From NCBI RefSeq assembly GCF_002157855.1, contig NZ_CP020880.1:3472001-3536000 (forward strand): a stretch of DNA of 64,000 bases. The letters run 5' to 3'. Of this stretch, positions 1-64,000 are shown in pieces (position 1 is the first letter of the stretch; every line of letters starts with the position of its first letter). This stretch comes from Sutcliffiella horikoshii (lineage in GTDB: Bacteria; Bacillota; Bacilli; Bacillales; Bacillaceae_I). The notes below the pieces were generated by a model that saw nothing but the letters and a program-made list of their open reading frames with translations, was not told the DNA's origin and made no database searches. The translations under genes and the position numbers were made by a program.

Positions 1-448
1 TAACATCAAAGAATTGGCTCCAATCTGTCATCAGTTCTTCCGCCTTATTTAAGAGTCCTGTATGCGAAATATTATCTCTCGATGTACCTGCAGGAAGAAG
101 AAAGAGTCCCGGGGTAGACGTGATTTTGGCAAATAGGTTGATACTCCCCTTTTCATTGATGACATTTACCAAACCGCTGGAATTGTAAATATTAAAATAT
201 TTATGAAGGGAGGGCCTTCTTAAGTTTGCATCTACCAACAGAACTTTCTTGCCAAGTTCAGCAAAGGAAATTGCCAATTTTGCAGAAATCAACGCCTTTT
301 GTTCTTCTAGGTTGGGGGAAGTAATGGTTAAAAAGATACTGTCCTTTTGCAATTCATCTTCAATATTAGTGCGGATAATCCGAATCTGGTCGGTACTAAT
401 CATATTTTCCTTTAATGATAGCTTTTTTCCCCATCTATTTTTAAACAC
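1..448 (-). CDS. CpsD/CapB-family tyrosine-kinase-like protein, partial, degraded P-loop
   Basis: C-terminal end lies beyond the left window edge. The frame starts at a GTG (448) with a good AGGAGGG site 5 nt upstream and overlaps the end of the Wzz-like gene by 8 bp, the usual layout of capsule modulator and BY-kinase pairs. The reading frame gives an N-terminal stretch ending ISTDQIRIIRTNIE, then a beta strand (SIFLTITSPN), a loop, and the Walker A-prime strand VLLVDANLRRPSLHKYF typical of CpsD/YwqD kinases. The Walker A loop, normally PGEGKST, reads NLEEQKAL: the lysine is there but the glycines and the Ser/Thr are missing. By family knowledge such a protein would bind ATP poorly, so it may act as a non-catalytic partner of the neighbouring modulator. 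The family call is firm; activity is inference. Confidence 0.85.
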   Translation of the reverse strand, partial: MFKNRWGKKLSLKENMISTDQIRIIRTNIEDELQKDSIFLTITSPNLEEQKALISAKLAISFAELGKKVLLVDANLRRPSLHKYFNIYNSSGLVNVINEKGSINLFAKITSTPGLFLLPAGTSRDNISHTGLLNKAEELMTDWSQFFDV

Positions 449-1178
449 GTACTTCCCTCCTACTTTTCGATTTCACCGTTCTTCTCCCTTGAGTTCGTTC
501 ATCTATAAGTATAGGTACTCTCATCTTTTGCTTTAAATTGATCGTCCCCAACACCGGCAAGCCTATCAACTCTTCCACTTCTTTGGAATGTTTGATGGCA
601 TCATCCAGATCTTCCCGCAACATGGCTACCCCTACACCTAAAAACATGCTTACAACAAAACCAATTCCTAAATTCAGGGCAAGACTACCAACTTCTTCAG
701 GTTCGATATCGGTTGCATTTAACACTTGCACATCCCCAACATTGAAGGACTCCATCATAAACGTCACTGCTGTCGAAGAAATATTTTGTGCGATTTCCTT
801 GGCCACATCAGGATCATGGTCCCTTACAAGGATATTAATGATTTGTGAGTTTTTATTATTTTGCAAAGAAACTTCTTCTTCTAAATCGGTTGTAATATTC
901 ATTTTAGTTTTCACTTCATTTAATACAATCGGGCTCTTTAACAGGTCCATGGTCGAAGCCAAAAGCATACTTATTTCCCCTTGTCCCGCTCCCTGACCAG
1001 CACCTGTCCCCTCAAGCTTCCCGACAAGTATGGTGGAAGTAGCTTCATAGGTGGGTTTGATAATAAATAAACAAGCAATAATCGTGAATAAAAAGAAACA
1101 TAAGAAAGTGAGAGTAATAGTTTTGAAACGACGCTTTAAAACTTGAAGAAACTTTTTAATATTCATTCTATCGTCCAT
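441..1178 (-). CDS. Wzz/YveK-type polysaccharide chain-length and kinase modulator
   Basis: 245-residue inner-membrane protein. A first membrane segment lies at about residues 19-41 (LTFLCFFLFTIIACLFII) after a basic N-terminus, then an extracytoplasmic helical domain, and a second membrane segment near residues 170-187 (LGIGFVVSMFLGVGVAML) followed by a basic cytoplasmic tail. This is the Wzz architecture of Gram-positive CpsC/YveK proteins, which set polymer length and activate the partner BY-kinase. The start ATG has GGAGG 5-6 nt upstream (gaaggaggatatc). It overlaps the kinase-like gene downstream, so the two are translationally coupled, and it is the first gene of its operon within the window. 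The C-terminus ends in a basic RRTVKSKSRREVRV stretch. Confidence 0.9.
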   Translation of the reverse strand: MDDRMNIKKFLQVLKRRFKTITLTFLCFFLFTIIACLFIIKPTYEATSTILVGKLEGTGAGQGAGQGEISMLLASTMDLLKSPIVLNEVKTKMNITTDLEEEVSLQNNKNSQIINILVRDHDPDVAKEIAQNISSTAVTFMMESFNVGDVQVLNATDIEPEEVGSLALNLGIGFVVSMFLGVGVAMLREDLDDAIKHSKEVEELIGLPVLGTINLKQKMRVPILIDERTQGRRTVKSKSRREVRV

Positions 1179-1505
1179 GATATCCTCCTTCTGCCTCTAG
1201 CCTTAAGCCTATCTTATGGAATCACTATATCCAGGGGTTTTGATTTTAATTCTCTATAAAGAACGAAAGATTAAAAAAAATATTTAACATACGCACTTTC
1301 CTCCCTTACCACCTCACTTTTGTTCACTATAAAGAATTTATTTATTTGATTATACTACACATATTAAAGAAATAACATTAATGCGAATACTTTTTTCAAA
1401 AAAACTTTTCTTTCTAACATTGATTGTTCTTTTTCTTTTAAAGAAGGATATCCACTCAATTGAAAAGAATAACTGTAAGAGAAGCTTCTATATAGAGGAG
1501 AAATT
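1179..1505. promoter_or_regulatory. Divergent promoter region between the polysaccharide operon and the amidase gene
   Basis: About 330 bp of very AT-rich DNA between two divergent genes. No ORF with a ribosome site, no tRNA and no long inverted repeat was found. It must hold the promoters for both genes, but I could not single out a convincing -35/-10 pair by eye. Confidence 0.4.
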
Positions 1506-2204
1506 ATGCCTAAGACTATTTATCTACTACTTATAACTATTTCTATTTTAACAGGGTGCTCTACCCCTACCGCTCAGAAGGATACACCAATAAAAGAGAG
1601 TCCGCCAATTGTAAAGTCTGTCGACATTGAATCTCCTGAAACTTTTACTCTAGACATGGAGGAATGGCTCCTCCCAAAGAAAAATTCAAGAGTTAGAGGT
1701 GCCCCTATCACACATGTCATGCTACATTTTACAAACAACGCGCTCCGTGCTCCACAGGACCCTTATAATATCGAGGAAGTCTATTCACTTTTTGAAGAGT
1801 ATGAGGTGTCTGCTCATTATATGATAGACAGGGATGGCGAAATCTACCTCCTGGTGCCGGAAGAACGTGCAGCCTTTCATGCCGGAAAAGGGCATTTATT
1901 AAACTACCAAAATTATGAGAGTGGTCTGAACGACTATTCGATCGGGATAGAATTGCTGGCTGTGGGGACTAGTGAAGAGATGCTTTCAATAATGCCAGCT
2001 GAGATATATGATTCCATTTCTCCTTCCGACATAGGGTACACAGATGCTCAGTATGCTTCATTGAAAGAGTTATTGGATGATATTTTACACCGAAATCCAT
2101 TAATCAAGAGCGACCGTGAACATATAATTGGTCATGACGAATATGCTCCTGTCCGGAAAAGCGACCCTGGTGATTTGTTTGATTGGTCTAGAATAGGATA
2201 TTAA
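1506..2204 (+). CDS. N-acetylmuramoyl-L-alanine amidase (Amidase_2/PGRP fold) lipoprotein
   Basis: 232 residues. A short signal peptide ends in a lipobox (ILTGC, Cys18), so the protein should be lipidated and anchored on the outer face of the membrane. The rest is an Amidase_2 domain: the first zinc ligand in HVMLHFTNN, the conserved SAHYMIDRDGEIYLLVPEERAAFHAG block, and the last histidine in the HIIGHDEYAP segment. It probably cleaves the amide bond between MurNAc and the stem peptide during wall turnover. RBS gaggag lies 6 nt before ATG. It stands alone on the plus strand and ends at a terminator shared with the convergent gene downstream. Confidence 0.88.
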   Translation: MPKTIYLLLITISILTGCSTPTAQKDTPIKESPPIVKSVDIESPETFTLDMEEWLLPKKNSRVRGAPITHVMLHFTNNALRAPQDPYNIEEVYSLFEEYEVSAHYMIDRDGEIYLLVPEERAAFHAGKGHLLNYQNYESGLNDYSIGIELLAVGTSEEMLSIMPAEIYDSISPSDIGYTDAQYASLKELLDDILHRNPLIKSDREHIIGHDEYAPVRKSDPGDLFDWSRIGY

Positions 2205-2212
2205 TTTCACAA

Positions 2213-2241
2213 AAAAGAGACCAGGCTAATGGTCTCTTTTC
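2213..2241. terminator. Bidirectional intrinsic terminator
   Basis: A 10-bp stem (aaagagacca / tggtctcttt) with a 6-nt loop, flanked by A and T runs. It lies between the convergent amidase and methyltransferase genes. Confidence 0.85.
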
Positions 2242-2246
2242 AACTT

Positions 2247-3197
2247 TCATTCACATACTAATATCTCTCTTGTAAAATAGCCTTTTTGGGTTTCACAGCG
2301 ATCGATAATGGTGAACCCCGCTTCCTTCACCATGTCATCCATTGTCTCTATAGTGATGACGACGACTTTCTTTGCAAAACGGCGTGCATGCTTCAAGATG
2401 GATAATTGGTCTTCCGGAGTGGCATGGGTATAAAGATTATATGGCATATCAATAACTGCCACATCATAATTATCCGTTACTTCCGAAATTGGTCCGAGCG
2501 TGACCTTACCTTTAAGGCCGAAATGTTCAATATTCTCCCTTGAACCGTCTACCACAAGCGGGTTTATGTCTCTTCCATCCATATCAATCCCCATAGATAA
2601 TGCTTCAACAAGTACCGTTCCTATCCCACAGCAAGGATCGATGGCGTTTATCCCCTCAGGATCCGGGACGGCTATATTGGATACAGCCCTTGCCACGCGG
2701 GTACTTAAAGCAGTTGAATATTCCCTGGGCTTTTTCGTATGCTGAAGCCATACCGCTTCACTTTTTAGATAATGACCGAAATACCAGCGTTCACCGACAA
2801 TGGCCATCCCGAAAATGTGATCTGGTTGATGAACATCCGCCTCGCCTTCAATCACCCACCCGATGGCACGTTCGATATCACGACGTTCTTGATATTCAAT
2901 GGTTTCAGGAGCTTTCCTGTCATTTATTTTAGAGAATATAACCTTGAAAGTTTGGTCTCCCATCTTAATATCCTTCACTTGATCAATTAGTTCCTGCAGT
3001 GCAGCCCCTTCATACATCACTTCAATTCTTTCACGGATAAAAGGGCTTCTGCTCGCATCAATCTTTATGTTGCTTTTAATAATGTTATCATCTGTTGCCT
3101 TGCCGAAAAAAGATCGCATCTCCAAATGGCACAGGGAACGCTCTTCCTTGCTGTATGCATACGTATATATATACGTTGGTTTCTTTTGCTCTGTCAA
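2247..3197 (-). CDS. TRM11-like/UPF0020 SAM-dependent RNA methyltransferase
   Basis: 316 residues. The C-terminal half is a Rossmann methyltransferase: SAM-binding motif I in IDPCCGIGTVLVEAL near residue 190, and a motif IV variant DMPYNLY near residue 250, as in the UPF0020/TRM11 group that methylates structured RNA. The N-terminal half (about 1-150) would correspond to the RNA-binding part, though a THUMP domain is not obvious by eye. The start is taken as TTG because gaggag sits 8 nt upstream. It begins 5 nt after the glutaredoxin gene, so the two form a small operon. Substrate is unknown. Confidence 0.8.
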   Translation of the reverse strand: MTEQKKPTYIYTYAYSKEERSLCHLEMRSFFGKATDDNIIKSNIKIDASRSPFIRERIEVMYEGAALQELIDQVKDIKMGDQTFKVIFSKINDRKAPETIEYQERRDIERAIGWVIEGEADVHQPDHIFGMAIVGERWYFGHYLKSEAVWLQHTKKPREYSTALSTRVARAVSNIAVPDPEGINAIDPCCGIGTVLVEALSMGIDMDGRDINPLVVDGSRENIEHFGLKGKVTLGPISEVTDNYDVAVIDMPYNLYTHATPEDQLSILKHARRFAKKVVVITIETMDDMVKEAGFTIIDRCETQKGYFTREILVCE

Positions 3198-3202
3198 TCA
3201 TT

Positions 3203-3466
3203 TTACTCCTCTGTTTGCCCCGACCTTGATTTTACAAGATCTATCAGCCTATTTAGTTCCCCTGGGTTAAATCCTTTTACCGCCTCATCACCCACAGCCG
3301 TAACCGGAATACCCATGAATCCGAATTTCTCCACTTCCTGTTGGTATTCCCTGTTTGCTAGTAAATCTCTCACCTCAAACGCTACCTGATGCTCTTTTAG
3401 AAATTCCTTTACCAATTCACACTCTCTGCAACCTGGTGCTGAGTAGACGATAAGTTGTTTGTTCAT
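3203..3466 (-). CDS. Glutaredoxin-family protein
   Basis: 87-residue thioredoxin-fold protein. The redox motif CREC is at residues 13-16 (YSAPGCREC), followed by the helix LVKEFLKE and the conserved cis-proline loop in GIPVTAVGDEAVKGF. Length and pattern fit small cytosolic glutaredoxins that reduce protein or mixed disulfides. The ATG has gggagg 8 nt upstream. It is the first gene of a two-gene operon with the methyltransferase. Confidence 0.85.
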   Translation of the reverse strand: MNKQLIVYSAPGCRECELVKEFLKEHQVAFEVRDLLANREYQQEVEKFGFMGIPVTAVGDEAVKGFNPGELNRLIDLVKSRSGQTEE

Positions 3467-3527
3467 GTAAGAAGCCTCCCAAGATGAATTTTGTCTCCGT
3501 TATAAATAGTATCATAAAAAACACCCA

Positions 3528-4160
3528 TTAGTTGACCAATGAGTGTTTGAATGCATAGATGACCGCCTGTGTTCGATCCTGTACTTGGAGCTTAGCCAAT
3601 ATATTGCTTACATGTACCTTCACTGTCTTAAGTGCGATGAACAGCTCATCCGCTATTTCTTGATTCGTTTTCCCTTGTGTCATGAGGAGAAGGATTTCCA
3701 TTTCCCTGTTGGTCAATTCCTCATGAGGAAGGATTTCGGTCTTCCTGCGCATCTTTTGCATCATTTTTCCTGCCACTTCCGGCTCCAAGATGGATTGTCC
3801 TTTATAGGTGGAACGAACTGCATTGGCAATTTCACTTGCTTTGGAAGTTTTCAGCATATAGCTGGTAGCTCCCGCTTCAAGTGCAGGATAGACTTTTTCA
3901 TCATCAAGAAAGCTCGTAACAATAATGATTTTCGCTTCCGGCCATTGTTCCATGATTCTTCTGGTTGCTTCGATCCCGTCCATTTCCTTCATGACTAAGT
4001 CCATTAAAATAATATCAGGTTTATGTTCGAGTGCCAGCTCAATTGCGACAGATCCATCATCCGCTTCAGCAACAACCTCTATATCGGGTTGAGCTGACAG
4101 GTATGCCGTAACACCGATTCTTACCATTTCATGATCATCTACAAACAACACTCTAATCAT
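3528..4160 (-). CDS. liaR: LiaR, NarL-family response regulator of cell-envelope stress
   Basis: 210 residues: a receiver domain (acidic pocket near VDDH, phospho-acceptor Asp54 in ILMDLVM) and a C-terminal LuxR/NarL helix-turn-helix (LTNREMEILLLMTQGKTNQEIADELF). It is the last gene of liaIHFSR, 6 bp after liaS. In B. subtilis LiaR is phosphorylated by LiaS when cell-wall antibiotics perturb lipid II and then strongly activates liaIH. RBS aggagg precedes the ATG. Assignment rests on order and partner genes as well as sequence. Confidence 0.93.
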   Translation of the reverse strand: MIRVLFVDDHEMVRIGVTAYLSAQPDIEVVAEADDGSVAIELALEHKPDIILMDLVMKEMDGIEATRRIMEQWPEAKIIIVTSFLDDEKVYPALEAGATSYMLKTSKASEIANAVRSTYKGQSILEPEVAGKMMQKMRRKTEILPHEELTNREMEILLLMTQGKTNQEIADELFIALKTVKVHVSNILAKLQVQDRTQAVIYAFKHSLVN

Positions 4161-4166
4161 TTTTAC

Positions 4167-5210
4167 TTAAGCCTCCTCTATGTCTAGTTTGGGAACTTTC
4201 ACTTCCAGTCTTGTTCCCTCATTCTCTACACTTACTATTTTCAACGTACCACCTAGCTCAACGGCACGTTCATGCATGTTTTGCAAGCCATAAGAACCTG
4301 CCCTCGCCTGCTCCACATCAAAGCCGATTCCGTCATCCACTACGCGAAGTATGATGAAGTTCTCTCTTTGAATAAGTAATACCTCCACCGCATTGGCTTT
4401 GGAATGGCGTAACGTGTTGGATAATGTCTCCTGCAGGATTCTAAATAAATGATCCTCCACACCTTTATCAATAGAAAAACGTTCAATCTTCCACGTGATG
4501 CTCATCGGAACTTTTTGGATAAGCTCTACTAATAATTCCTCTGCACCTTCTTGAAGCGTTTTTCCTTTTAATGCGACTGGTCGTAAATGAAGGAGTAATG
4601 CCCGCATCTCCAATTGAGATTGGTGTATCATCTCCTCCACTAATCGCAATTGCTTTGTTTCATTATTATCAGTGCCAGATTCTCCCCTAGTTTCCGTTAA
4701 TGCAGACATTAGCATGGAGGCTGCGAAGAGTTGCTGGCTGACAGAATCGTGCAATTCTCTTGCAAGTCTGTTTCGTTCCTGTGAAACAATTTCTTGTATT
4801 CTATTCTCCAGATCTTCTGCCTTTTCGTTTGCAATTTTTTGGGAGATTTTTGTTTGTTCTTGTATTTGATTGTGCAGTTTCCCTATTACCTCTTCCATTG
4901 AAGCTAACTCCTGAATACTGCTTCCTGGTACTTCCCACAAACTTCTCCCTTGTTCCACCGCTTTCAGTTCTTCATATACGGTGTTTAGTTGATTCTTCCA
5001 ATACACCCCCGAAAACAAGCCAAAGAGGATTCCCAAGCCAAGGCTGACAATAGTTAAAAACAAGATGTACGGAAGATCCATTACTTTTAGTACCCAAAGA
5101 GCTTCTAGACTGATTACCGGAAAAAAGAAATAAGTGACCGTACCAATTACCAGAAAACTTACTAAAGCTATACAAGTTGCCCACAAAACTTGCCTTTGCA
5201 ATATACTCAT
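4167..5210 (-). CDS. liaS: LiaS, intramembrane-sensing histidine kinase
   Basis: 347 residues. Two membrane segments (about 11-31 and 47-69) flank a short extracellular loop, as in intramembrane-sensing kinases. A helical linker leads to a HisKA_3 domain with the phosphorylated His154 in RLARELHDSVSQQL. The HATPase_c domain follows (FRILQETLSNTLRHSKA, DDGIGFD, GSYGLQNMHERA). Its ATG overlaps the liaF stop (ATGA), giving translational coupling. It phosphorylates LiaR and is held off by LiaF in the studied homologues. Confidence 0.93.
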   Translation of the reverse strand: MSILQRQVLWATCIALVSFLVIGTVTYFFFPVISLEALWVLKVMDLPYILFLTIVSLGLGILFGLFSGVYWKNQLNTVYEELKAVEQGRSLWEVPGSSIQELASMEEVIGKLHNQIQEQTKISQKIANEKAEDLENRIQEIVSQERNRLARELHDSVSQQLFAASMLMSALTETRGESGTDNNETKQLRLVEEMIHQSQLEMRALLLHLRPVALKGKTLQEGAEELLVELIQKVPMSITWKIERFSIDKGVEDHLFRILQETLSNTLRHSKANAVEVLLIQRENFIILRVVDDGIGFDVEQARAGSYGLQNMHERAVELGGTLKIVSVENEGTRLEVKVPKLDIEEA

Positions 5211-5932
5211 ACCCTCTTCACCTCTATGCTGCCGACGAAGATCGAGGTGACGATTTTCACTTTATGGGTAGCTTCTTTATAATTTTCTGTTTGGTAATGA
5301 ATAGTCTGGTTGAGGATGCTTTTTTCCTCTTTGTCTAGTATGTGGATGGAACCCACCATCCCAGAGTGAACGATACTAAGTTCCATTTCATAGGGAACCA
5401 ATATCTGTATGTTTCCTATGACATTTCGAATATAAATAATAGCTTCTCCTTTAGGCAGTACCGTAAAGCTTAAATCTATCTCCGTATCACTAATTCCACA
5501 TTGTATGTTTACATCATCCCATGTATAAGACTGTTCTGGTGTCTTTTGTCTACCAAAAAGCTTGTTGGTAAACCATTTTTGCTCGTTTCTCACAATCTGT
5601 CCTTCCCGTTCAGGAAGTATGTTCGGCTGAATTTCTACAGGCTGTTTTTTAGCTTGCAGGAATTTGTATAAGAAATATAACACTGTAGCAAGCAGCAAGA
5701 AGTTGAATGTCATCATATTAAATATGGTAAAAGTAATAGATAACAACCCAATAACAAATAATGCCTTTCCAATTAACCAATGCCATTTCTTCCAGCCTAC
5801 ATATATTAGAAAACCGGAAAATAAAAAGGAAAAAATAAGGCCCGTATTGAAAAAGAGAATTTCTAACAGAAAAATCAAGCTAGCCACTACTATAATAAAA
5901 CTGAGATAATCAGATTTCATTTTGTTCAACAT
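5207..5932 (-). CDS. liaF: LiaF, membrane inhibitor of LiaRS signalling
   Basis: 241 residues. The N-terminal half has about four closely spaced membrane segments (up to residue 90), followed by a soluble C-terminal beta-rich domain (about 120-240) typical of the LiaF/YvqF C-terminal domain: INVRN-like IRNVIGNIQILVPYEMEL and a final IVTSIFVGSIEVKRV. Known homologues bind LiaS and keep the system off. The RBS is a strong aaaggaggg. It lies downstream of an intrinsic terminator that separates it from liaH, so liaFSR should be expressed at a lower level than liaIH. A liaG gene, present in B. subtilis, is missing. Confidence 0.92.
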   Translation of the reverse strand: MLNKMKSDYLSFIIVVASLIFLLEILFFNTGLIFSFLFSGFLIYVGWKKWHWLIGKALFVIGLLSITFTIFNMMTFNFLLLATVLYFLYKFLQAKKQPVEIQPNILPEREGQIVRNEQKWFTNKLFGRQKTPEQSYTWDDVNIQCGISDTEIDLSFTVLPKGEAIIYIRNVIGNIQILVPYEMELSIVHSGMVGSIHILDKEEKSILNQTIHYQTENYKEATHKVKIVTSIFVGSIEVKRV

Positions 5933-5977
5933 GCGCCTTATCCCTCCTTTTTTCTAGGATCTCTAGTCTTCTACACC

Positions 5978-6008
5978 CTAAAAAGGCGCAACATGTACGC
6001 CTTTTTAG
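5978..6008 (-). terminator. Intra-operon terminator/attenuator between liaH and liaF
   Basis: An 11-bp perfect stem (ctaaaaaggcg / cgcctttttag) with a 9-nt loop; the stem itself supplies the T run. In B. subtilis a similar hairpin after liaH lets only part of the transcripts read into liaGFSR. Confidence 0.75.
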
Positions 6009-6019
6009 AATAGCAGTTT

Positions 6020-6673
6020 TCATTGTGAAAGAGAATGAGTTTTCTCTTCTGGTTGAGTAATTTCTTTTTCAAGCTGGGCAATGCGGGCATCAATAGTATT
6101 GTGATGATAAGCGGAATTTACTTGATGTTCCAATCGATCTAAATAGCTTTCCATTTCATTGAATTTGGTGTAGGAGTGCTCCGCTTTGTTCGCATCAACC
6201 ACCTGATTCATGCGATGTGTAGCACGTGCAACATTTTCCCTCCCCATTAATTCCATCCGTTTGATATACATATCCTTCAGTCGGTGCTTCATTTCTTCAT
6301 ATTTTTGTTCAAGGTTAGTAAGGTCCTCTGAAACCTTTTCTAAGGAAAGCTTCAATTGATTGGCGCGCTCCTCATATTGTTGATGCTCGCGTTTAGCAAA
6401 TGTCGCAAGCTCCGTTTCACCAGCTTTTTCCGCAATAACCGCTTGGGAAGAGCGTTTTTCCGCTAGACTGCTTGCCTCGTGGTATTCCTTTACAAACTCT
6501 TCTTTAAGTAAGTTCTGGCGCTCTACTAGCTTGCGCACTTTTTCTACTTCTTTTTCACAATCGCGTAAATATTGATTCAACATCGCAATCGGATTTTTTT
6601 GCTCCTTTTTATCCAAAACCTCATGAAAGTCTGCAGATAACGTCTGTTTAATTCTTGAAAATAAGTTTGTCAT
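6020..6673 (-). CDS. liaH: LiaH, PspA/IM30-family phage-shock protein
   Basis: About 217 residues, almost wholly alpha-helical and coiled coil, beginning MTNLFSRIKQTLSADFHEVL, the PspA/IM30 signature of an amphipathic N-terminal helix. I take the ATG at 6673 because ggagagg lies upstream; a longer frame to 6721 would overlap liaI and lacks a ribosome site. LiaH forms large rings that protect the membrane after cell-wall stress and docks on LiaI. It follows liaI after 26 bp and should be the main product of the LiaR-activated promoter. Confidence 0.92.
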   Translation of the reverse strand: MTNLFSRIKQTLSADFHEVLDKKEQKNPIAMLNQYLRDCEKEVEKVRKLVERQNLLKEEFVKEYHEASSLAEKRSSQAVIAEKAGETELATFAKREHQQYEERANQLKLSLEKVSEDLTNLEQKYEEMKHRLKDMYIKRMELMGRENVARATHRMNQVVDANKAEHSYTKFNEMESYLDRLEHQVNSAYHHNTIDARIAQLEKEITQPEEKTHSLSQ

Positions 6674-6699
6674 GGTATCGTTCCTCTCCTTATATTGTT

Positions 6700-7047
6700 T
6701 TATTTGTTCAATGAGTTCCACTGTTTTTCGAAGTTAGTGAACGGGTCGCCAGCTTCAATGATGTCGTTGTTTGCCTTTTCTTTGTTCCAGTTCTTATATA
6801 CAACATACAAGATATACGCTGCTACAACTGCTAATACCGCAGGAACATTAGCGATAGAAAACGCGACGGCAATAAAAGCGATGAAGCCCCATAGAATTTT
6901 CGTGCCAGTAGAATCCGTTTTTATGAATTCTTTAACCGCATAATAAGTGACTACCAAACTAACTGCCAATCCTAAAAGTGGACCAATGTTGGCAAGCAAA
7001 ACAAAGAATGCGATGACACCTACTAAAAACAATCCAAATTTTTTCAT
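6700..7047 (-). CDS. liaI: LiaI-like small membrane anchor
   Basis: 115 residues with three to four hydrophobic segments (about 5-22, 24-40, 51-66, 69-85) and a charged C-terminal tail ending FEKQWNSLNK. Position directly before liaH and size match LiaI, the membrane anchor that recruits LiaH. It is longer in its hydrophobic part than the two-segment B. subtilis LiaI, so the name rests mainly on context. RBS gggagg, ATG at 7047. Confidence 0.8.
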   Translation of the reverse strand: MKKFGLFLVGVIAFFVLLANIGPLLGLAVSLVVTYYAVKEFIKTDSTGTKILWGFIAFIAVAFSIANVPAVLAVVAAYILYVVYKNWNKEKANNDIIEAGDPFTNFEKQWNSLNK

Positions 7048-7071
7048 TTGTTGTTCCTCCCTTCTATGTCT

Positions 7072-7266
7072 TTATCTTACCTCCGCACGAGATTTCGTAT
7101 AATGAGCCTGAGCCATATTTTGAGATAGGTCTTGGGGCTTAGTGGCGATAGGACCGATTAGAGCAGTAATCACATTTATAGTTGATTCTCGTAGTCTATT
7201 AGCCACTTGAATTTTTAGAGGATTATTGATAGAATCTTCTGAAAGCAATGCTTTAACACGCAACAC
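7072..7266 (-). CDS. Possible small protein upstream of liaI (doubtful)
   Basis: A 64-codon frame with a GTG/TTG start that ends 24 bp before liaI. The codon third positions look Bacillus-like and the product is amphipathic (PLKIQVANRLRESTINVI), but the only Shine-Dalgarno-like string (agaaggtg) overlaps the start codon. I recognise no family. If it is real, it would be the first gene of the lia operon and leaves only about 57 bp for two divergent promoters. If not, the lia promoter and LiaR operator lie here. Confidence 0.35.
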   Translation of the reverse strand: MLRVKALLSEDSINNPLKIQVANRLRESTINVITALIGPIATKPQDLSQNMAQAHYTKSRAEVR

Positions 7267-7323
7267 CTTCTTTCTCTTTCTTTTTCACACTGTTTGAAAA
7301 TAATGATTAGGAGGCGTTTTTGT

Positions 7324-8298
7324 ATGCAAAAAGAGAGATTGGTCCATGTAATTCCTTACAAATTGGAAAACCAGTTATTTGAAACTCATCAAATTCCGGA
7401 AGGCATCGAACTAATCCAAGCACCGTCTATTTGGCAGGCTGGATATAAAGGGGAAGGTATGGTGGTAGCCGTCATCGACACTGGCTGTGATGCACAACAC
7501 CCAGATCTTGAAGGCAGAATAATCGGGGGAAGAAATTTCACGGACGACGATAGTGGCGATCCAGAAAACTTTACTGATTACAACGGCCATGGAACCCATG
7601 TTGCAGGAACGATTGCCGCAATCAATCCAGGTTCAGGTGTTGTCGGGGTAGCCCCTGAGGCCAAGCTACTCATTCTTAAAGCGCTTGGCGGCAAAAATGG
7701 GTCAGGCGAATATGAATGGATTATCAATGCAATCAACTATGCAGCTTCTCAGAATGTGGACATTATCTCTATGTCGCTCGGCGGACCTATTGATGTAACA
7801 GAACTTCACGATGCAATCAAAGCAGCCATTTCTTCTAACATTCTTGTCGTATGCGCTGCTGGTAATGAAGGAGACGGAAATCAATATACGGAAGAGTTTT
7901 CCTATCCTGCAGCCTACACAGAAGTCATCTCTGTCGGTTCTATCAATCTTCAACGCAAATCCTCTTACTTTACTAACTCGAATAACGAAATAGATCTTGT
8001 CGCGCCTGGTGAAAAAATCATTTCCACTATACCAGGAGGAAGATATGCCGTTTTCAGTGGTACATCCATGTCAGCCCCACATGTCGCTGGAGCGCTCGCC
8101 TTAATAAAGAAGCTTACAGAAAAGGAATTTGGCCGAGTACTTTCTGAACCTGAGCTGTATGCCCAACTAATTAAAAGAACCATTCCCCTTGGCTATCCAA
8201 AAAGCCTGGAAGGCAATGGACTCCTCTATTTGACAACTCCACAGCTTTTGACCGATTATTTGAGACAAACCAATATTGCAGAAACCATTGGTGTGTAA
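7324..8298 (+). CDS. Intracellular subtilisin-like serine protease (S8)
   Basis: 324 residues from an ATG with aggagg upstream. There is no signal peptide. Instead there is a short N-terminal extension with VHVIPY, matching the LIPY/F motif by which intracellular subtilisins keep themselves inactive until cleavage. Catalytic triad: Asp52 in VIDTGCD, His89 in GHGTHVAGT, and Ser in GTSMSAPHVAG. Family members degrade cytosolic protein in stationary phase and sporulation. It is divergent from the lia operon and ends at a strong terminator. Length matches the IspA family. Confidence 0.92.
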   Translation: MQKERLVHVIPYKLENQLFETHQIPEGIELIQAPSIWQAGYKGEGMVVAVIDTGCDAQHPDLEGRIIGGRNFTDDDSGDPENFTDYNGHGTHVAGTIAAINPGSGVVGVAPEAKLLILKALGGKNGSGEYEWIINAINYAASQNVDIISMSLGGPIDVTELHDAIKAAISSNILVVCAAGNEGDGNQYTEEFSYPAAYTEVISVGSINLQRKSSYFTNSNNEIDLVAPGEKIISTIPGGRYAVFSGTSMSAPHVAGALALIKKLTEKEFGRVLSEPELYAQLIKRTIPLGYPKSLEGNGLLYLTTPQLLTDYLRQTNIAETIGV

Positions 8299-8344
8299 CG
8301 TGAAAATATGACAACAAACCAATCGCTAACGCGAGCTAAAACTA

Positions 8345-8378
8345 CGTCCCAAGATCATAATCTCTTGGGACGTTTTCT
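8345..8378 (+). terminator. Intrinsic terminator after the intracellular protease
   Basis: A 10-bp perfect stem (cgtcccaaga / tcttgggacg) followed by a T-rich tract. Confidence 0.85.
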
Positions 8379-8435
8379 CGGTTTTCGCATAGTTTTGAAG
8401 TATTGACCTTGGTCGGATCATCCCTTTGCGCTCAT

Positions 8436-8690
8436 ATTTGACTATTTCAATAAAATCCCTTGTCACCAAGAGCTTCATATTGGTGATGATGACCTCTCTC
8501 CTCCTGATTTCTCGTCACTGATGTCTTCATAACGCCGTTGAGGACTTCTCTCCTCCTGATTTCTCGCCACTGATGTCTTCATAATGACGATGAGGACTTC
8601 TCTCCTCCTGATTTCTCGTCACTGATGTCTTCATAACGCCGATGAGAACCTCTCTTTTCCAGTTTCTTGTCACCACCGAGGTGTTCATTC
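8436..8690. repeat. 52-bp tandem repeat array at a convergent gene boundary
   Basis: Four recognisable units with an exact 52-bp step: the anchor cctcctg recurs at 8506, 8558 and 8610, and a diverged copy ends at 8662. A more degraded half-unit lies to the left. Each unit carries ctctcctcctgatttctcg and cactgatgtcttcat. The two middle boundaries are nearly identical. The array lies between the 3' ends of the protease and the repetitive-protein gene. A minus-strand frame crosses it but carries no ribosome site. No spacer-like unique segments are present, so it is not a CRISPR. Confidence 0.85.
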
Positions 8691-8756
8691 TGGCGTCAAG
8701 AATTACTCTGAAGACTATCCACAATTCAATTATTTTATAATTTCCTAAAGAATAAA

Positions 8757-8803
8757 AAATCCCCCGATCCCAATTGATTATTTTGAGGATCGAGGGATTT
8801 AAT
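8757..8803 (-). terminator. Intrinsic terminator of the repetitive-protein gene
   Basis: A 14-bp nearly perfect stem (aaatcccccgatcc / ggatcgagggattt) followed on the minus strand by TTTATT; its base overlaps the stop codon. Confidence 0.8.
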
Positions 8804-9350
8804 TTTTCTCTTCTAATGTTAAACCTATTGCTAAAAGGATGGTTCCTAACGCTTGAGTCCAACTCCCTAACGCAATGAGAACTTCATTGCTAACCTGGGA
8901 AAGACCTATCACTGTTCTTTCTTCCTCTTTAAGTTCTCTCGCTCCTCCAACAGCCTGTAAAGAGTTTCCTAGTGCTTGGAGACCGTTCCCAATAACTATA
9001 TAGGATTTGTCTGCACTCCCAAGTGCTGTTATAGCCCCCAATGCCTGAATGAGATCGCCACTTATAACTAACCTTTCCTCTGTATCACCGGAAAAATCAA
9101 TAATCAACCCTGCACTTACCATTATATTCCCTGTTGCTTGTATTATATTTCCTAGCTTTCCGTAGGTCAGTGTCGTTTCCGCGTCCGCTTCAAGACCATT
9201 TCCTGTTGCTTGAAGTACGTTTCCAATAAGACCTAGCCCTCTTCTTCCGTTCTCATGAATTGGTAAAGAAGGAGTGCTCCCAATTGCCGCCACCACCGTA
9301 CCTATCGCCTGTGTCCATGACCCTACTAATTGTTTACTACTTTCTCCCAT
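8799..9350 (-). CDS. Gly/Ala-rich repetitive protein (DUF6944-like)
   Basis: 183 residues starting at ATG 9350 (aggcgg upstream; the frame could extend two codons to a TTG). The whole protein is built from short helical repeats of the type GNxLQAxGN: GNVLQATGN, GNIIQATGN, GDLIQALGA, GNGLQALGNSLQAVGG. Near-identical caps GSWTQAIGT and GSWTQALGT stand at the two ends. No catalytic motif, signal peptide or long membrane segment is visible. It resembles the uncharacterised repetitive family I know as DUF6944 in Bacillus. It starts 21 bp after cotA and is probably co-transcribed, so a spore-related role is possible but unproven. Confidence 0.75.
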   Translation of the reverse strand: MGESSKQLVGSWTQAIGTVVAAIGSTPSLPIHENGRRGLGLIGNVLQATGNGLEADAETTLTYGKLGNIIQATGNIMVSAGLIIDFSGDTEERLVISGDLIQALGAITALGSADKSYIVIGNGLQALGNSLQAVGGARELKEEERTVIGLSQVSNEVLIALGSWTQALGTILLAIGLTLEEKN

Positions 9351-9371
9351 ATGCAATTCCGCCTATCTTTT

Positions 9372-10931
9372 TTACCTTATTACTATATACGGCCGCATCA
9401 TTTCATAATCCTCATGCTCTAACATATGACAATGCCAAACGTAAAGTCCGGAATATGGACCAAATTGCATGATAATTCTTGTAACTTCATTCGGATTTGC
9501 CCTTACAGTGTCCTTTCTGCCCCTTTCCTGTGGCTCTGGTGCCATACTCGGCCCTAGGTATTCAATTACTTTTTCTTTGTTGTATTTATCTACATTAAAT
9601 TCTCGTCGATCCAGAATCTGAAAATCTATTAGATGAATATGAATTGGATGGGTATCCGGAGTAAGATTAATAAGATACCAGATTTCTGTTGTACCAAGCT
9701 TTGGATTTTCTGAAATTGGAGCATCCCACCCCTTATTATCTAGTAACATAAGTTCTCTTCCGTATTTATCCTTCAAGTGATTAAGAGTTAAATCCCTTCT
9801 TTTGACAGCATTCTTTTCAGACAGAAATGGAAGTTGCTCCAATTGTGCAGGAATACTGCTCGTATCAATATACACTACCTCAGGGAGTATCCTGAACTGC
9901 AAAACATCACTAATTTCATTTTCAGCGTCTCCATTCGGAAAAGGAGCAGGTGCGTCGTTAATAAACGTAATCCGCTTGCCACCTAAATTGGAAAAATCGA
10001 TAATAATATCCACCCTTTCAGCAGGTGCTAAGGTAATTTCCCTTATTCCTATCGGTTGAGGCAATAATCCTCTATCTGTGCTTATTTGAAACATGTATTG
10101 ATCTCTATCCAGCTTTAATCTATAGAATCTACTGTTTGAGCCATTCAGCACCCGAAAACGGTATTTCCTTGGTTCCACCTCTAAATAGGGCCATACTTTC
10201 CCATTTACCAATATTGTTTCCCCGAAGAATTCAGGTACAATGGACGTTTCAAGCTCCTCAACCGGTTCTTTCGGCTGCTTGGGATAATAAAGCGATCCAT
10301 CTTGATTAAATGTCCGGTCTTGTATCAATAAAGGAATGTCATATTCCCCTGTTGGCAGATTCAATGAACGTTCTTTTTCACTCTTCACTAAAAAGAAGCC
10401 TGCAAGACCTGCATATATGTTTAACCTTGTAATGCCAATTGCATGGTCATGATCCCATAGCGTGCACGCATTCATACAGTTGTCATATTGATAGACTTGC
10501 TTTACAAATTTTTCTCCCACCTGTTGATATCCATTCGTAAACCACGCATCAGGGTATCCGTCACTTTCCGGTTCCACTACCGCTCCGTGCACATGAACTA
10601 CTGTTCTTACTGGAGGAACATTATGATGAGCACCATGAACCGTAAAGTCTATAGGTAAAAGATGCACAGGCGGCAGTTGATTTTCCCACTTGATATACAC
10701 CCTTTCTCCACTTTCCACTTCAATGGTGGGCCCTGGAAAAATTCCTTCATACCCCCACATAGGTGTCTTCGGCAATTCGCTATGTACCGACACCTTGCAC
10801 TCCTTCATCTCCACCTTGTAATACGTAAAGCCTTCCCCTTCATTTATAGGTTTTAGAACAGGGGGAATAGGGAGTGAATCCTTATATTTGGTCACGTTAA
10901 TAGCTGTTTGCTTCTGTTTTCCAGACAACAA
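9372..10931 (-). CDS. cotA: CotA-like multicopper oxidase (spore-coat laccase)
   Basis: 519 residues with three cupredoxin domains. Copper ligands are plain: HVHGA near residue 113, WDHDHA near 159, HPIHIHLID near 430 and the T1/T3 cluster WHCHMLEHEDYEMM near the C-terminus. The N-terminus (YKDSLPIPPVLKP) is that of CotA, the laccase/bilirubin oxidase that helps form brown spore pigment. No signal peptide, as expected of a coat protein loaded from the mother cell. It starts at TTG with ggagg 5 nt upstream. A weak sigma-K-like -10 (aatatgtta, about 10961-10969) lies 30 bp upstream; this is only a suggestion. Confidence 0.93.
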   Translation of the reverse strand: MLSGKQKQTAINVTKYKDSLPIPPVLKPINEGEGFTYYKVEMKECKVSVHSELPKTPMWGYEGIFPGPTIEVESGERVYIKWENQLPPVHLLPIDFTVHGAHHNVPPVRTVVHVHGAVVEPESDGYPDAWFTNGYQQVGEKFVKQVYQYDNCMNACTLWDHDHAIGITRLNIYAGLAGFFLVKSEKERSLNLPTGEYDIPLLIQDRTFNQDGSLYYPKQPKEPVEELETSIVPEFFGETILVNGKVWPYLEVEPRKYRFRVLNGSNSRFYRLKLDRDQYMFQISTDRGLLPQPIGIREITLAPAERVDIIIDFSNLGGKRITFINDAPAPFPNGDAENEISDVLQFRILPEVVYIDTSSIPAQLEQLPFLSEKNAVKRRDLTLNHLKDKYGRELMLLDNKGWDAPISENPKLGTTEIWYLINLTPDTHPIHIHLIDFQILDRREFNVDKYNKEKVIEYLGPSMAPEPQERGRKDTVRANPNEVTRIIMQFGPYSGLYVWHCHMLEHEDYEMMRPYIVIR

Positions 10932-11097
10932 GTACCCCTCCTTTCCTTTTACTCACGTTCTAACATATTCGATTATCAGGATGAATATCCAATGAGACGG
11001 TATTTTAAAAGATAGGGTTGTATAAATATACGCAAAGTGTTATTTTTATTAATATTATAATCTATCATCCTACTTTTTATAAAGGAGACAAAAACGT

Positions 11098-12492
11098 ATG
11101 AGTACACAATCGGCCAAACCAGCAACTTACTCCAAACAAACAGAGGCCCAAACCTATTCGATTTCACAAATCTTGAAATTTGCCGTTCCTTCATTGATTG
11201 GGATTCTCCTTTTCCTGATACCGGTTTCGTTCAATGGAAATGTGACCATCGGACTTGGCATCATGGCAGACTGGGTATTGACTAACTTTGGCGGGGCAAT
11301 ACCTACCTTCATGACCATCGTATTAGTAGCTTCCGCTGTCAGCAGTTTGATAGTGAAGGTTTTCCCATTAACATTCATAAAGAAAGATAGTTTTTTAGAC
11401 ACCTTATTAAATGTAGGAGGTATATGGCTTGCATTGCGTGTATTAGGTGCAGCATTTGCAGTTATGACGTTAACGGAATTCGGCCCTGAAATGATCACAT
11501 CCGAATTCACCGGCGTAATAGTCCTATATGATCTTATTCCTGTTCTTACTGTCTGGTTTCTGTTTGCAAGTCTCTTCATGCCGCTTTTATTAGAATTCGG
11601 TTTAATGGACTTCATTGGAACATTAGTAAGAAAAGTGATGCATCCTCTATTCAAGCTACCGGGACGTTCATCCATTGATGCCATGGCCTCATGGATGGGG
11701 AGTGGGACAGTCGGGGTCTTGTTAACCACCCAGCAATACGAATCTGGTTATTATACAAAAAGAGAAGCGGCTGTTGTTGCCACCAACTTCTCCATTGCAT
11801 CCATTGCCTTCAGTCTTGTCATCGCCAAATTTATTGGAATTGATCATATGTTTGTACCTTTTTATTTTACAGTGGTTGTCACGGGGATCATTGCGGCAGT
11901 CGTCTGTCCGAGAATACCGCCTCTTTCCCGTAAAAAAGATACTTATTATGAACCAGTTGGACAGAAAATTGATGAGAAAGTTCCAAACGGAGTATCAAGT
12001 TTTCAATGGGGGCTTCAGCAAGCTGTAGAAAAAGCGGCACAAGTAAAAAGTGCAAAGCAGGTTGTGAAAAAAGGAATATATAATGTAGTAGATATCTGGA
12101 TGGCACTTATTCCACTTGTGATGGCGCTCGGAACGGTTGCACTCGTTGTAGCAGAATATACGGAAGTGTTCAATTTACTATCCTATCCATTCATACCCCT
12201 TCTTCAGCTCTTGCAAATTCCAGAGGCACAAGCTGCTGCACCAGCTATGATTGTAGGATTTGCTGATATGTTCCTTCCAGCAGTTATTGGAAGTGGTATA
12301 GAGTCTGAGCTTACGCGATTTGTTATTGCCGTAATGTCATTGACTCAGTTGATTTACATGTCGGAGATTGGGATTCTTCTGATAAAATCCAAAATTCCTT
12401 TGTCTATATGGGAGCTGTTCATCATCTTCCTGCAACGAACCATCATAACATTGCCTGTTGCAGCACTAATGGCTCATTTGTTCTTCTTCTAA
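11098..12492 (+). CDS. YjiH-type membrane protein with nucleoside-recognition (Gate) domain
   Basis: 464 residues, about ten to eleven membrane segments. Conserved stretches such as SWMGSGTVGVLLTTQQYESG and VGFADMFLPAVIGSG mark the YjiH/Gate family of putative transporters related to nucleoside permeases and SpoIIIA/SpmA-type proteins. Substrate is not known. RBS aaggag, ATG at 11098. It is monocistronic, divergent from cotA, and ends at a terminator shared with dbpA. Confidence 0.85.
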   Translation: MSTQSAKPATYSKQTEAQTYSISQILKFAVPSLIGILLFLIPVSFNGNVTIGLGIMADWVLTNFGGAIPTFMTIVLVASAVSSLIVKVFPLTFIKKDSFLDTLLNVGGIWLALRVLGAAFAVMTLTEFGPEMITSEFTGVIVLYDLIPVLTVWFLFASLFMPLLLEFGLMDFIGTLVRKVMHPLFKLPGRSSIDAMASWMGSGTVGVLLTTQQYESGYYTKREAAVVATNFSIASIAFSLVIAKFIGIDHMFVPFYFTVVVTGIIAAVVCPRIPPLSRKKDTYYEPVGQKIDEKVPNGVSSFQWGLQQAVEKAAQVKSAKQVVKKGIYNVVDIWMALIPLVMALGTVALVVAEYTEVFNLLSYPFIPLLQLLQIPEAQAAAPAMIVGFADMFLPAVIGSGIESELTRFVIAVMSLTQLIYMSEIGILLIKSKIPLSIWELFIIFLQRTIITLPVAALMAHLFFF

Positions 12493-12506
12493 TAATAAAA
12501 ATAAAA

Positions 12507-12545
12507 ACTCGCCATTTTCCAAGGTTGGATTGGCGAGCTTTTTTG
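12507..12545. terminator. Bidirectional intrinsic terminator
   Basis: Stem actcgcca / tggcgagc with flanking A and T runs, between the convergent yjiH-like and dbpA genes. Confidence 0.85.
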
Positions 12546-12554
12546 TGTATTTAT

Positions 12555-14000
12555 TTAGTTACGCGCCTCGTGCACTTTTAATTGCTTCCCTTTGACGGTG
12601 CGGTTTTTCATTTCTGTTATAACTAGAGATCCCTTTCCGTTCAAGATATCCACATATGTGTGATTTTCCTGGATGGTAATGATTCCAATATCTTCTGATG
12701 ATACGCCATCAATCTGGCAAATGGTGCCTACGAAGTCCACCGCTCTAATTTTCTTTTTCTTACCACCGTTAAAATAAAGTTTCATAATATTTCGCGCTAA
12801 TTTGGCACCTTTGTCTTCTTTCTTTGTTGGTCTATTTTCCATTTTCACTAAAAAAGAGGTTTCAGCTCTTGCTACAGCTTCCCGTTTTGGAGCTTCAGCT
12901 CTTGAAATTTTAATGCCAATAAAATCCTCAATTTCTTCTAAGTGATGATATTCACTAGTTGAAATAAGCGTAATGGCCTTTCCAGATTTTCCAGCTCTAG
13001 CTGTTCTGCCGATACGGTGTACATATCGTTCTTTGTCAGAAGGAATATCGTAATTGATAACCAGGCTTATATCTTCAATGTCAATGCCTCTTGATGCCAC
13101 ATCTGTTGCAATCAGGTAACGAAATTCACCTCTTTTGAAAGCATTCATTACAGAAAACCTGTCTTCCTGTACCAGGCCGCCATGCAATTTCCCACAAGGA
13201 TATCCTGCACGATGAAGGTTACGGTGAACCTTATCCACTTCTTCTTGGGTAGCGCAAAAGACAATACAGCTATCGGGGTTTTCCACTACTGTAATATCTT
13301 TCAGCAAAAGGAATTTCTTTTCTCCTTCCCCCACCTCATACCAGATATGCTCTATTCGATCTGTTGTCAAACCACCGCTTTCTATTTCAATAAATACAGG
13401 GTTTGTCATGTATTGATTGGATAGTTGTTTAATGTCTTCCGGCATGGTGGCAGAAAACAACATAGTTACCCTACTCTTAGGAAGCATCTGGATAATCGCC
13501 TCCACTTGATCAATAAAACCCATGTTCAACATTTCGTCGGCTTCATCAATGACAAGATACTCCAACCTGCTTACATCAAGTGTGCCTTTCTCAAGATGGT
13601 CCAACACCCTACCAGGTGTACCTACCACTATATGTGACTTTTGTTTCAGTTCAAGCTTTTGCCTTTGAAAGGATTGTTTTCCGTAAATAGCGGTCGCCTT
13701 GACACGTTTGTAGCGGCCGATATTCGTTATATCGTCTTTCACCTGGGCGGCAAGCTCCCTAGTCGGTGTCAGTACCAATGCCTGTGGCTTATTCTCTTCC
13801 CAATGGACAAGGTCGCATAAAGGAACCGCAAAAGCTGCTGTTTTTCCGCTTCCCGTTTGTGATTTTACAATGATGTCACTCTTCGCTAAAGCCTTGGGAA
13901 TCACTTCTTCTTGCACATTGGTGGGCTTTAGATAATTCAGGCTTTTCAAAGCCTTGACTATGTCTTCCCCTAAATTGAATTGCTGAAATGTTCTATTCAT
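12555..14000 (-). CDS. dbpA: DbpA-type DEAD-box RNA helicase
   Basis: 481 residues. RecA-like domain 1 carries the Q motif, AQTGSGKT-type [30 protein letters not shown], the DEAD box ([13 protein letters not shown]) and SAT. Domain 2 carries [12 protein letters not shown] and [12 protein letters not shown]. The last 75 residues form the DbpA RNA-binding domain that docks on hairpin 92 of 23S rRNA. Length equals B. subtilis YxiN/DbpA. Role: late assembly of the large ribosomal subunit. It follows the metallophosphoesterase gene after 3 bp. Confidence 0.93.
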
Positions 14001-14003
14001 TAT

Positions 14004-15125
14004 TTAATTACCTTCTTTTTCTTCAAATTCTACAACAATCTCTAATATCTCTGACCTGCTGCCAATCCTAAGTGGCGGACCCCAAAAGCCGAATCCGGAG
14101 GAAACAAATGCATGCAACTGGCCTTTTTTCCTATAACCCCAATCCAATTCAAAGAGCCTTCTTGTAATCAGGTGGTTTGGCGCCATCTGTCCTCTGTGGG
14201 TATGACCCGATACGATAAGATCTATCCCACTTTCCTGCGCTTCTTTCAACTCTGCTGGCTGGTGATCCATAGCTATAAGAGGCAGAGATTCATCTAATTC
14301 ATTTACCAATTGATTAAACGATTTTCTTCTGGAATCTGTTTTATCTTTTCTGCCTAACAGATAAAAGCTGTTTCCTATCTGCATCACTTCATCCATCAAT
14401 ATGCGGATATCCACCTTTTCCATTTCTTTAAGAAATGCTGGAATCTCTCTTCCGTAGTATTCATGATTTCCAAGAACGCCATAAATACCGAGTGGAGCAT
14501 GAAGTTGACTCATGATAGCACCCATATTCTTCTTTTGAAAATGCTCAGGCTCATCATCGATAATATCGCCTGGCAGCAATATGATATCTGGTTTGATTCG
14601 ATTCATCATTTTCACTAGCCTTTTAGCATGGGCGATGCCCGATAACTTGCCGAAATGCATATCAGAGGCCACGGCTACGCGAAGTGTTTTCATTTCGGCT
14701 TTTTTTGGTATGGTCACTTCATATTTTCTGATTGTAGGGCTATACGCATTGTAAAGGCCAGTGATGAAAATACCAGCAAGAATAATTGCGGTAACGGTCC
14801 CGACCACAACAATGGAAGTCTGTTCTTGAATATCTAATAAGCTGAGTACCAAGATAGCAAGATTTGCGAGAGGAAACAAAAGCAGCCCGTATTGAATAAA
14901 CCCAAACCATATCGACCCAATAATAGATAACCAGGAGAGCGGTTTAACCATTCTGCCTAGGATATAGGCATACGATAAAATGGCGATGACTATCCAATAT
15001 AAAGGTTCTTGTTGGAACGAACATATCGCTTTTAACCAAACTAAGCCGTTCCATCCAAGGTAAAACATCAAAATATTATATATGGAAAAAAATGCAACGA
15101 TCGATAAAACCCGACCAACGTTCAC
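14004..15125 (-). CDS. Membrane-anchored metallophosphoesterase
   Basis: About 373 residues. Start taken at GTG 15125 because aaaggag lies 11 nt upstream; an ATG 42 bp earlier has no ribosome site. About four to five membrane segments occupy residues 5-130. The calcineurin-like domain follows with all metal motifs: VASDMHFGK, LPGDIIDDEP, GNHEYYG and SGHTHRGQ. It resembles the YkuE/YkoQ group of membrane phosphoesterases; substrate unknown. Tightly linked (3 bp) to dbpA downstream. Confidence 0.85.
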   Translation of the reverse strand: MNVGRVLSIVAFFSIYNILMFYLGWNGLVWLKAICSFQQEPLYWIVIAILSYAYILGRMVKPLSWLSIIGSIWFGFIQYGLLLFPLANLAILVLSLLDIQEQTSIVVVGTVTAIILAGIFITGLYNAYSPTIRKYEVTIPKKAEMKTLRVAVASDMHFGKLSGIAHAKRLVKMMNRIKPDIILLPGDIIDDEPEHFQKKNMGAIMSQLHAPLGIYGVLGNHEYYGREIPAFLKEMEKVDIRILMDEVMQIGNSFYLLGRKDKTDSRRKSFNQLVNELDESLPLIAMDHQPAELKEAQESGIDLIVSGHTHRGQMAPNHLITRRLFELDWGYRKKGQLHAFVSSGFGFWGPPLRIGSRSEILEIVVEFEEKEGN

Positions 15126-15226
15126 GAAAGCAACTACTCCTTTAATACGTATATATATTCTACTCATTATAGCGAATAAAGCCGGCCAATGGGAAATTAG
15201 AACAGCAGAGTAAATCTCAAATAAAA

Positions 15227-15252
15227 AACTGACTCGGCAAACGGAGTCAGTT
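15227..15252 (-). terminator. Intrinsic terminator overlapping a stop codon
   Basis: An 11-bp stem (aactgactcgg / cggagtcagtt) with a 4-nt loop, then T6 on the minus strand. The TGA of the DUF3817 gene lies inside the stem. Confidence 0.85.
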
Positions 15253-15546
15253 CACAAATGAAGATTTTTTTAGATAGTTGTCAAATACAATATTCCCGAA
15301 TGGTATAAAGGCAACAACTACAGCTCCTGCTGCCCAAATAAGGGACCATCTGATTTTTAACGTGATATAAGCAATGAACAACACGTAAGTAATGAATAAG
15401 AAGCCGTGTAAAGCTCCAACGATACTTACCGCTTGCGGGATGTCAAACCAATATTTCAATGGCATAGCTAGGAATAGCAGTACAAGTAATGAACCGCCTT
15501 CAATTAAACCCATTATTCGAAATCTTCCCATAGTAGTGTTTGTCAT
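15247..15546 (-). CDS. DUF3817 small membrane protein (YdzA-like)
   Basis: 99 residues with three membrane segments. The pattern FRIMGLIEGGSLLVLLFLAMPLKY at the start and GALHGFLFI in the middle are the hallmark of DUF3817 (YdzA and relatives), also fused to some transporters. Function unknown. RBS aaagg 10 nt upstream of ATG; the gene stands alone with its own terminator. Confidence 0.82.
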   Translation of the reverse strand: MTNTTMGRFRIMGLIEGGSLLVLLFLAMPLKYWFDIPQAVSIVGALHGFLFITYVLFIAYITLKIRWSLIWAAGAVVVAFIPFGNIVFDNYLKKSSFVN

Positions 15547-15673
15547 TATCTATCAGCCTTTCTTGATCAAACATAATTTCTTCTATTATAAATCACTTAT
15601 AAAGGTTCTCAGCCCCTCACCCATGACAATCCTGTGAATATCCGAAAATGAACGAATACTGTTCTACGTCGCC

Positions 15674-16096
15674 TTATCCTTCTTCGCTATCTTGTTTATA
15701 CTCCTTAAGAGCCAGAATTCCTTCATCCAAATAAGATAAGAAGCTTACTTCCACTTCCTTGTCCAACATTCCTACCATGCTTTCCTGTATTTTTTCAAAG
15801 TTATAAATGATCATATCGGTTTTTAACCCTCGACTTACAAGGACGCTATTCAGCCACATCACATAGTCTACGAAAGTTTGGGTATCATTTAGCTTATAAG
15901 CGGTGTGAAGATACAAAAAATGATAAAAATTGTCTTCAATGGTTCTCTCTTTTCCTTTTTCCCCAAACTTCTCTTCTAGGAAAGGAAAATCATTGTACAT
16001 TGTTACCACGACTTTTTCCACAATTGTTCCTACATCCAAGTCCCCGATATCTGCCTTTATTTTTTTTACGGTTGAAGACTGTGGTGGCATAATCAT
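15674..16096 (-). CDS. Helical protein of unknown function, coupled to the monooxygenase
   Basis: 140 residues, predicted nearly all alpha-helical, soluble. Its ATGA start overlaps the stop of the preceding monooxygenase gene by 4 bp, so the two are translated together. The sequence pattern (FVDYVMWLNSVLVSRG) recalls the helical-bundle domains that precede B12-binding or RsbR-type globin domains, but I cannot assign a family with confidence. The tight coupling suggests it works on the same substrate or binds the same ligand as its partner. Confidence 0.75.
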   Translation of the reverse strand: MIMPPQSSTVKKIKADIGDLDVGTIVEKVVVTMYNDFPFLEEKFGEKGKERTIEDNFYHFLYLHTAYKLNDTQTFVDYVMWLNSVLVSRGLKTDMIIYNFEKIQESMVGMLDKEVEVSFLSYLDEGILALKEYKQDSEEG

Positions 16097-16398
16097 GTTG
16101 CCACCACCTTGAATTTTGTTATGGTTGGGATAATAGATGCAAGTTCTTGGTCTGGATATTTCTTTTCGAGTTCATGAATTTTTTTATAATCTTCACTTCT
16201 AACCCATGAGATAAAATCTTCTTTGGAATCCCATTCCATGAAAACGGTAAGTTCCCCTGCTTTATTTTCATTTTGTAAAAGAAGAAAGCGCTGAAAACCT
16301 TTCGCCTTTTCTACTATTCTAGATCGGTTGTGATATATAGAAATAACTTCATCTGCTTTTTCAGATGGTACTATGAAAGTGGAATGAACAATATACAT
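16093..16398 (-). CDS. IsdG/HmoA-like antibiotic biosynthesis monooxygenase
   Basis: 101-residue ferredoxin-like dimeric fold. The pattern GFQRFLLLQN, TVFMEWDSKEDFISWVRS and KKIHEL fits the ABM family that includes the heme-degrading IsdG and HmoA. Trp (FISWVRS) and His (KKIHE) of the IsdG Asn-Trp-His set are present; the Asn seems to be Ser/Thr (VHST). Heme cleavage is therefore possible but not assured. RBS ggaga. It is the first gene of a two-gene operon with the helical protein. Confidence 0.8.
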   Translation of the reverse strand: MYIVHSTFIVPSEKADEVISIYHNRSRIVEKAKGFQRFLLLQNENKAGELTVFMEWDSKEDFISWVRSEDYKKIHELEKKYPDQELASIIPTITKFKVVAT

Positions 16399-16499
16399 AC
16401 TTTATGTCTCCTTTTAAATGTAATCATAAAGAAAAAAGATGCTGACTACTAACATCACATCTCTTCTCATTCTCATCTATTTTATCGTTCTTTTCATTA

Positions 16500-16637
16500 T
16501 TATAAATTGGTTACAGGTATATCTATTTTTCTCCGCTTCATTTCATCAAGAATCAGCTTCAAGAACTCTTCGTTCAAGTCATTTAACATCGCTGCTTCAT
16601 AAACTTCAATTAAAGATTCATCATTTAACAAATCCAT
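16500..16637 (-). CDS. sda: Sda-like sporulation kinase inhibitor microprotein
   Basis: A 45-residue frame preceded by a strong gggagggg site 5 nt before ATG. The sequence MDLLNDESLIEVYEAA then LNEEFLKLILDEMKRR lines up with B. subtilis Sda (LSDELLIESYFKATEMNLN.., IELIENEIKRR) along its whole helical-hairpin core. Sda binds the dimerisation domain of KinA/KinB-type kinases and blocks phosphate flow to Spo0A when DNA replication is disturbed. The gene lies downstream of a LytTR regulator and PAS-GAF kinase pair on the same strand. A weak 6/9 DnaA-box-like string upstream was not judged good enough to call. Confidence 0.8.
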   Translation of the reverse strand: MDLLNDESLIEVYEAAMLNDLNEEFLKLILDEMKRRKIDIPVTNL

Positions 16638-16994
16638 TCAAACCCCTCCCATATAACGGATATTTTAAATATCGGATGTTTGCCACTTATTTAATTTTCA
16701 AAACGATTCAATAAATTTTGTGTTTATTTTAAATAAGATAGCCTGTCATCATCTTTTTAAAATTCCCATCTTTTATATGTGAAGTAAAGGATTTGTCAAT
16801 TTTATCTATTATCAAATATATCTTTATTTAGCATTTTAACGAAACTCATTCCCCTTTGTCCAATTTTTCTTATACCTTTGAGCATTTCATTATTGCTTTT
16901 CGGTGCACTACTTTGCCATTTCAACCGTAAAGATTCAACATTTAAGAACAATATTGGGATTTTTATGAAAAATGAAATATTGCAAAAAAAGAAA
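16638..16994. other. AT-rich intergenic region upstream of the Sda-like gene
   Basis: About 360 bp. It includes a perfect palindrome gatattttaaatatc at about 16659-16673, 22 bp before the Sda-like start, that could be an operator. No ORF with a ribosome site was seen. Confidence 0.4.
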
Positions 16995-17039
16995 GCTCAA
17001 ACCACGAAGTTCTCAAGGTTAAGATTTCGTGATTTGAGC
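16995..17039 (-). terminator. Intrinsic terminator of the LytTR regulator operon
   Basis: A 14-bp stem with one mismatch (gctcaaaccacgaa / ttcgtgatttgagc), followed on the minus strand by a T-rich run; it overlaps the regulator's last codons. Confidence 0.8.
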
Positions 17040-17756
17040 CAATAGCTCCTGTACTTCATTTATTTTCAATTTAGAAATATGGGCATATTTCTCATGATTG
17101 GTGAAGTAGGCAAAATAGGTTTCATTTTTAGGTGTGATATGTGACAACATTCTTAGATTAACAATATAAGATCGATGTGTCCGATAAAAATTCTGATCCA
17201 ATTGTTTATAGATATCACTGATATTTTCATAGGTTTCAATGGACTGGTTGGTTGTATAAATGATGCATTTCTTCCCAGACTTTTCAATAAAAATGATATC
17301 TTCAAAAGGTATGTAGTAGAAGGAACTATTTGAACGGATGGATAATCTTTTATTTGGGTTTCTTTCTTCCGAATCCGCAACCTCAGCTAGTAACTGGGCT
17401 TTGGCACGTTCCAGCGCTTTGTATAATCTGATTTTCTCAATCGGCTTTACAATATAGTCGACTGCCGAAATTGCAAATGCCTCCACTGCAAATTCGTTAT
17501 AACCTGTCACAAAAATAAACTTTAGTTTAGGAGAGAATTCAAGGCATTCTTTTATTGCATCCAAACCACTTTTCTTTGGCATATTTATGTCCGCAACAAC
17601 AAGATCAACCTTGTTTTTCATCACACTATCAATCAGTTTCTCTCCGCTATTACAAGTATCTATAATTTGAAATTCCTTCAGCTCTCCTATAAAAAACTCC
17701 AATATTTCAAGAGAATTCTGATTGTCATCAACAATTACTACATTTATTGGTTTCAA
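17019..17756 (-). CDS. LytTR-family response regulator
   Basis: 245 residues. The receiver domain (VIVDDNQNS, phospho-acceptor Asp56 in VVADINMP) is followed by a LytTR DNA-binding domain (SNSSFYYIPFEDIIFIEKSGKK, FYRTHRSYIVNL). Start is TTG with aaagggg about 10 nt upstream. It lies 28 bp after a cytoplasmic histidine kinase and is surely its partner. LytTR regulators usually pair with membrane LytS-type kinases; pairing with a HisKA PAS-GAF kinase is less usual. Confidence 0.9.
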   Translation of the reverse strand: MKPINVVIVDDNQNSLEILEFFIGELKEFQIIDTCNSGEKLIDSVMKNKVDLVVADINMPKKSGLDAIKECLEFSPKLKFIFVTGYNEFAVEAFAISAVDYIVKPIEKIRLYKALERAKAQLLAEVADSEERNPNKRLSIRSNSSFYYIPFEDIIFIEKSGKKCIIYTTNQSIETYENISDIYKQLDQNFYRTHRSYIVNLRMLSHITPKNETYFAYFTNHEKYAHISKLKINEVQELLAQITKS

Positions 17757-17784
17757 TCGAAGAAAACCCCTTTCTTTCGATGTA

Positions 17785-19494
17785 TTATATCGGTACCTTC
17801 ACCCAGAAGGTACTCCCTGTTCCCTCTATGCTAGAAACGCCAACGGTTCCTTTCATTTCTAAGACATTCTGTTTTACAAGAGTCAAGCCTATGCCTGTCC
17901 CTTCCACTCCTGGAATGGCATGATTCACCCTGTAAAAGGGCTCAAAGATGTTATCATGGTGACTTTGCGGGATGCCAATTCCCGTATCTTTCACAAATAT
18001 AGCCAAGTACCTGCCATCTACCCGCCAATAGAGCGTGACAGTTCCATTCTTTTTGTTGTATTTAATGGCATTGTTTAATAGATTGACCATTACTTGTTGA
18101 AAACGTATAGGGTCGATTTCAATCGTAATATCCTCCACATCTTTTTCAATGTAAAGGGATATCCCTTTTTCCTTTGCATTATTGCTAACGGCATGCAAGC
18201 TATCCCAAACAGCATCTTTTATTCGTATTGGTTTTACATTTGTTTTAATAGTTTCTGGATTGGTATCAATACGAATTAGCTCTAAAATGTTATTAATGAG
18301 TTGCAGAAGATGCCTGCTTGAACTTAGTATTTTGGCAAGTCTTGATTTTTGCTTGTCTGTGAGTGGATCTTTTTGATCACTCTCTAAAACTTGGCTGTAT
18401 CCTATGATGGAATTTAACGGCGTTCTTAACTCATGACTGATCATTGCCAAAAAATTCGTTTTGGTTTTACTTTCTCTCTCTACTTCATTTTTTTCGTTCA
18501 TAAGCCGTAACTTTCTCTCGTTTTCCTTAAGGTGCAGGTTTGCTACTTCCAATGTTTCTGTGTTTTGGGTCAACTCGTCTACTTTTGTCATTCTATCCAG
18601 CACAATAGTTACCTGATGACAAATAGAATGAATTAAATCAAGTTCTTCTGATGTAAAAGTGGAACGTTTTTTGGAACCGAAAGAAATGGTACCGACAAGT
18701 TCCCCAAATGATAGTAATGGTTCACAAACGTATGATTTGACTCCAAGTAGACGAATCAGGTCCAAAATTTTATCCCCTCTGCCATCCAAATGCTCAAAAA
18801 CCATTCTTCTTTTATTTTGTGCAACAGTACCACACACAGCCGTTCCCTTTTCAAGGTACATAAAGGTCTCCAGCTCTTCATTGCAAATTCCATGATGGTT
18901 GGTTAACACAAGTCTATTCTGCTCCTTGTCCCAACTATAATTAATATAGATATCAAGATCCAACACTTGTGAAAGTTTATGAAATAATGAATCTAGCAGT
19001 TCTTTTGGATTTTTGATAGAGGTCAACATGGCAGCAGAATCATTTAGAACATTAAGCTTTTCTGTCTGTCTGTAAAGCGCTGCTTCCGTCTCTTTTTGCT
19101 TATTTATATCCAAAAAGAGCATAGAAAAATGATTTGCATCAATAGGATAAATGATCACGTTAACCCATTGATCTGGATTTTCAAAAAGTTTCATTTCATG
19201 TTGTACAAAAATGCCTTCTTGTATTACACTGTATGTATATTTAAGTAATATATTTAATGCATCTTTATTCAAAAGGTCTGAGAGTAGCTTCCCCTTCACC
19301 GATTGTTTGGTGTGTCCAAGGATCCTCATGGCTCCACCATCAATAGAACTGACTTTGAGGTCAGAATGAAACAGGATAAGTCCTTTAGATACATGGAGAG
19401 GTTCACCTTCACGTTGTATTAAACTATTAACCCCGATGATTTCCAACCTCCTTTTTGCAAGGAAATAGCACATTAGAACTTGTACTATATGCAT
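17785..19494 (-). CDS. Cytoplasmic PAS-GAF sensor histidine kinase
   Basis: 569 residues in the longest frame, no membrane segment. A PAS domain (about 35-135), a GAF domain (about 155-300; CGTVAQNKRRMVFEHL, GELVGTISFGSK), a coiled coil, HisKA with His354 in MISHELRTPLNSIIGY, and HATPase_c (LLNNAIKYNKKNG, VKDTGIGIP, GTGIGLTLVKQ). The start is uncertain: the only strong Shine-Dalgarno (aaaaaggagg, about 19450-19459) lies inside the frame and is followed by TTG at zero spacing and ATC ATC at 6-9 nt. The true N-terminus may be near residue 17-20. It pairs with the LytTR regulator. The domain build resembles sporulation kinases. Confidence 0.88.
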   Translation of the reverse strand: MHIVQVLMCYFLAKRRLEIIGVNSLIQREGEPLHVSKGLILFHSDLKVSSIDGGAMRILGHTKQSVKGKLLSDLLNKDALNILLKYTYSVIQEGIFVQHEMKLFENPDQWVNVIIYPIDANHFSMLFLDINKQKETEAALYRQTEKLNVLNDSAAMLTSIKNPKELLDSLFHKLSQVLDLDIYINYSWDKEQNRLVLTNHHGICNEELETFMYLEKGTAVCGTVAQNKRRMVFEHLDGRGDKILDLIRLLGVKSYVCEPLLSFGELVGTISFGSKKRSTFTSEELDLIHSICHQVTIVLDRMTKVDELTQNTETLEVANLHLKENERKLRLMNEKNEVERESKTKTNFLAMISHELRTPLNSIIGYSQVLESDQKDPLTDKQKSRLAKILSSSRHLLQLINNILELIRIDTNPETIKTNVKPIRIKDAVWDSLHAVSNNAKEKGISLYIEKDVEDITIEIDPIRFQQVMVNLLNNAIKYNKKNGTVTLYWRVDGRYLAIFVKDTGIGIPQSHHDNIFEPFYRVNHAIPGVEGTGIGLTLVKQNVLEMKGTVGVSSIEGTGSTFWVKVPI

Positions 19495-19778
19495 TATAGC
19501 TTTTATAATCGATTATTTGAACCTTATGTTTTTTGTATTCATTATGTATGCTTTGCTATTTTACATCTAAACACTATTGAACAACCACTCAAATTAGCAC
19601 TTTTCATGTAGCTTTTCTCCTCCTTTCAAACCAACATACCCTTATTTCACAAGCTTTTTTCTACTTTTTGATAAAAACAAAAAAACAACAATACCCTTTA
19701 TTGAAATAATGTTCTCCCGTGAAAACTTAACAATATTTACCGCGATTTACATACAAAAAAAGAGAAGCAAAAGCCCCC
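19495..19778. other. Intergenic region, no gene seen
   Basis: AT-rich DNA between the small ORF after phaC and the kinase gene. It should hold the kinase promoter and the end of the pha transcript. A weak hairpin with a T7 run lies around 19757-19800 on the minus strand. Confidence 0.4.
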
Positions 19779-19892
19779 CTACTGGTTTTCTTTTAGACTT
19801 ATTAGAAATTGCATATAAACAGTTGCTCCTATCCCCATATATTCTATATAAGGGTTCATATTCCATTTAATGTTCTCATGTAAGACATTCAT
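19779..19892 (-). CDS. 37-residue ORF at the end of the pha operon
   Basis: Starts 17 bp after phaC with a strong gggaggg site 6-7 nt before ATG. The product begins MNVLHENIKWNMNPYIEYMG and continues with IGATVYMQFLISLKENQ, so it is rich in Met, Tyr and Asn with a moderately hydrophobic C-terminal half. No family is recognised. The good ribosome site and tight spacing favour a real microprotein tied to PHA metabolism; no homology evidence is available here. Confidence 0.5.
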   Translation of the reverse strand: MNVLHENIKWNMNPYIEYMGIGATVYMQFLISLKENQ

Positions 19893-19909
19893 ACTCTATC
19901 CCTCCCACT

Positions 19910-20944
19910 CTATGAATCTGCTGGTTCTGACCGTTCATGCAACCAATTATCCAGATATCCAGGTAGTCTTCCATTTTCAACAGATGTCCCTGTATGTCCG
20001 CCTGTTAATATGTGAGATGTCTTATCAACACTTCCCACTTTATCCATAACTGGCAGAATGTGATCAAGCGGTACAAGCCGATCTCCCTCTGTACCTACTA
20101 CAAGTAGATTCGCATTAATATTAGATAGCATGGCTCCTTCGCCGTTTATTTTACTTTCATTTTTAATAAGCTTATTGTCTTTTGTAAAATCCTCAATGAT
20201 TTGCTTGGCAACACCACTGGTTAAAGGAATGTGTCCTTTTGTCCACGTATTAAATTTGTGCCATTTGTCTACATAAGCTTTATTATCCCGATTTAATAAA
20301 AGAGATAGATAAGGAGTAAAATAAATAGGTGATGTAACCATACGTATACCCGCTTCAACGTGAGAGGCTGGAATAATTCCAAGCTCATCCATATAACGAG
20401 AGCTGTCCCAATTATCTTCTCTCAAAACTTTTACCCATTTATCAAAATAACTAGGAGTGTTGAAATCAACAGGCGTGACAAACAAGACTAGATTTTTTAT
20501 TGGTTCCTTTGCTATAGAAGCATACATAGCCGCAAGTGTCCCCCCAAGACAATAACCAAAGATGGTCATTTCTTTCGCACCGGAATGCTTGATTGCCTCC
20601 TTAACCCCACGTTGAATATACTCTGTAATAAAGTTATCTAGTGTCATGTCCCTATCTTCTAGCCCTGGCTTTCCAAAATCAATCATATAAACATCAAAGC
20701 CCTTTTTCACAAGTGCTTCAATAGTACTTCCACCCGATATCATGTCCAGGATAAATGGCTGATTAATCAAAGAATAGATGATAAAAATCGGCACGTTGTA
20801 TTTTCTTACAGGTGCTTGATAATACCAAAGGGTAGCTTTGTTTTTTCTCCAAATAGATTGTCTGGCCGTTACTCCATCCTTGAAAGGTGTTTCATTATAA
20901 TGCATCATTTTCTTTTTCCATGCACCCAGCTTCATATCATCCAT
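19910..20944 (-). CDS. phaC: Class IV polyhydroxyalkanoate synthase catalytic subunit PhaC
   Basis: About 344 residues, alpha/beta hydrolase fold. The lipase-like box with the nucleophile Cys is GYCLGGTLAAM; Asp lies in GTEGDRLVPL and His in GGHTGTS. These are the triad of PHA synthases. Size and partner PhaR indicate class IV, the Bacillus type. The start is taken at ATG 20944, overlapping the phaR stop; GTG 20953 is another choice. It polymerises (R)-3-hydroxyacyl-CoA on the surface of storage granules. It is the third gene of SDR-phaR-phaC. Confidence 0.93.
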   Translation of the reverse strand: MDDMKLGAWKKKMMHYNETPFKDGVTARQSIWRKNKATLWYYQAPVRKYNVPIFIIYSLINQPFILDMISGGSTIEALVKKGFDVYMIDFGKPGLEDRDMTLDNFITEYIQRGVKEAIKHSGAKEMTIFGYCLGGTLAAMYASIAKEPIKNLVLFVTPVDFNTPSYFDKWVKVLREDNWDSSRYMDELGIIPASHVEAGIRMVTSPIYFTPYLSLLLNRDNKAYVDKWHKFNTWTKGHIPLTSGVAKQIIEDFTKDNKLIKNESKINGEGAMLSNINANLLVVGTEGDRLVPLDHILPVMDKVGSVDKTSHILTGGHTGTSVENGRLPGYLDNWLHERSEPADS

Positions 20945-21386
20945 CAAGATCACTTACTATAGAACGAACAATCTTTTCATCATGTCCAAGCAATGAAGAT
21001 ACGATTGCTTGGCGTTCGGCCATGTCCTCCAAAATCACTTTTACCATATTTCTTTCACTTTCAGGAGTTTGCCCCGAGGAGCTAGTTCCTTCCTGTAACT
21101 GCCCTTCAAGGCGATCAATTTTATCCTCTATTTGAATAAGCAGCTTAGCAATATTGGCAACGTCGTTTTTAGTAGGAAAGTTATATTTTAAGGACAGCAC
21201 TTCTACTTGTTCTCGAATCTTTCTTAACTTTTCTGCTTCTAATTCGCTTTCAAGCCCTACAATGCGAAATACCGACTCCTTGTTCAGACCTGACTTTATC
21301 GCTTCATTCCAGTCATTCTCCAATTTTATTGCTTTAACTTTTAATTTTTTGTTCCTTTCCTCTTTATTATTGCTTGAATGCAACAT
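20937..21386 (-). CDS. phaR: PHA synthase subunit PhaR
   Basis: About 149 residues from ATG 21386 (aaaggg upstream; a TTG at 21410 could also serve). Mostly helical with a C-terminal region rich in charged residues. The order directly before and overlapping phaC, the length and the motif LSLKYNFPTKNDVANIAKL match the PhaR subunit that class IV PhaC needs for activity. Not to be confused with the DNA-binding PhaR of proteobacteria. Confidence 0.9.
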   Translation of the reverse strand: MLHSSNNKEERNKKLKVKAIKLENDWNEAIKSGLNKESVFRIVGLESELEAEKLRKIREQVEVLSLKYNFPTKNDVANIAKLLIQIEDKIDRLEGQLQEGTSSSGQTPESERNMVKVILEDMAERQAIVSSLLGHDEKIVRSIVSDLDG

Positions 21387-21417
21387 TATTGGTTCACCCT
21401 TTCCTTCCAATTCAACC

Positions 21418-22194
21418 TCATATTAAGGAGGTCATCCCTCCATCTACCACCAAAATGTGTCCTACACAGTAATCGGATGCGTGAGAAGACAAAAACACCG
21501 CCGCTCCCTTTAAATCATGTTCGCCTCCGAAACGTTTTGCAGGTATTTGTTCTTTTAACATTGGAGCAGAGTGCTCTATTATTTTTTCGGTGATTTTAGT
21601 AGGAAACATTCCCGGTGCGATGGCATTCACCTGTATATTATAAGGAGCGAGTTTTACAGCAAGATCTTTTGTAAACGTGATGACCCCTCCTTTGCTTGTA
21701 TTATAAGCAATGGTGTCCATTAGTTTTGGATCTGTCCCACCCATTCCAGAAACAGAAGCAATATTGATTATTTTTCCGTTACCTTGTTTCTGCATGATTC
21801 TTGCCGCTTTTTGACTAAATAAAAACAATCCTTTTAAATTCACGTTCATCACTTTATCCCACTTGTCAGCTGGCAAATCCAATGTTGGCGCCATCCAAGA
21901 GGTCCCACTGTTGTTTACAAGGATATCCAACGTTCCGAAGTGCTTCACCGTTTCCTCAATGACATGTTGAATTTCTTCCTCTTTTGTTACATCACACGCA
22001 AATGCCAATGATTTTACGCCTATTTGTTTCAATTCCTGGCTTACTTTCTGACAAGATGTAAGATCACGCGAACATACAACAACGTTCGCCCCCGCTTCAG
22101 CAAGAGCCTTTGCCATGTGTGCCCCAAGCCCTTTTCCTCCCCCAGTCACAATTGCCGTTTTGTTCATTAGACTAAACAAATCTTTTACTTCCAT
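21418..22194 (-). CDS. Short-chain dehydrogenase/reductase in the PHA operon
   Basis: 258 residues, classical SDR: TGGGKGLG nucleotide motif, NNSG, catalytic Ser in IASVSG, YNTSK (Tyr/Lys), and the PG motif AIAPGMFPT. It starts the operon SDR-phaR-phaC (31 bp before phaR). By position it would be the PhaB-type acetoacetyl-CoA reductase supplying (R)-3-hydroxybutyryl-CoA, but the sequence is nearer to gluconate 5-dehydrogenase-like SDRs than to the usual Bacillus PhaB, so the substrate is uncertain. RBS ggggga, ATG at 22194. Confidence 0.85.
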   Translation of the reverse strand: MEVKDLFSLMNKTAIVTGGGKGLGAHMAKALAEAGANVVVCSRDLTSCQKVSQELKQIGVKSLAFACDVTKEEEIQHVIEETVKHFGTLDILVNNSGTSWMAPTLDLPADKWDKVMNVNLKGLFLFSQKAARIMQKQGNGKIINIASVSGMGGTDPKLMDTIAYNTSKGGVITFTKDLAVKLAPYNIQVNAIAPGMFPTKITEKIIEHSAPMLKEQIPAKRFGGEHDLKGAAVFLSSHASDYCVGHILVVDGGMTSLI

Positions 22195-22386
22195 AATGTG
22201 TCCCCCTCTTTGATTGCTAGTTTCCTTTTTCAGTCTAGTAACAATTAATAGATTCCATATAGTATAGTAGGGAACTACTCAAGGTGTGAGTAAAATGATG
22301 AATTGGTGGAGGTGGAAAATACAATTACTAATAAGGGTAAGATAAAATGACATTCCCCAAGACTTTTTTAGTTGTTTGAGTATGCT

Positions 22387-22517
22387 CCGCTGTTGATTTC
22401 CGCAAATGGCTTCGCTTTCCGCGGGTGGAAGGGACAGGTGAGACCCCAGAAGCGTTGTGAGGAGGCTCACGGACCGCCCGCAGGCAAGGCGAAGCGCCTG
22501 GAACGGAAATCAACGGG
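22387..22517. repeat. RE1, palindromic intergenic element
   Basis: 131 bp. Terminal inverted repeat ttgatttccg / cggaaatcaa (10 bp, perfect). Core gtgagacccc ... gaggaggctcac. Lies 36 bp beyond the cold-shock gene terminator. First of nine related copies in the window. Confidence 0.85.
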
Positions 22518-22554
22518 ATCTCCACTCTCTTATCTTTTAAAAAACAAAAAAAAA

Positions 22555-22577
22555 GACCCTCCAGATGGAGAGCCTTT
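22555..22577 (-). terminator. Intrinsic terminator of the cold-shock gene
   Basis: Stem gaccctcc / ggagagcc with a 4-nt loop, then nine T on the minus strand. Confidence 0.85.
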
Positions 22578-22597
22578 TTCTCAACTTTATGTCAAAA

Positions 22598-22795
22598 TTA
22601 CTTTTGAACGTTAGTTGCTTGAGGTCCACGAGCGCCTTGCTCGATTTCGAAAGTTACTGTTTGACCTTCTTCTAAAGATTTGAAACCTTCGCCTTGAATA
22701 GCGGAGAAATGTACGAATACATCGTCTTGTCCGTCTACTTCGATGAAACCGAAACCTTTTTCAGCGTTGAACCATTTTACTTTACCTTCTAACAT
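22598..22795 (-). CDS. cspB: CspB-type cold-shock protein
   Basis: 65 residues from ATG 22795 (gtaggagg upstream); the longer frame adds an unrelated N-terminus. One cold-shock domain: [17 protein letters not shown] (RNP1) and [10 protein letters not shown] (RNP2). It is closest to B. subtilis CspB. It binds single-stranded RNA and melts structures that block translation in the cold. A 15-nt hairpin sits just before its ribosome site (22812-22826). Confidence 0.93.
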
Positions 22796-23261
22796 TATGT
22801 TTCCTCCTACAGTGGAACTTTTCCACAATTGTATTACCATTCTTGCTCTGCATAATCTTTCAAGACGAAAAACATTGAAGTAAATTCCTTCTATCAGCCT
22901 TACCGAACAAAAACAATTAACTTAATCATAGAGGTTATATATCAAAAAATCAAGTTTTATTTGGTTTTGCTAGTAACTTCCATTAGAAAAGTGTACTTTG
23001 TTACGGGTGAAGACATACAAGATTTGCTGCAACGATGGTGATTTTCTGTAGTAGTGTACCCATTTCTCAACTTTTTATAAACCTATATTTCAGAAATTTT
23101 TTCTATATACCGCTCCTTTATAGTTAAAGTATGTGGTCATTGGAAAATACTTTTTAAAAAATATACCATTTAGTACTTTTCTTTTTTCAATTGTTTTTGT
23201 AAGATAGTACAATATTCAACAACAATAGACAAATGTATTTTAGGGGAGGACACTGGACACC
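22796..23261. promoter_or_regulatory. Divergent regulatory region: csp 5' leader and symporter promoter
   Basis: About 466 bp without a gene. Cold-shock genes usually carry a long 5' leader, and a perfect 6-bp stem with 3-nt loop (gtggaa ctt ttccac, 22812-22826) lies 3 nt upstream of the csp Shine-Dalgarno. The right half should hold the symporter promoter. No known riboswitch was recognised. Confidence 0.5.
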
Positions 23262-24422
23262 ATGAGAAAATTCGGACTTTTACCAAGAATTATCCTTGCC
23301 ATTTTATTAGGGGTAACTGTTGGAAGTTTTGCACCTGAATGGTTCGTTAAAATATTTGTTACGTTTAACGAGATCTTCGGAAACTTTTTAGGATTTGCAA
23401 TTCCATTAATTATTATTGCATTTATTGCGCCTGGTATAGGGGAAATTGGAAAAGGAGCAGGGAAGTTTCTTGGCTTGACTGCTTCCATCGCCTATCTGTC
23501 TACTATTGCAGCAGGCGTCTTAGCCTATTTCGCTGCAAGTACGTTATACCCGTCCATATTAAAGAACGCTAGCCTGACAGGAGCAATGGAAAACCCGGAA
23601 GAAGCATTACTAAAGCCTTTCTTAGAACTTGAAATTCCAGCACCCTTTGAGGTGATGACTGCACTTATTATTGCATTTACACTTGGACTTGGAATGTCCG
23701 CAATCAAAGGGGAAACATTAAAAATAGCTATGATCGAGTTTAGAAGCATTATTGAACTTGTCATTTCCAAAGTAATTATTCCGCTTTTACCTATTCATAT
23801 TCTTGGTATATTCGCTAACATGACATACGGTGGGCAAGTTCAAACGATTATCAATGTATTTGCAAAAGTATTTGTATTGATCATTTTATTACATCTAATC
23901 ATGTTAATCATTCAATATTCCGTAAGCGGTGCTATGTCTAGAAAGAATCCTTTTGCCATGCTTAAATCTATGATGGCTGCCTATTTTACAGCCCTTGGAA
24001 CTCAATCTTCCGCTTCGACCATTCCAGTTACCCTTGAACGTACTAAGAAGATGGGGGTAAGAGAAAAGACAGCAGATTTTACCGTTCCGTTACTGGCAAA
24101 CATTCATTTGTCAGGTAGTACAATAACAATTGTTTCGTGCGCGATGGCAATTATGTTTATCAATGGAATGGATTATTCCATATTCATAGTACTTCCATTT
24201 ATTATGATGCTCGGTGTTACGATGATAGCAGCCCCTGGCGTACCTGGCGGGGCTGTAATGGCTGCCATCGGTCTGTTACAGACAATGCTTGGATTTGATG
24301 CAACGATGGTATCCTTGATGATTGCTCTTTATCTTGCTCAAGATAGTTTTGGAACAGCATGTAATGTTACGGGTGACGGTGCCATTGCTAACGCTGTTGA
24401 CAGACTTACTGCATCTAAATAA
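23262..24422 (+). CDS. Dicarboxylate/amino acid:cation symporter (DAACS family)
   Basis: 386 residues, eight or so membrane segments plus the two re-entrant hairpins of the glutamate-transporter fold. The first hairpin motif is TQSSASTIPVTL (family SSSATLP), and later NVTGDGAIANAVD corresponds to the TM8 substrate-binding region. Family members import glutamate, aspartate or C4-dicarboxylates with Na+ or H+; the exact substrate cannot be read. RBS ggggagg, followed by a strong terminator. Monocistronic. Confidence 0.88.
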   Translation: MRKFGLLPRIILAILLGVTVGSFAPEWFVKIFVTFNEIFGNFLGFAIPLIIIAFIAPGIGEIGKGAGKFLGLTASIAYLSTIAAGVLAYFAASTLYPSILKNASLTGAMENPEEALLKPFLELEIPAPFEVMTALIIAFTLGLGMSAIKGETLKIAMIEFRSIIELVISKVIIPLLPIHILGIFANMTYGGQVQTIINVFAKVFVLIILLHLIMLIIQYSVSGAMSRKNPFAMLKSMMAAYFTALGTQSSASTIPVTLERTKKMGVREKTADFTVPLLANIHLSGSTITIVSCAMAIMFINGMDYSIFIVLPFIMMLGVTMIAAPGVPGGAVMAAIGLLQTMLGFDATMVSLMIALYLAQDSFGTACNVTGDGAIANAVDRLTASK

Positions 24423-24428
24423 TTTAGA

Positions 24429-24471
24429 AAAAGGTGGCGCCCAATTACTTCAATTCTGGCGCCACCTTTTT
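24429..24471 (+). terminator. Intrinsic terminator of the symporter gene
   Basis: A 13-bp perfect stem (aaaaggtggcgcc / ggcgccacctttt) followed by seven T; A-rich on the other strand, so it may also serve the convergent small gene. Confidence 0.9.
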
Positions 24472-24484
24472 TTGTACAGAATAT

Positions 24485-24670
24485 TTATTTTAGCGCACAA
24501 GCTACTCTATCGTAGCCAAATTGCTCTAAGAATTCGTTATAGGCTTCTATTTTACCAAGGATGATGTCATGCTCTAAATCTCCTTGATTAGTCGCCTCCA
24601 TCTCCTTGCAATACTCCTTTATCCTTGATTCCACATAAGAAATAATCGCTGTTTCATTAAAAGAAGTCAT
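24485..24670 (-). CDS. Small hypothetical protein, 61 residues
   Basis: Acidic, helical (TAIISYVESRIKEYCKEM, KIEAYNEFLEQFGYD). The gtgaggtga site lies 6 nt before ATG, and the gene shares the symporter terminator in convergent layout. No family recognised. Good ribosome site and ordinary codon use support a real gene. Confidence 0.65.
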   Translation of the reverse strand: MTSFNETAIISYVESRIKEYCKEMEATNQGDLEHDIILGKIEAYNEFLEQFGYDRVACALK

Positions 24671-24778
24671 TCCCTATCACCTCACTTATTGATAGTAGAT
24701 AAATACCCTCCTTCTAAATACAACAAACAACAGCCAGCACATCCATTCTTACAAAATTTTTATCTGATTGGTTAATCA

Positions 24779-24906
24779 CCGCTGTTCCTTTCCGCAAATG
24801 GCTTCGCTTTCCTAGGGGCGGTGCTTGAGCCTCCTCACTTAGCTGCGGGGTCTCAAGCTACCGCTATCTCCCTCAGGAGTCTCCGCCATTTGCTCCAATC
24901 CACAGC
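24779..24906. repeat. RE2, palindromic intergenic element
   Basis: 128 bp, reverse orientation relative to RE1. Ends gctgttcc / ccacagc; core ttgagcctcctcac ... ggggtctcaa. It faces RE3 across an 88-bp spacer. Confidence 0.8.
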
Positions 24907-24994
24907 TTAAAATTACATAAACGATACGGTAATGCATTTTAAGTTAATACAGTTAGATCCCTTTTACAAACCCTTCGCTGAATGATGTCACTTT

Positions 24995-25124
24995 GTTGAT
25001 TGGAGTGGAAGGCGCGCAGACGCCCGCGGGAGGAAGGGACAGGTGAGACCCCGGAAGGCGAAGCCTGAGGAGGCTCACGGACCGCCCGCAGGCAAGCGAA
25101 GCGCCTGGAACGGAAATCAACGGG
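24995..25124. repeat. RE3, palindromic intergenic element
   Basis: 130 bp, same orientation as RE1, 26 bp beyond the sspH terminator. Apical stem aggc-gaa-gcct is perfect. With its left flank (gaatgatgtcac) it is nearly identical to RE6. Confidence 0.85.
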
Positions 25125-25149
25125 CTTAGATAATTTCTTAACTAAAAAG

Positions 25150-25167
25150 AGACTCAATTCTGAGTCC
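25150..25167 (-). terminator. Intrinsic terminator of sspH
   Basis: Stem gactca / tgagtc with a 4-nt loop, then CTCTTTTTAG on the minus strand. Confidence 0.75.
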
Positions 25168-25175
25168 CATTGTGG

Positions 25176-25361
25176 TTATTCTCCTAATTCAATTAAGTCG
25201 GAAACAGCAACTTGTGTACGTTCTTCTCCCGGACCGCGAAGATGAATTGTCGCAGTTTTTCCATCTTCACTTAAAGAGTCAATCCACACCTTTGTTCCTT
25301 CAAAGGTCACCTCTATTGTTGCGGAAGAGGATAGTATTTGTCTTGCACGTGTTTCATCCAT
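25176..25361 (-). CDS. sspH: H-type small acid-soluble spore protein
   Basis: 61 residues from ATG 25361 (ggGAG 8 nt upstream; a GTG 9 bp earlier is possible). The pattern MDETRARQILSSSATIEV, VWIDSLSED and ATIHLRGPGEE matches the SspH family, a minor spore protein made in the forespore under sigma-G. It has no DNA-binding motif of alpha/beta SASPs. It is divergent from mstX-yugO and followed by its own terminator and element RE3. Confidence 0.88.
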   Translation of the reverse strand: MDETRARQILSSSATIEVTFEGTKVWIDSLSEDGKTATIHLRGPGEERTQVAVSDLIELGE

Positions 25362-25493
25362 TCTCGTCACTCCCTACTCCATTATTCATTCATCACATGA
25401 TTCATACTTATTCTTCCAATTGCAGGCCATTTTATCCATTTGAAGTTTAAGTTTCAAGGTATTTTGTCAACAATGTAAGAAGAGGTGAATGAG

Positions 25494-25742
25494 ATGAAGT
25501 TAAGGAAGGAAGAAAAAGAACAACTGAGCGAAGCCATTGATCAGATGAATGAAAGTCTAGACAGGTTTATTGAATTTTATAATGAGTCAGAAGACGACAA
25601 ACCTATTATTTCATTCAATGATGAGGTAATACAGCTGATAGAAGCAGGAAAACAAAAATATGGGGAAGAAGCATTAACACAAAAGATTAATTCCATAGTG
25701 AAAGAAGTACTCTCTTTTATTTCCGCTGAGGATGAACGGTAG
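25494..25742 (+). CDS. mstX: Mistic-like protein upstream of YugO
   Basis: 82 residues. LRKEEKEQLSEAIDQMNESLDRFIEFYNESEDDKP is easily aligned with B. subtilis Mistic (MstX), and the stop codon directly abuts the yugO ATG, as in B. subtilis. Mistic is an unusual membrane-associating helical bundle that promotes channel insertion and biofilm potassium signalling. This copy lacks the first about 28 residues of the 110-residue B. subtilis form and matches the short natural homologues. Start ATG 25494 has agaggtga 7 nt upstream; GTG 25485 is also possible. Confidence 0.88.
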   Translation: MKLRKEEKEQLSEAIDQMNESLDRFIEFYNESEDDKPIISFNDEVIQLIEAGKQKYGEEALTQKINSIVKEVLSFISAEDER

Positions 25743-26753
25743 ATGGATAGAATCAAGGAACAGACTTCCCTCATTTTCAGGTTTGTACATTGGCCTTTAA
25801 TAGCAAGGATATTAGTCATTATTTTTGTCATAAATATTACTTTCGGATTTCTCATTCATTACATAGAACCAGCTGAATTCCCCTCTATTTTTGATGGAAT
25901 ATGGTGGGCGATTGTCACTACCGCAACTTTAGGCTATGGAGATTATGTTCCGGTTACTGTAACCGGAAGATCGTTAGCTATTATTCTCATATTATTTGGC
26001 ACAGGTTTTGTCACTACATATTTTGTATCACTGGCGGCTAGCGCCATCGCAACACAAAATGATTATTTGGAGGGCAAAGTGGATTATCGAGGATCTGAAC
26101 ATATTATCGTCATTGGTTGGAATGAACGGGTAAGAGAGACGTTACGGCAAATCAATTCTATGAGCAATAAACCACTATCTATCGTTTTAATTGATTCAAC
26201 ACTTGAGAAGAACCCCCTACATGATCAAAACGTACATTTTATTAAAGGAAACCCCTGTTATGATCAAACATTGCTTTCGGCCAATGTAAAGAGTGCCGGA
26301 TTTGTTGTCATTTCGGCGGATCAAAGCAAGGATGAAGTTCAAGCAGACATGAACTCTGTGTTAACGCTGCTTGCTGTAAAAGGGTTAAATCCAGATGTGT
26401 ATACAATCGCGGAAATCTTGACGTCTACACAAGTGATAAATGCTCAGCGTGCCGGAGCGGACGAAGTGATTCAAACCAATATGTTTACTAGTTATGTGAT
26501 GACTAACAGTATGATGTCAAATGGTATGTCCAATACATTGTTAACGATGTTAGATCAACTTAAGGGAAGCAAACTAAAGTATCTTGAGGTGGAAAAAGAT
26601 ATGATAGGAACAACATTTGAAAAATTGAGTAACCAGATGCTTCAGAAGAAAATCCTTCTCATCGGGATAAAAAGAAGAGGGGACACCATGGTCAACCCTC
26701 CTCTATACACGTTAATTCAAGCTGATGACTGTCTGCTTGTCATTAAAGATTAA
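25743..26753 (+). CDS. yugO: YugO-type potassium channel
   Basis: 336 residues. Two membrane segments (about 18-39 and 73-96) around a pore helix and the selectivity filter TLGYG at 62-66. The cytoplasmic RCK part starts at HIIVIGWNERVRETL (TrkA-N, residues 115 onward) and ends with a TrkA-C-like domain. In B. subtilis YugO releases K+ in electrical signalling of biofilms. It starts immediately after the mstX stop, so it depends on translational coupling. Converges on yugN with a 4-bp overlap. Confidence 0.93.
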   Translation: MDRIKEQTSLIFRFVHWPLIARILVIIFVINITFGFLIHYIEPAEFPSIFDGIWWAIVTTATLGYGDYVPVTVTGRSLAIILILFGTGFVTTYFVSLAASAIATQNDYLEGKVDYRGSEHIIVIGWNERVRETLRQINSMSNKPLSIVLIDSTLEKNPLHDQNVHFIKGNPCYDQTLLSANVKSAGFVVISADQSKDEVQADMNSVLTLLAVKGLNPDVYTIAEILTSTQVINAQRAGADEVIQTNMFTSYVMTNSMMSNGMSNTLLTMLDQLKGSKLKYLEVEKDMIGTTFEKLSNQMLQKKILLIGIKRRGDTMVNPPLYTLIQADDCLLVIKD

Positions 26754-27157
26754 TCTCTGCCAAGCACTGCTTCTAATTCATGTACAAGTGTATGACCTAG
26801 TTCTATAAATTCTTTTGGAAAAGTGGCATCTGGATCTTCTGGTTCTGAGAATTGGTCAAATGATGCCGTTCTGTTCCATACATGTACATTGTCATCTATT
26901 CCAATCTGGTATTTGTGTGAGAGCAAGAACGGTCTGCCAAGCTCCACTGTGGTCCCTTGTGAATCCAATTGGCCGTCCACAGATTGGAATGGGACTCTCA
27001 AGAATTGATATCCGACTTCATCATCTATTTTGTAGTCGAAATAGCCGTGGTCATAGTCCCAGTTTCCTCCGATGGAATATCCGATGGCTTTAAGTTCCTG
27101 CTCTAATTTATACAATTGAAACTCCGCACCTTCGATTTTTGAAGGAATAGGAATCAT
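26750..27157 (-). CDS. yugN: YugN-like protein
   Basis: 135 residues from ATG 27157 (aaggaggg upstream; the frame extends further without a ribosome site). Soluble alpha/beta protein. Segments LEQELKAIGYSIGGNWDYDHGYFDYKID and YQFLRVPF match the YugN family seen at the same place in B. subtilis. Function unknown. It overlaps the 3' end of yugO in convergent layout. Confidence 0.88.
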   Translation of the reverse strand: MIPIPSKIEGAEFQLYKLEQELKAIGYSIGGNWDYDHGYFDYKIDDEVGYQFLRVPFQSVDGQLDSQGTTVELGRPFLLSHKYQIGIDDNVHVWNRTASFDQFSEPEDPDATFPKEFIELGHTLVHELEAVLGRD

Positions 27158-27214
27158 AGCAATCCCTCCTTTTATATGGGTAGGTTTCCCCATGGAGGTG
27201 TTTTCATGCATATC

Positions 27215-27263
27215 AAAAAGGGATAGTTCTGGACCTGATGGTCGTAGAACTATCCCTTTTTAG
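27215..27263. terminator. Bidirectional intrinsic terminator downstream of pgi
   Basis: A 16-bp perfect stem (aaaaagggatagttct / agaactatcccttttt) with a 15-nt loop. It can end pgi transcripts on the minus strand and plus-strand read-through from yugO. Confidence 0.85.
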
Positions 27264-27266
27264 ACG

Positions 27267-27453
27267 CCGCTGTTGCTTTCCGCAAATGGCTTCGCTTTCC
27301 TAGGGGCGGTGCTTGAGCCTCCTCACTTCGTTGCGGTGTCTCAAGCTACCGCTATCTCCCTCAGGACAAGGAAGGCTCCGGCAGCGATACATCGCACGAA
27401 GAAAATGCGTAGCATTTTCGAGGAGTCTTCGCCTTTTGCTCCAAGCAACAGCT
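27267..27453. repeat. RE4, enlarged palindromic element
   Basis: 187 bp, same orientation as RE2. It contains an extra segment of about 58 bp compared with RE2 (about 27366-27423), which holds a perfect hairpin gaaaatgc-gta-gcattttc. Outer ends gctgttgc / gcaacagc are perfect inverted repeats. Confidence 0.85.
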
Positions 27454-27482
27454 ATGGTGTCCAAAATCCAATATTTATTTGT

Positions 27483-28832
27483 TTATTTTAATCGTTTTTC
27501 TAGTTCTGCTTTGACTTCCTCGAATCCAGGTTTGCCAAGAAGTGCGAACATGTTTACTTTGTATGCTTCCACTCCCGGTTGGTCAAATGGATTTACTCCA
27601 AGAAGGTAACCGCTCATAGCGCATGCTTTTTCAAAGAAGTAAACAAGGTAACCGAATGTGTATGCGTCCATTGCAGGGATGTTAACCACAAGGTTTGGCA
27701 CTCCTCCATCTGTGTGGGCAAGGAGTGTTCCTTCATATGCTTTTGTGTTTACAAAATCAACTGTTTCCCCAGCAAGGTAGTTTAGGCCATCCAAATCAGC
27801 CGCTTCTTCCTCTACTGTCAACTCATGACGAGGAGTGTCTACTTTGATAATTGTTTCGAAAAGATCTCGACGCCCTTCTTGTACATATTGACCCATTGAA
27901 TGAAGGTCTGTTGAGAAGTTGGCAGACGCTGGGAAGATACCTTTTTGGTCTTTCCCTTCGCTCTCACCGAATAGTTGCTTCCACCATTCAGAGAAGTATT
28001 GAAGCCCTGGTTCATAGTTGATCAGCATTTCAATCGTTTTACCTTTGTTGTATAGGACATTACGAACGGCTGCGTATTGATATGCAGGATTTTCTTCCAA
28101 CTCAGATGTAGAGAAGTCACGGCTTGCATCTGCAGCACCTTTCATCATTGCTTCGATATCCGCTCCTGAAACCGCGATCGGCAATAAACCTACTGCCGTA
28201 AGGACGGAATAGCGTCCTCCTACATCATCAGGAATAATAAAGGACTCATAGCCTTCTTCCGTTGCCAGAGTTTTTAAAGCTCCACGTGCTTTGTCTGTTG
28301 TAGCGTAAATACGTTTACGGGCTTCTTCCTTCCCGTATTTTTCTTCTAAAATTTTACGGAAGATACGGAAAGCCAATGCCGGCTCTGTCGTAGTACCAGA
28401 TTTAGAAATTACGTTGATTGAGAAGTCTTTTCCTTCTAGAAGGTCCATCAAATCTCTCATGTAAGTTGAACTGATGTTATTCCCAACAAACACAACCTGA
28501 GGAGTTTTTCGTTGCTCCTTTGTTAGAGCATTGTAGAAAGAATGATTTAACATTTCCAAGGCAGCTCGTGCACCAAGGTATGATCCGCCGATACCTACTA
28601 CTAACAAAATGTCTGAATCGTTTTTGATTTTCTCTGCACTTTTTACAATTCGTGCAAACTCTTCTTTGTCGTAATCTGTAGGCAGGTCAATCCAACCAAG
28701 GTAATCATTTCCCGCGCCAGTTTTTTCATGTAATGAATGATGGGCAACCTTTACCGCATCACGTAAGTATGTAATTTCATGTTCGCCGAAAAAAGATAAT
28801 GCCTTTTTATAATCAAAGCGAATATGTGTCAT
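27483..28832 (-). CDS. pgi: Glucose-6-phosphate isomerase
   Basis: 449 residues from ATG 28832 (tggagg upstream). PGI signatures: [16 protein letters not shown] near residue 75, [16 protein letters not shown] near 135, and [20 protein letters not shown] near 280. Catalytic Glu and His lie in the usual places. It interconverts glucose 6-phosphate and fructose 6-phosphate in glycolysis. Same locus as in B. subtilis. Element RE4 lies between its stop and its terminator, so RE4 is in the pgi 3' untranslated region. Confidence 0.95.
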
Positions 28833-28973
28833 ATATAATAACCTCCATAAAAACATATTTGCATGCCAATTTTCACTTTACATAATACTGTCCGATAATT
28901 CAAGGATTCCCCTCCCCTGTAAGCGGATACAAATAAAATATTTCATTTCCACTCGCTTACTCTCACAAGAAAA

Positions 28974-28997
28974 CGGCTATACATAGTGTATAACCGC
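28974..28997 (-). terminator. Intrinsic terminator of the small membrane-protein gene
   Basis: Stem cggctataca / tgtataaccg with a 3-nt loop, then TTTTC on the minus strand. Confidence 0.75.
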
Positions 28998-29023
28998 TCT
29001 CCTTTTTCGCTTTGTCTTCACCA

Positions 29024-29272
29024 TCAAGTCGGTTCGACTTCGATTTCTTCATTTTCCTTTTTTGCCACTACAATTCGGATATATTCCCGTGGCTTAAATG
29101 GTTGGATGACATTCGAGCTTCCCTGTTGATTAGATCCAATAAGCACAATGGAGGGATCTCCATTGTAATACTGGTCCACATAATCTCTTTTTTGCTCAAC
29201 GCTCAACCACCATGCACCAGCAAATAAAGTAGAAAATATGGATAGTGCAACAGCCGCTTTTCTTTTCACCAT
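29024..29272 (-). CDS. Small signal-anchored protein of unknown function
   Basis: 82 residues from ATG 29272 (aggtgg 8 nt upstream). One N-terminal hydrophobic segment (AAVALSIFSTLFAGAWWL) follows a basic start, and the rest is extracytoplasmic, ending in an acidic tail ENEEIEVEPT. No cleavage site or family is evident. Position between pgi and mrp corresponds to the yugM neighbourhood in B. subtilis, but similarity to YugM was not established. Confidence 0.6.
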   Translation of the reverse strand: MVKRKAAVALSIFSTLFAGAWWLSVEQKRDYVDQYYNGDPSIVLIGSNQQGSSNVIQPFKPREYIRIVVAKKENEEIEVEPT

Positions 29273-29612
29273 ATCTACCACCACCTATGACTAGGATGGC
29301 TAAAATATCGACATTTTATGCAGTTGGAAAAATATTTTTTAGACCTGTTTTGACTAGTTTCTATCATATTTAATATGCAGGACAAAATCGGTCCATACTA
29401 ACAAACAGTAAGGATGCAAGCGGTTATGATTTAGTATATAATTTGATTTAGTAATTTTTCTATACAAATAATAATTCCTTTTTACACGTAACAAGGCAGG
29501 TACCAACCGGATAGAGTGACACTATCTTAGAGAAAAATGGTATTTGGCGTTGTTTTCTTATGTTTAGAAGGGAAGACTATTATTTATAGAAGAAACAGAG
29601 GAGGTTTGTGTC
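29273..29612. promoter_or_regulatory. Divergent promoter region upstream of the mrp operon
   Basis: About 340 bp without a gene. A tataat hexamer near 29434-29439 lacks a convincing -35. A small hairpin (gatag/ctatc) lies near 29511-29526, about 90 bp before mrpA. No known riboswitch class was recognised. Confidence 0.4.
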
Positions 29613-32024
29613 TTGTCACTGATTCATTTAGTGATTTTATCGCCTTTCTTGTTGGCGATTCTTGTGCCTTTTGCGCATAAGTATTTCAAAAGCATACATA
29701 CTGGGTGGTTTGTATTTGTATTGCCACTCTTTTTGTTCATTTACTTTCTCCAATTCTTAAGCACCACCATGAACGGGGAAACATACACAAGCACCATGAA
29801 GTGGATTCCTTCCATCGGGATAGATTTCGCTGTTTACTTAGATGGCCTAGGACTGCTCTTTGCCTTGCTAATAACAGGTATCGGTGCCTTGGTCGTTCTT
29901 TACTCCATTTATTATTTATCTAAAGAAAAAGAAGCGTTAAATACTTTTTATGTATACCTACTCATGTTTATGGGTGCAATGCTAGGGGTTGTACTTTCGG
30001 ACAATCTACTTGTTATGTATTCCTTCTGGGAATTGACTAGTATTTCTTCCTTCCTGTTAATCAGTTACTGGTACCATCGCGAAAAATCCCGCTATGGTGC
30101 ACAGAAGTCTATGCTGATCACAGTGTTTGGCGGACTGGCAATGCTCGCTGGAATCATCCTCTTATATTTAATGACTGGGTCGTTCAGCATTCGAGAAAAC
30201 ATCGCAAACGTTGATGTTATCACCAGTCATGAACTATTTGTACCGGCACTTCTTTTATTTTTGCTTGGTGCCTTCACAAAATCAGCCCAATTCCCATTTC
30301 ATATTTGGTTGCCGGACGCAATGGAAGCACCGACACCTGTCAGTGCGTACTTACATTCCGCTACCATGGTTAAGGCGGGTATTTATCTTGTAGCTCGTAT
30401 GAGTCCTGTCTTTGCAGGTGCTCCGGAATGGTTCTGGCTTGTATCAGGATTCGGTATTGTGACCTTATTCTGGGGATCATTTTCTGCCGTTAAACAAACC
30501 GATTTGAAAGCAATATTGGCTTTCTCCACTGTCAGTCAACTAGGATTGATTATGTCCTTGCTAGGTATTGGAAGTGCAGCTGCACATTATGACTACATTG
30601 GGGAAAATGCTTATACGATTGCAACCCTTGCAGCGGTGTTCCATTTAATCAATCATGCAACCTTTAAAGGAAGCTTGTTCATGGTTGTCGGGATTGTCGA
30701 TCACGAAACCGGGACTCGTGATATACGAAAGCTTGGCGGTTTGATGAACTTAATGCCTATAACTTTCACTCTGGCAATAATCGGGGCATTCTCGATGGCT
30801 GGCTTGCCTCCTTTTAACGGATTCTTGAGTAAAGAGATGTTCTTTACCGGGATGTTGCAAGCATTAGAGATAGGTGCTTGGAATATGGAAACGCTCGGTA
30901 TGATTTTCCCAGTGCTTGCCTGGGTTGCAAGTGTCTTCACATTTATCTATAGCATGATTTTAGTGTTCAAAACCTTTACAGGGAAATACCAGCCTGAGAA
31001 GATGGATAAAAAACCGCATGAGGCACCAATTGGCATGCTTATCCCGCCAATCATCCTGGCTTCATTAGTTGTTATTTTCGGTTTCTTCCCAATGTTGTTA
31101 AAAGGGGTTATCGAACCTGCACTATATTCTATTCTTCCATCAAATGTTCTATCTGTGGAAGTGAAAATTTATCATTGGCACGGCTTTAATACAGAGTTGT
31201 TTATGACGATCGGAGTAATTCTTGTAGGTGTTCTTCTCTATCTTACAGTTGCCAAATGGGGGAAAATATACGATTGGTTCCCACAAAGGCTTACACTTAA
31301 CAAATTGTATGATGGTGGGTTAGTCGCACTGGACAGGGGTTCATCTGCATTCACTAGATTGCCCATGACAGGCTTTATCCGTGACTACCTTGTTATGATT
31401 TTTGGATTCATGATTATATTGCTTGGAGCTCTGCTGTTCTTCACCGATGCATTTAATGTAAATCTAACTAATGTCGCGCCTGTTGGGATTTATGAAGTGA
31501 TTTTAGCCGTTGTTATGGTCATTTCAGCTGTAACCATTCTATTTGTAAAATCTAGACTAGCGGCTATCATTGCACTTGGTGCAGTCGGATATTCTATGTC
31601 CCTGTTTTTCGTATTGTTTAGAGCACCGGATTTGGCATTAACTCAATTAGTTATTGAAACAGTTTCGGTGGCGTTGTTCTTGTTGTGTTTCTATCACCTT
31701 CCAGAGCTATCAAAGAAGATGGACAAACTTCGCTTTAAAGTGACGAATTTCATCATTTCATTAGGTGTTGGTCTTATTGTCATCTTTATCGGCCTTTCCG
31801 TTAACAGCTCAAAGTTGTTCGAATCAATTTCTAGTTATTTTGAGGCTGCTTCTTATAAAGAGGCTGGCGGAAAAAACATGGTTAACGTAATTCTCGTTGA
31901 CTTCCGTGGCTTTGATACATTATTTGAAATTGCCGTACTTACCATAGCCGCATTTGGTATTTACGCTATGATTAAGCTAAGACTTGCAGATAAGAAGGGA
32001 GGAGTAAAAGGTGAAAGTAAATGA
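29613..32024 (+). CDS. mrpA: MrpA, large subunit of the Mrp Na+/H+ antiporter
   Basis: 803 residues, about 20 membrane segments. The N-terminal two thirds are homologous to NuoL of complex I: SFWELTSISSFLLI with its key Glu, and GAFTKSAQFPFHIWLPDAMEAP with its key Lys. The C-terminal part is MrpA-specific (ALGAVGYSMSLFFVLFRAPDLALTQ), akin to DUF4040/NuoJ. It exchanges Na+ for H+ together with MrpB-G. Start is TTG with gaggagg 8 nt upstream. First gene of the seven-gene operon; its 3' end overlaps mrpB by 14 bp. Confidence 0.95.
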   Translation: MSLIHLVILSPFLLAILVPFAHKYFKSIHTGWFVFVLPLFLFIYFLQFLSTTMNGETYTSTMKWIPSIGIDFAVYLDGLGLLFALLITGIGALVVLYSIYYLSKEKEALNTFYVYLLMFMGAMLGVVLSDNLLVMYSFWELTSISSFLLISYWYHREKSRYGAQKSMLITVFGGLAMLAGIILLYLMTGSFSIRENIANVDVITSHELFVPALLLFLLGAFTKSAQFPFHIWLPDAMEAPTPVSAYLHSATMVKAGIYLVARMSPVFAGAPEWFWLVSGFGIVTLFWGSFSAVKQTDLKAILAFSTVSQLGLIMSLLGIGSAAAHYDYIGENAYTIATLAAVFHLINHATFKGSLFMVVGIVDHETGTRDIRKLGGLMNLMPITFTLAIIGAFSMAGLPPFNGFLSKEMFFTGMLQALEIGAWNMETLGMIFPVLAWVASVFTFIYSMILVFKTFTGKYQPEKMDKKPHEAPIGMLIPPIILASLVVIFGFFPMLLKGVIEPALYSILPSNVLSVEVKIYHWHGFNTELFMTIGVILVGVLLYLTVAKWGKIYDWFPQRLTLNKLYDGGLVALDRGSSAFTRLPMTGFIRDYLVMIFGFMIILLGALLFFTDAFNVNLTNVAPVGIYEVILAVVMVISAVTILFVKSRLAAIIALGAVGYSMSLFFVLFRAPDLALTQLVIETVSVALFLLCFYHLPELSKKMDKLRFKVTNFIISLGVGLIVIFIGLSVNSSKLFESISSYFEAASYKEAGGKNMVNVILVDFRGFDTLFEIAVLTIAAFGIYAMIKLRLADKKGGVKGESK

Positions 32025-32433
32025 TTTAATCTTACAAACCACCACTACCCTTTTAACGTTTATCATCTTAATCTTCTCGGTCTATCTTTTCTTTGCCGGA
32101 CACTACACTCCAGGCGGAGGATTTATCGGAGGGTTGATGACAGCTGCTGCTCTGGTGCTACTTTTACTTGCTTTTGACAAAAAAACCGTACAAAAAGCAC
32201 TACCATTCAACTATCTATCGATTGCAGCTGTGGGATTAATGATATCCATCATTACAGGGGTCATTGCTCTTTTCTTTGATGTACCTTTTCTAACTCATAC
32301 CTTTGGTTATGTGGAGTTGCCCTTACTCGGGGAAACTGCACTAACTTCTACTTTACCGTTTGATTTGGGTGTATATTTAGTAGTGGTAGGGATTGCAATG
32401 ACCATTATTCAAACGATAGGAGAGAGTGAATAA
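32011..32433 (+). CDS. mrpB: MrpB
   Basis: 140 residues, four membrane segments. GHYTPGGGFIGGLMTAAALVL is the MrpB signature with its conserved Pro-Gly-Gly-Gly-Phe. Start GTG has ggagg 8 nt upstream and lies within the mrpA end. Essential structural subunit of the antiporter. Confidence 0.95.
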   Translation: MKVNDLILQTTTTLLTFIILIFSVYLFFAGHYTPGGGFIGGLMTAAALVLLLLAFDKKTVQKALPFNYLSIAAVGLMISIITGVIALFFDVPFLTHTFGYVELPLLGETALTSTLPFDLGVYLVVVGIAMTIIQTIGESE

Positions 32434-32774
32434 TGGAGATTATCATGACTATCGTAGCGGGGGTACTAATTGCAACCGCTACTTACCTAATGTTATCCCG
32501 AAGCATTTTACGTATTATAATCGGAACAGCACTATTATCCCACGGAGCCCATTTGTTGTTATTGACCATGGGGGGATTAAAAAGAGGAGCTGCACCTTTA
32601 CTTGGCCAAGAAGCAGATGCATATACCGACCCGTTGCCTCAAGCTTTAATATTAACGGCAATCGTTATTGCATTTGGTGTCACTTCCTTTATATTAGTTC
32701 TTGCCTATAGGGCTTACCAGGAACTAAAAACAGATGATATGGATCAATTAAGGGGAAATGAAAATCATGAATAA
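32433..32774 (+). CDS. mrpC: MrpC (NuoK-like)
   Basis: 113 residues, three membrane segments, homologous to NuoK of complex I (LSRSILRIIIGTALLSHGAHLLLL). TAATG overlap with mrpB shows translational coupling. It ends inside the start of mrpD. Confidence 0.95.
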   Translation: MEIIMTIVAGVLIATATYLMLSRSILRIIIGTALLSHGAHLLLLTMGGLKRGAAPLLGQEADAYTDPLPQALILTAIVIAFGVTSFILVLAYRAYQELKTDDMDQLRGNENHE

Positions 32775-34248
32775 CTTAGTTATATTACCGATACTGATCC
32801 CTTTAATCACCGCAACACTATTATTGCTCATACCTAAAAAGGTGAAGCTTCAAAAAGTGATCAGCGTCATTTCGTTAACAGCTACAACCATTGCAGCAAT
32901 GGTTCTTGTACATACTGTATATCTTAATGGCATTCAAACATTGGAAATAGGAAGTTGGAGGCCGCCATTTGGCATCGTGCTCGTAGCTGACATGTTTGCC
33001 TCCCTCCTTGTACTAACTGGTGTGATTGTGAGTTTCACTTGCGTCCTTTTCTCCTTTCGTAATATTGGGAAGGACAGAGAGAACTTTTTCTTCTATGCTT
33101 TTACACAATTTTTGATCACAGGGGTTATGGGAGCATTTCTTACAGGCGACCTGTTCAACCTGTTCGTATTCTTTGAGGTAATGCTAATGTCCTCCTATGC
33201 TTTGATAGTATTAGGTGGAACTAGAATTCAACTTAGAGAGTCTATCAAATATCTATTGGTTAACATTATCTCCTCTGCTTTATTTGTAATAGCCCTAGCG
33301 TATTTATACGGATTAGTAGGGACACTGAATATGGCAGATGTGTCGAGTAAGATTGCACAATCCGGTCAAACGGATATTGTGACAGTAGTGGCCATTCTTT
33401 TCTTAATCGTATTCGGATTAAAAGGTGGAATTTTCCCATTATACTTTTGGCTGCCTGGATCCTATCAGGCGCCACCATACGCCATTACTGCCATTTTTGG
33501 TGCTTTGTTAACAAAAGTCGGTGTATATTCCATCTATAGAATATTCACGTTGATTTTTTATCACGAGCCGCAAATTACTCATCAAATTATTGCTGCTTTG
33601 GCCATCATCACCATCCTTATTGGTGCTATCGGAGCAATCGCTTATTGGGATGTTAAGAAAATATTGATTTATAATATTGTCACAGCAGTGGGAGTCATCA
33701 TTTACGGAATCGCCATTGCTACTGAAACAGGTTATGCAGGCGGGATTTATTATCTTGTTCATGATATGGTCATAAAAGGAGCCCTGTTTTTATTGGCAGG
33801 AGCGATGTTTACCATAACAGGGACGGATAATATAAAAAAAATGGGTGGAATGATTAAACGTCATCCACTATTAGGATGGATGTTCTTCACCGCATGCCTG
33901 GCGCTTGCAGGAATTCCTCCTCTAAGCGGGTTCGTTGGAAAAATCCTTCTCGCTCAAGGCGGTTTAGAACAGGAACATTATATCTTCGTAGGAGTCATGC
34001 TTTTCAGTAGTTTGCTGGTATTGTATTCCGTAATGAAGATATTCATGAACTGTTTCTTTAGGGAAGAAGTATTAAGTCCAAAAGAAGAAAAAGGTACAAC
34101 CAAGGGCCTTGTTTATCCTTCAGTCATTTTGATCGCACTCTCTGCTTTCCTTGGTCTAGGAGCAGAATTCGTATATCCATACGTTTTTGAGGCGGCAGAA
34201 ACATTGATGGATCCATCCATCTATATCCAAGCAGTTTTAAAGGAGTAG
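32767..34248 (+). CDS. mrpD: MrpD (NuoM/N-like)
   Basis: 493 residues, about 14 membrane segments. NuoM-like motifs FFEVMLMSSYALI (key Glu) and GLKGGIFPLYFWLPGSYQAPP (key Lys) are intact. ATG 32767 is preferred (aagggg 9-11 nt upstream); ATG 32758 is too near that site. Overlaps the mrpC stop by 8 bp. With MrpA it forms the proton and sodium paths. Confidence 0.95.
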   Translation: MNNLVILPILIPLITATLLLLIPKKVKLQKVISVISLTATTIAAMVLVHTVYLNGIQTLEIGSWRPPFGIVLVADMFASLLVLTGVIVSFTCVLFSFRNIGKDRENFFFYAFTQFLITGVMGAFLTGDLFNLFVFFEVMLMSSYALIVLGGTRIQLRESIKYLLVNIISSALFVIALAYLYGLVGTLNMADVSSKIAQSGQTDIVTVVAILFLIVFGLKGGIFPLYFWLPGSYQAPPYAITAIFGALLTKVGVYSIYRIFTLIFYHEPQITHQIIAALAIITILIGAIGAIAYWDVKKILIYNIVTAVGVIIYGIAIATETGYAGGIYYLVHDMVIKGALFLLAGAMFTITGTDNIKKMGGMIKRHPLLGWMFFTACLALAGIPPLSGFVGKILLAQGGLEQEHYIFVGVMLFSSLLVLYSVMKIFMNCFFREEVLSPKEEKGTTKGLVYPSVILIALSAFLGLGAEFVYPYVFEAAETLMDPSIYIQAVLKE

Positions 34249-34254
34249 TTTCGC

Positions 34255-34731
34255 ATGGCTTTTCAAATTTTGATAAATGTAGTTATTGCATTCAGTTGGA
34301 TGTTTCTTAAAAACCAATGGGCCTTTCCCGACTTTATCATTGGGTACTTCTGGGGGCTTGTTATCTTATTTTTAATGAGAAGGTTTCTTCCCGGACGGTT
34401 TTATTTTGAACGGGTGCTGGCAGCCGGAAGACTATTTTTCCTGTTTTTGCGGGAACTTGTTCTTGCAAATGTACAAGTAATTCGTGATATTTTGCGACCT
34501 AAACTAAAAATTGAACCGGGAATTTTCGCGATGCCGACAGAGCTGAAAAGTGAATGGGAAATCACATTGCTATCCCTATTAATAACTTTAACTCCAGGTA
34601 CATTGGTAATGGATATTTCTGATGATAATAAGATTCTCTATATTCATGCCATGAATATCCCAGATGCAGATCAGGCAGTAGCAGAGATAAAAAACACCTT
34701 TGAAAAAGCTATCATGGAGGTGACCCGTTAA
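34255..34731 (+). CDS. mrpE: MrpE
   Basis: 158 residues. Two membrane segments near the N-terminus and a cytoplasmic domain. LKIEPGIFAMPTELKSEWEITLLSLLITLTPGT is the MrpE signature. Needed for assembly of the antiporter complex. RBS aaggag 9 nt upstream. Confidence 0.94.
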   Translation: MAFQILINVVIAFSWMFLKNQWAFPDFIIGYFWGLVILFLMRRFLPGRFYFERVLAAGRLFFLFLRELVLANVQVIRDILRPKLKIEPGIFAMPTELKSEWEITLLSLLITLTPGTLVMDISDDNKILYIHAMNIPDADQAVAEIKNTFEKAIMEVTR

Positions 34732-35027
34732 TGATTGAAAGCACATTTGACTTATTGCTATCCATCAGCTTAATTATCATCTCCATCGCAACTTTAGGAC
34801 TTGTTTACCGAGTTATCAAAGGTCCTTCCGTACCAGACCGTGTAATGGCATTAGATTCTATTGGAATCAATCTAATTGCCATTACAGCCATCACCTCTAT
34901 CATGTTAAGAACAGATGCCTTCTTAGAAGTTATCCTTTTATTAGGGGTCATTGCTTTTGTAGGTACCGTCGCGTTTTCTAAATTTCTGCAAAAAGGAGAG
35001 ATAATCGAGTATGACAGAGACAATTAA
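34731..35027 (+). CDS. mrpF: MrpF
   Basis: 98 residues, three membrane segments. GPSVPDRVMALDSIG is the conserved MrpF loop. TAATG overlap with mrpE. Confidence 0.94.
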   Translation: MIESTFDLLLSISLIIISIATLGLVYRVIKGPSVPDRVMALDSIGINLIAITAITSIMLRTDAFLEVILLLGVIAFVGTVAFSKFLQKGEIIEYDRDN

Positions 35028-35403
35028 CATATTCATTGGCATTGTCGTACTGCTAGGTTCTCTTCTAAGCTTAGTAACGACCATCGGCTTAATTAGACTA
35101 CCGGATGTTTATACACGCAGTCACGCAGCCTCCAAGAGCGCCACACTTGGTGTCTTGTTGATTCTAGTTGGTGCCTTACTATATTTCTGGTTTGCAGACA
35201 ATTATTTTAGTGCACGCTTGGTACTTGGGATCGTATTTGTCTTTATTACAGCTCCTGTTGCAGGTCACCTCATATCAAGAGCAGCCTATTATACAAACGT
35301 TCCTCTTTGGGGAGAGACAGTTCAGGACGATTTAAAGACAAAAGAGCGACCTAAAACAAAGAAGGAAGTAGAAAAAAGACAAAAGGTCCACACTGAGGCA
35401 TAA
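35011..35403 (+). CDS. mrpG: MrpG
   Basis: 130 residues, three membrane segments and a basic C-terminal tail. GLIRLPDVYTRSHAASKSATLG is the MrpG signature. Overlaps mrpF by 17 bp. Last gene of the operon, followed by a strong terminator. Confidence 0.94.
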   Translation: MTETINIFIGIVVLLGSLLSLVTTIGLIRLPDVYTRSHAASKSATLGVLLILVGALLYFWFADNYFSARLVLGIVFVFITAPVAGHLISRAAYYTNVPLWGETVQDDLKTKERPKTKKEVEKRQKVHTEA

Positions 35404-35405
35404 AC

Positions 35406-35447
35406 AAAAAGCTGGCAAAACCGTATCCGGTTCTGCCAGCTTTTTTA
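35406..35447. terminator. Bidirectional terminator between mrpG and yugJ
   Basis: Stem aaaaagctggcaaaaccg / cggttctgccagctttttt with one mismatch and a 5-nt loop. Confidence 0.88.
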
Positions 35448-35449
35448 TT

Positions 35450-36613
35450 TTATAAGGATGCTTTCAAAATGGAAGTGACATCTTCATGTGAAAGTGATTT
35501 AAAATTCCCTACGGTTCCTTGTGACATCACATGTTCAGCCATTTTATCGATATTTTTATCATCAATATCATAATCAGCTAAACGTGTAGGAGCGCCAAGG
35601 CTTGACCAGAATTCACGAAGTCTGCGAATGCCCTCTAAAGCTATTTCTTTGTCTGTAGAGCCATTATCTTGGACGCCAAACACCCTAACAGCCAATTGTT
35701 TAAATCGGCCTAGGTTCGCGTCCATGACATGCTCCATCCAATTCGGGAACAGGATAGCCAATCCACCTGCGTGCGGAATATCATAGATGGCAGAAACGGC
35801 ATGCTCAATGCCATGAGTAGCCCAATCCCCGCGATAGCCCATCTGCAACATACCATTAAGCGCGATGGTTCCATTGTAAAGAATCGTCTCTCGGTGCTCA
35901 TAGCTCTCCAGGTCTTCTAAAAGCTTGGGAGCCGTTTCCATCACAGTCGTTAGAACAGCCTCGCACATACGATCTTGTAGCGGGGTGTTTGTAGTCTGAT
36001 GGAAATACTGCTCTAACACATGTGACATCATATCAACAATCCCGTAAACCGTGTGATCTTTTGGCACTGAAAAGGTATTAACCGGGTCTAGAATGGAGAA
36101 TTTCGGAAACGTCACAGGACTGCCCCATCCGTATTTTTCATTCGTTTCCCAATTTGTAATAACAGATCCTGCATTCATTTCAGAGCCTGTTGCAGCAAGA
36201 GTCAATACTGTTCCAAATGGAAGAGCCTCTGTTGCAATTTGCTTTTTAAGTACAATATCCCAAACGTCACCATCATATTTGGCACCTGCAGCGATTGCTT
36301 TCGTACAATCAATTACACTGCCTCCACCAACAGCCAAAAGGAAGTCAATTTGATTTTCTTTACAAAGCTCGACACCTTTTCTCACTGTAGATAATCTCGG
36401 GTTAGGTTCCACCCCAGCAAGCTCCGTAACCGTTGCCCCTGCTTTATGTAAAGTGTTAATCACATCATCATAAAGCCCCCTTCTCTTAATACTTCCTCCA
36501 CCATAAACAAGGAGAACGTTCTTACCGTAAGCTTCCATTTCCTGTGGCAACGTTTCTAGTTGCCCTTTGCCGAATATTAGTTTTGTTGGATTATAAAAAG
36601 TAAAATTATCCAT
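35450..36613 (-). CDS. yugJ: Iron-containing NAD(P)H-dependent alcohol (butanol) dehydrogenase YugJ
   Basis: 387 residues, Fe-ADH family. Nucleotide-binding [13 protein letters not shown]; metal-binding Asp in [15 protein letters not shown] and the His residues of [20 protein letters not shown]. These fit BdhA/YugJ-type dehydrogenases acting on butyraldehyde and similar substrates. Its place beside yuzA and mrp supports the name. RBS gggagg, ATG 36613. Confidence 0.9.
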
Positions 36614-36795
36614 TACTATTACCTCCCTTTTGCCATGATTATGGATTATTTCCTCCTTGCATGCAAAGAATTAGCTTCAAGGATGAGACTGCCCATTTTT
36701 ATCATGCTTCTACAAAAAAAATTTATAATGAATAATTTCTGTCCAGTTACAAAATATATGGGGGAAAGCACTTATATTCTCAAGGAGGGAATGTT

Positions 36796-37029
36796 ATGAG
36801 TACTATTCAACGTATCGCACTAGTACTGACTATTGTCGGAGCTATTAACTGGGGATTGATTGGTTTCTTCCAATTCGATCTTGTAGCAGCTATTTTTGGC
36901 GGCCAAAGCGCAGCCTTATCCCGTATCATATACGGTCTGGTTGGAATCGCCGGACTAATCAACCTTGGACTTCTTTTCGTCCCATCTGAGCAGCACGAAA
37001 GAGAAGTAGAACCAAGAACAACTCGATAA
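36796..37029 (+). CDS. yuzA: DUF378 small membrane protein YuzA
   Basis: 77 residues, two membrane segments. The pattern RIALVLTIVGAINWGLIGFF then LSRIIYGLVGIAGL is diagnostic for DUF378. RBS aaggaggg; own terminator. Function unknown. Confidence 0.9.
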   Translation: MSTIQRIALVLTIVGAINWGLIGFFQFDLVAAIFGGQSAALSRIIYGLVGIAGLINLGLLFVPSEQHEREVEPRTTR

Positions 37030-37035
37030 ACCCAC

Positions 37036-37070
37036 AAAAACCGCCTCTTAAGCAGGGCGGTTTTCATTTT
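37036..37070 (+). terminator. Intrinsic terminator of yuzA
   Basis: Stem aaaaaccgcc / ggcggttttc with following T-rich tract. Confidence 0.85.
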
Positions 37071-37100
37071 TTTCAGTAAATTTGTGGCGCAGGTGAATGG

Positions 37101-37205
37101 ATTGTTACTTTTCGGAGGTTGATTGTAACTAATTTGCTGGTCATTGTAACTAATTTGACGTTTATTGTAACTTTTTTATAGATTATTGTGATAATTCGAC
37201 AATCG
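37101..37205. repeat. 21-bp tandem repeat array at a convergent boundary
   Basis: Five units in exact 21-bp register (start attg at 37101, 37122, 37143, 37164 and 37185). Units 2 and 3 share attgtaactaatttg; the others are diverged. It lies between yuzA and yugI, next to RE5. The minus strand can be read as a 7-residue repeat (KLVTINx) but no ribosome site supports translation. Confidence 0.85.
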
Positions 37206-37234
37206 AAAGAAATTTTAGTTGTTTGGTAATCCGC

Positions 37235-37346
37235 AGCTGTTCCTTTCCGCAAATGGCTTTGCTTGAGCGTTCTCACTTCGTTGTGGGGTCTCAATCTACC
37301 GTTACTCCCCCGCTGGAGTCTCCGCCATTTGCTCCAATCCACAGCT
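37235..37346. repeat. RE5, shortened palindromic element
   Basis: 112 bp, same orientation as RE2 and RE4, lacking part of the ttcctaggggcggtgc region. Ends agctgt / acagct. Faces RE6 across 72 bp. Confidence 0.8.
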
Positions 37347-37418
37347 AGAAATGGCGTAAGAGTAATGTTATTGGTTTATCAGTAACTCGTTGGATACTTA
37401 GATGAATGAAGTCACCTT

Positions 37419-37545
37419 GTTGATTGGAGTGGAAGGCGCGTAGACGCCTCGGGAGGAAGGGACAGGTGAGACACCACAGGCTGCAAGCCGAGGAGGCTCA
37501 CGGACCGCCCTCAGGCAAGCGAAGCGCTTGGAACGGAGATCAACA
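37419..37545. repeat. RE6, palindromic intergenic element
   Basis: 127 bp, same orientation as RE1 and RE3, 33 bp beyond the yugI terminator. Apical stem ggct-gca-agcc is perfect but different in sequence from that of RE3 (compensatory changes). Confidence 0.85.
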
Positions 37546-37576
37546 GTGTAGCATCTACCTCCTGATTTCCATAAAA

Positions 37577-37602
37577 AAAGACACCCCTCACAGGATGTCT
37601 CT
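37577..37602 (-). terminator. Intrinsic terminator of yugI
   Basis: Stem agacacccct / aggatgtct with a short loop, then seven T on the minus strand. Confidence 0.82.
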
Positions 37603-37617
37603 CTCACTTAATCAAGA

Positions 37618-38025
37618 TTACTTCTTGATTAGGTCGTTACGGTTGGATTGCTCGATCCACTCTTCTAGTTTGTCTTTAAGCGTGTTGAAACCGCCAGGAG
37701 CTGCTTCTGTGTGGTTTTTCACTACAGTAGCTTGACGCTTCTTAGGCTTTCTTGGTGCAGCTGCTGGAGCTTCAGCAGGAGCTTCTTGAGTAGCTTTGAT
37801 GGACAAGCTGATTTTGTTAGACTTTTCGTCAACAGAAAGAACCTTTACTTGAACCTCATCGCCCATTTTCAAATGTTCGTTTACATCTTTCACATAACCG
37901 TGCGTAATTTCAGAAATATGAACAAGACCTTGAGTTTCTTCGTCAAGCGCAACGAACGCTCCGTAAGGTTGAATACCCGTTACTTTCCCAGTTAATACAC
38001 TTCCAATTTCGAATTTATCAGACAT
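37618..38025 (-). CDS. yugI: S1-domain general stress protein 13 (YugI)
   Basis: 135 residues from ATG 38025 (taggag upstream). One S1 RNA-binding domain (IGSVLTGKVTGIQPYGAFVALDEETQGLVHISEI, KVLSVDEKSNKISLSI) then an Ala/Pro-Lys linker and a short tail. Matches B. subtilis GSP13 in domain, size and locus. It associates with ribosomes in B. subtilis. Confidence 0.93.
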   Translation of the reverse strand: MSDKFEIGSVLTGKVTGIQPYGAFVALDEETQGLVHISEITHGYVKDVNEHLKMGDEVQVKVLSVDEKSNKISLSIKATQEAPAEAPAAAPRKPKKRQATVVKNHTEAAPGGFNTLKDKLEEWIEQSNRNDLIKK

Positions 38026-38314
38026 GAAAACACTCCTAAATAATTTAATTTTTATACACATTGAACGCAATAAAAGATTATACCACAAATTCGATATTTA
38101 ATCAAAAATACTTTTCTTGCTTACTTGGAGTCCTTTTTATTATTTGTGCATTTTGTTGCTAATATCCTCTGAATTTAGAAAATAACCTTATGTTCATGAA
38201 TTACTTAAAAACTATATAAACTAATAAAGAAAGAGTAATAATATGTTCAAACTTTCTCTAGATTAAACATGGTATGATAAAAGTAAGAAATTGCTTACAT
38301 TGGAGGTTATCGGA

Positions 38315-38677
38315 ATGAGAAATATTGGGGAAAACATCCGCTTTTATCGGGAACGGGCAAAAATGACGGCAGCCGAGCTTGCCTTGAAGATCCGTGTCGG
38401 AACCGGCACCATTGAAAAATATGAATCCGGTTTACAAACACCTGACATGCAGACCATTCTTAAGATTTCAACGGTTTTAGATGTACCTGCTTCCGAACTG
38501 TTAGAATCCTTTACTTCCAAGAATTCTACAGGTCTAGATCCGGAACTGGAGGAATTGATTAAAGAAGTAGGGATAAAAAGAGCCAAGTTAATTCTCAGGA
38601 AAGCTAAAGATTACACAGATGAAGACTTCTTAAATGTAATGCAAATATTGTACGAAAAAAAATATAGCACTCAATAA
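38315..38677 (+). CDS. XRE-family transcriptional regulator
   Basis: 120 residues from ATG 38315 (ggagg 8 nt upstream). N-terminal Xre helix-turn-helix (IGENIRFYRERAKMTAAELALKI, TIEKYESGLQTPDMQTILKIS), then a C-terminal helical part (LEELIKEVGIKRAKLILRKA). Target unknown. It stands between yugI and yugH, a position without an equivalent that I recall in B. subtilis. Confidence 0.88.
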   Translation: MRNIGENIRFYRERAKMTAAELALKIRVGTGTIEKYESGLQTPDMQTILKISTVLDVPASELLESFTSKNSTGLDPELEELIKEVGIKRAKLILRKAKDYTDEDFLNVMQILYEKKYSTQ

Positions 38678-38762
38678 AGAATTTTCTAAAAATCAGGTTT
38701 TAAAAATAAAAATCATGGGAATACTTATACCATCAAGGCTTTCTAGTATTCCCCCTTTTGTT

Positions 38763-38797
38763 AGGACCAAATCCACGCTGGATTTGGTCCCTTTTTT
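38763..38797. terminator. Bidirectional intrinsic terminator
   Basis: An 11-bp perfect stem (ggaccaaatcc / ggatttggtcc), loop acgct, then six T; between the convergent XRE and yugH genes. Confidence 0.9.
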
Positions 38798-38800
38798 ATT

Positions 38801-39961
38801 CTACCGAAATTGTTTTACAAACCGCTCCATCCTTTTTATCGCTTCCTGTAATTGTTCCAATGACGAAGCGTAGGAGCATCTAACATATCCTTCTCCACTT
38901 TCTCCGAACACATTTCCGGGTACGACCGCCACCTTTTCCTCTAACAATAATCTTTCTGCGAATTCTTGTGAGCTAAGTCCGGTCTCTTTTACAGAAGGAA
39001 AAGCATAAAACGCTCCTCCAGGATTATGACAGTCCAGCCCTATCTCGTTCAGTGAAGCCACAAAATAATTCCGTCTTCTGCGATAGCTTTTTTTCATTGC
39101 TTCAATATCTTGACGACCATTCTTTAGCGCTTCAATCGCACCATACTGTGCCATGGTAGAAGCGCACATCATGGCATACTGATGGATTTTGAGCATCGCT
39201 TCTATAATGTCCGTCGGGCCGGCTACAAAACCCAAGCGCCACCCCGTCATGGCAAATCCTTTTGAAAAACCAGAAATCAGGATGGTTCTTTCCTTCATTC
39301 CAGGAAGAGTCGCAAAGCTTGTAAACTTCTCGTCAAAACTTAGCTCTGCATAAATTTCATCCGACAAAACCAACAAGTCATGTTTTTCTACAAGACGACT
39401 CACTTGGATGAGTTCTTCCTTTGAGAGCATGGTACCTGTCGGGTTGTTTGGAAAACACAGAAGTATCGCTTTCGTTCTCTCTGTAATGGCGCTTTCCAAT
39501 ACATCAAAGTCGATGCTGAACCCTCTCTGTGCATCTGCTCCCACTTTAACAGCAGTACCACCAACCAGTTCAATAAGGGGAGCATAGGAAACGAAGCACG
39601 GTTCAATCACTATCACTTCATCACCTGGGTCCACAATTGCACGGATGGAGAGATCCAACGCCTGGCTTGCCCCCACTGTGACAATCACGTCGGTTTCCGG
39701 TCTATACTCTACTTCAAATTGCTCTACTAAGTAGCGGCTAATTTCTTTTCTTAATTCAAGCAACCCTGCATTTGCTGTATAAGATGTATGACCATTATGT
39801 AAAGAAGCAATGCAAGCTTCCCTCACTCCCCATGATGTGACGAAGTCCGGTTCGCCCACCCCTAAGGAAATCACACCTTCCATATTCGCAGCTAAATCAA
39901 AGAAACGGCGAATTCCAGAAGGCTGAAGCTGTTGTACATGTTGCGCTACTCTGTTTCTCAT
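38801..39961 (-). CDS. yugH: Class I/II aminotransferase YugH
   Basis: 386 residues, fold-type I PLP enzyme. SLGVGEPDFVTSWGVREA, CFPNNPTGTMLSKEE, LSDEIYAEL and the PLP lysine in LISGFSKGFAMTGWRLGF. Close to PatA/YugH aminotransferases that act on aromatic or other amino acids. It overlaps the Lrp-type regulator yugG by 4 bp. Confidence 0.92.
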   Translation of the reverse strand: MRNRVAQHVQQLQPSGIRRFFDLAANMEGVISLGVGEPDFVTSWGVREACIASLHNGHTSYTANAGLLELRKEISRYLVEQFEVEYRPETDVIVTVGASQALDLSIRAIVDPGDEVIVIEPCFVSYAPLIELVGGTAVKVGADAQRGFSIDFDVLESAITERTKAILLCFPNNPTGTMLSKEELIQVSRLVEKHDLLVLSDEIYAELSFDEKFTSFATLPGMKERTILISGFSKGFAMTGWRLGFVAGPTDIIEAMLKIHQYAMMCASTMAQYGAIEALKNGRQDIEAMKKSYRRRRNYFVASLNEIGLDCHNPGGAFYAFPSVKETGLSSQEFAERLLLEEKVAVVPGNVFGESGEGYVRCSYASSLEQLQEAIKRMERFVKQFR

Positions 39962-40458
39962 GGGGACACCACAATTCGGCGATCATCTTCTCCCTGATCA
40001 AAGATGGTTCCATCATGCTTATATTTCTTTAAAATAAAATGGGTGGTCGTAGAGATTACCGAGTCCAGTGTGGAAAGCTTTTCAGATACAAAATTTGCAA
40101 CCTGAGAGAGAGATTTTCCTTCAATTACGACTGATAAGTCATACGCTCCCGACATTAAATATACAGATTTGACTTCAGGGAACCGATAAATATTTTTAGC
40201 TATCTCATCGAAACCTACTTCACGCTTTGGTGTCACCTTCACATCAATCATTGCGGTCACACCTTCAAAATTGTCGACTTTTCGCCAATCAATCACCGCC
40301 CCATATTCAACGATGATTCGCTTTTCTTCCAATCTTTGCAGCATATTTTCTGTTTCCACTTCGGTCAGTTCGACCATTTTGGAAAGTACATCTATATTCA
40401 TTCTTCCGTTTTCTTCAATAATCTGCAGCAAGTCCAGTTCTTTTTCCGTTAATTGCAT
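39958..40458 (-). CDS. yugG: Lrp/AsnC-family regulator YugG
   Basis: 166 residues: N-terminal winged HTH (KELDLLQIIEENGRMNIDVLSKMVEL) and a C-terminal RAM ligand-binding domain (GVTAMIDVKVTPKREVGFDEIAKNI, MSGAYDLSVVIEG). It is transcribed with yugH (ATGA overlap) and likely senses an amino acid and controls the aminotransferase gene. Confidence 0.92.
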   Translation of the reverse strand: MQLTEKELDLLQIIEENGRMNIDVLSKMVELTEVETENMLQRLEEKRIIVEYGAVIDWRKVDNFEGVTAMIDVKVTPKREVGFDEIAKNIYRFPEVKSVYLMSGAYDLSVVIEGKSLSQVANFVSEKLSTLDSVISTTTHFILKKYKHDGTIFDQGEDDRRIVVSP

Positions 40459-40623
40459 ACGCTCATCCCAACTCCTTCATATAAACATTGACTCATTATA
40501 GCAAATATTCCACCTTAATGTATTACGATTATTTTACAGAACACATTCAAAAAAATACACAGGTTTGAAATAGCAAAGAGAGGATAAAATACCTATAACT
40601 ATTCAAACTCAGGAGGGAAAGAG

Positions 40624-41463
40624 ATGCAAACCAATCAATTTACGACCAGTATTGCAGGAATCAATGTGTTTTATGAATTTCACCATGACTCTAACTCTCC
40701 CTTAATTCATAAACCGACACTTGTCCTGATCCATGGGTTTCTTTCTTCCTCGTTCAGTTTTCGTCGCTTGATTCCACTGCTGACAAAAGAATATACCGTA
40801 CTCGCCATTGACCTGCCGCCATTTGGTAAAAGTGGGAAATCCAAAAATTTTGTTTATTCTTATGAAAATATGGCGAAAGTGGTGATTGCCCTTCTCGAAA
40901 AGCTGGGAATAAGCCGAACAGTTTTAATAGGTCATTCAATGGGTGGACAGATTTCCTTAAATATCAGCAAGCAAAAACCCGAACTCGTAGAAAAAGTCGT
41001 CCTTTTGTGCAGTTCAGGTTATTTAAAAAGGATGAGCCGTTCCATCATTTACTCATCGCGGATTCCATATTTCTATGTTTGGTTGAAATATTGGCTGGCA
41101 AGACAAGGCCCTATCCAGAATTTATTGAACGTGGTATATGATCACTCATTAATTGATGATGAGATGATTGCAGGATACACGGAGCCTTTTTATGATGATC
41201 AAATATTCGTTGCCTTGACTAGGATGATCCGAGATCGTGAAGGTGATCTCGCTGCAGAGATTTTAAGGAAGATTGAAACACCGAGTCTTTTGATATGGGG
41301 GGAAGAAGATAAAGTTGTTCCTCTAGAGGTCGGAAAGAGACTCCATAGAGATTTGCCAAATTCCAGGTTGATTACCTATAAAAAAACGGGACATCTTCTA
41401 CCTGAGGAAAAGCCGCAAGATGTGCATGATAACATTCTGGACTTTCTGCAAACTTCACCATAA
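40624..41463 (+). CDS. yugF: Alpha/beta hydrolase YugF
   Basis: 279 residues. Oxyanion-hole LIHGFLSS, nucleophile Ser in GHSMGGQIS, Asp in WGEEDKVVPL and His in KKTGHLLPEE. Matches YugF by locus and sequence. Substrate unknown. RBS gggagg-like ggaggg upstream of ATG; own terminator. Confidence 0.9.
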   Translation: MQTNQFTTSIAGINVFYEFHHDSNSPLIHKPTLVLIHGFLSSSFSFRRLIPLLTKEYTVLAIDLPPFGKSGKSKNFVYSYENMAKVVIALLEKLGISRTVLIGHSMGGQISLNISKQKPELVEKVVLLCSSGYLKRMSRSIIYSSRIPYFYVWLKYWLARQGPIQNLLNVVYDHSLIDDEMIAGYTEPFYDDQIFVALTRMIRDREGDLAAEILRKIETPSLLIWGEEDKVVPLEVGKRLHRDLPNSRLITYKKTGHLLPEEKPQDVHDNILDFLQTSP

Positions 41464-41502
41464 AAAAAGGAGAAAAGCTCTCAATGGCTTTTCTCCTTTT
41501 TA
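41463..41502 (+). terminator. Intrinsic terminator of yugF
   Basis: Stem aaaaaggagaaaag / cttttctcctttt with an 11-nt loop; also A-rich on the other strand. Confidence 0.87.
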
Positions 41503-41544
41503 TGACGAAGCTACCTTTCAAGACAATTATGATTCCATGGCGTA

Positions 41545-41808
41545 TTATAGAGAACAAGAATCTTCTTCATTTTTTATTACCATTAGTTCTTTTGCTTTGT
41601 CCATGCAATTGGATAAAGGAATAAACTGTTCAAAAGAGAATTCATAAATAGCTTGAATTTTCTTTGCTAATTTCTCTATATCATCAAGTTCATGTACAGC
41701 TTGAACTACATCCACACATTCCGTATCATAGGCATCAACACCATACCCAAGTGGATCCCATTGCAATAAGTTTTCCATTAACCTAACATTTACACTGGCT
41801 TTTATCAC
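41545..41808 (-). CDS. yugE: DUF1871 protein YugE
   Basis: 87 residues, helical. LQWDPLGYGVDAYDTECVDVVQAV is the DUF1871 signature. GTG start with aaggtga upstream. Same place as B. subtilis yugE, between yugF and patB. Function unknown. Confidence 0.88.
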   Translation of the reverse strand: MIKASVNVRLMENLLQWDPLGYGVDAYDTECVDVVQAVHELDDIEKLAKKIQAIYEFSFEQFIPLSNCMDKAKELMVIKNEEDSCSL

Positions 41809-41912
41809 GATACTTTCACCTTACTTTCAAGAACATTTACTGCATATTATACCTTGTTTTCACCAAATTGTTTAGCAGACTTGATTCAAACGATTGGAGG
41901 CGGCGAACACTT

Positions 41913-43082
41913 ATGAAATCCTATGACTTCAATGAAATTATTAATAGAAAAAATACTTCCAGCGTTAAATGGGATGAAACTGCCCGTGTTTTCGGAAGCA
42001 GTGATGTATTGCCGATGTGGGTGGCAGATATGGATTTCAAGGCACCCCAGGAAGTAACCAAAGCAATTATAGAGAAGGCAGAGCATGGAATCTACGGCTA
42101 CACGGCCATTTCCACCTCCGTCCATGATGCCGTTACAAGCTGGTTTCAAAAACAACACGGCTGGGAGCTAAAACAAGAGTGGCTCACTTATATTTCAGGT
42201 GTGGTTCCAGCACTGAGCGCAACCATCCAAACCTTTTCAAATCCAGGTGACAAGATCATTGTTTTTTCCCCTGTCTATTACCCTTTTTATGACATGGTTA
42301 CATATAATGATCGTAAACTGATTACTAGTCCGATGGAATATAGAAATGGCCGTTATTATATGGATCTTCAGGATTTTGAGGCGAAACTAGATGGCGATGT
42401 GAAACTCCTTTTATTATGTAACCCGCATAACCCAGGTGGAACAGTATGGACTCGGGAGGAATTAGAGCAACTTGGTAAAATCTGTGTAAAGCACAATATA
42501 ATCATAGTCTCTGATGACATACATGCTGATCTTGTATTCAACAATTACACGTATTATCCTCTTGCATCAATTTCTGAGGACATTGCCATGCAGACCGTTA
42601 CTTGTATTGCTCCGACCAAGACCTTTAACATGGCCGGATTACAGGCTGCCGCAATGATCACTTCCAACCAAGCTCTCCGTGAGAAACTGGAGTTTTTCTT
42701 GAAAAAGCAGGGCCATTTTTTATTGAACATGCTGGGTGTTTCAGCAATGGAAGCTGCATACAAGCATGGGGAGCAGTGGCTTGACGAAGTGTTGAGTTAT
42801 ATAGAAGACAACATGGATTACGCAGTGGAATATATTCAGAAAGAGATTCCTGGTGTTGAGGCAAGCAAGCCGGAAGGTACTTACCTGCTCTGGATTGATT
42901 GCAGGAAGTTGGGATTAGGAGAAGAAGAATTAAAGCGGCTCCTCCTTCATAAAGGAAAGCTAGCCCTTGAGTCCGGTAGCAAGTTCGGAAAAGAAGGAAC
43001 CGGCTTCGTTCGGATGAATGTCGCCTGCACAAAAGCCACCCTACAAGAAGGCCTCCAAAGGTTAAAAACCGCTCTAAGGTAA
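41913..43082 (+). CDS. patB: PatB-type cystathionine beta-lyase/aminotransferase
   Basis: 389 residues from ATG 41913 (ggaggcgg upstream). MalY/PatB family: MWVADMDFKAPQEV, CNPHNPGGTVWTREEL, SDDIHADLV and the PLP lysine in APTKTFNMAGLQAA. It cleaves C-S bonds of cystathionine and related compounds. In B. subtilis it is followed by kinB; here element RE7 and other genes follow. Confidence 0.92.
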   Translation: MKSYDFNEIINRKNTSSVKWDETARVFGSSDVLPMWVADMDFKAPQEVTKAIIEKAEHGIYGYTAISTSVHDAVTSWFQKQHGWELKQEWLTYISGVVPALSATIQTFSNPGDKIIVFSPVYYPFYDMVTYNDRKLITSPMEYRNGRYYMDLQDFEAKLDGDVKLLLLCNPHNPGGTVWTREELEQLGKICVKHNIIIVSDDIHADLVFNNYTYYPLASISEDIAMQTVTCIAPTKTFNMAGLQAAAMITSNQALREKLEFFLKKQGHFLLNMLGVSAMEAAYKHGEQWLDEVLSYIEDNMDYAVEYIQKEIPGVEASKPEGTYLLWIDCRKLGLGEEELKRLLLHKGKLALESGSKFGKEGTGFVRMNVACTKATLQEGLQRLKTALR

Positions 43083-43108
43083 GAGGATATAAAGATGAAG
43101 AATACCTA

Positions 43109-43236
43109 GCTGATGATTGGAGCAAAAGGCGAAGACTTCAGCGGGGAAGTAGCGACATTTGATGAGACCTCGCAACGAAGTGATGAGGCTCAAGGTCGCC
43201 CCGCGGAAAGCGAAGCCGTTTGCGGAAATTATCAGC
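43109..43236. repeat. RE7, palindromic intergenic element
   Basis: 128 bp, orientation as RE1. Ends gctgatgatt / aattatcagc (one mismatch). Core gatgagacctcgcaacgaag ... gatgaggctcaa. It lies 20 bp beyond the phosphatase-gene terminator. Confidence 0.8.
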
Positions 43237-43255
43237 GGTTTCACAGAAAAAATAA

Positions 43256-43285
43256 GGGTTATGCAGCACTCAGCTTGCATAACCC
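43256..43285 (-). terminator. Intrinsic terminator of the histidine-phosphatase gene
   Basis: A 10-bp perfect stem (gggttatgca / tgcataaccc) with a 10-nt loop, then TTATTTTTT on the minus strand. Confidence 0.87.
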
Positions 43286-43287
43286 GA

Positions 43288-43893
43288 TTACATATTGTAT
43301 AAGTGCTCTGAACAATTCAACGAAACAACAGACAATCCCTCATCATTTTTCCTTATAATATGCATCCCTGTATCTCCTGTCGGAAACCTAATGTTTGTAT
43401 GAACAGGTAATTGCAATAATGCTTTTAATAAATTGGATATGGTCCCCCCATGCGAAACAATAGCAATCCGCACAACAGCTGAACTTTCTGCTAAGATTTT
43501 GGATAAAGCCGTTTCAACTCTCATGCGAAATTCAATTTCAGATTCCCCGTTTTGAATTCTTTCATGAGGTTTTCTTCCACCCGGCGGCAATGGATACTTT
43601 GTTGCTGCCACTTCTCTAGGCAAGCCTGCCAAAACGCCATTGTTATATTCCATCAGACTTGGTTCCTTAATTAGCATGCAGCCCACTTCGTCGGCCAATA
43701 TGGATGCCGTTTCTTGGGCTCTTTTTAATGTACTTGTCCATATGATATCTGGAGGACAATGCTCGTTTAAACGGCAAGCCAACCTTTTTGCCTGCATCCT
43801 GCCAAGTTCCGTTAAGGGATAGTCGGCTCTCCCTTCATGAACTTGGAGAATATCTGCTTCTGATTGTCCATGCCTTATTAATAGTATCTCCAA
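43288..43893 (-). CDS. Histidine-phosphatase (phosphoglycerate-mutase-like) protein
   Basis: 201 residues. The RHG motif LIRHGQSEAD opens the protein, with further conserved TELGRMQAKRLA, SLMEYNNGVLAG and the second His in IVSHGGTISNLL. It belongs to the broad-specificity histidine phosphatases; substrate cannot be told. Start TTG with ggggg 8 nt upstream. It lies where kinB would be expected. Confidence 0.88.
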   Translation of the reverse strand: MEILLIRHGQSEADILQVHEGRADYPLTELGRMQAKRLACRLNEHCPPDIIWTSTLKRAQETASILADEVGCMLIKEPSLMEYNNGVLAGLPREVAATKYPLPPGGRKPHERIQNGESEIEFRMRVETALSKILAESSAVVRIAIVSHGGTISNLLKALLQLPVHTNIRFPTGDTGMHIIRKNDEGLSVVSLNCSEHLYNM

Positions 43894-44015
43894 AGATGCA
43901 ACCCCCTTTATCTATAAATTTAAAATTATCTCAAAACTATGAACTATGTCAATAAGATTACGAATATTTCTTTAACAATACAACGTAAACTTTCAAAGTT
44001 AATATGTAAATCATA

Positions 44016-44046
44016 AAAAAAGACACGCCTTGGTTAGGGTGTCTTT
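44016..44046 (-). terminator. Intrinsic terminator of the SodC-like gene
   Basis: Stem aaagacacgcc / gggtgtcttt with a 7-nt loop, then T7 on the minus strand. Confidence 0.85.
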
Positions 44047-44054
44047 GAGTGAAG

Positions 44055-44630
44055 TTATTCTTTCTCAGCTTCGTCCACTGGTTCTTCTACCGCTTCATTT
44101 TTTTCAGCAACTTCTTTGGTGATGACACCGCATGCTATTCTCTCTCCAGAGTCACCTGCAGGCTGAGTCATGCCGTCATCAATGTTTTCTGTGATAATAA
44201 TAGCTGTTCCATCCTTGCCAAACAAAGAGGTCTTTCCTTCTTCTAATGTCGCTTGAGGTGCCATTAATTCTGCGATGACCGTTCCGTCATCTTCCACGAT
44301 GATATTTGGCAAGTCTCCTACATGTGCTCCTTCAGGATGCATTAAGCCATGCTGTTTGTCATCAGGGTTGAAGTGATTGCCTGCCGTTTTAAAATCTGGT
44401 GCATCGCATAAACCTGTTTCATGAATATGTACCGCATGCTCTCCGGGAGGAAGCCCCTCGAGATTCAATTCAATCTTCACACCATTTGGATCTTCCGAAA
44501 CTTTTGCCACTCCAAGAGAGTCACCAGTACCATTAAATATCTCTACATCAAGTGCCGTAATCTTGCTCTCCATACAACCTGTTAGGATAAAGCATATTAG
44601 AAAAGTCAGGGGAAATATTTTAGCTCGCAT
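44055..44630 (-). CDS. SodC-like lipoprotein with incomplete copper site
   Basis: 191 residues. Signal peptide ends in lipobox ILTGC. Cu/Zn-SOD fold: HAVHIHE (two Cu His), GNHFNP (bridging His), KQHG and GAHVGDLPN (zinc His, His, Asp), and the guiding Arg in GERIACGVI. The fourth Cu ligand, His in the usual VIHxxxDD block, is Thr here (IIITENIDD). The B. subtilis paralogue YojM is also known to lack Cu ligands. So it may bind zinc but is unlikely to be a normal dismutase. The acidic C-terminal tail is unusual. Own terminator. Confidence 0.9.
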   Translation of the reverse strand: MRAKIFPLTFLICFILTGCMESKITALDVEIFNGTGDSLGVAKVSEDPNGVKIELNLEGLPPGEHAVHIHETGLCDAPDFKTAGNHFNPDDKQHGLMHPEGAHVGDLPNIIVEDDGTVIAELMAPQATLEEGKTSLFGKDGTAIIITENIDDGMTQPAGDSGERIACGVITKEVAEKNEAVEEPVDEAEKE

Positions 44631-44703
44631 AAACTAGTTGACCTCCAATTTGTCGTTTTCAAGAGTTTCCCCGAAATCGATTGGGAATATGTTTTTCTAT
44701 AAC

Positions 44704-44740
44704 AAAAAAGGCTCACTCACCAATTTTGGTGAATGAACCT
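44704..44740 (-). terminator. Intrinsic terminator of the small membrane-protein gene
   Basis: A 12-bp stem with one mismatch (ggctcactcacc / ggtgaatgaacc), loop aatttt, T6 on the minus strand. Confidence 0.85.
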
Positions 44741-44750
44741 CTACACTTTT

Positions 44751-44963
44751 TCAATCTTTAATAACTTTTTCCCTTCGTAACTGTTCCTCTAATGCCTCCG
44801 CCTTTTGGCTTTCTCTTTTGGATACTTTAATTATATATCGGAAAACGAATATGGCAGCAATAAAGAAAACAACAAAGGTTATCCCTGCAGGAATATATTC
44901 TGTTTTATCTTCTGGAAAATATAAGAATAGTTGTAACATAAAGAAATTAAACATCGTTACCAC
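44751..44963 (-). CDS. Small single- or double-pass membrane protein
   Basis: Up to 70 residues. A hydrophobic N-terminus (FNFFMLQLFLYF), a clear membrane segment (AGITFVVFFIAAIFVFRYII) and a charged coiled tail (KRESQKAEALEEQLRREK). Start uncertain: GTG 44963 has aaagg 4 nt upstream, ATG 44954 lies 13 nt away. It has its own terminator. No family recognised. Confidence 0.6.
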   Translation of the reverse strand: MVTMFNFFMLQLFLYFPEDKTEYIPAGITFVVFFIAAIFVFRYIIKVSKRESQKAEALEEQLRREKVIKD

Positions 44964-45039
44964 ACGACCTTTCGCAGGTTATGAACCTATTCATTATATC
45001 AAAAGTTTCGGCAAGGAACCAACCTTGAGACACACTTCC

Positions 45040-45798
45040 TTATTTTACTACGGTCATCTTCTCAATCACGACATCTTCCACTGGTTTCTCATTTTCAGTT
45101 TCCACTGTAGCAATGGCGTCGAGCACTTTCATGCCTTCCACTACTTGTCCGAATACGGTATGTCTAAAGTCCAGTCCAGGTGTTCCGCCATTCTCTTCAT
45201 ATAATTCAATAACTTCTTCAGGATATCCCGCTTTAATCATGGATTCCATTGTTGCCTCATCTACCTCTTTCGCATGAACAATGAAAAATTGACTTCCGTT
45301 TGTATTCGCACCAGAGTTTGCCATGGAAAGAGCACCTCTGAAGTGCAGCATTTCTCGACTGAACTCGTCTTCAAACGGTTCACCCCAGATGCTCTCTCCC
45401 CCCATACCTGTACCTTCAGGATCTCCGCCTTGGATCATGAAATCTTCAATGACACGGTGAAAAGTCAATCCATCATAATAGCCGTCTTCTGCATGTGTAA
45501 CAAAGTTCTCTACCGCTTTTGGAGCTGCATCAGGGTAAAGGTTTACCACCATTTTACCTTTTGTTGTTTCTATTTCTACAGTACGGATTGTCTCGCTGGA
45601 ATTTGTGAACTGTTGGAACTCACCAACTTCCACTTCTTCGCCGGCTCCTTCATCTTCTGTTTCTTGTCCTGCATTTTCTTCAGACTGTTGTTCGTTTGTT
45701 GAATTATTGCTAGTTGCATTTTCATCATTTGTACTTGACCCACAACCTGTTACAATAAGAATTAGAGCAAGCAACATTATCATTGTCCATTTTTTCAC
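45040..45798 (-). CDS. Cyclophilin-type peptidyl-prolyl isomerase lipoprotein
   Basis: 252 residues from GTG 45798 (ggggtg 8 nt upstream). Lipobox IVTGC, then a low-complexity acidic linker (about 20-65), then a cyclophilin domain: FHRVIEDFMIQGGDP, RGALSMANSGANTNGSQFFI and FGQVVEGMKVLDAI. The active-site Arg, Gln and Phe are present. It should help fold proteins at the outer face of the membrane, beside PrsA-like foldases. No close partner genes. Confidence 0.92.
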   Translation of the reverse strand: MKKWTMIMLLALILIVTGCGSSTNDENATSNNSTNEQQSEENAGQETEDEGAGEEVEVGEFQQFTNSSETIRTVEIETTKGKMVVNLYPDAAPKAVENFVTHAEDGYYDGLTFHRVIEDFMIQGGDPEGTGMGGESIWGEPFEDEFSREMLHFRGALSMANSGANTNGSQFFIVHAKEVDEATMESMIKAGYPEEVIELYEENGGTPGLDFRHTVFGQVVEGMKVLDAIATVETENEKPVEDVVIEKMTVVK

Positions 45799-45885
45799 GT
45801 GTTTCACACCCCATATTTTATTTACTTAACAAGATATTACTAAATATAACAAAAAAAATCATCATTTGAATACGAAAGGGGACTT

Positions 45886-46272
45886 ATGATGGAGAAAATA
45901 GAGGTTGGCAGCATCGTAACCGGGATTTATAAAACAGGAAAATATATTGGGGAAGTAACAGATATTCGCCCTATGCACTATTTAGTTAAAGTAAAAGCAG
46001 TATTAAAACATCCACAACAAGGAGATCTACACGCACCTAAAGAAGCAGACGTTCCACTCTTTCATGAGCGTCGGGCACTGGCCTTCCATGAACAGACCAA
46101 CATACCCAAAAACATGGTAAAGCCCTATGAAGGGGAAGTCCTTGATTACAAAGAATCTTTGAAAATAGCTCTCCATGCAGCCACTCAAGCACTCGAAAAT
46201 GACGAGAGCCTTTGGGCGAAAAGAAGCATTGAAAACTTTTCCATCCTAATAAAAGATTATAAAATAACTTAA
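45886..46272 (+). CDS. kapB: KapB, kinase-associated protein
   Basis: 128 residues. VGSIVTGIYKTGKYIGEVTDIRPMHYLVKVKAVLKHPQQGDLH matches KapB (kinase-associated lipoprotein B family; an SH3-like beta barrel). In B. subtilis it is encoded right after kinB and is needed for KinB-dependent sporulation. Here the gene in front is a divergent cyclophilin and no kinB is near. Two adjacent ATG codons; aaagggg upstream fits either. Convergent with kapD and shares its terminator. Confidence 0.88.
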   Translation: MMEKIEVGSIVTGIYKTGKYIGEVTDIRPMHYLVKVKAVLKHPQQGDLHAPKEADVPLFHERRALAFHEQTNIPKNMVKPYEGEVLDYKESLKIALHAATQALENDESLWAKRSIENFSILIKDYKIT

Positions 46273-46279
46273 CAAATTT

Positions 46280-46315
46280 AAAGCCAAATCACCTATATAA
46301 GGGATTTGGCTTTTT
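46280..46315. terminator. Bidirectional terminator between kapB and kapD
   Basis: Stem aaagccaaatcacc / gggatttggcttt with a loop of about 7 nt, flanked by A and T runs. Confidence 0.85.
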
Positions 46316-46937
46316 ATAAAGCAAATTTGTTTATTATCTTGGAAAGGTCGATCCGGTCTCCAATCGTAGTAGGCTCCGGTTTTGCAAGATAACTTTTATC
46401 TTTTTCAACGAGTCGAAAGATATTAAATGTCGTCAGTGCATCATCAAGGGCCCGATGGTGTTTACCCGTTCCTTCTTTTCCATATTCTTGCACTGCCTTC
46501 CATAATCCTGTTTGATTTTGGTCACCAAAAAACTTTTTGTATTCCATGGATAGATCTACATGCTTGCACGTCAATGGAAATGGTACTCCGTGATACTCGC
46601 AGTTGTTTCTTAGTACCTTCATGTCCATATTCCCCCATGTTACGACCGTTCCCCTCTCTTGAACGTTATATGTGTTCAGAACATCAATCAGTTCTACAAA
46701 ACTTGCTCCGTTCTGGACGTCCCTTTGAGAAATATTCAAGAAGGATTTGCATCTGTTTGTTAAGGTTGGAAAGGCGGATGGACGAATATAATTCGAGTAT
46801 TGCTGGATGATCTTATCTTTTTCCACTGCAACAATTCCAGCTTCAATGATTTCGGGGAAGAATTTTTTTGGATAATTTCTATTTTCCGGCATGGTAAATT
46901 CAAAATCGATAAAAAGGTGTATCGGTGTACCTTTCAT
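46314..46937 (-). CDS. kapD: KapD, DEDDh 3'-5' exonuclease
   Basis: 207 residues. Exo motifs of the DEDDh family: LFIDFEFTMP (Asp, Glu), TWGNMDMKVL (Asp) and HHRALDDALTTF (His, Asp). Same size and place as KapD, an inhibitor of the KinA pathway to sporulation in B. subtilis. RBS gagggg before ATG. Confidence 0.92.
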   Translation of the reverse strand: MKGTPIHLFIDFEFTMPENRNYPKKFFPEIIEAGIVAVEKDKIIQQYSNYIRPSAFPTLTNRCKSFLNISQRDVQNGASFVELIDVLNTYNVQERGTVVTWGNMDMKVLRNNCEYHGVPFPLTCKHVDLSMEYKKFFGDQNQTGLWKAVQEYGKEGTGKHHRALDDALTTFNIFRLVEKDKSYLAKPEPTTIGDRIDLSKIINKFAL

Positions 46938-47045
46938 GATTCCCCTCCTCTTTAATTTTCAGAATTTTATTACTATATTATATCATGATGAATAACATTT
47001 TTAGCACGTAATTCACTCATTTTTCCAAAAATAAAGCTTGTTTTG

Positions 47046-47073
47046 TTGATTTTTCCTGTGAATGCGTTATTAT
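47046..47073 (+). promoter_or_regulatory. Probable sigma-A promoter of yuxJ
   Basis: -35 TTGATT (47046-47051), 16-bp spacer, -10 TATTAT (47068-47073), about 40 bp before the coding region. Confidence 0.5.
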
Positions 47074-47115
47074 TTAGTTATACGAAATATTTAAAAACCG
47101 AAATTTCAGAAGAAG

Positions 47116-48342
47116 GTGACGATCATTTCCATATCAGGACGAAACTTGTTCATCATGTGGATTGCGAACTTTTTCGTTGCTGCTAGTGCTACTATGATTC
47201 TCCCTTTCTTATCCTTATTCATTGAGACGTTCGGGAATTACTCTGATTCCTATGTACAGCGCTGGTCAGGGTTTATTTTTGGCATTACCTTTCTCACCGC
47301 GTTTTTCGTTTCACCGATTTGGGGGCGAATTGGGGATAAATATGGCTTTAAGCCGATCTTGTTATTAACAGGTACAGGTATTGCCACAAGTATCCTGTTG
47401 ATGAGTGTAGTCGATTCCGTACATGGACTTTTCATTCTTCGGATGTTCATGGGATTGGCAACTGGATTCATTCCGACTTCTATGGCTTTAATCTCCTCTC
47501 AAGCACCAAAAGAGATTGCAGGGAAAACACTTGGAACCTTGCAGACGGGTACGGTTTCCGGAGGACTCCTCGGTCCATTGATTGGCGGTATGCTTGCGGA
47601 TTCCTTCGGCTTTGCTTACACGTTTTTCCTTACATCCGCTCTAATCTATTTGGCTGTAATTCTAGTGGCATTTGGCATTAAAGAAAAGAAGAAAAGTTCT
47701 GCAAATCAAAAAGAAAAGAAATATTCTCGTAAAGAAGTACTGCAATACATCATACAAAAACCGCTCCTGCTTAAGATTATGTTCTTATCCATGTTCATCC
47801 AGGCGGCTAATTTCAGCATCCAGCCCTTACTCGCACTTTATGTGAATGAGTTGACAGGTGGTACCGCAACAAATATCGCCTTGCTTGCAGGGTTCGCATT
47901 CTCTGCTACAGGCTTTGGCAATTTGTTAGCGTCAAGGAACTGGGGAAAACTTGGGGATAACATCGGTCATGACAAAGTCATTGTCATCCTTATGCTCGCA
48001 AGCTCGATCCTCTTTATTCCTCAAGCACTTGCCACGTCGCTTTGGCAGCTTGTCTTGTTCCGCTTTTTATTTGGAATGGTAGTTGGCGGTTTGATTCCAT
48101 GTATGACCGCTTATATTCGTAATGTAGCCCCTTTATCCATGCAGGGAGAAGTGCTTGGCTACAACGTCAGTTTCCGTTTCTTAGGGAATGTGATTGGACC
48201 GGTAATGGGTGGCATGATCGCCGGTTTTTACGAGATATCTACCGTATTTTATATCACCAGTTTTATCTTTTTATGCTCAGGAGTGATGTTACTCTATAGC
48301 ATTCTTCATTCGGAAAGTGGGAAGAAAACGGCAGAATCATAA
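47116..48342 (+). CDS. yuxJ: Major facilitator superfamily efflux protein YuxJ
   Basis: About 408 residues, 12 membrane segments. Loop 2-3 motif GRIGDKYGFKP and the motif C-like GLLGPLIGGMLADSFG indicate a drug:H+ antiporter (DHA1). Same neighbours as B. subtilis yuxJ. The start is odd: GTG 47116 lies inside the only Shine-Dalgarno (agaaggtg), while ATT 47125 has ideal 6-nt spacing and could be a rare start; ATG 47155 has no ribosome site. Substrate unknown. Confidence 0.87.
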   Translation: MTIISISGRNLFIMWIANFFVAASATMILPFLSLFIETFGNYSDSYVQRWSGFIFGITFLTAFFVSPIWGRIGDKYGFKPILLLTGTGIATSILLMSVVDSVHGLFILRMFMGLATGFIPTSMALISSQAPKEIAGKTLGTLQTGTVSGGLLGPLIGGMLADSFGFAYTFFLTSALIYLAVILVAFGIKEKKKSSANQKEKKYSRKEVLQYIIQKPLLLKIMFLSMFIQAANFSIQPLLALYVNELTGGTATNIALLAGFAFSATGFGNLLASRNWGKLGDNIGHDKVIVILMLASSILFIPQALATSLWQLVLFRFLFGMVVGGLIPCMTAYIRNVAPLSMQGEVLGYNVSFRFLGNVIGPVMGGMIAGFYEISTVFYITSFIFLCSGVMLLYSILHSESGKKTAES

Positions 48343-48419
48343 TAAGGCTTTGTTTCATTGCCTCCCAATTTCCTGTATTCTACAAGTAGAAGGTAGTCAG
48401 GATATGGGAGGTTTTTTTT

Positions 48420-49121
48420 ATGGAAGCCGTTACTTTGGAAAAATACCAAAATGAGCTAATTGATTTGTTTCGGTCAAACGGAAATGTATCGAACAAAAAG
48501 CCGATGGAAGATTATATGCGCAACCACTTTTCATTTTTAGGTATAAAATCACCTGAGCGAAAAGAGTTACTAAAAAGATTTTTTGTAGAACACGGAAAAC
48601 CAGAACGGGAATGGATTAAGCCGCTTGCTACCTTTTTATATGCGCAGCCTGAACGGGAATTCCATTATGCAGCCCTTGCGATGATTGATGTTCATATTAA
48701 AAAGCTTGATGCAGAATGGCTCTCTTTTTTGGAAAAATTGATTACTACAAATTCATGGTGGGATACCGTGGATCATATTGCCCCACACCATGCAGGAGCC
48801 ATTCTGTTGAGGGAGAAGGCAAGTATTAACGAGTATCCAGATAGGTGGATCAAGTCGGATAATTTCTGGCTGCAAAGATCCGCCATTCTATTTCAATTGA
48901 AGTATAAGGAAAAGACAGATGCGGAGAAGTTGTTTTCTTATATAGAGGCTGTTAGTGGCTCTAAGGAGTTTTTCGTTCAGAAGTCTATCGGCTGGGCGTT
49001 GAGGGAATATTCCAAGACCGCTCCGGATGAGGTATGGACGTTTATTAAGTCCACAGATTTGGCACCCCTTAGCCGGCGTGAGGGCTTGAAACATATGGAG
49101 AGGAAGAAGTCGAAAAGCTGA
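48420..49121 (+). CDS. AlkD-type DNA glycosylase (DNA alkylation repair)
   Basis: 233 residues, all-helical HEAT-like repeats. FLGIKSPERKELLKRF and TTNSWWDTVDHIAPH (the Trp/Asp pair) with IKSDNFWLQRSAILFQLKY are AlkD motifs. It removes positively charged alkylated bases such as 3-methyladenine without base flipping. RBS gggagg. No intrinsic terminator follows; the 53-bp repeat array begins 78 bp downstream. Confidence 0.9.
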   Translation: MEAVTLEKYQNELIDLFRSNGNVSNKKPMEDYMRNHFSFLGIKSPERKELLKRFFVEHGKPEREWIKPLATFLYAQPEREFHYAALAMIDVHIKKLDAEWLSFLEKLITTNSWWDTVDHIAPHHAGAILLREKASINEYPDRWIKSDNFWLQRSAILFQLKYKEKTDAEKLFSYIEAVSGSKEFFVQKSIGWALREYSKTAPDEVWTFIKSTDLAPLSRREGLKHMERKKSKS

Positions 49122-49198
49122 GCAAGAATACATTTTTTCTGACATTTACTTTCCTCCGTTAAGTTTAGATGCCTCTTATGGAATTTGGGGCTATCTGT

Positions 49199-49432
49199 GT
49201 AACCAAAGTGATTTTTGATTACCTCCAGTGTGAAAACTTATCGTGATGGGGTAACCAAAGTGTGCCTTTGATTACCCCTAGTATTATAATTTACCCTGGT
49301 GGGGTAACCATAGGGTGCCTTTGATTACCCCTGGTATTAAAAATTTCCCTGGTGGGGGAACCATAGCTTGCCTTTGATTACCCCTAGTGTGAAAATTTCA
49401 CGTGATAAGGTAACCAAAGTGTGCTTAAAAAT
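49199..49432. repeat. 53-bp tandem repeat array of hairpins
   Basis: Five units, stepping 52-53 bp (anchor gtaacc/ggaacc at 49199, 49251, 49304, 49357, 49410). Each full unit holds an imperfect hairpin: ggggtaaccaaag, short loop, ctttgattacccc. Lies between the convergent alkD-like and thioesterase genes. No unique spacers. Confidence 0.88.
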
Positions 49433-49440
49433 TCCTTGGC

Positions 49441-49824
49441 TTACCTTTTCTTCAAAATGGCCATTGTACAACGGGAAATGCAAATTAACGCGTCACTCTC
49501 ATCTACAATCTTAATATCCCACACCATCGTGGATTTCCCTCTGTGCAACGGAGTACCTATTGCCGTAACCACCCCATCCTTTTTCCCTTTCAGGTGGTTG
49601 GCGTTGATCTCCAGCCCTACACAGATTTCTGTTTCCTGATCGATCAAATTAAAAGTCCCGATGCTTGCAATCGTTTCAGCCAAGGCCACGGAAGCTCCGC
49701 CATGCAACAACCCAAATGGTTGATGTGTACGACTGTCTACCGGCATAGTTGCCACTGCTCTTTCTTCCGACAGTTCCACAATCTCGATTCCTAGTAAGTC
49801 AATTAGTGTGTTTTCTAGTTCCAC
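49441..49824 (-). CDS. yuxO: Hotdog-fold thioesterase (YuxO/MenI-like)
   Basis: 127 residues. PaaI-type hotdog domain: FGLLHGGASVALAETIAS holds the active-site region, and GLEINANHLKG follows. Close to YuxO, a likely 1,4-dihydroxy-2-naphthoyl-CoA hydrolase in menaquinone synthesis. Start GTG with aaaggagg 7-9 nt upstream. It follows a 29-residue membrane ORF after 18 bp. comA, its neighbour in B. subtilis, is not here. Confidence 0.88.
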   Translation of the reverse strand: MELENTLIDLLGIEIVELSEERAVATMPVDSRTHQPFGLLHGGASVALAETIASIGTFNLIDQETEICVGLEINANHLKGKKDGVVTAIGTPLHRGKSTMVWDIKIVDESDALICISRCTMAILKKR

Positions 49825-49842
49825 TCCTGGTTCCTCCTTTTG

Positions 49843-49932
49843 TTACTGCTTATCTCTTAATAATACTACTGCAAAAAGAAAATACACAGAGAATAATACA
49901 AAAATAGGAATAAGTGCAGACCAATCTAGCAT
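49843..49932 (-). CDS. 29-residue single-pass membrane microprotein
   Basis: Begins MLDWSALIPIFVLFSVYFLF and ends AVVLLRDKQ: a single membrane helix with a basic tail, so N-out/C-in. A very strong ribosome site (ggagggga) lies 5 nt before ATG. It ends 18 bp before the thioesterase GTG and is surely on the same transcript. No family recognised. Confidence 0.65.
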   Translation of the reverse strand: MLDWSALIPIFVLFSVYFLFAVVLLRDKQ

Positions 49933-49972
49933 GAATCTCCCCTCCTTTTATGAACCCTTTACTGCAGTTTTG

Positions 49973-50001
49973 TTGAGTCCTAGCTATCTATCGCATATAA
50001 T
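49973..50001 (+). promoter_or_regulatory. Sigma-A promoter of the arsR-like gene
   Basis: -35 TTGAGT (49973-49978), 17-bp spacer, -10 TATAAT (49996-50001), 36 bp before the TTG start. Confidence 0.7.
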
Positions 50002-50037
50002 GAATGTAAAATTTGAGAGTACTAGAGGTGAAATTAG

Positions 50038-50352
50038 TTGAAAAAAGAAATCCCTCTACAAGACGTGTCCCTAGAAAAAATGTTTGAAAAATATGAAGCA
50101 AAATACAAAGCGGTAGCAGACAAAAAGCGACTGCACATTATGAACATTTTATGTCGCCATGGAGCTATGTGTGTATGCGATATGGTTCCGCTGATCGGGA
50201 TGCCCCAATCTAAACTTTCCTATCATTTAAAGATTTTGTTGGATGCGGAAATCATTATCAAAGAAGCACGAGGAACTTGGAGTTATTACTCATTGAACCA
50301 AAATGAAGTAGACAACCTACTATCCGAGGAATTATGTTGCATTTTCCGCTAA
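50038..50352 (+). CDS. ArsR-family metalloregulator
   Basis: 104 residues, winged helix (ADKKRLHIMNILCRHGAMCVCDMVPLIGMPQSKLSYHLKILLDAEII). CVCD matches the metalloid-binding motif of ArsR (ELCVCDL), and a second Cys pair (LCC) stands at the C-terminus. It likely represses its own promoter and releases DNA on binding As(III) or a soft metal. TTG start with agaggtga 7 nt upstream. No ars genes are next to it, so its target is unknown. Confidence 0.9.
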   Translation: MKKEIPLQDVSLEKMFEKYEAKYKAVADKKRLHIMNILCRHGAMCVCDMVPLIGMPQSKLSYHLKILLDAEIIIKEARGTWSYYSLNQNEVDNLLSEELCCIFR

Positions 50353-50359
50353 TGTGTTA

Positions 50360-50410
50360 AAAACAGACCGCCATCTTCCAACCCGGAAGACGAAACGGTC
50401 TGTTTTTTTA
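50360..50410. terminator. Bidirectional terminator after arsR
   Basis: Outer stem aaacagaccg / cggtctgttt and inner stem tcttcc / ggaaga, then seven T. Shared with the convergent SIMPL gene. Confidence 0.88.
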
Positions 50411-51028
50411 GTATATATACTCTAGATTAACGGACGCACTAATGGTGATTTCTTGTGGTTCAATAGGTGTGCTCGCTTTTTCCTGAACCGCAAAAGAGGC
50501 ATAACGCGGGCCTGCAAAGACCGACTGTGTGACTTCTTCCACCTTGATTGGTACCGGAGAAAGGCAAACTTGTAGAGTTACAGCCATTGCATGTGCCTTT
50601 TTCGCCCCATCCACAACAGCTAGCTGCAGGACATGACGATATATTTCGTTATAATTAGAGACTTCAAAGGATACACTCTCCGAAATATTCGCTCCATTTT
50701 CAAAAGCGACATCCAGGACGGTACCTGTTTTTGTTATATCTTTGACTTTAATTCGGAAAATATGGCGTACTTCATAAGTAGAAAGGACAGACTTACCTGA
50801 CGAATCAGTTTCATATCGCGGAAAAGAAGTATAAGAGGAAGTTTCAATGTCTTCTTGAGGAATGCCTGCTGCTATTAAGGCTTGAATCATAGAGTTTGCT
50901 ATCAATCTATTTTCTTCTTGGGCACGTTGTACATTCGGATTGGTGGTTAGCACTCCCAATTGAAGATACGCAATATCCGGTTGCACTTCCTTTTTCGCGT
51001 TTCCCTGAACAAGCATCGTTCGTTGCAA
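50408..51028 (-). CDS. SIMPL-domain protein (DUF541)
   Basis: 206 residues, starting at TTG 51028, which has ggaggg 8 nt upstream; the frame extends 24 bp further into the ribosome site itself. QGNAKKEVQPDIAYLQLGVLT, RAQEENRLIANSMIQAL and the C-terminal EITISASVNLEYIY show one SIMPL domain with no signal peptide. Bacterial homologues are often periplasmic and linked to oxidative or envelope stress; role here unknown. Confidence 0.85.
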   Translation of the reverse strand: MQRTMLVQGNAKKEVQPDIAYLQLGVLTTNPNVQRAQEENRLIANSMIQALIAAGIPQEDIETSSYTSFPRYETDSSGKSVLSTYEVRHIFRIKVKDITKTGTVLDVAFENGANISESVSFEVSNYNEIYRHVLQLAVVDGAKKAHAMAVTLQVCLSPVPIKVEEVTQSVFAGPRYASFAVQEKASTPIEPQEITISASVNLEYIY

Positions 51029-51090
51029 AATAACCACCCTCCCCCTCCTCATTTATTTCTATTCTATGAGGGGACTTGCACATATATACA

Positions 51091-51702
51091 TCAACGATAT
51101 TTCTGGAAAATGAAAGTGGGATCGCTTTGCTTTTTATACAAGTCATAGGCAAAATACAGGGAGATAAAAACAGACGCGGCAGCCATCAGCTCCAATTTAT
51201 ATATAACGAAAAGTTGAGCATGATCCCACACTATCCTTCCCATAAAAAAGAATGTCGTCACCCAAACAATTGCCGAGGTATAGGCTGCTATGGCAAACTG
51301 ATAGTATGGTAGTTTCATAAATCCCGCCAAAAAAGGAACGACATTTCTCACTCCAGGCAGGAAATAGGAAATGCATAATGCAAAGACATGATATTTATTC
51401 AAAAGTTCTTCACCCTTTGCAAAGGAAGCTTCAATTCTATCGTGTTTCTCAAGCTTTGAATATACCCCTTTCCCCAAAAACCGTCCTAGAAAGTAACAAG
51501 TAGTAAGACTCGCTATCACGCCTAAGTAAATAGTAAATAATGCAGGTGATGTCTCAAGGATTCCCTTTTGCGCGACAATCCCAACAGAGCTCACAAACAC
51601 TTCATTAGGTACCGGGATACCGAACATACCTAACCATAGCCATAAAAATAATCCTATATATCCATAGTCCTTAATAATTTCTAAGATAAAGGTCAGATCC
51701 AT
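51091..51702 (-). CDS. DedA-family membrane protein
   Basis: 203 residues from ATG 51702 (aaggga upstream). SNARE-associated/VTT domain: GMFGIPVPNEVFVSSVGIVA, YFLGRFLGKG and YFLPGVRNVVPFLAGF with the key Arg. DedA proteins act in lipid scrambling such as undecaprenyl-phosphate or PE flipping. Four to five membrane segments. Monocistronic. Confidence 0.88.
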   Translation of the reverse strand: MDLTFILEIIKDYGYIGLFLWLWLGMFGIPVPNEVFVSSVGIVAQKGILETSPALFTIYLGVIASLTTCYFLGRFLGKGVYSKLEKHDRIEASFAKGEELLNKYHVFALCISYFLPGVRNVVPFLAGFMKLPYYQFAIAAYTSAIVWVTTFFFMGRIVWDHAQLFVIYKLELMAAASVFISLYFAYDLYKKQSDPTFIFQKYR

Positions 51703-51866
51703 GTGATCCCTTCTCTCTGCACGAAGCAAAAATTTGTTATTGCTTCCATATGCCAAACAAACACGATCATTACCTTCTCGCTGTATAGTATTTATTCCTT
51801 TTATACTTATTAAGTAAACTATCAAACTCTTTACCAATTAATGCTAGCGAAGTGGAGGCCATTTCC

Positions 51867-52715
51867 ATGAAAAATAAGACTGTCATCATTACAGGTGCTT
51901 CTGGAGGTTTCGGAAGAACCTTTACCAAAACTTTTCTAAATAGGGGATATCATGTTGTTGCCACGATCAGGGATGAAGCAAAAAAGTCCGTGCTATTAGA
52001 AGGATTGACTCCCAAGGAAGCGGAAGATATGAGTTTTGCTTTATTGGATGTGGCAGATGAAGAATCCGTGAATAATTTCGGTCGCTTTGTTCAGGGTCTA
52101 GAATGTGTGGATGTGCTCATCAATAACGCTGGATTTGCTGTGGCTGGTTTTGCTGAAGAGTTAAGCATGAAGGAGTATCAGTTCCAATTGGAAACCAACC
52201 TTTTGGGAGTAATGAGGGTAACGAATCATGTGCTTCCGAAAATGCGAAAGCAAGGCAAGGGCAGAATTATCAATATTAGCTCCATCAGCGGGTTAATCGG
52301 TTTCCCCGGCCTTTCCCCTTATGTTTCCTCTAAATATGCCTTAGAAGGGTACAGTGAGAGTCTCAGGCTGGAGTTAAAGGAATTTGGTGTGGATGTGGTC
52401 CTTGTTGAACCTGGCTCCTTTCAAACAAATATATGGTCATCCGGCACCCATATGTCCTCCAAAGCTGGAAGCTCCCATTCCCCATACTTTGAGTTGTTTA
52501 CTGGGATGAATAAAAGGCTTCAAAAAGATCGGGAGACATATGGCGACCCTGTTGAAGTTGCTAAACTGGTGTTGAAGGTAGCTGACAAGAAGAAAACTCC
52601 CACCCTCCGCTATACTGTTGGAAAGGGTGTAAGGCTCTCTTTACTTGCCAAGCGGCTTTTGCCTTGGAGAGTATGGGAAAAGATTGTGTTAAGCCAAATC
52701 AGGAATAAAGACTAA
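51867..52715 (+). CDS. Short-chain dehydrogenase/reductase
   Basis: 282 residues from ATG 51867 (ggagg 8 nt upstream). TGASGGFG, NNAG, ISSISG and YVSSK give the classical SDR active site, and the C-terminal half resembles YusZ/retinol-dehydrogenase-like SDRs. Substrate unknown. Stands alone, divergent from dedA. Confidence 0.87.
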   Translation: MKNKTVIITGASGGFGRTFTKTFLNRGYHVVATIRDEAKKSVLLEGLTPKEAEDMSFALLDVADEESVNNFGRFVQGLECVDVLINNAGFAVAGFAEELSMKEYQFQLETNLLGVMRVTNHVLPKMRKQGKGRIINISSISGLIGFPGLSPYVSSKYALEGYSESLRLELKEFGVDVVLVEPGSFQTNIWSSGTHMSSKAGSSHSPYFELFTGMNKRLQKDRETYGDPVEVAKLVLKVADKKKTPTLRYTVGKGVRLSLLAKRLLPWRVWEKIVLSQIRNKD

Positions 52716-52791
52716 ATAGCAAGGTGACAACTCTCCAATCCCATTTAAATTACATATAGTACTGTACTGATGAAATAATGGAGGGTTTGTC

Positions 52792-53187
52792 ATGCATTAC
52801 TATCTACGCCCTTTCCACCGGCCTGTCTATTATCCGCGAAATGTTTATTTTCCAGTATATGCGCATTCACTGCCAAGAACATATTTCCGAGTTTACCCTG
52901 AAGTGGATCCAACCGTTTTTACTGAATCTGCAGAATCCATGCAGCAATTGATGAAAGAGGCCAGCATCATTTTACAAAAACTTTCTGATTCTAAAGAGTT
53001 CGCTTCTGAAGTAATGAAGGCTGCACAGCAAGGAAATAAAGAAAAGGTTTCCCAGCTTTTACTGTCTACAGGGGTGCATTCTGGAGTCAAGGTGGATTTT
53101 AATCCCGATGGAATTAATTTAAATATGACGTCGGAAATAGAAGGAAAAGATTGCTGCCATCTAACCATCAGTTTGAGATGGGGATGA
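52792..53187 (+). CDS. Tyr/Pro-rich hypothetical protein, possibly spore-coat associated
   Basis: 131 residues. The first 40 residues are rich in Tyr, Pro, His and Arg (HYYLRPFHRPVYYPRNVYF), as in several coat proteins. Then a helical segment (residues 45-95) and a C-terminal beta part (GVKVDFNPDGINLNM, CCHLTISLRW). RBS ggaggg. Tyr-rich ends are common in coat proteins that become cross-linked, so a coat role is a guess. Own bidirectional terminator. Confidence 0.7.
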   Translation: MHYYLRPFHRPVYYPRNVYFPVYAHSLPRTYFRVYPEVDPTVFTESAESMQQLMKEASIILQKLSDSKEFASEVMKAAQQGNKEKVSQLLLSTGVHSGVKVDFNPDGINLNMTSEIEGKDCCHLTISLRWG

Positions 53188-53190
53188 CAA

Positions 53191-53224
53191 AAAGGATTAC
53201 AGGGTGGCCTGTAATCCTTTTTGT
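53191..53224. terminator. Bidirectional terminator at the end of the beta-glucan operon
   Basis: A 13-bp perfect stem (aaaggattacagg / cctgtaatccttt) with a 4-nt loop and flanking A and T runs. Confidence 0.9.
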
Positions 53225-53233
53225 TGTTATTGA

Positions 53234-56188
53234 TTATTCAGTTGCGGCATCTGTACCTTCAAGCTGCTCTAGGAATGCTCTAGCGCCTTTTGCTTCAAGC
53301 GTTACTTCCCTAAAGTCGATGTGATGTTTTTTCTTAGAAACACCTTCCATGTTACCTAACAAGAACTTAAGGCCAAGTTGCGCATCTTCTGGCTGTTCCC
53401 ACTCGAATTGATAGTTTTGTGGTTTTGGACCGATCTTCACTATATTCTCAAAAAACCTGTGATAGTATGGTGATCCATTATCCACTACCAGCTCAATATT
53501 TCTAGGATGATTTGATCTAGTTTCTACTTGGAGTTCATATGTTCTGCCACCTGAAAGCTCAAGATTCTCTTGGAAAAACATGATATCCCAAGGGTTTGCA
53601 CCAAGGTTATCTATAGTAACAGTGGCATGTTCATCCTTCGCTTTCACGCTCGCTTTGGATGAATTGTCATCATGATCTCCTTGCACATGCAGATTCCAGT
53701 TTTCAATACTATTTGTAAGATCTCCATTTTTAAGGGGGAACAACTTCTCTCTTTCCCCAGCAACTTCCACTTTTACATTATCGATGACTACCTGGTGCTC
53801 TTCATCTGGAATTTCGTTACCTGCTACGTTTCCGAGCAGATATTTTAGACCAAGCTGCTTATCCTCATTAAGCTCTACCTCAAAAGTGTGGGTAGTTGGC
53901 TCTGGCGTAAGAGAAATCACCTCTGACAAAGAGCGGCTATACGAACTGTCCTCTAATACCACTTCCACATTTCGTTCCAAGCTGGAAGAAGCATCAAAGG
54001 AAACAAGATACGTGTTTCCACCCTTCATCTGCAGGCCTTCTTGCATGAAAATGACATCCCATGGATTCCATCCTACATTTTTAATCGTTGTTACCGCTTT
54101 TCCATCTTCCACCTCAAAGCTAGCATCAGAAGGTCCATCATAAACTCCTTGGACATGGTTATTCCAATGTACAAGGCCAAAATTGAACTTCCCGTTTTTT
54201 AGTGGGAAAATATCTTCAAAAGTTAATGCATCTTGACGCAGTTTCTTCGCAAACATAGATACATTATCCAATGTTATGGATCCTGCATTTCCACCTAATA
54301 GAAATACTAGTTTGGCTTCTGAGTCATCTGCATTTTCCGGTTGAAACGTAAACGTTTTGTTCTCTCCCGTTGTAGAAAGGGCAATCGTCTCCCAGCCGGA
54401 ATAATTAACACTGCCATCTTTACTTACAACAGCAACCTGAATGTCTTTCTCTTCAACAGCACTAGCATCAAAGGAAAGGGTATACTCATTGTTACTCTTT
54501 ATGGAAATACCTTTTTGAACAAGTTGAACGGAATCTGTTGCTCCATTTTCTTGTACTTCCACCTTCAATGCTCTTGTATCTTCTTCAACAAAAGCTTGTG
54601 CATTTGCTCCGTCTGTTATAAAATCCCAATATGTCATCCGATCCATTCGACCCTGGTCAAAGGTCCCATTATAAATATGGTTACCATTACGTAGCGGTGG
54701 CTTCGCTGCGTCTTCGTTGTATGGATCGATGGCATCTATTTCTTCCACTTTCACATTTCCAATCCAAACAGAACTATTATTCAATCCCATATTAAATTCC
54801 AAACGGGCTTTGGCATCTGACTCCGCTTGCATTTGGTACGTATATTCATAGCTTTGTAGTTCAGGAGTTAAGGCTACCTCATAATTTGGTGAATAGAGGG
54901 ACCAGCCACGTTCTGCTCCACCGCTTACTTTTAAATTCATATTCCTGTCAGAAGCAGCTTTCGCATCAAAGCTAATTTTGTACGTTCTACCTACTCCTGC
55001 TGGTATATTTTGGATCAACTGAATGGAATGCGGCTGTGAACCGGCTTGACTTATATCAACCTTTGCCAACCCCTCTTCCGCTGAAGCGCTTCCATTTCCT
55101 CCAAAATCATATAAATGAACAAAGTTCCATCCTTCTTCATCGAAAGCTTCTGTTCCGTCCTTGATTTCGGTAAATCCATTTTCAAAAGTAGTATCATAGA
55201 TATAGTTACCATTCACAGGTTCTTTTGTTCCTTCCGGTAACTCCTCTTTTTCAAAAACAGGCTCTACAGGTTCACGGTACTGATCTTCGGGCAGTTCATA
55301 CACTTTTACATAATCCACTTCCATCTGTCCCGGAAACTCGGTGGAATCATCTGGACCTCCACCATACCAGCCTCCAATAGCCAGGTTAAGAATTAAATAA
55401 AACTCCTGGTCAAAAGGTGCAGGATAGGCGTATTTTGTGCCATTTTCTGTATTAAAGCTTGTCCAGTTATTCAGCGTTTGAAAAAGTTCTCCATTTACAT
55501 ACCATCTAATTTCTCCAGGTTCCCACTCTACGGAGTAGACATTGTAATCTGTGATGTCCGAACCTTCACCAAAATGATAATCATCTGCGGTATACGTATT
55601 GTTTGGCCACTGGCTGCCATAATGAATGGCTCCGCCTACTTTATTCAAGTCGCCTCCAGCTGCCTCCATAATGTCAATCTCACCAGATGCAGCCCAGCCG
55701 CCGTACTTGTCTTCTTCTGGCATCATCCAGAAAGCAGGCCAATATCCTTGTCCGGCTGGTAGTTTGATTTTCGCTTCAAACTTTCCATACTTTTGATTGA
55801 ATTTCCCCTTTGTATGAATTTTTCCGGAAGTGTAGTTGTATGTTCCATGCTCATCCGAAGCCGCTTCTTTTTTCCCAGTAAGGACAAGCTTTCCATCCTC
55901 AATTGTCACATTATCTTCCTTATAATACTGAAGCTCTTCATTTCCCCAGCCAGGAACATAGCTGCCATCTGGCTGAACAAAGCCATTTCCAGTATCATAG
56001 GACCATTTGGAAGAATCCAAATCGGTACCTTCAAAATTATCTTCCCAAACTAACTGCCAATCTTTTTCTCCATCTGCCATTGTTTGATCTCCCTCTCCTT
56101 TCCCTACAGCATCATTGGAATAGACGTGAGAGTACCCCGTTGTCAGTAAGCATGCTGCCAACATGACCGTGAATCCTTTTTTTAACAC
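53234..56188 (-). CDS. Secreted multi-modular GH16 endo-beta-1,3-glucanase (laminarinase-like)
   Basis: 984 residues. Signal peptide (about 1-25, no lipobox). GH16 catalytic domain about 45-300 with GEIDIMEAAGG: nucleophile Glu170, Asp172 and acid/base Glu175. The extra Met in EIDIME is typical of laminarinases rather than lichenases. Four C-terminal modules of the CBM4_9/galactose-binding type follow, at about 325-480, 495-655, 660-815 and 818-975; the last two are close copies (FPLKNGKFNF / FPLKNGDLTN). Start GTG with gaggagg 7 nt upstream. It follows the GH30 gene after 66 bp and is the last gene of the operon. Confidence 0.93.
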   Translation of the reverse strand: MLKKGFTVMLAACLLTTGYSHVYSNDAVGKGEGDQTMADGEKDWQLVWEDNFEGTDLDSSKWSYDTGNGFVQPDGSYVPGWGNEELQYYKEDNVTIEDGKLVLTGKKEAASDEHGTYNYTSGKIHTKGKFNQKYGKFEAKIKLPAGQGYWPAFWMMPEEDKYGGWAASGEIDIMEAAGGDLNKVGGAIHYGSQWPNNTYTADDYHFGEGSDITDYNVYSVEWEPGEIRWYVNGELFQTLNNWTSFNTENGTKYAYPAPFDQEFYLILNLAIGGWYGGGPDDSTEFPGQMEVDYVKVYELPEDQYREPVEPVFEKEELPEGTKEPVNGNYIYDTTFENGFTEIKDGTEAFDEEGWNFVHLYDFGGNGSASAEEGLAKVDISQAGSQPHSIQLIQNIPAGVGRTYKISFDAKAASDRNMNLKVSGGAERGWSLYSPNYEVALTPELQSYEYTYQMQAESDAKARLEFNMGLNNSSVWIGNVKVEEIDAIDPYNEDAAKPPLRNGNHIYNGTFDQGRMDRMTYWDFITDGANAQAFVEEDTRALKVEVQENGATDSVQLVQKGISIKSNNEYTLSFDASAVEEKDIQVAVVSKDGSVNYSGWETIALSTTGENKTFTFQPENADDSEAKLVFLLGGNAGSITLDNVSMFAKKLRQDALTFEDIFPLKNGKFNFGLVHWNNHVQGVYDGPSDASFEVEDGKAVTTIKNVGWNPWDVIFMQEGLQMKGGNTYLVSFDASSSLERNVEVVLEDSSYSRSLSEVISLTPEPTTHTFEVELNEDKQLGLKYLLGNVAGNEIPDEEHQVVIDNVKVEVAGEREKLFPLKNGDLTNSIENWNLHVQGDHDDNSSKASVKAKDEHATVTIDNLGANPWDIMFFQENLELSGGRTYELQVETRSNHPRNIELVVDNGSPYYHRFFENIVKIGPKPQNYQFEWEQPEDAQLGLKFLLGNMEGVSKKKHHIDFREVTLEAKGARAFLEQLEGTDAATE

Positions 56189-56254
56189 ATTTCTTCCTCC
56201 TCATCCTTTTGTTATTTTCTTCCTTAGAGTTAGCCCATCACCTCCTCAAAGTAA

Positions 56255-57589
56255 TTAATTGAATACAACGGTCGTAATAGATCTTGCAGGAATAGCTAAG
56301 TCCATTCCTTCCCCTTCAAGCTCTATCGACGTTTCTTTATTTGCTTCTGTTTCATTTAAAAGAACAACTGCAATACTCTCATCTTCATTTCTGAAAGCGA
56401 CAAGTGAAACATCTGCAAGCTCTGTTTCATGAGCGATTCTCTTCGCACCCGGTTTGATGAACTTACTAAAGTGTCCAATATAATAGTAAGAACTGTTAAA
56501 ATGGACCTCGTCTTTTTCTGTATCCGCTATGATTGGCGCGTCGCAATAGTTACCTACATGGTTTGGTCCGCCTTGTATATCAAGCACAAGGTTCCAATCA
56601 ATGAACCCTTCCAGCCAGTTGTTCATATCCCCGATGATGTTTCTTGCATAGCGTTCTCCCGTATGCCATGCACCAAGCTTTACTCCACCTTCAATGCAGC
56701 CTTCTGTGAACAATAAATGCTTGTCTGGAAAGGCCTCATGGACTTTGGAGAGATTCTCAAACTCCTCTGAAACATACCAGTGGTTTCCTGTTCCCCATAC
56801 ATATTTAGCTGCTTCCGGATCAGATAACACGATTGTCGCCCTCTCCACGATCACATCACGGTTGTGATCCCAAATGATGATTTTTTTATCGCCAAGACCG
56901 TTCTTTTCCATGATTGGACCTAAGAAATTTTTTACAAAATCTCGTTCTTCCTCTGCTGTATAAATGCAAGAATCCCACACCTGTGTCGCTTCCGGTTCGT
57001 TTTGTACCGAAATCCCCCAGATCGGAATTCCTTCTGCTTCCATTGCCTTGATATACTTCACATAATAATTGGCCCATGCTTCTCTGTACTTTTCTATTAG
57101 TTTGCCACCATGATTCATCTCACCGTTTGTTTTCATCCATGCAGGCGGACTCCAAGGTGATGCAAGAATTGTCAATGTTTCATTCGCTTCTGACTCTGCT
57201 GCTTTGATAAATGGAAGAACATATTTTTGCTCTCGTTCGATGTTGAAGGAGTCCAAGTTCACATCCCCATCTTCCACGTATGTATAGTTACCCAGCGCAA
57301 AATCACTGCTGTGGATTGCTGTGCGGCCAAGGTTATACCCAAGACCTGTTTTTTTATTAAAATAGGCGCTAATGATGGCATCTTTGTTTGCTTCTGACAG
57401 CTGTGACCAGTTAAAAGCAGCCGCTTCTGTAAAAGCTCCGCCAAAACCAAGCCATTCTTGATGTTGTTTTTCTGGAAAAAGCTTTAAAGAGACAACTTTG
57501 TCACTTTTACGTTTCCATTCGATGTTGTTTACTCGTTCCCACGGTCTTCCTGTCTCTTTCTTCGTTTGAAATACTGTTATATTTCGCAT
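56255..57589 (-). CDS. GH30-family glycosidase (glucosylceramidase/beta-1,6-glucanase type)
   Basis: 444 residues from ATG 57589 (tggagg upstream). (beta/alpha)8 plus side beta-domain: WLGFGGAFTEAAAFNW at the start, acid/base Glu198 in WGISVQNEPEA, nucleophile Glu296 in LLFTEGCIEGG. No signal peptide, so it acts in the cytosol. GH30 includes beta-1,6-glucanases and beta-glucosidases; together with the neighbouring laminarinase, cleavage of beta-1,6 branches of laminarin-type oligosaccharides is likely. The IS3 element lies 109 bp upstream and may have cut it off from the operon promoter. Confidence 0.92.
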   Translation of the reverse strand: MRNITVFQTKKETGRPWERVNNIEWKRKSDKVVSLKLFPEKQHQEWLGFGGAFTEAAAFNWSQLSEANKDAIISAYFNKKTGLGYNLGRTAIHSSDFALGNYTYVEDGDVNLDSFNIEREQKYVLPFIKAAESEANETLTILASPWSPPAWMKTNGEMNHGGKLIEKYREAWANYYVKYIKAMEAEGIPIWGISVQNEPEATQVWDSCIYTAEEERDFVKNFLGPIMEKNGLGDKKIIIWDHNRDVIVERATIVLSDPEAAKYVWGTGNHWYVSEEFENLSKVHEAFPDKHLLFTEGCIEGGVKLGAWHTGERYARNIIGDMNNWLEGFIDWNLVLDIQGGPNHVGNYCDAPIIADTEKDEVHFNSSYYYIGHFSKFIKPGAKRIAHETELADVSLVAFRNEDESIAVVLLNETEANKETSIELEGEGMDLAIPARSITTVVFN

Positions 57590-57608
57590 AAAATGACCTC
57601 CATTTTTT

Positions 57609-57698
57609 GAGTTCGTGCCGAAACGGTGCAAGTTGATGCCTAAATCGCATGAGTTCGTGCCGAAACGGGGCAAGTTGATGCCTAAATCGCATGAGTTC
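57609..57698. repeat. 42-bp (2 x 21-bp) tandem repeats, left part
   Basis: Units start at 57609, 57651 and 57693 (gagttcgtgccgaaacgg..). Each 42-bp unit is itself two related 21-bp halves (agttcgtgcc.., agttgatgcc..). The array continues on the other side of the IS3 element. Confidence 0.88.
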
Positions 57699-57777
57699 TG
57701 GATGTAGTATAAAAAGTGGACACACCTATTGGCGTCATGATTTAATCATAATCAACAATAAAAAGGACGTGTTAATC

Positions 57778-58083
57778 ATGGCAAAATACAAATCCTACTC
57801 CCCAGAATTCAAGGAATTTGTAGTGAAACAAATTGAATTAGACGGACATAAAATAGTCGATGTGAGCCAAAACCTAGATATTCCTTATGATACCCTACAA
57901 AAATGGTTAAAGAAGTACCGGGATCAGAAGAAAGCAGAAGAAAAAAATGCTCAAAATCAACTACTAACAGCTACAGAATACAGAGAAATGTTTGAAGCAG
58001 AAAGAAAAAGTAAACTTGAATTAGAAGAAGAGTTAACGATCTTAAAAAAGGCCATGCACATCTTCACGCAAGAAAAGAAGTAA
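57778..58083 (+). CDS. IS3-family OrfA (HTH part of transposase)
   Basis: 101 residues from ATG 57778 (aaaagga upstream). A helix-turn-helix (YSPEFKEFVVKQIELDGHKI, VSQNLDIPYDTLQKWLKKYR) followed by a leucine-zipper-like coiled coil (FEAERKSKLELEEELTILKKA). Its last codons contain A AAA AAG (58044-58050), the canonical -1 slippery heptamer in the right phase. Confidence 0.93.
   Translation: MAKYKSYSPEFKEFVVKQIELDGHKIVDVSQNLDIPYDTLQKWLKKYRDQKKAEEKNAQNQLLTATEYREMFEAERKSKLELEEELTILKKAMHIFTQEKK
58044..58050 (+). promoter_or_regulatory. Programmed -1 frameshift site of the IS3 element
   Basis: A_AAA_AAG read in the OrfA phase. After a -1 slip the frame continues without a stop through GHAHLHARKEVRF into OrfB, giving the fused transposase. 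Confidence 0.85.
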
Positions 58084-58124
58084 GGTTTGCGTTTATTCAT
58101 TCCCATCGGGATGAACACACTGTA

Positions 58125-58991
58125 GTGATGATGTGCAGAGCCCTTGGTGTGACTACATCTGGATACTATTTGTATGTGAAACGGTTAGAACGAGAAGAAA
58201 CGGAACGAGAACAGTGGAGAAGGCAACTTGATGACCGTATCCGTTTTCATTTTTATGACAATCTAGAGACGTATGGAAGTGTGAGAATACATCAAAAGTT
58301 AGTAGACTATGACGATTTTAATGTATCAGCTAGTACAGTAGCCAAGCGAATGAAGGTACTAGGACTGTATGCCACTCCGCCTAAGAGTTTCATTGCCACT
58401 ACAGATTCTGATCACTCTAACCGAACGTTTAAAAACAACTTGAAACAAGCGTTTAACCCAGAGGCCCCAAATATGGTTTGGGTCACTGATATCACGTATA
58501 TTTCTACCATGGAAGGTTTCATCTATTTCAATCCAATTCTAGACTTATTTGGACGAAAAGTTATTAGTTATTCAATGTGCGACCGAATGGATCGTAGTTT
58601 ACCTCTTCGAGCGTTAAAGGAGGCAATAAAATTAAGGGAACCGAAAAAAGGTTGGATCCACCATTCAGATAGAGGGTCGCAGTACTGTTCCAAAGATTAC
58701 ATCGACGTCCTAGAAGATGCCAAAGCAAAGATCAGTATGAGTAGGAAAGCCACTCCATACGACAATGCTTGTGCGGAATCATTCTTTGCCTCCATGAAAA
58801 AAGAATACTTGAATAAATTTCGTTTCACCACAAAAGCAGAGGCTATGGCAGCTGTGCAATTTTATGTGGAGTTTTACAACAGAAAAAGAATCCATTCAAC
58901 CCTAGAATACGCCACACCAAATGAGTACGAAATGGCGTATGAAATGGCACAACAAAAGGATGCCAATTTGGGTCGTAAAACCTCTGCATAA
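58125..58991 (+). CDS. IS3-family OrfB (DDE integrase part of transposase)
   Basis: 288 residues from the first ATG; the fused form starts in OrfA. HTH_21 domain (FHFYDNLETYGSVRIHQKL) and rve integrase core with Asp in VWVTDITYIST, Asp in HHSDRGSQYCS and Glu in ACAESFFASMKKEYL. Frame is -1 relative to OrfA. Complete C-terminus (FYNRKRIHSTLEYATPNEYE). Confidence 0.95.
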   Translation: MMMCRALGVTTSGYYLYVKRLEREETEREQWRRQLDDRIRFHFYDNLETYGSVRIHQKLVDYDDFNVSASTVAKRMKVLGLYATPPKSFIATTDSDHSNRTFKNNLKQAFNPEAPNMVWVTDITYISTMEGFIYFNPILDLFGRKVISYSMCDRMDRSLPLRALKEAIKLREPKKGWIHHSDRGSQYCSKDYIDVLEDAKAKISMSRKATPYDNACAESFFASMKKEYLNKFRFTTKAEAMAAVQFYVEFYNRKRIHSTLEYATPNEYEMAYEMAQQKDANLGRKTSA

Positions 58992-59118
58992 AGAAACAAT
59001 GTGAACTTTATTGTTTGTTTATGTAGAGGCGTGCAAGCGTAGTGGAACACGGAGCGCGGAAGGAAAAAAGTACGCCAATTCAAGGCATATAAGTGTCCAT
59101 TTTCTTGACAGAAGTCCA

Positions 59119-59182
59119 GTTCGTGCCGAAACGGACCAAGTTGATGCCAAAACGCCCCGAGTTCGTGCCAAAACCAATTTCC
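59119..59182. repeat. 21-bp tandem repeats, right part
   Basis: Three 21-bp units (agttcgtgcc.., agttgatgcc.., agttcgtgcc..) following the IS3 right end and its gttc duplication; continuation of the array at 57609-57698. Confidence 0.85.
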
Positions 59183-59246
59183 CTTTCAAAAAAACCACTC
59201 AATCCTGAGTGGCTCTTTTTGTAGATTTAATGATAAAAGATACCTA

Positions 59247-59371
59247 GTTAATCGCAGTGAAAGGCGCGCAGACGCCCGCGGGAGGGAGGGACAAGTGAGA
59301 CCCCGCAACGGAGTGAGGAGGCTCCCGGACCGCCCGCAGGCAAGCGAAGCGCCTGGAACGGAGATTAACAG
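59247..59371. repeat. RE8, palindromic intergenic element
   Basis: 125 bp, orientation as RE1, beginning only 10 bp beyond the GH1 stop. Ends gttaatc / gattaac. Core gtgagaccccgcaacggag ... gaggaggctcc. Confidence 0.85.
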
Positions 59372-59381
59372 TTAAATGTAA

Positions 59382-60713
59382 CTATATACTTCTTGAACTA
59401 ATAATCTCCTGGTATCTCTTCGCACTATCTTTCAAGATTCTTTCTTGCGTTTCAAAATCCACATATACCATGCCGAATCGCTTGTCATAACCAAACGCCC
59501 ATTCGAAGTTATCAAATAAAGACCACAAGAAGTACCCTGCGATATTCATGCCTTCTTCATTCAACTCAGCAACAGCTGTAATATGCTTCTCCACATAATC
59601 TTTACGCTCATGGTCATGTACACAACCGTCCACGACTACATCGTCATAAGCCGCACCATTTTCTGTGATGTAGATTGGTAGATCGGTATAGTTCTCACGA
59701 AGTCCTCTGATCAATTCCTTGAACTCCTGTGGGGAAATATCCCAACCCATTCCCGTTTTCGGATAATCAGAATATGCACCTTTGTTTAGCATCGGAGAAC
59801 TTGGATCAAACTCGACCAGTGATCTTGCGTAATAGTTGATTCCAAAGAAATCACATGGAGTTGAAATCGATTCCAAGTCTCCTTCTTGAATGAAATCAAA
59901 GTTATGAATCAATTTGGAAAACAGGTTGATCATATCCATTGGATAAGAACCTTTGAAGATTGGATCAAGGAACCATCGGTTAGCATATCCATCAGAATTA
60001 TTCCTTGCAATTTGGTCATTGATTGAATCTGTTGGAGCATAAGAAGGCGCTAGATTTAGTGTAATTCCGATTGGTGTAGAAGATCCGATTTTATCTTTTA
60101 ACAATTTAACCGCTTCACCATGTGAAAGTAGAATATGGTGTGCTGCTTTTACGCCTTCTTCAAGGTTTGTATGTCCAGGAGCATGATGTCCAAGGTGGTA
60201 GCTCAAGAAGCTTGCACACCATGGTTCATTGTGTGTGATCCAAGAGTAAACTAAGTTATCTAACTCTTCATAACACTTCTCTGCAAACTCAAGGAACCAT
60301 GAAACGGACTCGCGGTTAACCCATCCGCCTTGCTCATGAGCCCACATTGGAAGATCCCAGTGGTATAACGTAACCATTGGCTTGATGCCTGCATCGAGCA
60401 GCCCGTGAATTAACTTTTTATAAAAGTCCATTCCTTCTTGGTTATACACGCCTTGTTGTGGGAAAATTCTCGGCCAAGCGATAGATAGTCGGTAAGAATC
60501 CACACCAAGACTTTTGATAATATTGATATCTTCTTCATAACGGTGGTAATGGTCACACGCAACATCTCCTGTGTCTCCGTTCCACACTTTCCCTGGTGTT
60601 CTTGAAAAAGTATCCCAGATGGAAGGAGTTCGACCTCCTTCATCGTGTGCACCTTCTATTTGGTAGGAGGATGTTGCTGTTCCAAAAATGAAATCCTTTG
60701 AAAAATTTAACAT
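59382..60713 (-). CDS. GH1 beta-glucosidase
   Basis: 443 residues from ATG 60713 (agaggtga upstream). N-terminal GH1 signature FGTATSSYQIEGA, acid/base Glu163 in THNEPWC, nucleophile Glu351 in YITENGAA. No signal peptide and no phospho-sugar site evident, which agrees with an ABC importer instead of a PTS. It would release glucose from imported beta-glucan oligosaccharides. It follows the permease genes after 40 bp. Confidence 0.95.
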   Translation of the reverse strand: MLNFSKDFIFGTATSSYQIEGAHDEGGRTPSIWDTFSRTPGKVWNGDTGDVACDHYHRYEEDINIIKSLGVDSYRLSIAWPRIFPQQGVYNQEGMDFYKKLIHGLLDAGIKPMVTLYHWDLPMWAHEQGGWVNRESVSWFLEFAEKCYEELDNLVYSWITHNEPWCASFLSYHLGHHAPGHTNLEEGVKAAHHILLSHGEAVKLLKDKIGSSTPIGITLNLAPSYAPTDSINDQIARNNSDGYANRWFLDPIFKGSYPMDMINLFSKLIHNFDFIQEGDLESISTPCDFFGINYYARSLVEFDPSSPMLNKGAYSDYPKTGMGWDISPQEFKELIRGLRENYTDLPIYITENGAAYDDVVVDGCVHDHERKDYVEKHITAVAELNEEGMNIAGYFLWSLFDNFEWAFGYDKRFGMVYVDFETQERILKDSAKRYQEIISSRSI

Positions 60714-60753
60714 GCCGTTCACCTCTTCTATTAATCTAGTTGCTTATTTTTAC

Positions 60754-61584
60754 CTATTCTTTTACAGAACCTGCTGAAATACTGCTAATGATGTATTTGG
60801 ATAGGAACAAGAAGATGATCATGATTGGTACAACAGATATCGCGATGCCTAAATACATAGAACCCAGATTTTCTGCTACCTTTGATCCTCTTAAGAACCC
60901 CATCATGACTGGTAACGTGTACTTTTCCGGACTGAAAAGCACTACCAATGGAACAATGTAGTTATTCCAAGATCCGATAAAGGTGAAGATACCCATTGTA
61001 GCTACTGCCGGCATCATGATAGGTAAGCCTATCGTATGGAAAATTCTTATTTCACTTGCTCCATCCATTCTTGCAGCTTCCAATAGAGTAGGATGCAGGG
61101 TGGAGACAAGAAATTGTCGTAGGAAGAAAACAACGAATGGACTTGCTATAGCCGGAATGATTAATGGGATATAACTGTCCAATGTACCTAATGTTTTGTT
61201 TAAGTCATAGAATCCGATTAGACCTAGTTGGCCAGGTACCATCATCAAAATTAAAACGGATACGAATAGAAAGTTTTTACCTTTGAAGTTATAGATTGCA
61301 AACCCATATGCCGTCAGAGCGGAAAAGTATGAGCTTAATACTGTTACACAAATTGCGATAAATACACTGTTTCCGAATCCTTGCCAAATATTAACGAAAC
61401 TTATCAATCTTTCATAGTTTTCCATGATTGCGCTACCTGGTAAAAGGGTGAACCCTTTTTGCAGAATTTCCGAATTTGATCTCGTAGCGTTGATAATCAT
61501 CATATAAAATGGGATAAAGCTAATAATCGCAAGCAATATTAAAAGCCCGTAGAGGATGCTCTTTACAAAAGTCCTTTTATTCAC
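60754..61584 (-). CDS. Sugar ABC transporter permease, MalG type
   Basis: 276 residues, six membrane segments. The EAA loop EAARMDGASEIRIFHTIGLP contacts the ATPase. CUT1 family, partner of the MalF-type permease 12 bp upstream. No ATPase gene is in the window; a shared MsmX/MalK-type ATPase is likely to serve it, as in B. subtilis. Confidence 0.93.
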   Translation of the reverse strand: MNKRTFVKSILYGLLILLAIISFIPFYMMIINATRSNSEILQKGFTLLPGSAIMENYERLISFVNIWQGFGNSVFIAICVTVLSSYFSALTAYGFAIYNFKGKNFLFVSVLILMMVPGQLGLIGFYDLNKTLGTLDSYIPLIIPAIASPFVVFFLRQFLVSTLHPTLLEAARMDGASEIRIFHTIGLPIMMPAVATMGIFTFIGSWNNYIVPLVVLFSPEKYTLPVMMGFLRGSKVAENLGSMYLGIAISVVPIMIIFLFLSKYIISSISAGSVKE

Positions 61585-61596
61585 ACTAACTCACTC

Positions 61597-62481
61597 CTAA
61601 TCCATGCTTTTGCGGTACATAGCTTTAAATGTTGCAAACGAGAAGATTAACGTAATCAAGAATAATCCGTATGCGACCGCTGCGGCGTATCCATAGTTGT
61701 TAAATTTAAATGCCTGGTTGTACATATATAAAACCATTGTGTTTAAAGATCCTTGCGGTGCACCCATACCGTCTGTTAATAACATCGGCAATTCGAAAAT
61801 CTGCAATCCGCCAATTAAAGAAGTGATCATGATATATAACATAATTGGTTTTAACAATGGCAATGTAATATGGAACAATGTTTTCCAACGGTTCGCTCCA
61901 TCAATAAGTGCCGCTTCATAGTAATCCTTTGAAATACCTGAAATACCTGCCATTAAAACGATAAATGTATGTCCAAACCACATCCAAGCTCCGATAAGAG
62001 CAACAGACCATTTCGCTGTAGTAGGATCGTTAAGCCAGTTGATTGGCTGAGATATGATTCCTAAATCCATTAATAAATGATTCAATGTTCCATGATGCCA
62101 ACCTAGTAAAATACCAAACAATAAAGCTACAGATGCGATAGTTATTAAGTTTGGAAGATACAGTACTGCTCGGAAAAAGCCTAGTCCTTTCATTTTCATG
62201 CGAATATCTGAGAACAAAATGGCAAGCCCCAATGCTATAAGCATTTGAAAGAAGAAGTTTACTCCCCAAATGTACCAAGTGTTAAAGAATGCTTGTAAAA
62301 AGTAGCTGTCAGTAAGTAGTCTTGTATAGTTAGCCAATCCAATAACTTCAGGAACACCCATACCGGAATAGTTTGTGAAACTATAATAGAAGGTTAATAG
62401 TATTGGATAGATGCTAAATATCCCAAAGACGATGAAAAATGGTAGGATGAACAGATAGCCATAATGATCTTTTTTCTTCAA
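61597..62481 (-). CDS. Sugar ABC transporter permease, MalF type
   Basis: 294 residues, six membrane segments, EAA loop EAALIDGANRWKTLFHITLP. It starts after element RE9 and a hairpin that separate it from the binding-protein gene. With the MalG-type protein it forms the CUT1 channel for beta-gluco-oligosaccharides by context. Confidence 0.93.
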   Translation of the reverse strand: MKKKDHYGYLFILPFFIVFGIFSIYPILLTFYYSFTNYSGMGVPEVIGLANYTRLLTDSYFLQAFFNTWYIWGVNFFFQMLIALGLAILFSDIRMKMKGLGFFRAVLYLPNLITIASVALLFGILLGWHHGTLNHLLMDLGIISQPINWLNDPTTAKWSVALIGAWMWFGHTFIVLMAGISGISKDYYEAALIDGANRWKTLFHITLPLLKPIMLYIMITSLIGGLQIFELPMLLTDGMGAPQGSLNTMVLYMYNQAFKFNNYGYAAAVAYGLFLITLIFSFATFKAMYRKSMD

Positions 62482-62545
62482 ATCAATCGCCTTCTTTCTT
62501 ATAACTCTGTTAATAAAAGAGATGATGTGTTATATAAATAACCTA

Positions 62546-62672
62546 GCTGTGGATTGGAGCACATGGCGTAGACTCCGGCGGGAGATAGCGGTAGGTTGAG
62601 ACCCCGCAACGAAGTGAGGAGGCTCAAGCACACGCCCCGTGGAAAGCGAAGCCAAGTGCGCAAATCCACAGC
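62546..62672. repeat. RE9, palindromic element inside the ABC operon
   Basis: 127 bp. Perfect inverted ends gctgtggatt / aatccacagc. Core gttgagaccccgcaacgaag ... gaggaggctcaa. Lies between the binding-protein and permease genes, same orientation as RE1. Confidence 0.87.
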
Positions 62673-62702
62673 GGCAGTTAACAGAGCTTACTTTAAATGA
62701 TG

Positions 62703-62730
62703 GGTGGGAGCTAAGTTTTCAGCTCCCACC
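62703..62730 (-). promoter_or_regulatory. Intercistronic hairpin after the solute-binding gene
   Basis: A 10-bp perfect stem (ggtgggagct / agctcccacc) with an 8-nt loop, but no T run follows on the minus strand. It is more likely an RNA-stabilising or attenuating hairpin than a full terminator. Confidence 0.7.
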
Positions 62731-62745
62731 ACATCCTTTGTTGCA

Positions 62746-64000
62746 TTATTCAGGTGTCTTAATATCCGGATATGCATTTTTCACTAAACGATAGAACTCT
62801 TCAATTGCCTCTTCTTTCGTCTTCGTTCCTTCTACATACTCCCCAACCATAGATCCAAAGAATCCGTCGATCTGTTGGTCATATCTTGTTACAGTACCTG
62901 GGTTGATGTTTGCAGCTTCTTCTAAGAAGAACGTATAGTTATTTTGTCCGCCTAAGAATGGCTCTTCGAATTCACCCTTGATTTTTTCTGTAACAGGTAA
63001 GTAGGAAAGCACATCTCCTGTTTCTGTTGCCCAATCAGTTAAGAACTCTTCATCATGAGTCATCATTTGAACGAACTTCCACGCTAGGTCTTTATTTTCA
63101 GAACCTTTATAGATTCCTAACCAAGTTCCGCCCCAGAAGTATGGGTTCGGACCGTTTGTTACTGCCCAGTCTCCAACAGTTTCTTCTGTATTTGTTTTTA
63201 GAACACTGTGAAGACCCCAAGTTGGTAGTGCATAAGCAAACACTTCTGTTTGATCAGAACTTTCCTCGTCTACTTCTTCCCAACCTGCATTGTAGTTGAT
63301 TGGCTCATCCATTGCAGCAAACCACGCTGGAGACCATTCTGGTGCAAATGCAGTTAAATCTTTATCACGTAATTCTTTCGCATAGTCGAAGTAGTTAATT
63401 CTTCCTTCTGTAAGAACAAGCTCGTTATTTTCGTTTACCCATGGTTGTGGATCTTGACCTTGTGCAAACCAACGTACAGCTCCTTCATCAGGGAATAGAC
63501 GATATCCAGCGGATTTCAATTCTTCTCCGACTTCAAACAAACCGTCCATTGAACTCATTCTTTCGCCGATCTCAGCAGGATCATCAGTACCTAACACTTC
63601 TTTAGCAATACTTCTTCTATAGAAGATACCGCCTGGTGTTGTTTGCCAAGATACAGCCTTAATTTTTCCTTCAGAGTCTTTCCCAAGGTCGAATACATAT
63701 GGAACATAGTCATCTTCCCACTCTTGTACGTTGTATGGCTCTTGAGAAAGATCTTCCCAATAATCTTGCTCTACCCAGTCTTTAATGAATGCAAGTTCCC
63801 CAGTAAATACGTCAGGAGCTCCCTGGCCACTTTCTAATACCGGACGTAAGCGCGTTGGATAATCTTCAATTGGAATAATTGTCAGATCAACCGTTACACC
63901 ATTTTCTTCTTTAAATACATTAATTGGTTCTTGTAGCTCGTCCGTAAAGGACCATACAGTTAAATCAGCTTTCTTTGAAGAAGAACTGTTGCTGCAGGCA
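62746..64000 (-). CDS. Extracellular sugar-binding lipoprotein of the ABC importer, partial
   Basis: At least 418 codons; the frame runs off the right window edge just after the lipobox (the first codons seen read Ala-Cys-Ser-Asn-Ser, so only the signal peptide is missing). Mature part opens KKADLTVWSFTDELQEPINVF, typical of CUT1 binding proteins of the MalE type, with GQGAPDVFTGELAFI and later WAVTNGPNPYFWGGTWLGIYKG. It should capture beta-glucan oligosaccharides and pass them to the two permeases. First gene of the operon within view. Confidence 0.93.
   Translation of the reverse strand, partial: ACSNSSSSKKADLTVWSFTDELQEPINVFKEENGVTVDLTIIPIEDYPTRLRPVLESGQGAPDVFTGELAFIKDWVEQDYWEDLSQEPYNVQEWEDDYVPYVFDLGKDSEGKIKAVSWQTTPGGIFYRRSIAKEVLGTDDPAEIGERMSSMDGLFEVGEELKSAGYRLFPDEGAVRWFAQGQDPQPWVNENNELVLTEGRINYFDYAKELRDKDLTAFAPEWSPAWFAAMDEPINYNAGWEEVDEESSDQTEVFAYALPTWGLHSVLKTNTEETVGDWAVTNGPNPYFWGGTWLGIYKGSENKDLAWKFVQMMTHDEEFLTDWATETGDVLSYLPVTEKIKGEFEEPFLGGQNNYTFFLEEAANINPGTVTRYDQQIDGFFGSMVGEYVEGTKTKEEAIEEFYRLVKNAYPDIKTPE

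Follow-up and report, generated by a model that had tools for sequence, protein, structure and literature searches.

Nine structured intergenic repeats in Sutcliffiella horikoshii belong to a large, apparently unnamed family of foldable elements of many Bacillus-like bacteria

Results

The window, which here means the whole 64,000-nucleotide stretch of Sutcliffiella horikoshii DNA that was analysed, contains nine related repeats, RE1-RE9. An initial annotation had described them as intergenic and structured, and a repeat search on both strands recovered the family at the same positions, while a profile search (E up to 1e-3) returned the nine known copies in the window and no further ones. Their alignment has 42 invariant columns. 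The intergenic placement also held: no match in the window shared more than 20 nt with a predicted gene, and across 60 stretches plus the window only 2 of 139 matches did so (neither in the window), with genes predicted by a purpose-written script. What did not hold was the treatment of the nine copies as separate units, since RE2/RE3 and RE5/RE6 turned out to be the arms of one composite each.

The unit in Sutcliffiella is a composite of ~420 bp that consists of hairpin B (minus strand), a linker, and hairpin A (plus strand), and therefore holds two long hairpins of opposite sense with arms of about 130 nt. In the window, RE2+RE3 and RE5+RE6 are composites, RE1 is a deleted composite, and the rest are single arms:

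22365..22536, plus strand: RE1, composite with internal deletion, adjoining a terminator; covers A profile positions 29-126
24757..25144, plus strand: composite 1 (RE2 + linker + RE3), conserved limits
24778..24907, minus strand: RE2, hairpin B arm of composite 1
24995..25124, plus strand: RE3, hairpin A arm of composite 1
25145..25170, minus strand: terminator-like hairpin of the right-hand minus-strand gene, by eye
27266..27454, minus strand: RE4, single B arm with an extra block
37213..37572, plus strand: composite 2 (RE5 + linker + RE6), limits by eye
37234..37348, minus strand: RE5, B arm of composite 2, with a small deletion
37417..37547, plus strand: RE6, A arm of composite 2
43106..43238, plus strand: RE7, single B arm, orientation opposite to that of the composites
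59245..59373, plus strand: RE8, single A arm
62543..62674, plus strand: RE9, single B arm, orientation opposite to that of the composites

In RE1, the outer arm of B is fused to the core and the outer arm of A, and genome G001 has no element at this locus. Composite 1 lies directly downstream of the terminator-like hairpin at 25145..25170, which is found in most aligned relatives, and ends beside an A-run that is the T-tract of this minus-strand terminator; copies at other places in related genomes match it out to about 24750-25156. The extra block of RE4 (~57 bp, about 27366-27422) recurs in copies of G008, G009, and G012, and in 10 of 14 relatives the position of RE4 is likewise occupied by a B arm.

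Pooled loci yielded 37 composites, counting only pairs of arms above 85 bits that lie on opposite strands within 330 bp, with B(-) preceding A(+). By eye, ATAAGAAA/TTTCTTAT can be made out as short matching ends of the consensus. A terminator-like hairpin of the element's own was found at the copy end in 18/37 composites versus 7/37 controls, with the GGACCGGGC type accounting for 9 versus 0.

Eight copies folded singly (200 shuffles per copy; RE4 was omitted for its length) gave z values of -2.4 to -6.0, with 0 to 2 of 200 shuffles folding as well as the real copy. Selection on structure, which had been proposed from a handful of base changes, was supported on a larger scale: among 48 copies drawn from many genera, pairing holds in 84.2% of cells, compared with 74.6% in shuffles and 28-43% in slid controls. 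The apical covariation first seen between RE3 and RE6 holds widely, as 521 of 652 apical positions pair across 178 distinct loops, whereas 1000 permutations averaged 418 (sd 7.5, maximum 440). RNAalifold returned poor structures for the A and B sets. Stem mismatches of the G-T type outnumbered A-C 40 to 12 in A and 70 to 22 in B without P3/P3b and P6, and 44 to 16 and 73 to 31 with P6, compared with 61 to 131 and 132 to 76 when P6 and P3/P3b were both included; the G-T excess hinges on omitting the mis-registered helix P3 (P3 in A, P3b in B) and is a hint only.

Leaving out other sizes (41) and stemless cases (13) from the 178 loops, 54 of 73 triloops were GNA, and the 51 tetraloops comprised 15 GNNA (third base R in 6, Y in 9), 11 GNAB, 12 CNNG, and 0 UNCG. 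The apical loops are mostly of types that are stable in single-stranded DNA; CTTG and GNRA loops are stable in RNA too.

The orientation of composites tracks the replication fork and not the direction of neighbouring genes. GC skew places the terminus at ~2.1-2.15 Mb, and fork-relative orientation was identical in all 37 pooled composites, which has a probability of 1e-4 given a gene bias of 78%. The 15 composites between convergent genes all had this same orientation (a chance of 3e-5 if both were equally likely). With every kind of A copy counted, 61 of 68 were in the expected orientation, as were 5/5 in co-lagging regions, while the strict A pattern gave 47/48 with an exception at 4.057 Mb. 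Single B arms showed no clear fork polarity (18 to 13). In G001, below 2.16 Mb, the expected strand was used in 27 of 31 among the matches listed (57 in all), assuming arms as in G000. In other genera the core was on the expected strand in 42/57 (G348) and 33/42 (G203), about the gene bias of G000, in counts that include single arms and use split points set by eye. Copy density showed no significant rise towards the terminus (Spearman 0.20, p 0.13).

The earlier suggestion of a non-autonomous mobile element was supported by six loci at which some relatives have the element and others an empty site, and several insertions occur in just one or a few genomes. In this genus, the composites are the mobile unit. 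All six filled/empty loci lie, by eye, immediately after a terminator's T-rich tract, and no target duplication is visible at them, although T-rich sequence could mask one of 1-4 nt. A terminator-like site was found within 105 nt upstream in 31/37 composites versus 8/37 at a control distance, and an A-run 8-55 nt past the outer end of A in 51/68 versus 4/68. Divergent regions hold 3 of the 119 matches that have both neighbours, compared with 130 of 553 intergenic regions >100 bp. One arm sits between groES and groEL.

The core was found in 192 of 397 genomes of the order, with counts from 1 to 208 across 14 other members of the genus. Partial matches occurred in seven plasmid records, named Priestia, Peribacillus, Bacillus, and Niallia, and a search of phages with the repeat gave no match. 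The repeats are part of a large and apparently unnamed family of foldable elements in many Bacillus-like bacteria. By eye, an arm frame of GACTCC..GGGA / CCC..GGAAAGCG can be distinguished from the core modules ACCCC..GAGGAGG, ATCCACT..AGTTAGCT, and ACCCTGGACTGA..GAGGGAAGCGGCT.

That the repeats belong to no named family was upheld in so far as no Rfam family reached its gathering threshold in the window, and qualified in that the arms match tsr24, a Staphylococcus aureus sRNA, below threshold (RE2 versus RF02577: 28.6 bits, E 5e-5, against a gathering score of 50). The likeness concerns the arms, GAGACTCC..GGGAG / CCCTAGGAAAGCGAAGCC, and the pairing of both; the apical part differs, and the match covers only model positions 129-204 of 238. 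Searches of open-licence literature on the repeats, their sequence words, and tsr24 gave no title or abstract opening that describes the repeat, and short sequence words from it matched only in papers that, by title, seem unrelated.

Discussion

Several known systems resemble the composites in part. Structured intergenic repeats of Bacillus include bcr1, Bhal-1, and Bant-1, and bcr1 is credited with mobile element characteristics; their sizes in PMC2267715 (147-167, 74, and 72 bp, respectively) differ from those of the present repeats, and identity with Bhal-1 is possible. IS200/IS605 elements and their non-autonomous derivatives share the fork-linked orientation and the hairpins, and may share insertion at a short target without duplication, whereas the present repeat has no internal transposase, arms of opposite sense, and hairpins of ~130 nt. 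The ends of IS200/IS605 elements show both hairpins in the same form on one strand. For IS608 and ISDra2, passages in PMC6006769 and PMC5371812 describe use of the lagging-strand template with fork-dependent orientation.

That the intact composites examined all have one orientation relative to the fork may point to a single-stranded DNA stage in their movement. Because composites follow the fork and most apical loops suit single-stranded DNA, selection at the DNA level is at least as likely as a role in RNA stability. The reading that I favour, with moderate confidence, is that the repeats are copies or remnants of a non-autonomous Bacilli mobile element with lagging-strand, single-stranded insertion resembling that of IS200/IS605. 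The element would insert into lagging-strand template that is exposed as a single strand at the fork, and its presumed target would be the T-tract of a terminator. A putative enzyme acting in trans would recognise single-stranded DNA in which the ends and hairpins are folded, and could move the element by one-strand cut-and-paste, as in IS200/IS605. The pairing of the hairpins may be kept because folding is needed for movement, and single A and B arms would mostly be decayed or rearranged composites. Counting against such a mechanism are the opposite sense of the hairpins, which keeps either strand from presenting the two alike, the absence of clear polarity among single B arms, the stability of CTTG and GNRA loops in RNA as well, the lack of a significant rise in copy density towards the terminus, and the core strand bias in other genera, which is only about as strong as the G000 gene bias.

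A cellular RNA or DNA signal under selection, marking transcript ends, mRNA stability, or replication and segregation and moving only occasionally, would fit the strong conserved structure, the shared B arm at the RE4 locus, placement behind genes with few matches in divergent regions, the arm between groES and groEL, and the arms in common with tsr24. Yet the core count varies widely within the genus, several insertions are private, and composite orientation does not follow gene direction, which makes this reading unlikely. Quite unlikely, too, is that these are REP-like elements moved by a RAYT-type (TnpA_REP, Y1) transposase of the same genome. G000 has one Y1_Tnp gene and all 13 genus genomes searched have a match (in G006 a fragment with a stop); Y1 superfamily enzymes act on hairpins in single-stranded DNA, as stated in PMC6006769; and REP/BIME/REPIN sequences are likewise intergenic, present in many copies, and arranged as inverted hairpin pairs. 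REPs, however, measure 20-40 nt in the descriptions consulted, compared with arms of ~130 nt here, no repeat copy flanks the G000 gene, which is instead adjoined by another palindrome family, GGGGTCTGACCCC (13 sites, or 26 strand matches, in a 1.26 Mb sample), and 5 of 27 element-rich genomes, some of them drafts, have no domain match (22 have one). The A/B profiles gave a weak match at 1 of 30 Y1 loci. The transposase with matching ends that the initial annotation had proposed to look for was not found around 58 Y1 loci, where arms, not ends, were sought and the core and arm patterns matched at one. RAYT is a weak candidate for the mobiliser.

Very unlikely is a SINE-like element whose RNA is copied by a reverse transcriptase in trans. 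Some copies carry their own terminal terminator-like hairpin, and G000 has five group II intron reverse transcriptase genes, all co-directional with replication, but inspection by eye of the upstream stretches found no terminator T-tract directly before the five intron copies (one lies in a repeat's linker), the intron ends look unlike the element, and intron models matched neither in the window nor in composite 1; upstream sequence, intron ends, and intron models gave no sign of group II introns as the mobiliser. Least probable is that a DDE transposase moves the repeats as a classical MITE: the short matching ends would suit it, but it is at odds with the lack of visible target duplications at the six loci and with an orientation fixed relative to the fork. 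Four stretches of G000 enclosed between A and B arms held ordinary host genes only.

Beyond single-stranded, lagging-strand insertion in Sutcliffiella, a broader and rather doubtful extension is a Bacilli-wide class of single-stranded DNA movers that use lagging-strand terminator T-tract sites and combine a constant arm frame with exchangeable cores, perhaps each with its own enzyme, and of which tsr24 would be a staphylococcal relative.

These repeats fill many intergenic regions of well-studied bacteria, and no name for them emerged in the searches made. Because composites have a fixed orientation with respect to the fork, lagging-strand insertion can be tested from sequence alone, and a preference for landing behind terminators would account for the tolerance of so many copies. 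The comparison also suggests that tsr24, an annotated sRNA family of S. aureus, may belong to a family of mobile elements.

Repeat copies and the composite unit

A repeat search and an alignment of copies confirmed the nine palindromic repeats of the initial annotation (RE1-RE9) as real, and separated two related hairpin types of ~130 nt each. Typing in the sense reading TGAGACCCC..GAGGAGGCTCA gave the following assignment:

RE3, RE6, RE8: type A
RE2, RE4, RE5, RE7, RE9: type B
RE1: fusion of a B outer arm with an A core and outer arm

When RE2/3 and RE5/6 were aligned with 12 composites found elsewhere in the genome, the true unit proved to consist of B (minus strand), a linker and A (plus strand), with sequence conserved outside the arms too. 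The consensus of the unit has ends of roughly TTTAGTTGATTGGTTAATC (B side) and TATACTTTCTTATC (A side), the latter running into an A-run.

The absence of a named family was upheld in that no Rfam family reached threshold on the window repeats, although RE2 resembled tsr24, an S. aureus sRNA family, below threshold (28.6 bits at a relaxed threshold). Only two Rfam matches were obtained in the window, both away from the repeats: cspA and the Bacillus sRNA ncr1241 (38732-38796). One element from another genus gave zero matches. The window also carries tandem repeats with units of 52, 53 and 21 bp (8473-8665, 49214-49424, 57610-57708 and 59118-59174).

Copy number and spread

The core pattern occurred at 114 places in the genome holding the window (G000), or 179 when shorter loops were permitted. 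In the window and 60 spaced stretches of 20 kb, profiles gave 139 matches, some being fragments of a single element. Across the order, 192 of 397 genomes contained the core while a backwards-read control pattern was absent from all of them; the core matches listed include Bacillus, Priestia, Halobacillus, Oceanobacillus, Sporosarcina, Planococcus and Sporolactobacillus. The arm pattern was found in 51/299 genomes of the class, and three core kinds within constant arms were distinguished by eye among these class-wide matches. Divergent regions accounted for 3 of the 119 matches with both neighbours known, versus 130 of 553 intergenic regions >100 bp. Individual placements include a B arm between putative groES and groEL, normally one operon (L065:2878-3009; G000 306878-307009), and an arm cluster between ParA-like and ParB-like genes near the chromosome origin (L120:17764-18422).

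Filled and empty sites

The suggestion that the repeats are mobile was borne out by filled and empty alleles at six loci among relatives. Three lie in the L085 region: a first composite (~420 bp) was filled in G000 and missing from all six relatives compared; a second was filled in G000, G001 and G007 and empty in G004, G008, G009 and G012; a third place was empty in G000 and G001, filled in G007, G008, G009 and G012, and held a remnant in G004. Of two polymorphic loci in L083, one was empty in G004 and G008, the other empty in G001 with remnants in G004 and G008, and the RE1 locus was empty in G001. Inspected by eye, 6/6 polymorphic loci had a terminator as the element's upstream neighbour (read along the B-sense strand), with the element starting in or just behind the T-rich tract of that terminator. 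Exact ends varied by a few bases from locus to locus, and no target duplication was seen at the six loci, where a short one could hide in the T-rich target. Some copies are old, since the B arm at the RE4 locus was present in 10/14 relatives. A tandem array of AGAGAGAAGTCTTCAT units at L085 ~6820, present in some relatives and missing in G000 (G001, G007 and G008 are concerned), likewise sits behind a terminator-like site.

Conserved structure and loop types

A hand-set structure of 36 pairs was evaluated on 48 copies (2 from the window, and 46 of 78 listed, hand-picked favouring A-like and distant ones), with 500 shuffles and slid versions as controls. Paired cells reached 84.2% versus 74.6% in shuffles (sd 0.5). 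Double changes affected 25 pairs (18.9 in shuffles) and 177 cells (60 in shuffles), and 0/500 shuffles attained the observed pairing or double-change values, although kinship among sequences can by itself lift them above shuffles. Slid versions were 28-43% paired, a comparison in which the structure had the advantage of being derived from the tested copies themselves. The six inner pairs were invariant because copies were selected by that very pattern.

GNA accounted for 54/73 triloops, and GNNA, GNAB or CNNG for 38 of 51 tetraloops, among which UNCG was absent. The three tetraloop classes are kinds stable in single-stranded DNA. GNA loops reportedly form very stable DNA minihairpins (Yoshizawa 1997). 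The dominance of these loops and the lack of UNCG thus favour single-stranded DNA, though not decisively.

Candidate enzyme

A Y1_Tnp domain was encoded in 22/27 element-rich genomes. G000 has one such gene, beside which no repeat copy was found, and 1/58 Y1 loci had the core/arm pattern nearby (up to two mismatches). No positive sign for the Y1 transposase as mobiliser emerged, and it stands as a weak candidate. Beside the RAYT-like gene (L158) lies another, distinct palindrome family, GGGGTCTGACCCC, seen in sample stretches as well and frequently trailed by a T-run. At L315 a group II intron sits in the apparent linker of a repeat composite.

Orientation relative to replication

GC skew flips at the contig start and again between the 2.08-Mb and 2.15-Mb stretches, and a single stretch, at 4.00 Mb, has the opposite sign; the chromosome arms are therefore known. 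Predicted genes were co-directional with replication in 78% of cases (901/1155). Orientation was scored on copies pooled from the window, loci L001-L060 and the spaced stretches; these loci had been picked for matching and not for orientation. The pool held 68 A and 68 B copies >85 bits, among which 37 pairs form composites. The composites lay in 18 co-leading, 15 convergent, 1 co-lagging and 1 divergent region, and 2 were without both neighbours. Expected versus other orientation was 61 to 7 for all A copies, 55 to 13 for all B copies and 18 to 13 for single B arms, and the strict A pattern was in the expected orientation in 47/48 cases (sole exception at 4.057 Mb). In two other genera the core was on the expected strand in 42/57 (G348) and 33/42 (G203) cases, with split points set by eye and single arms counted, so a strict polarity is demonstrated only for the composites of the window's genus. 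There, the A strand ran opposite to leading-strand gene direction in 37/37 composites, and hence the B-sense strand of composites is the lagging-strand template.
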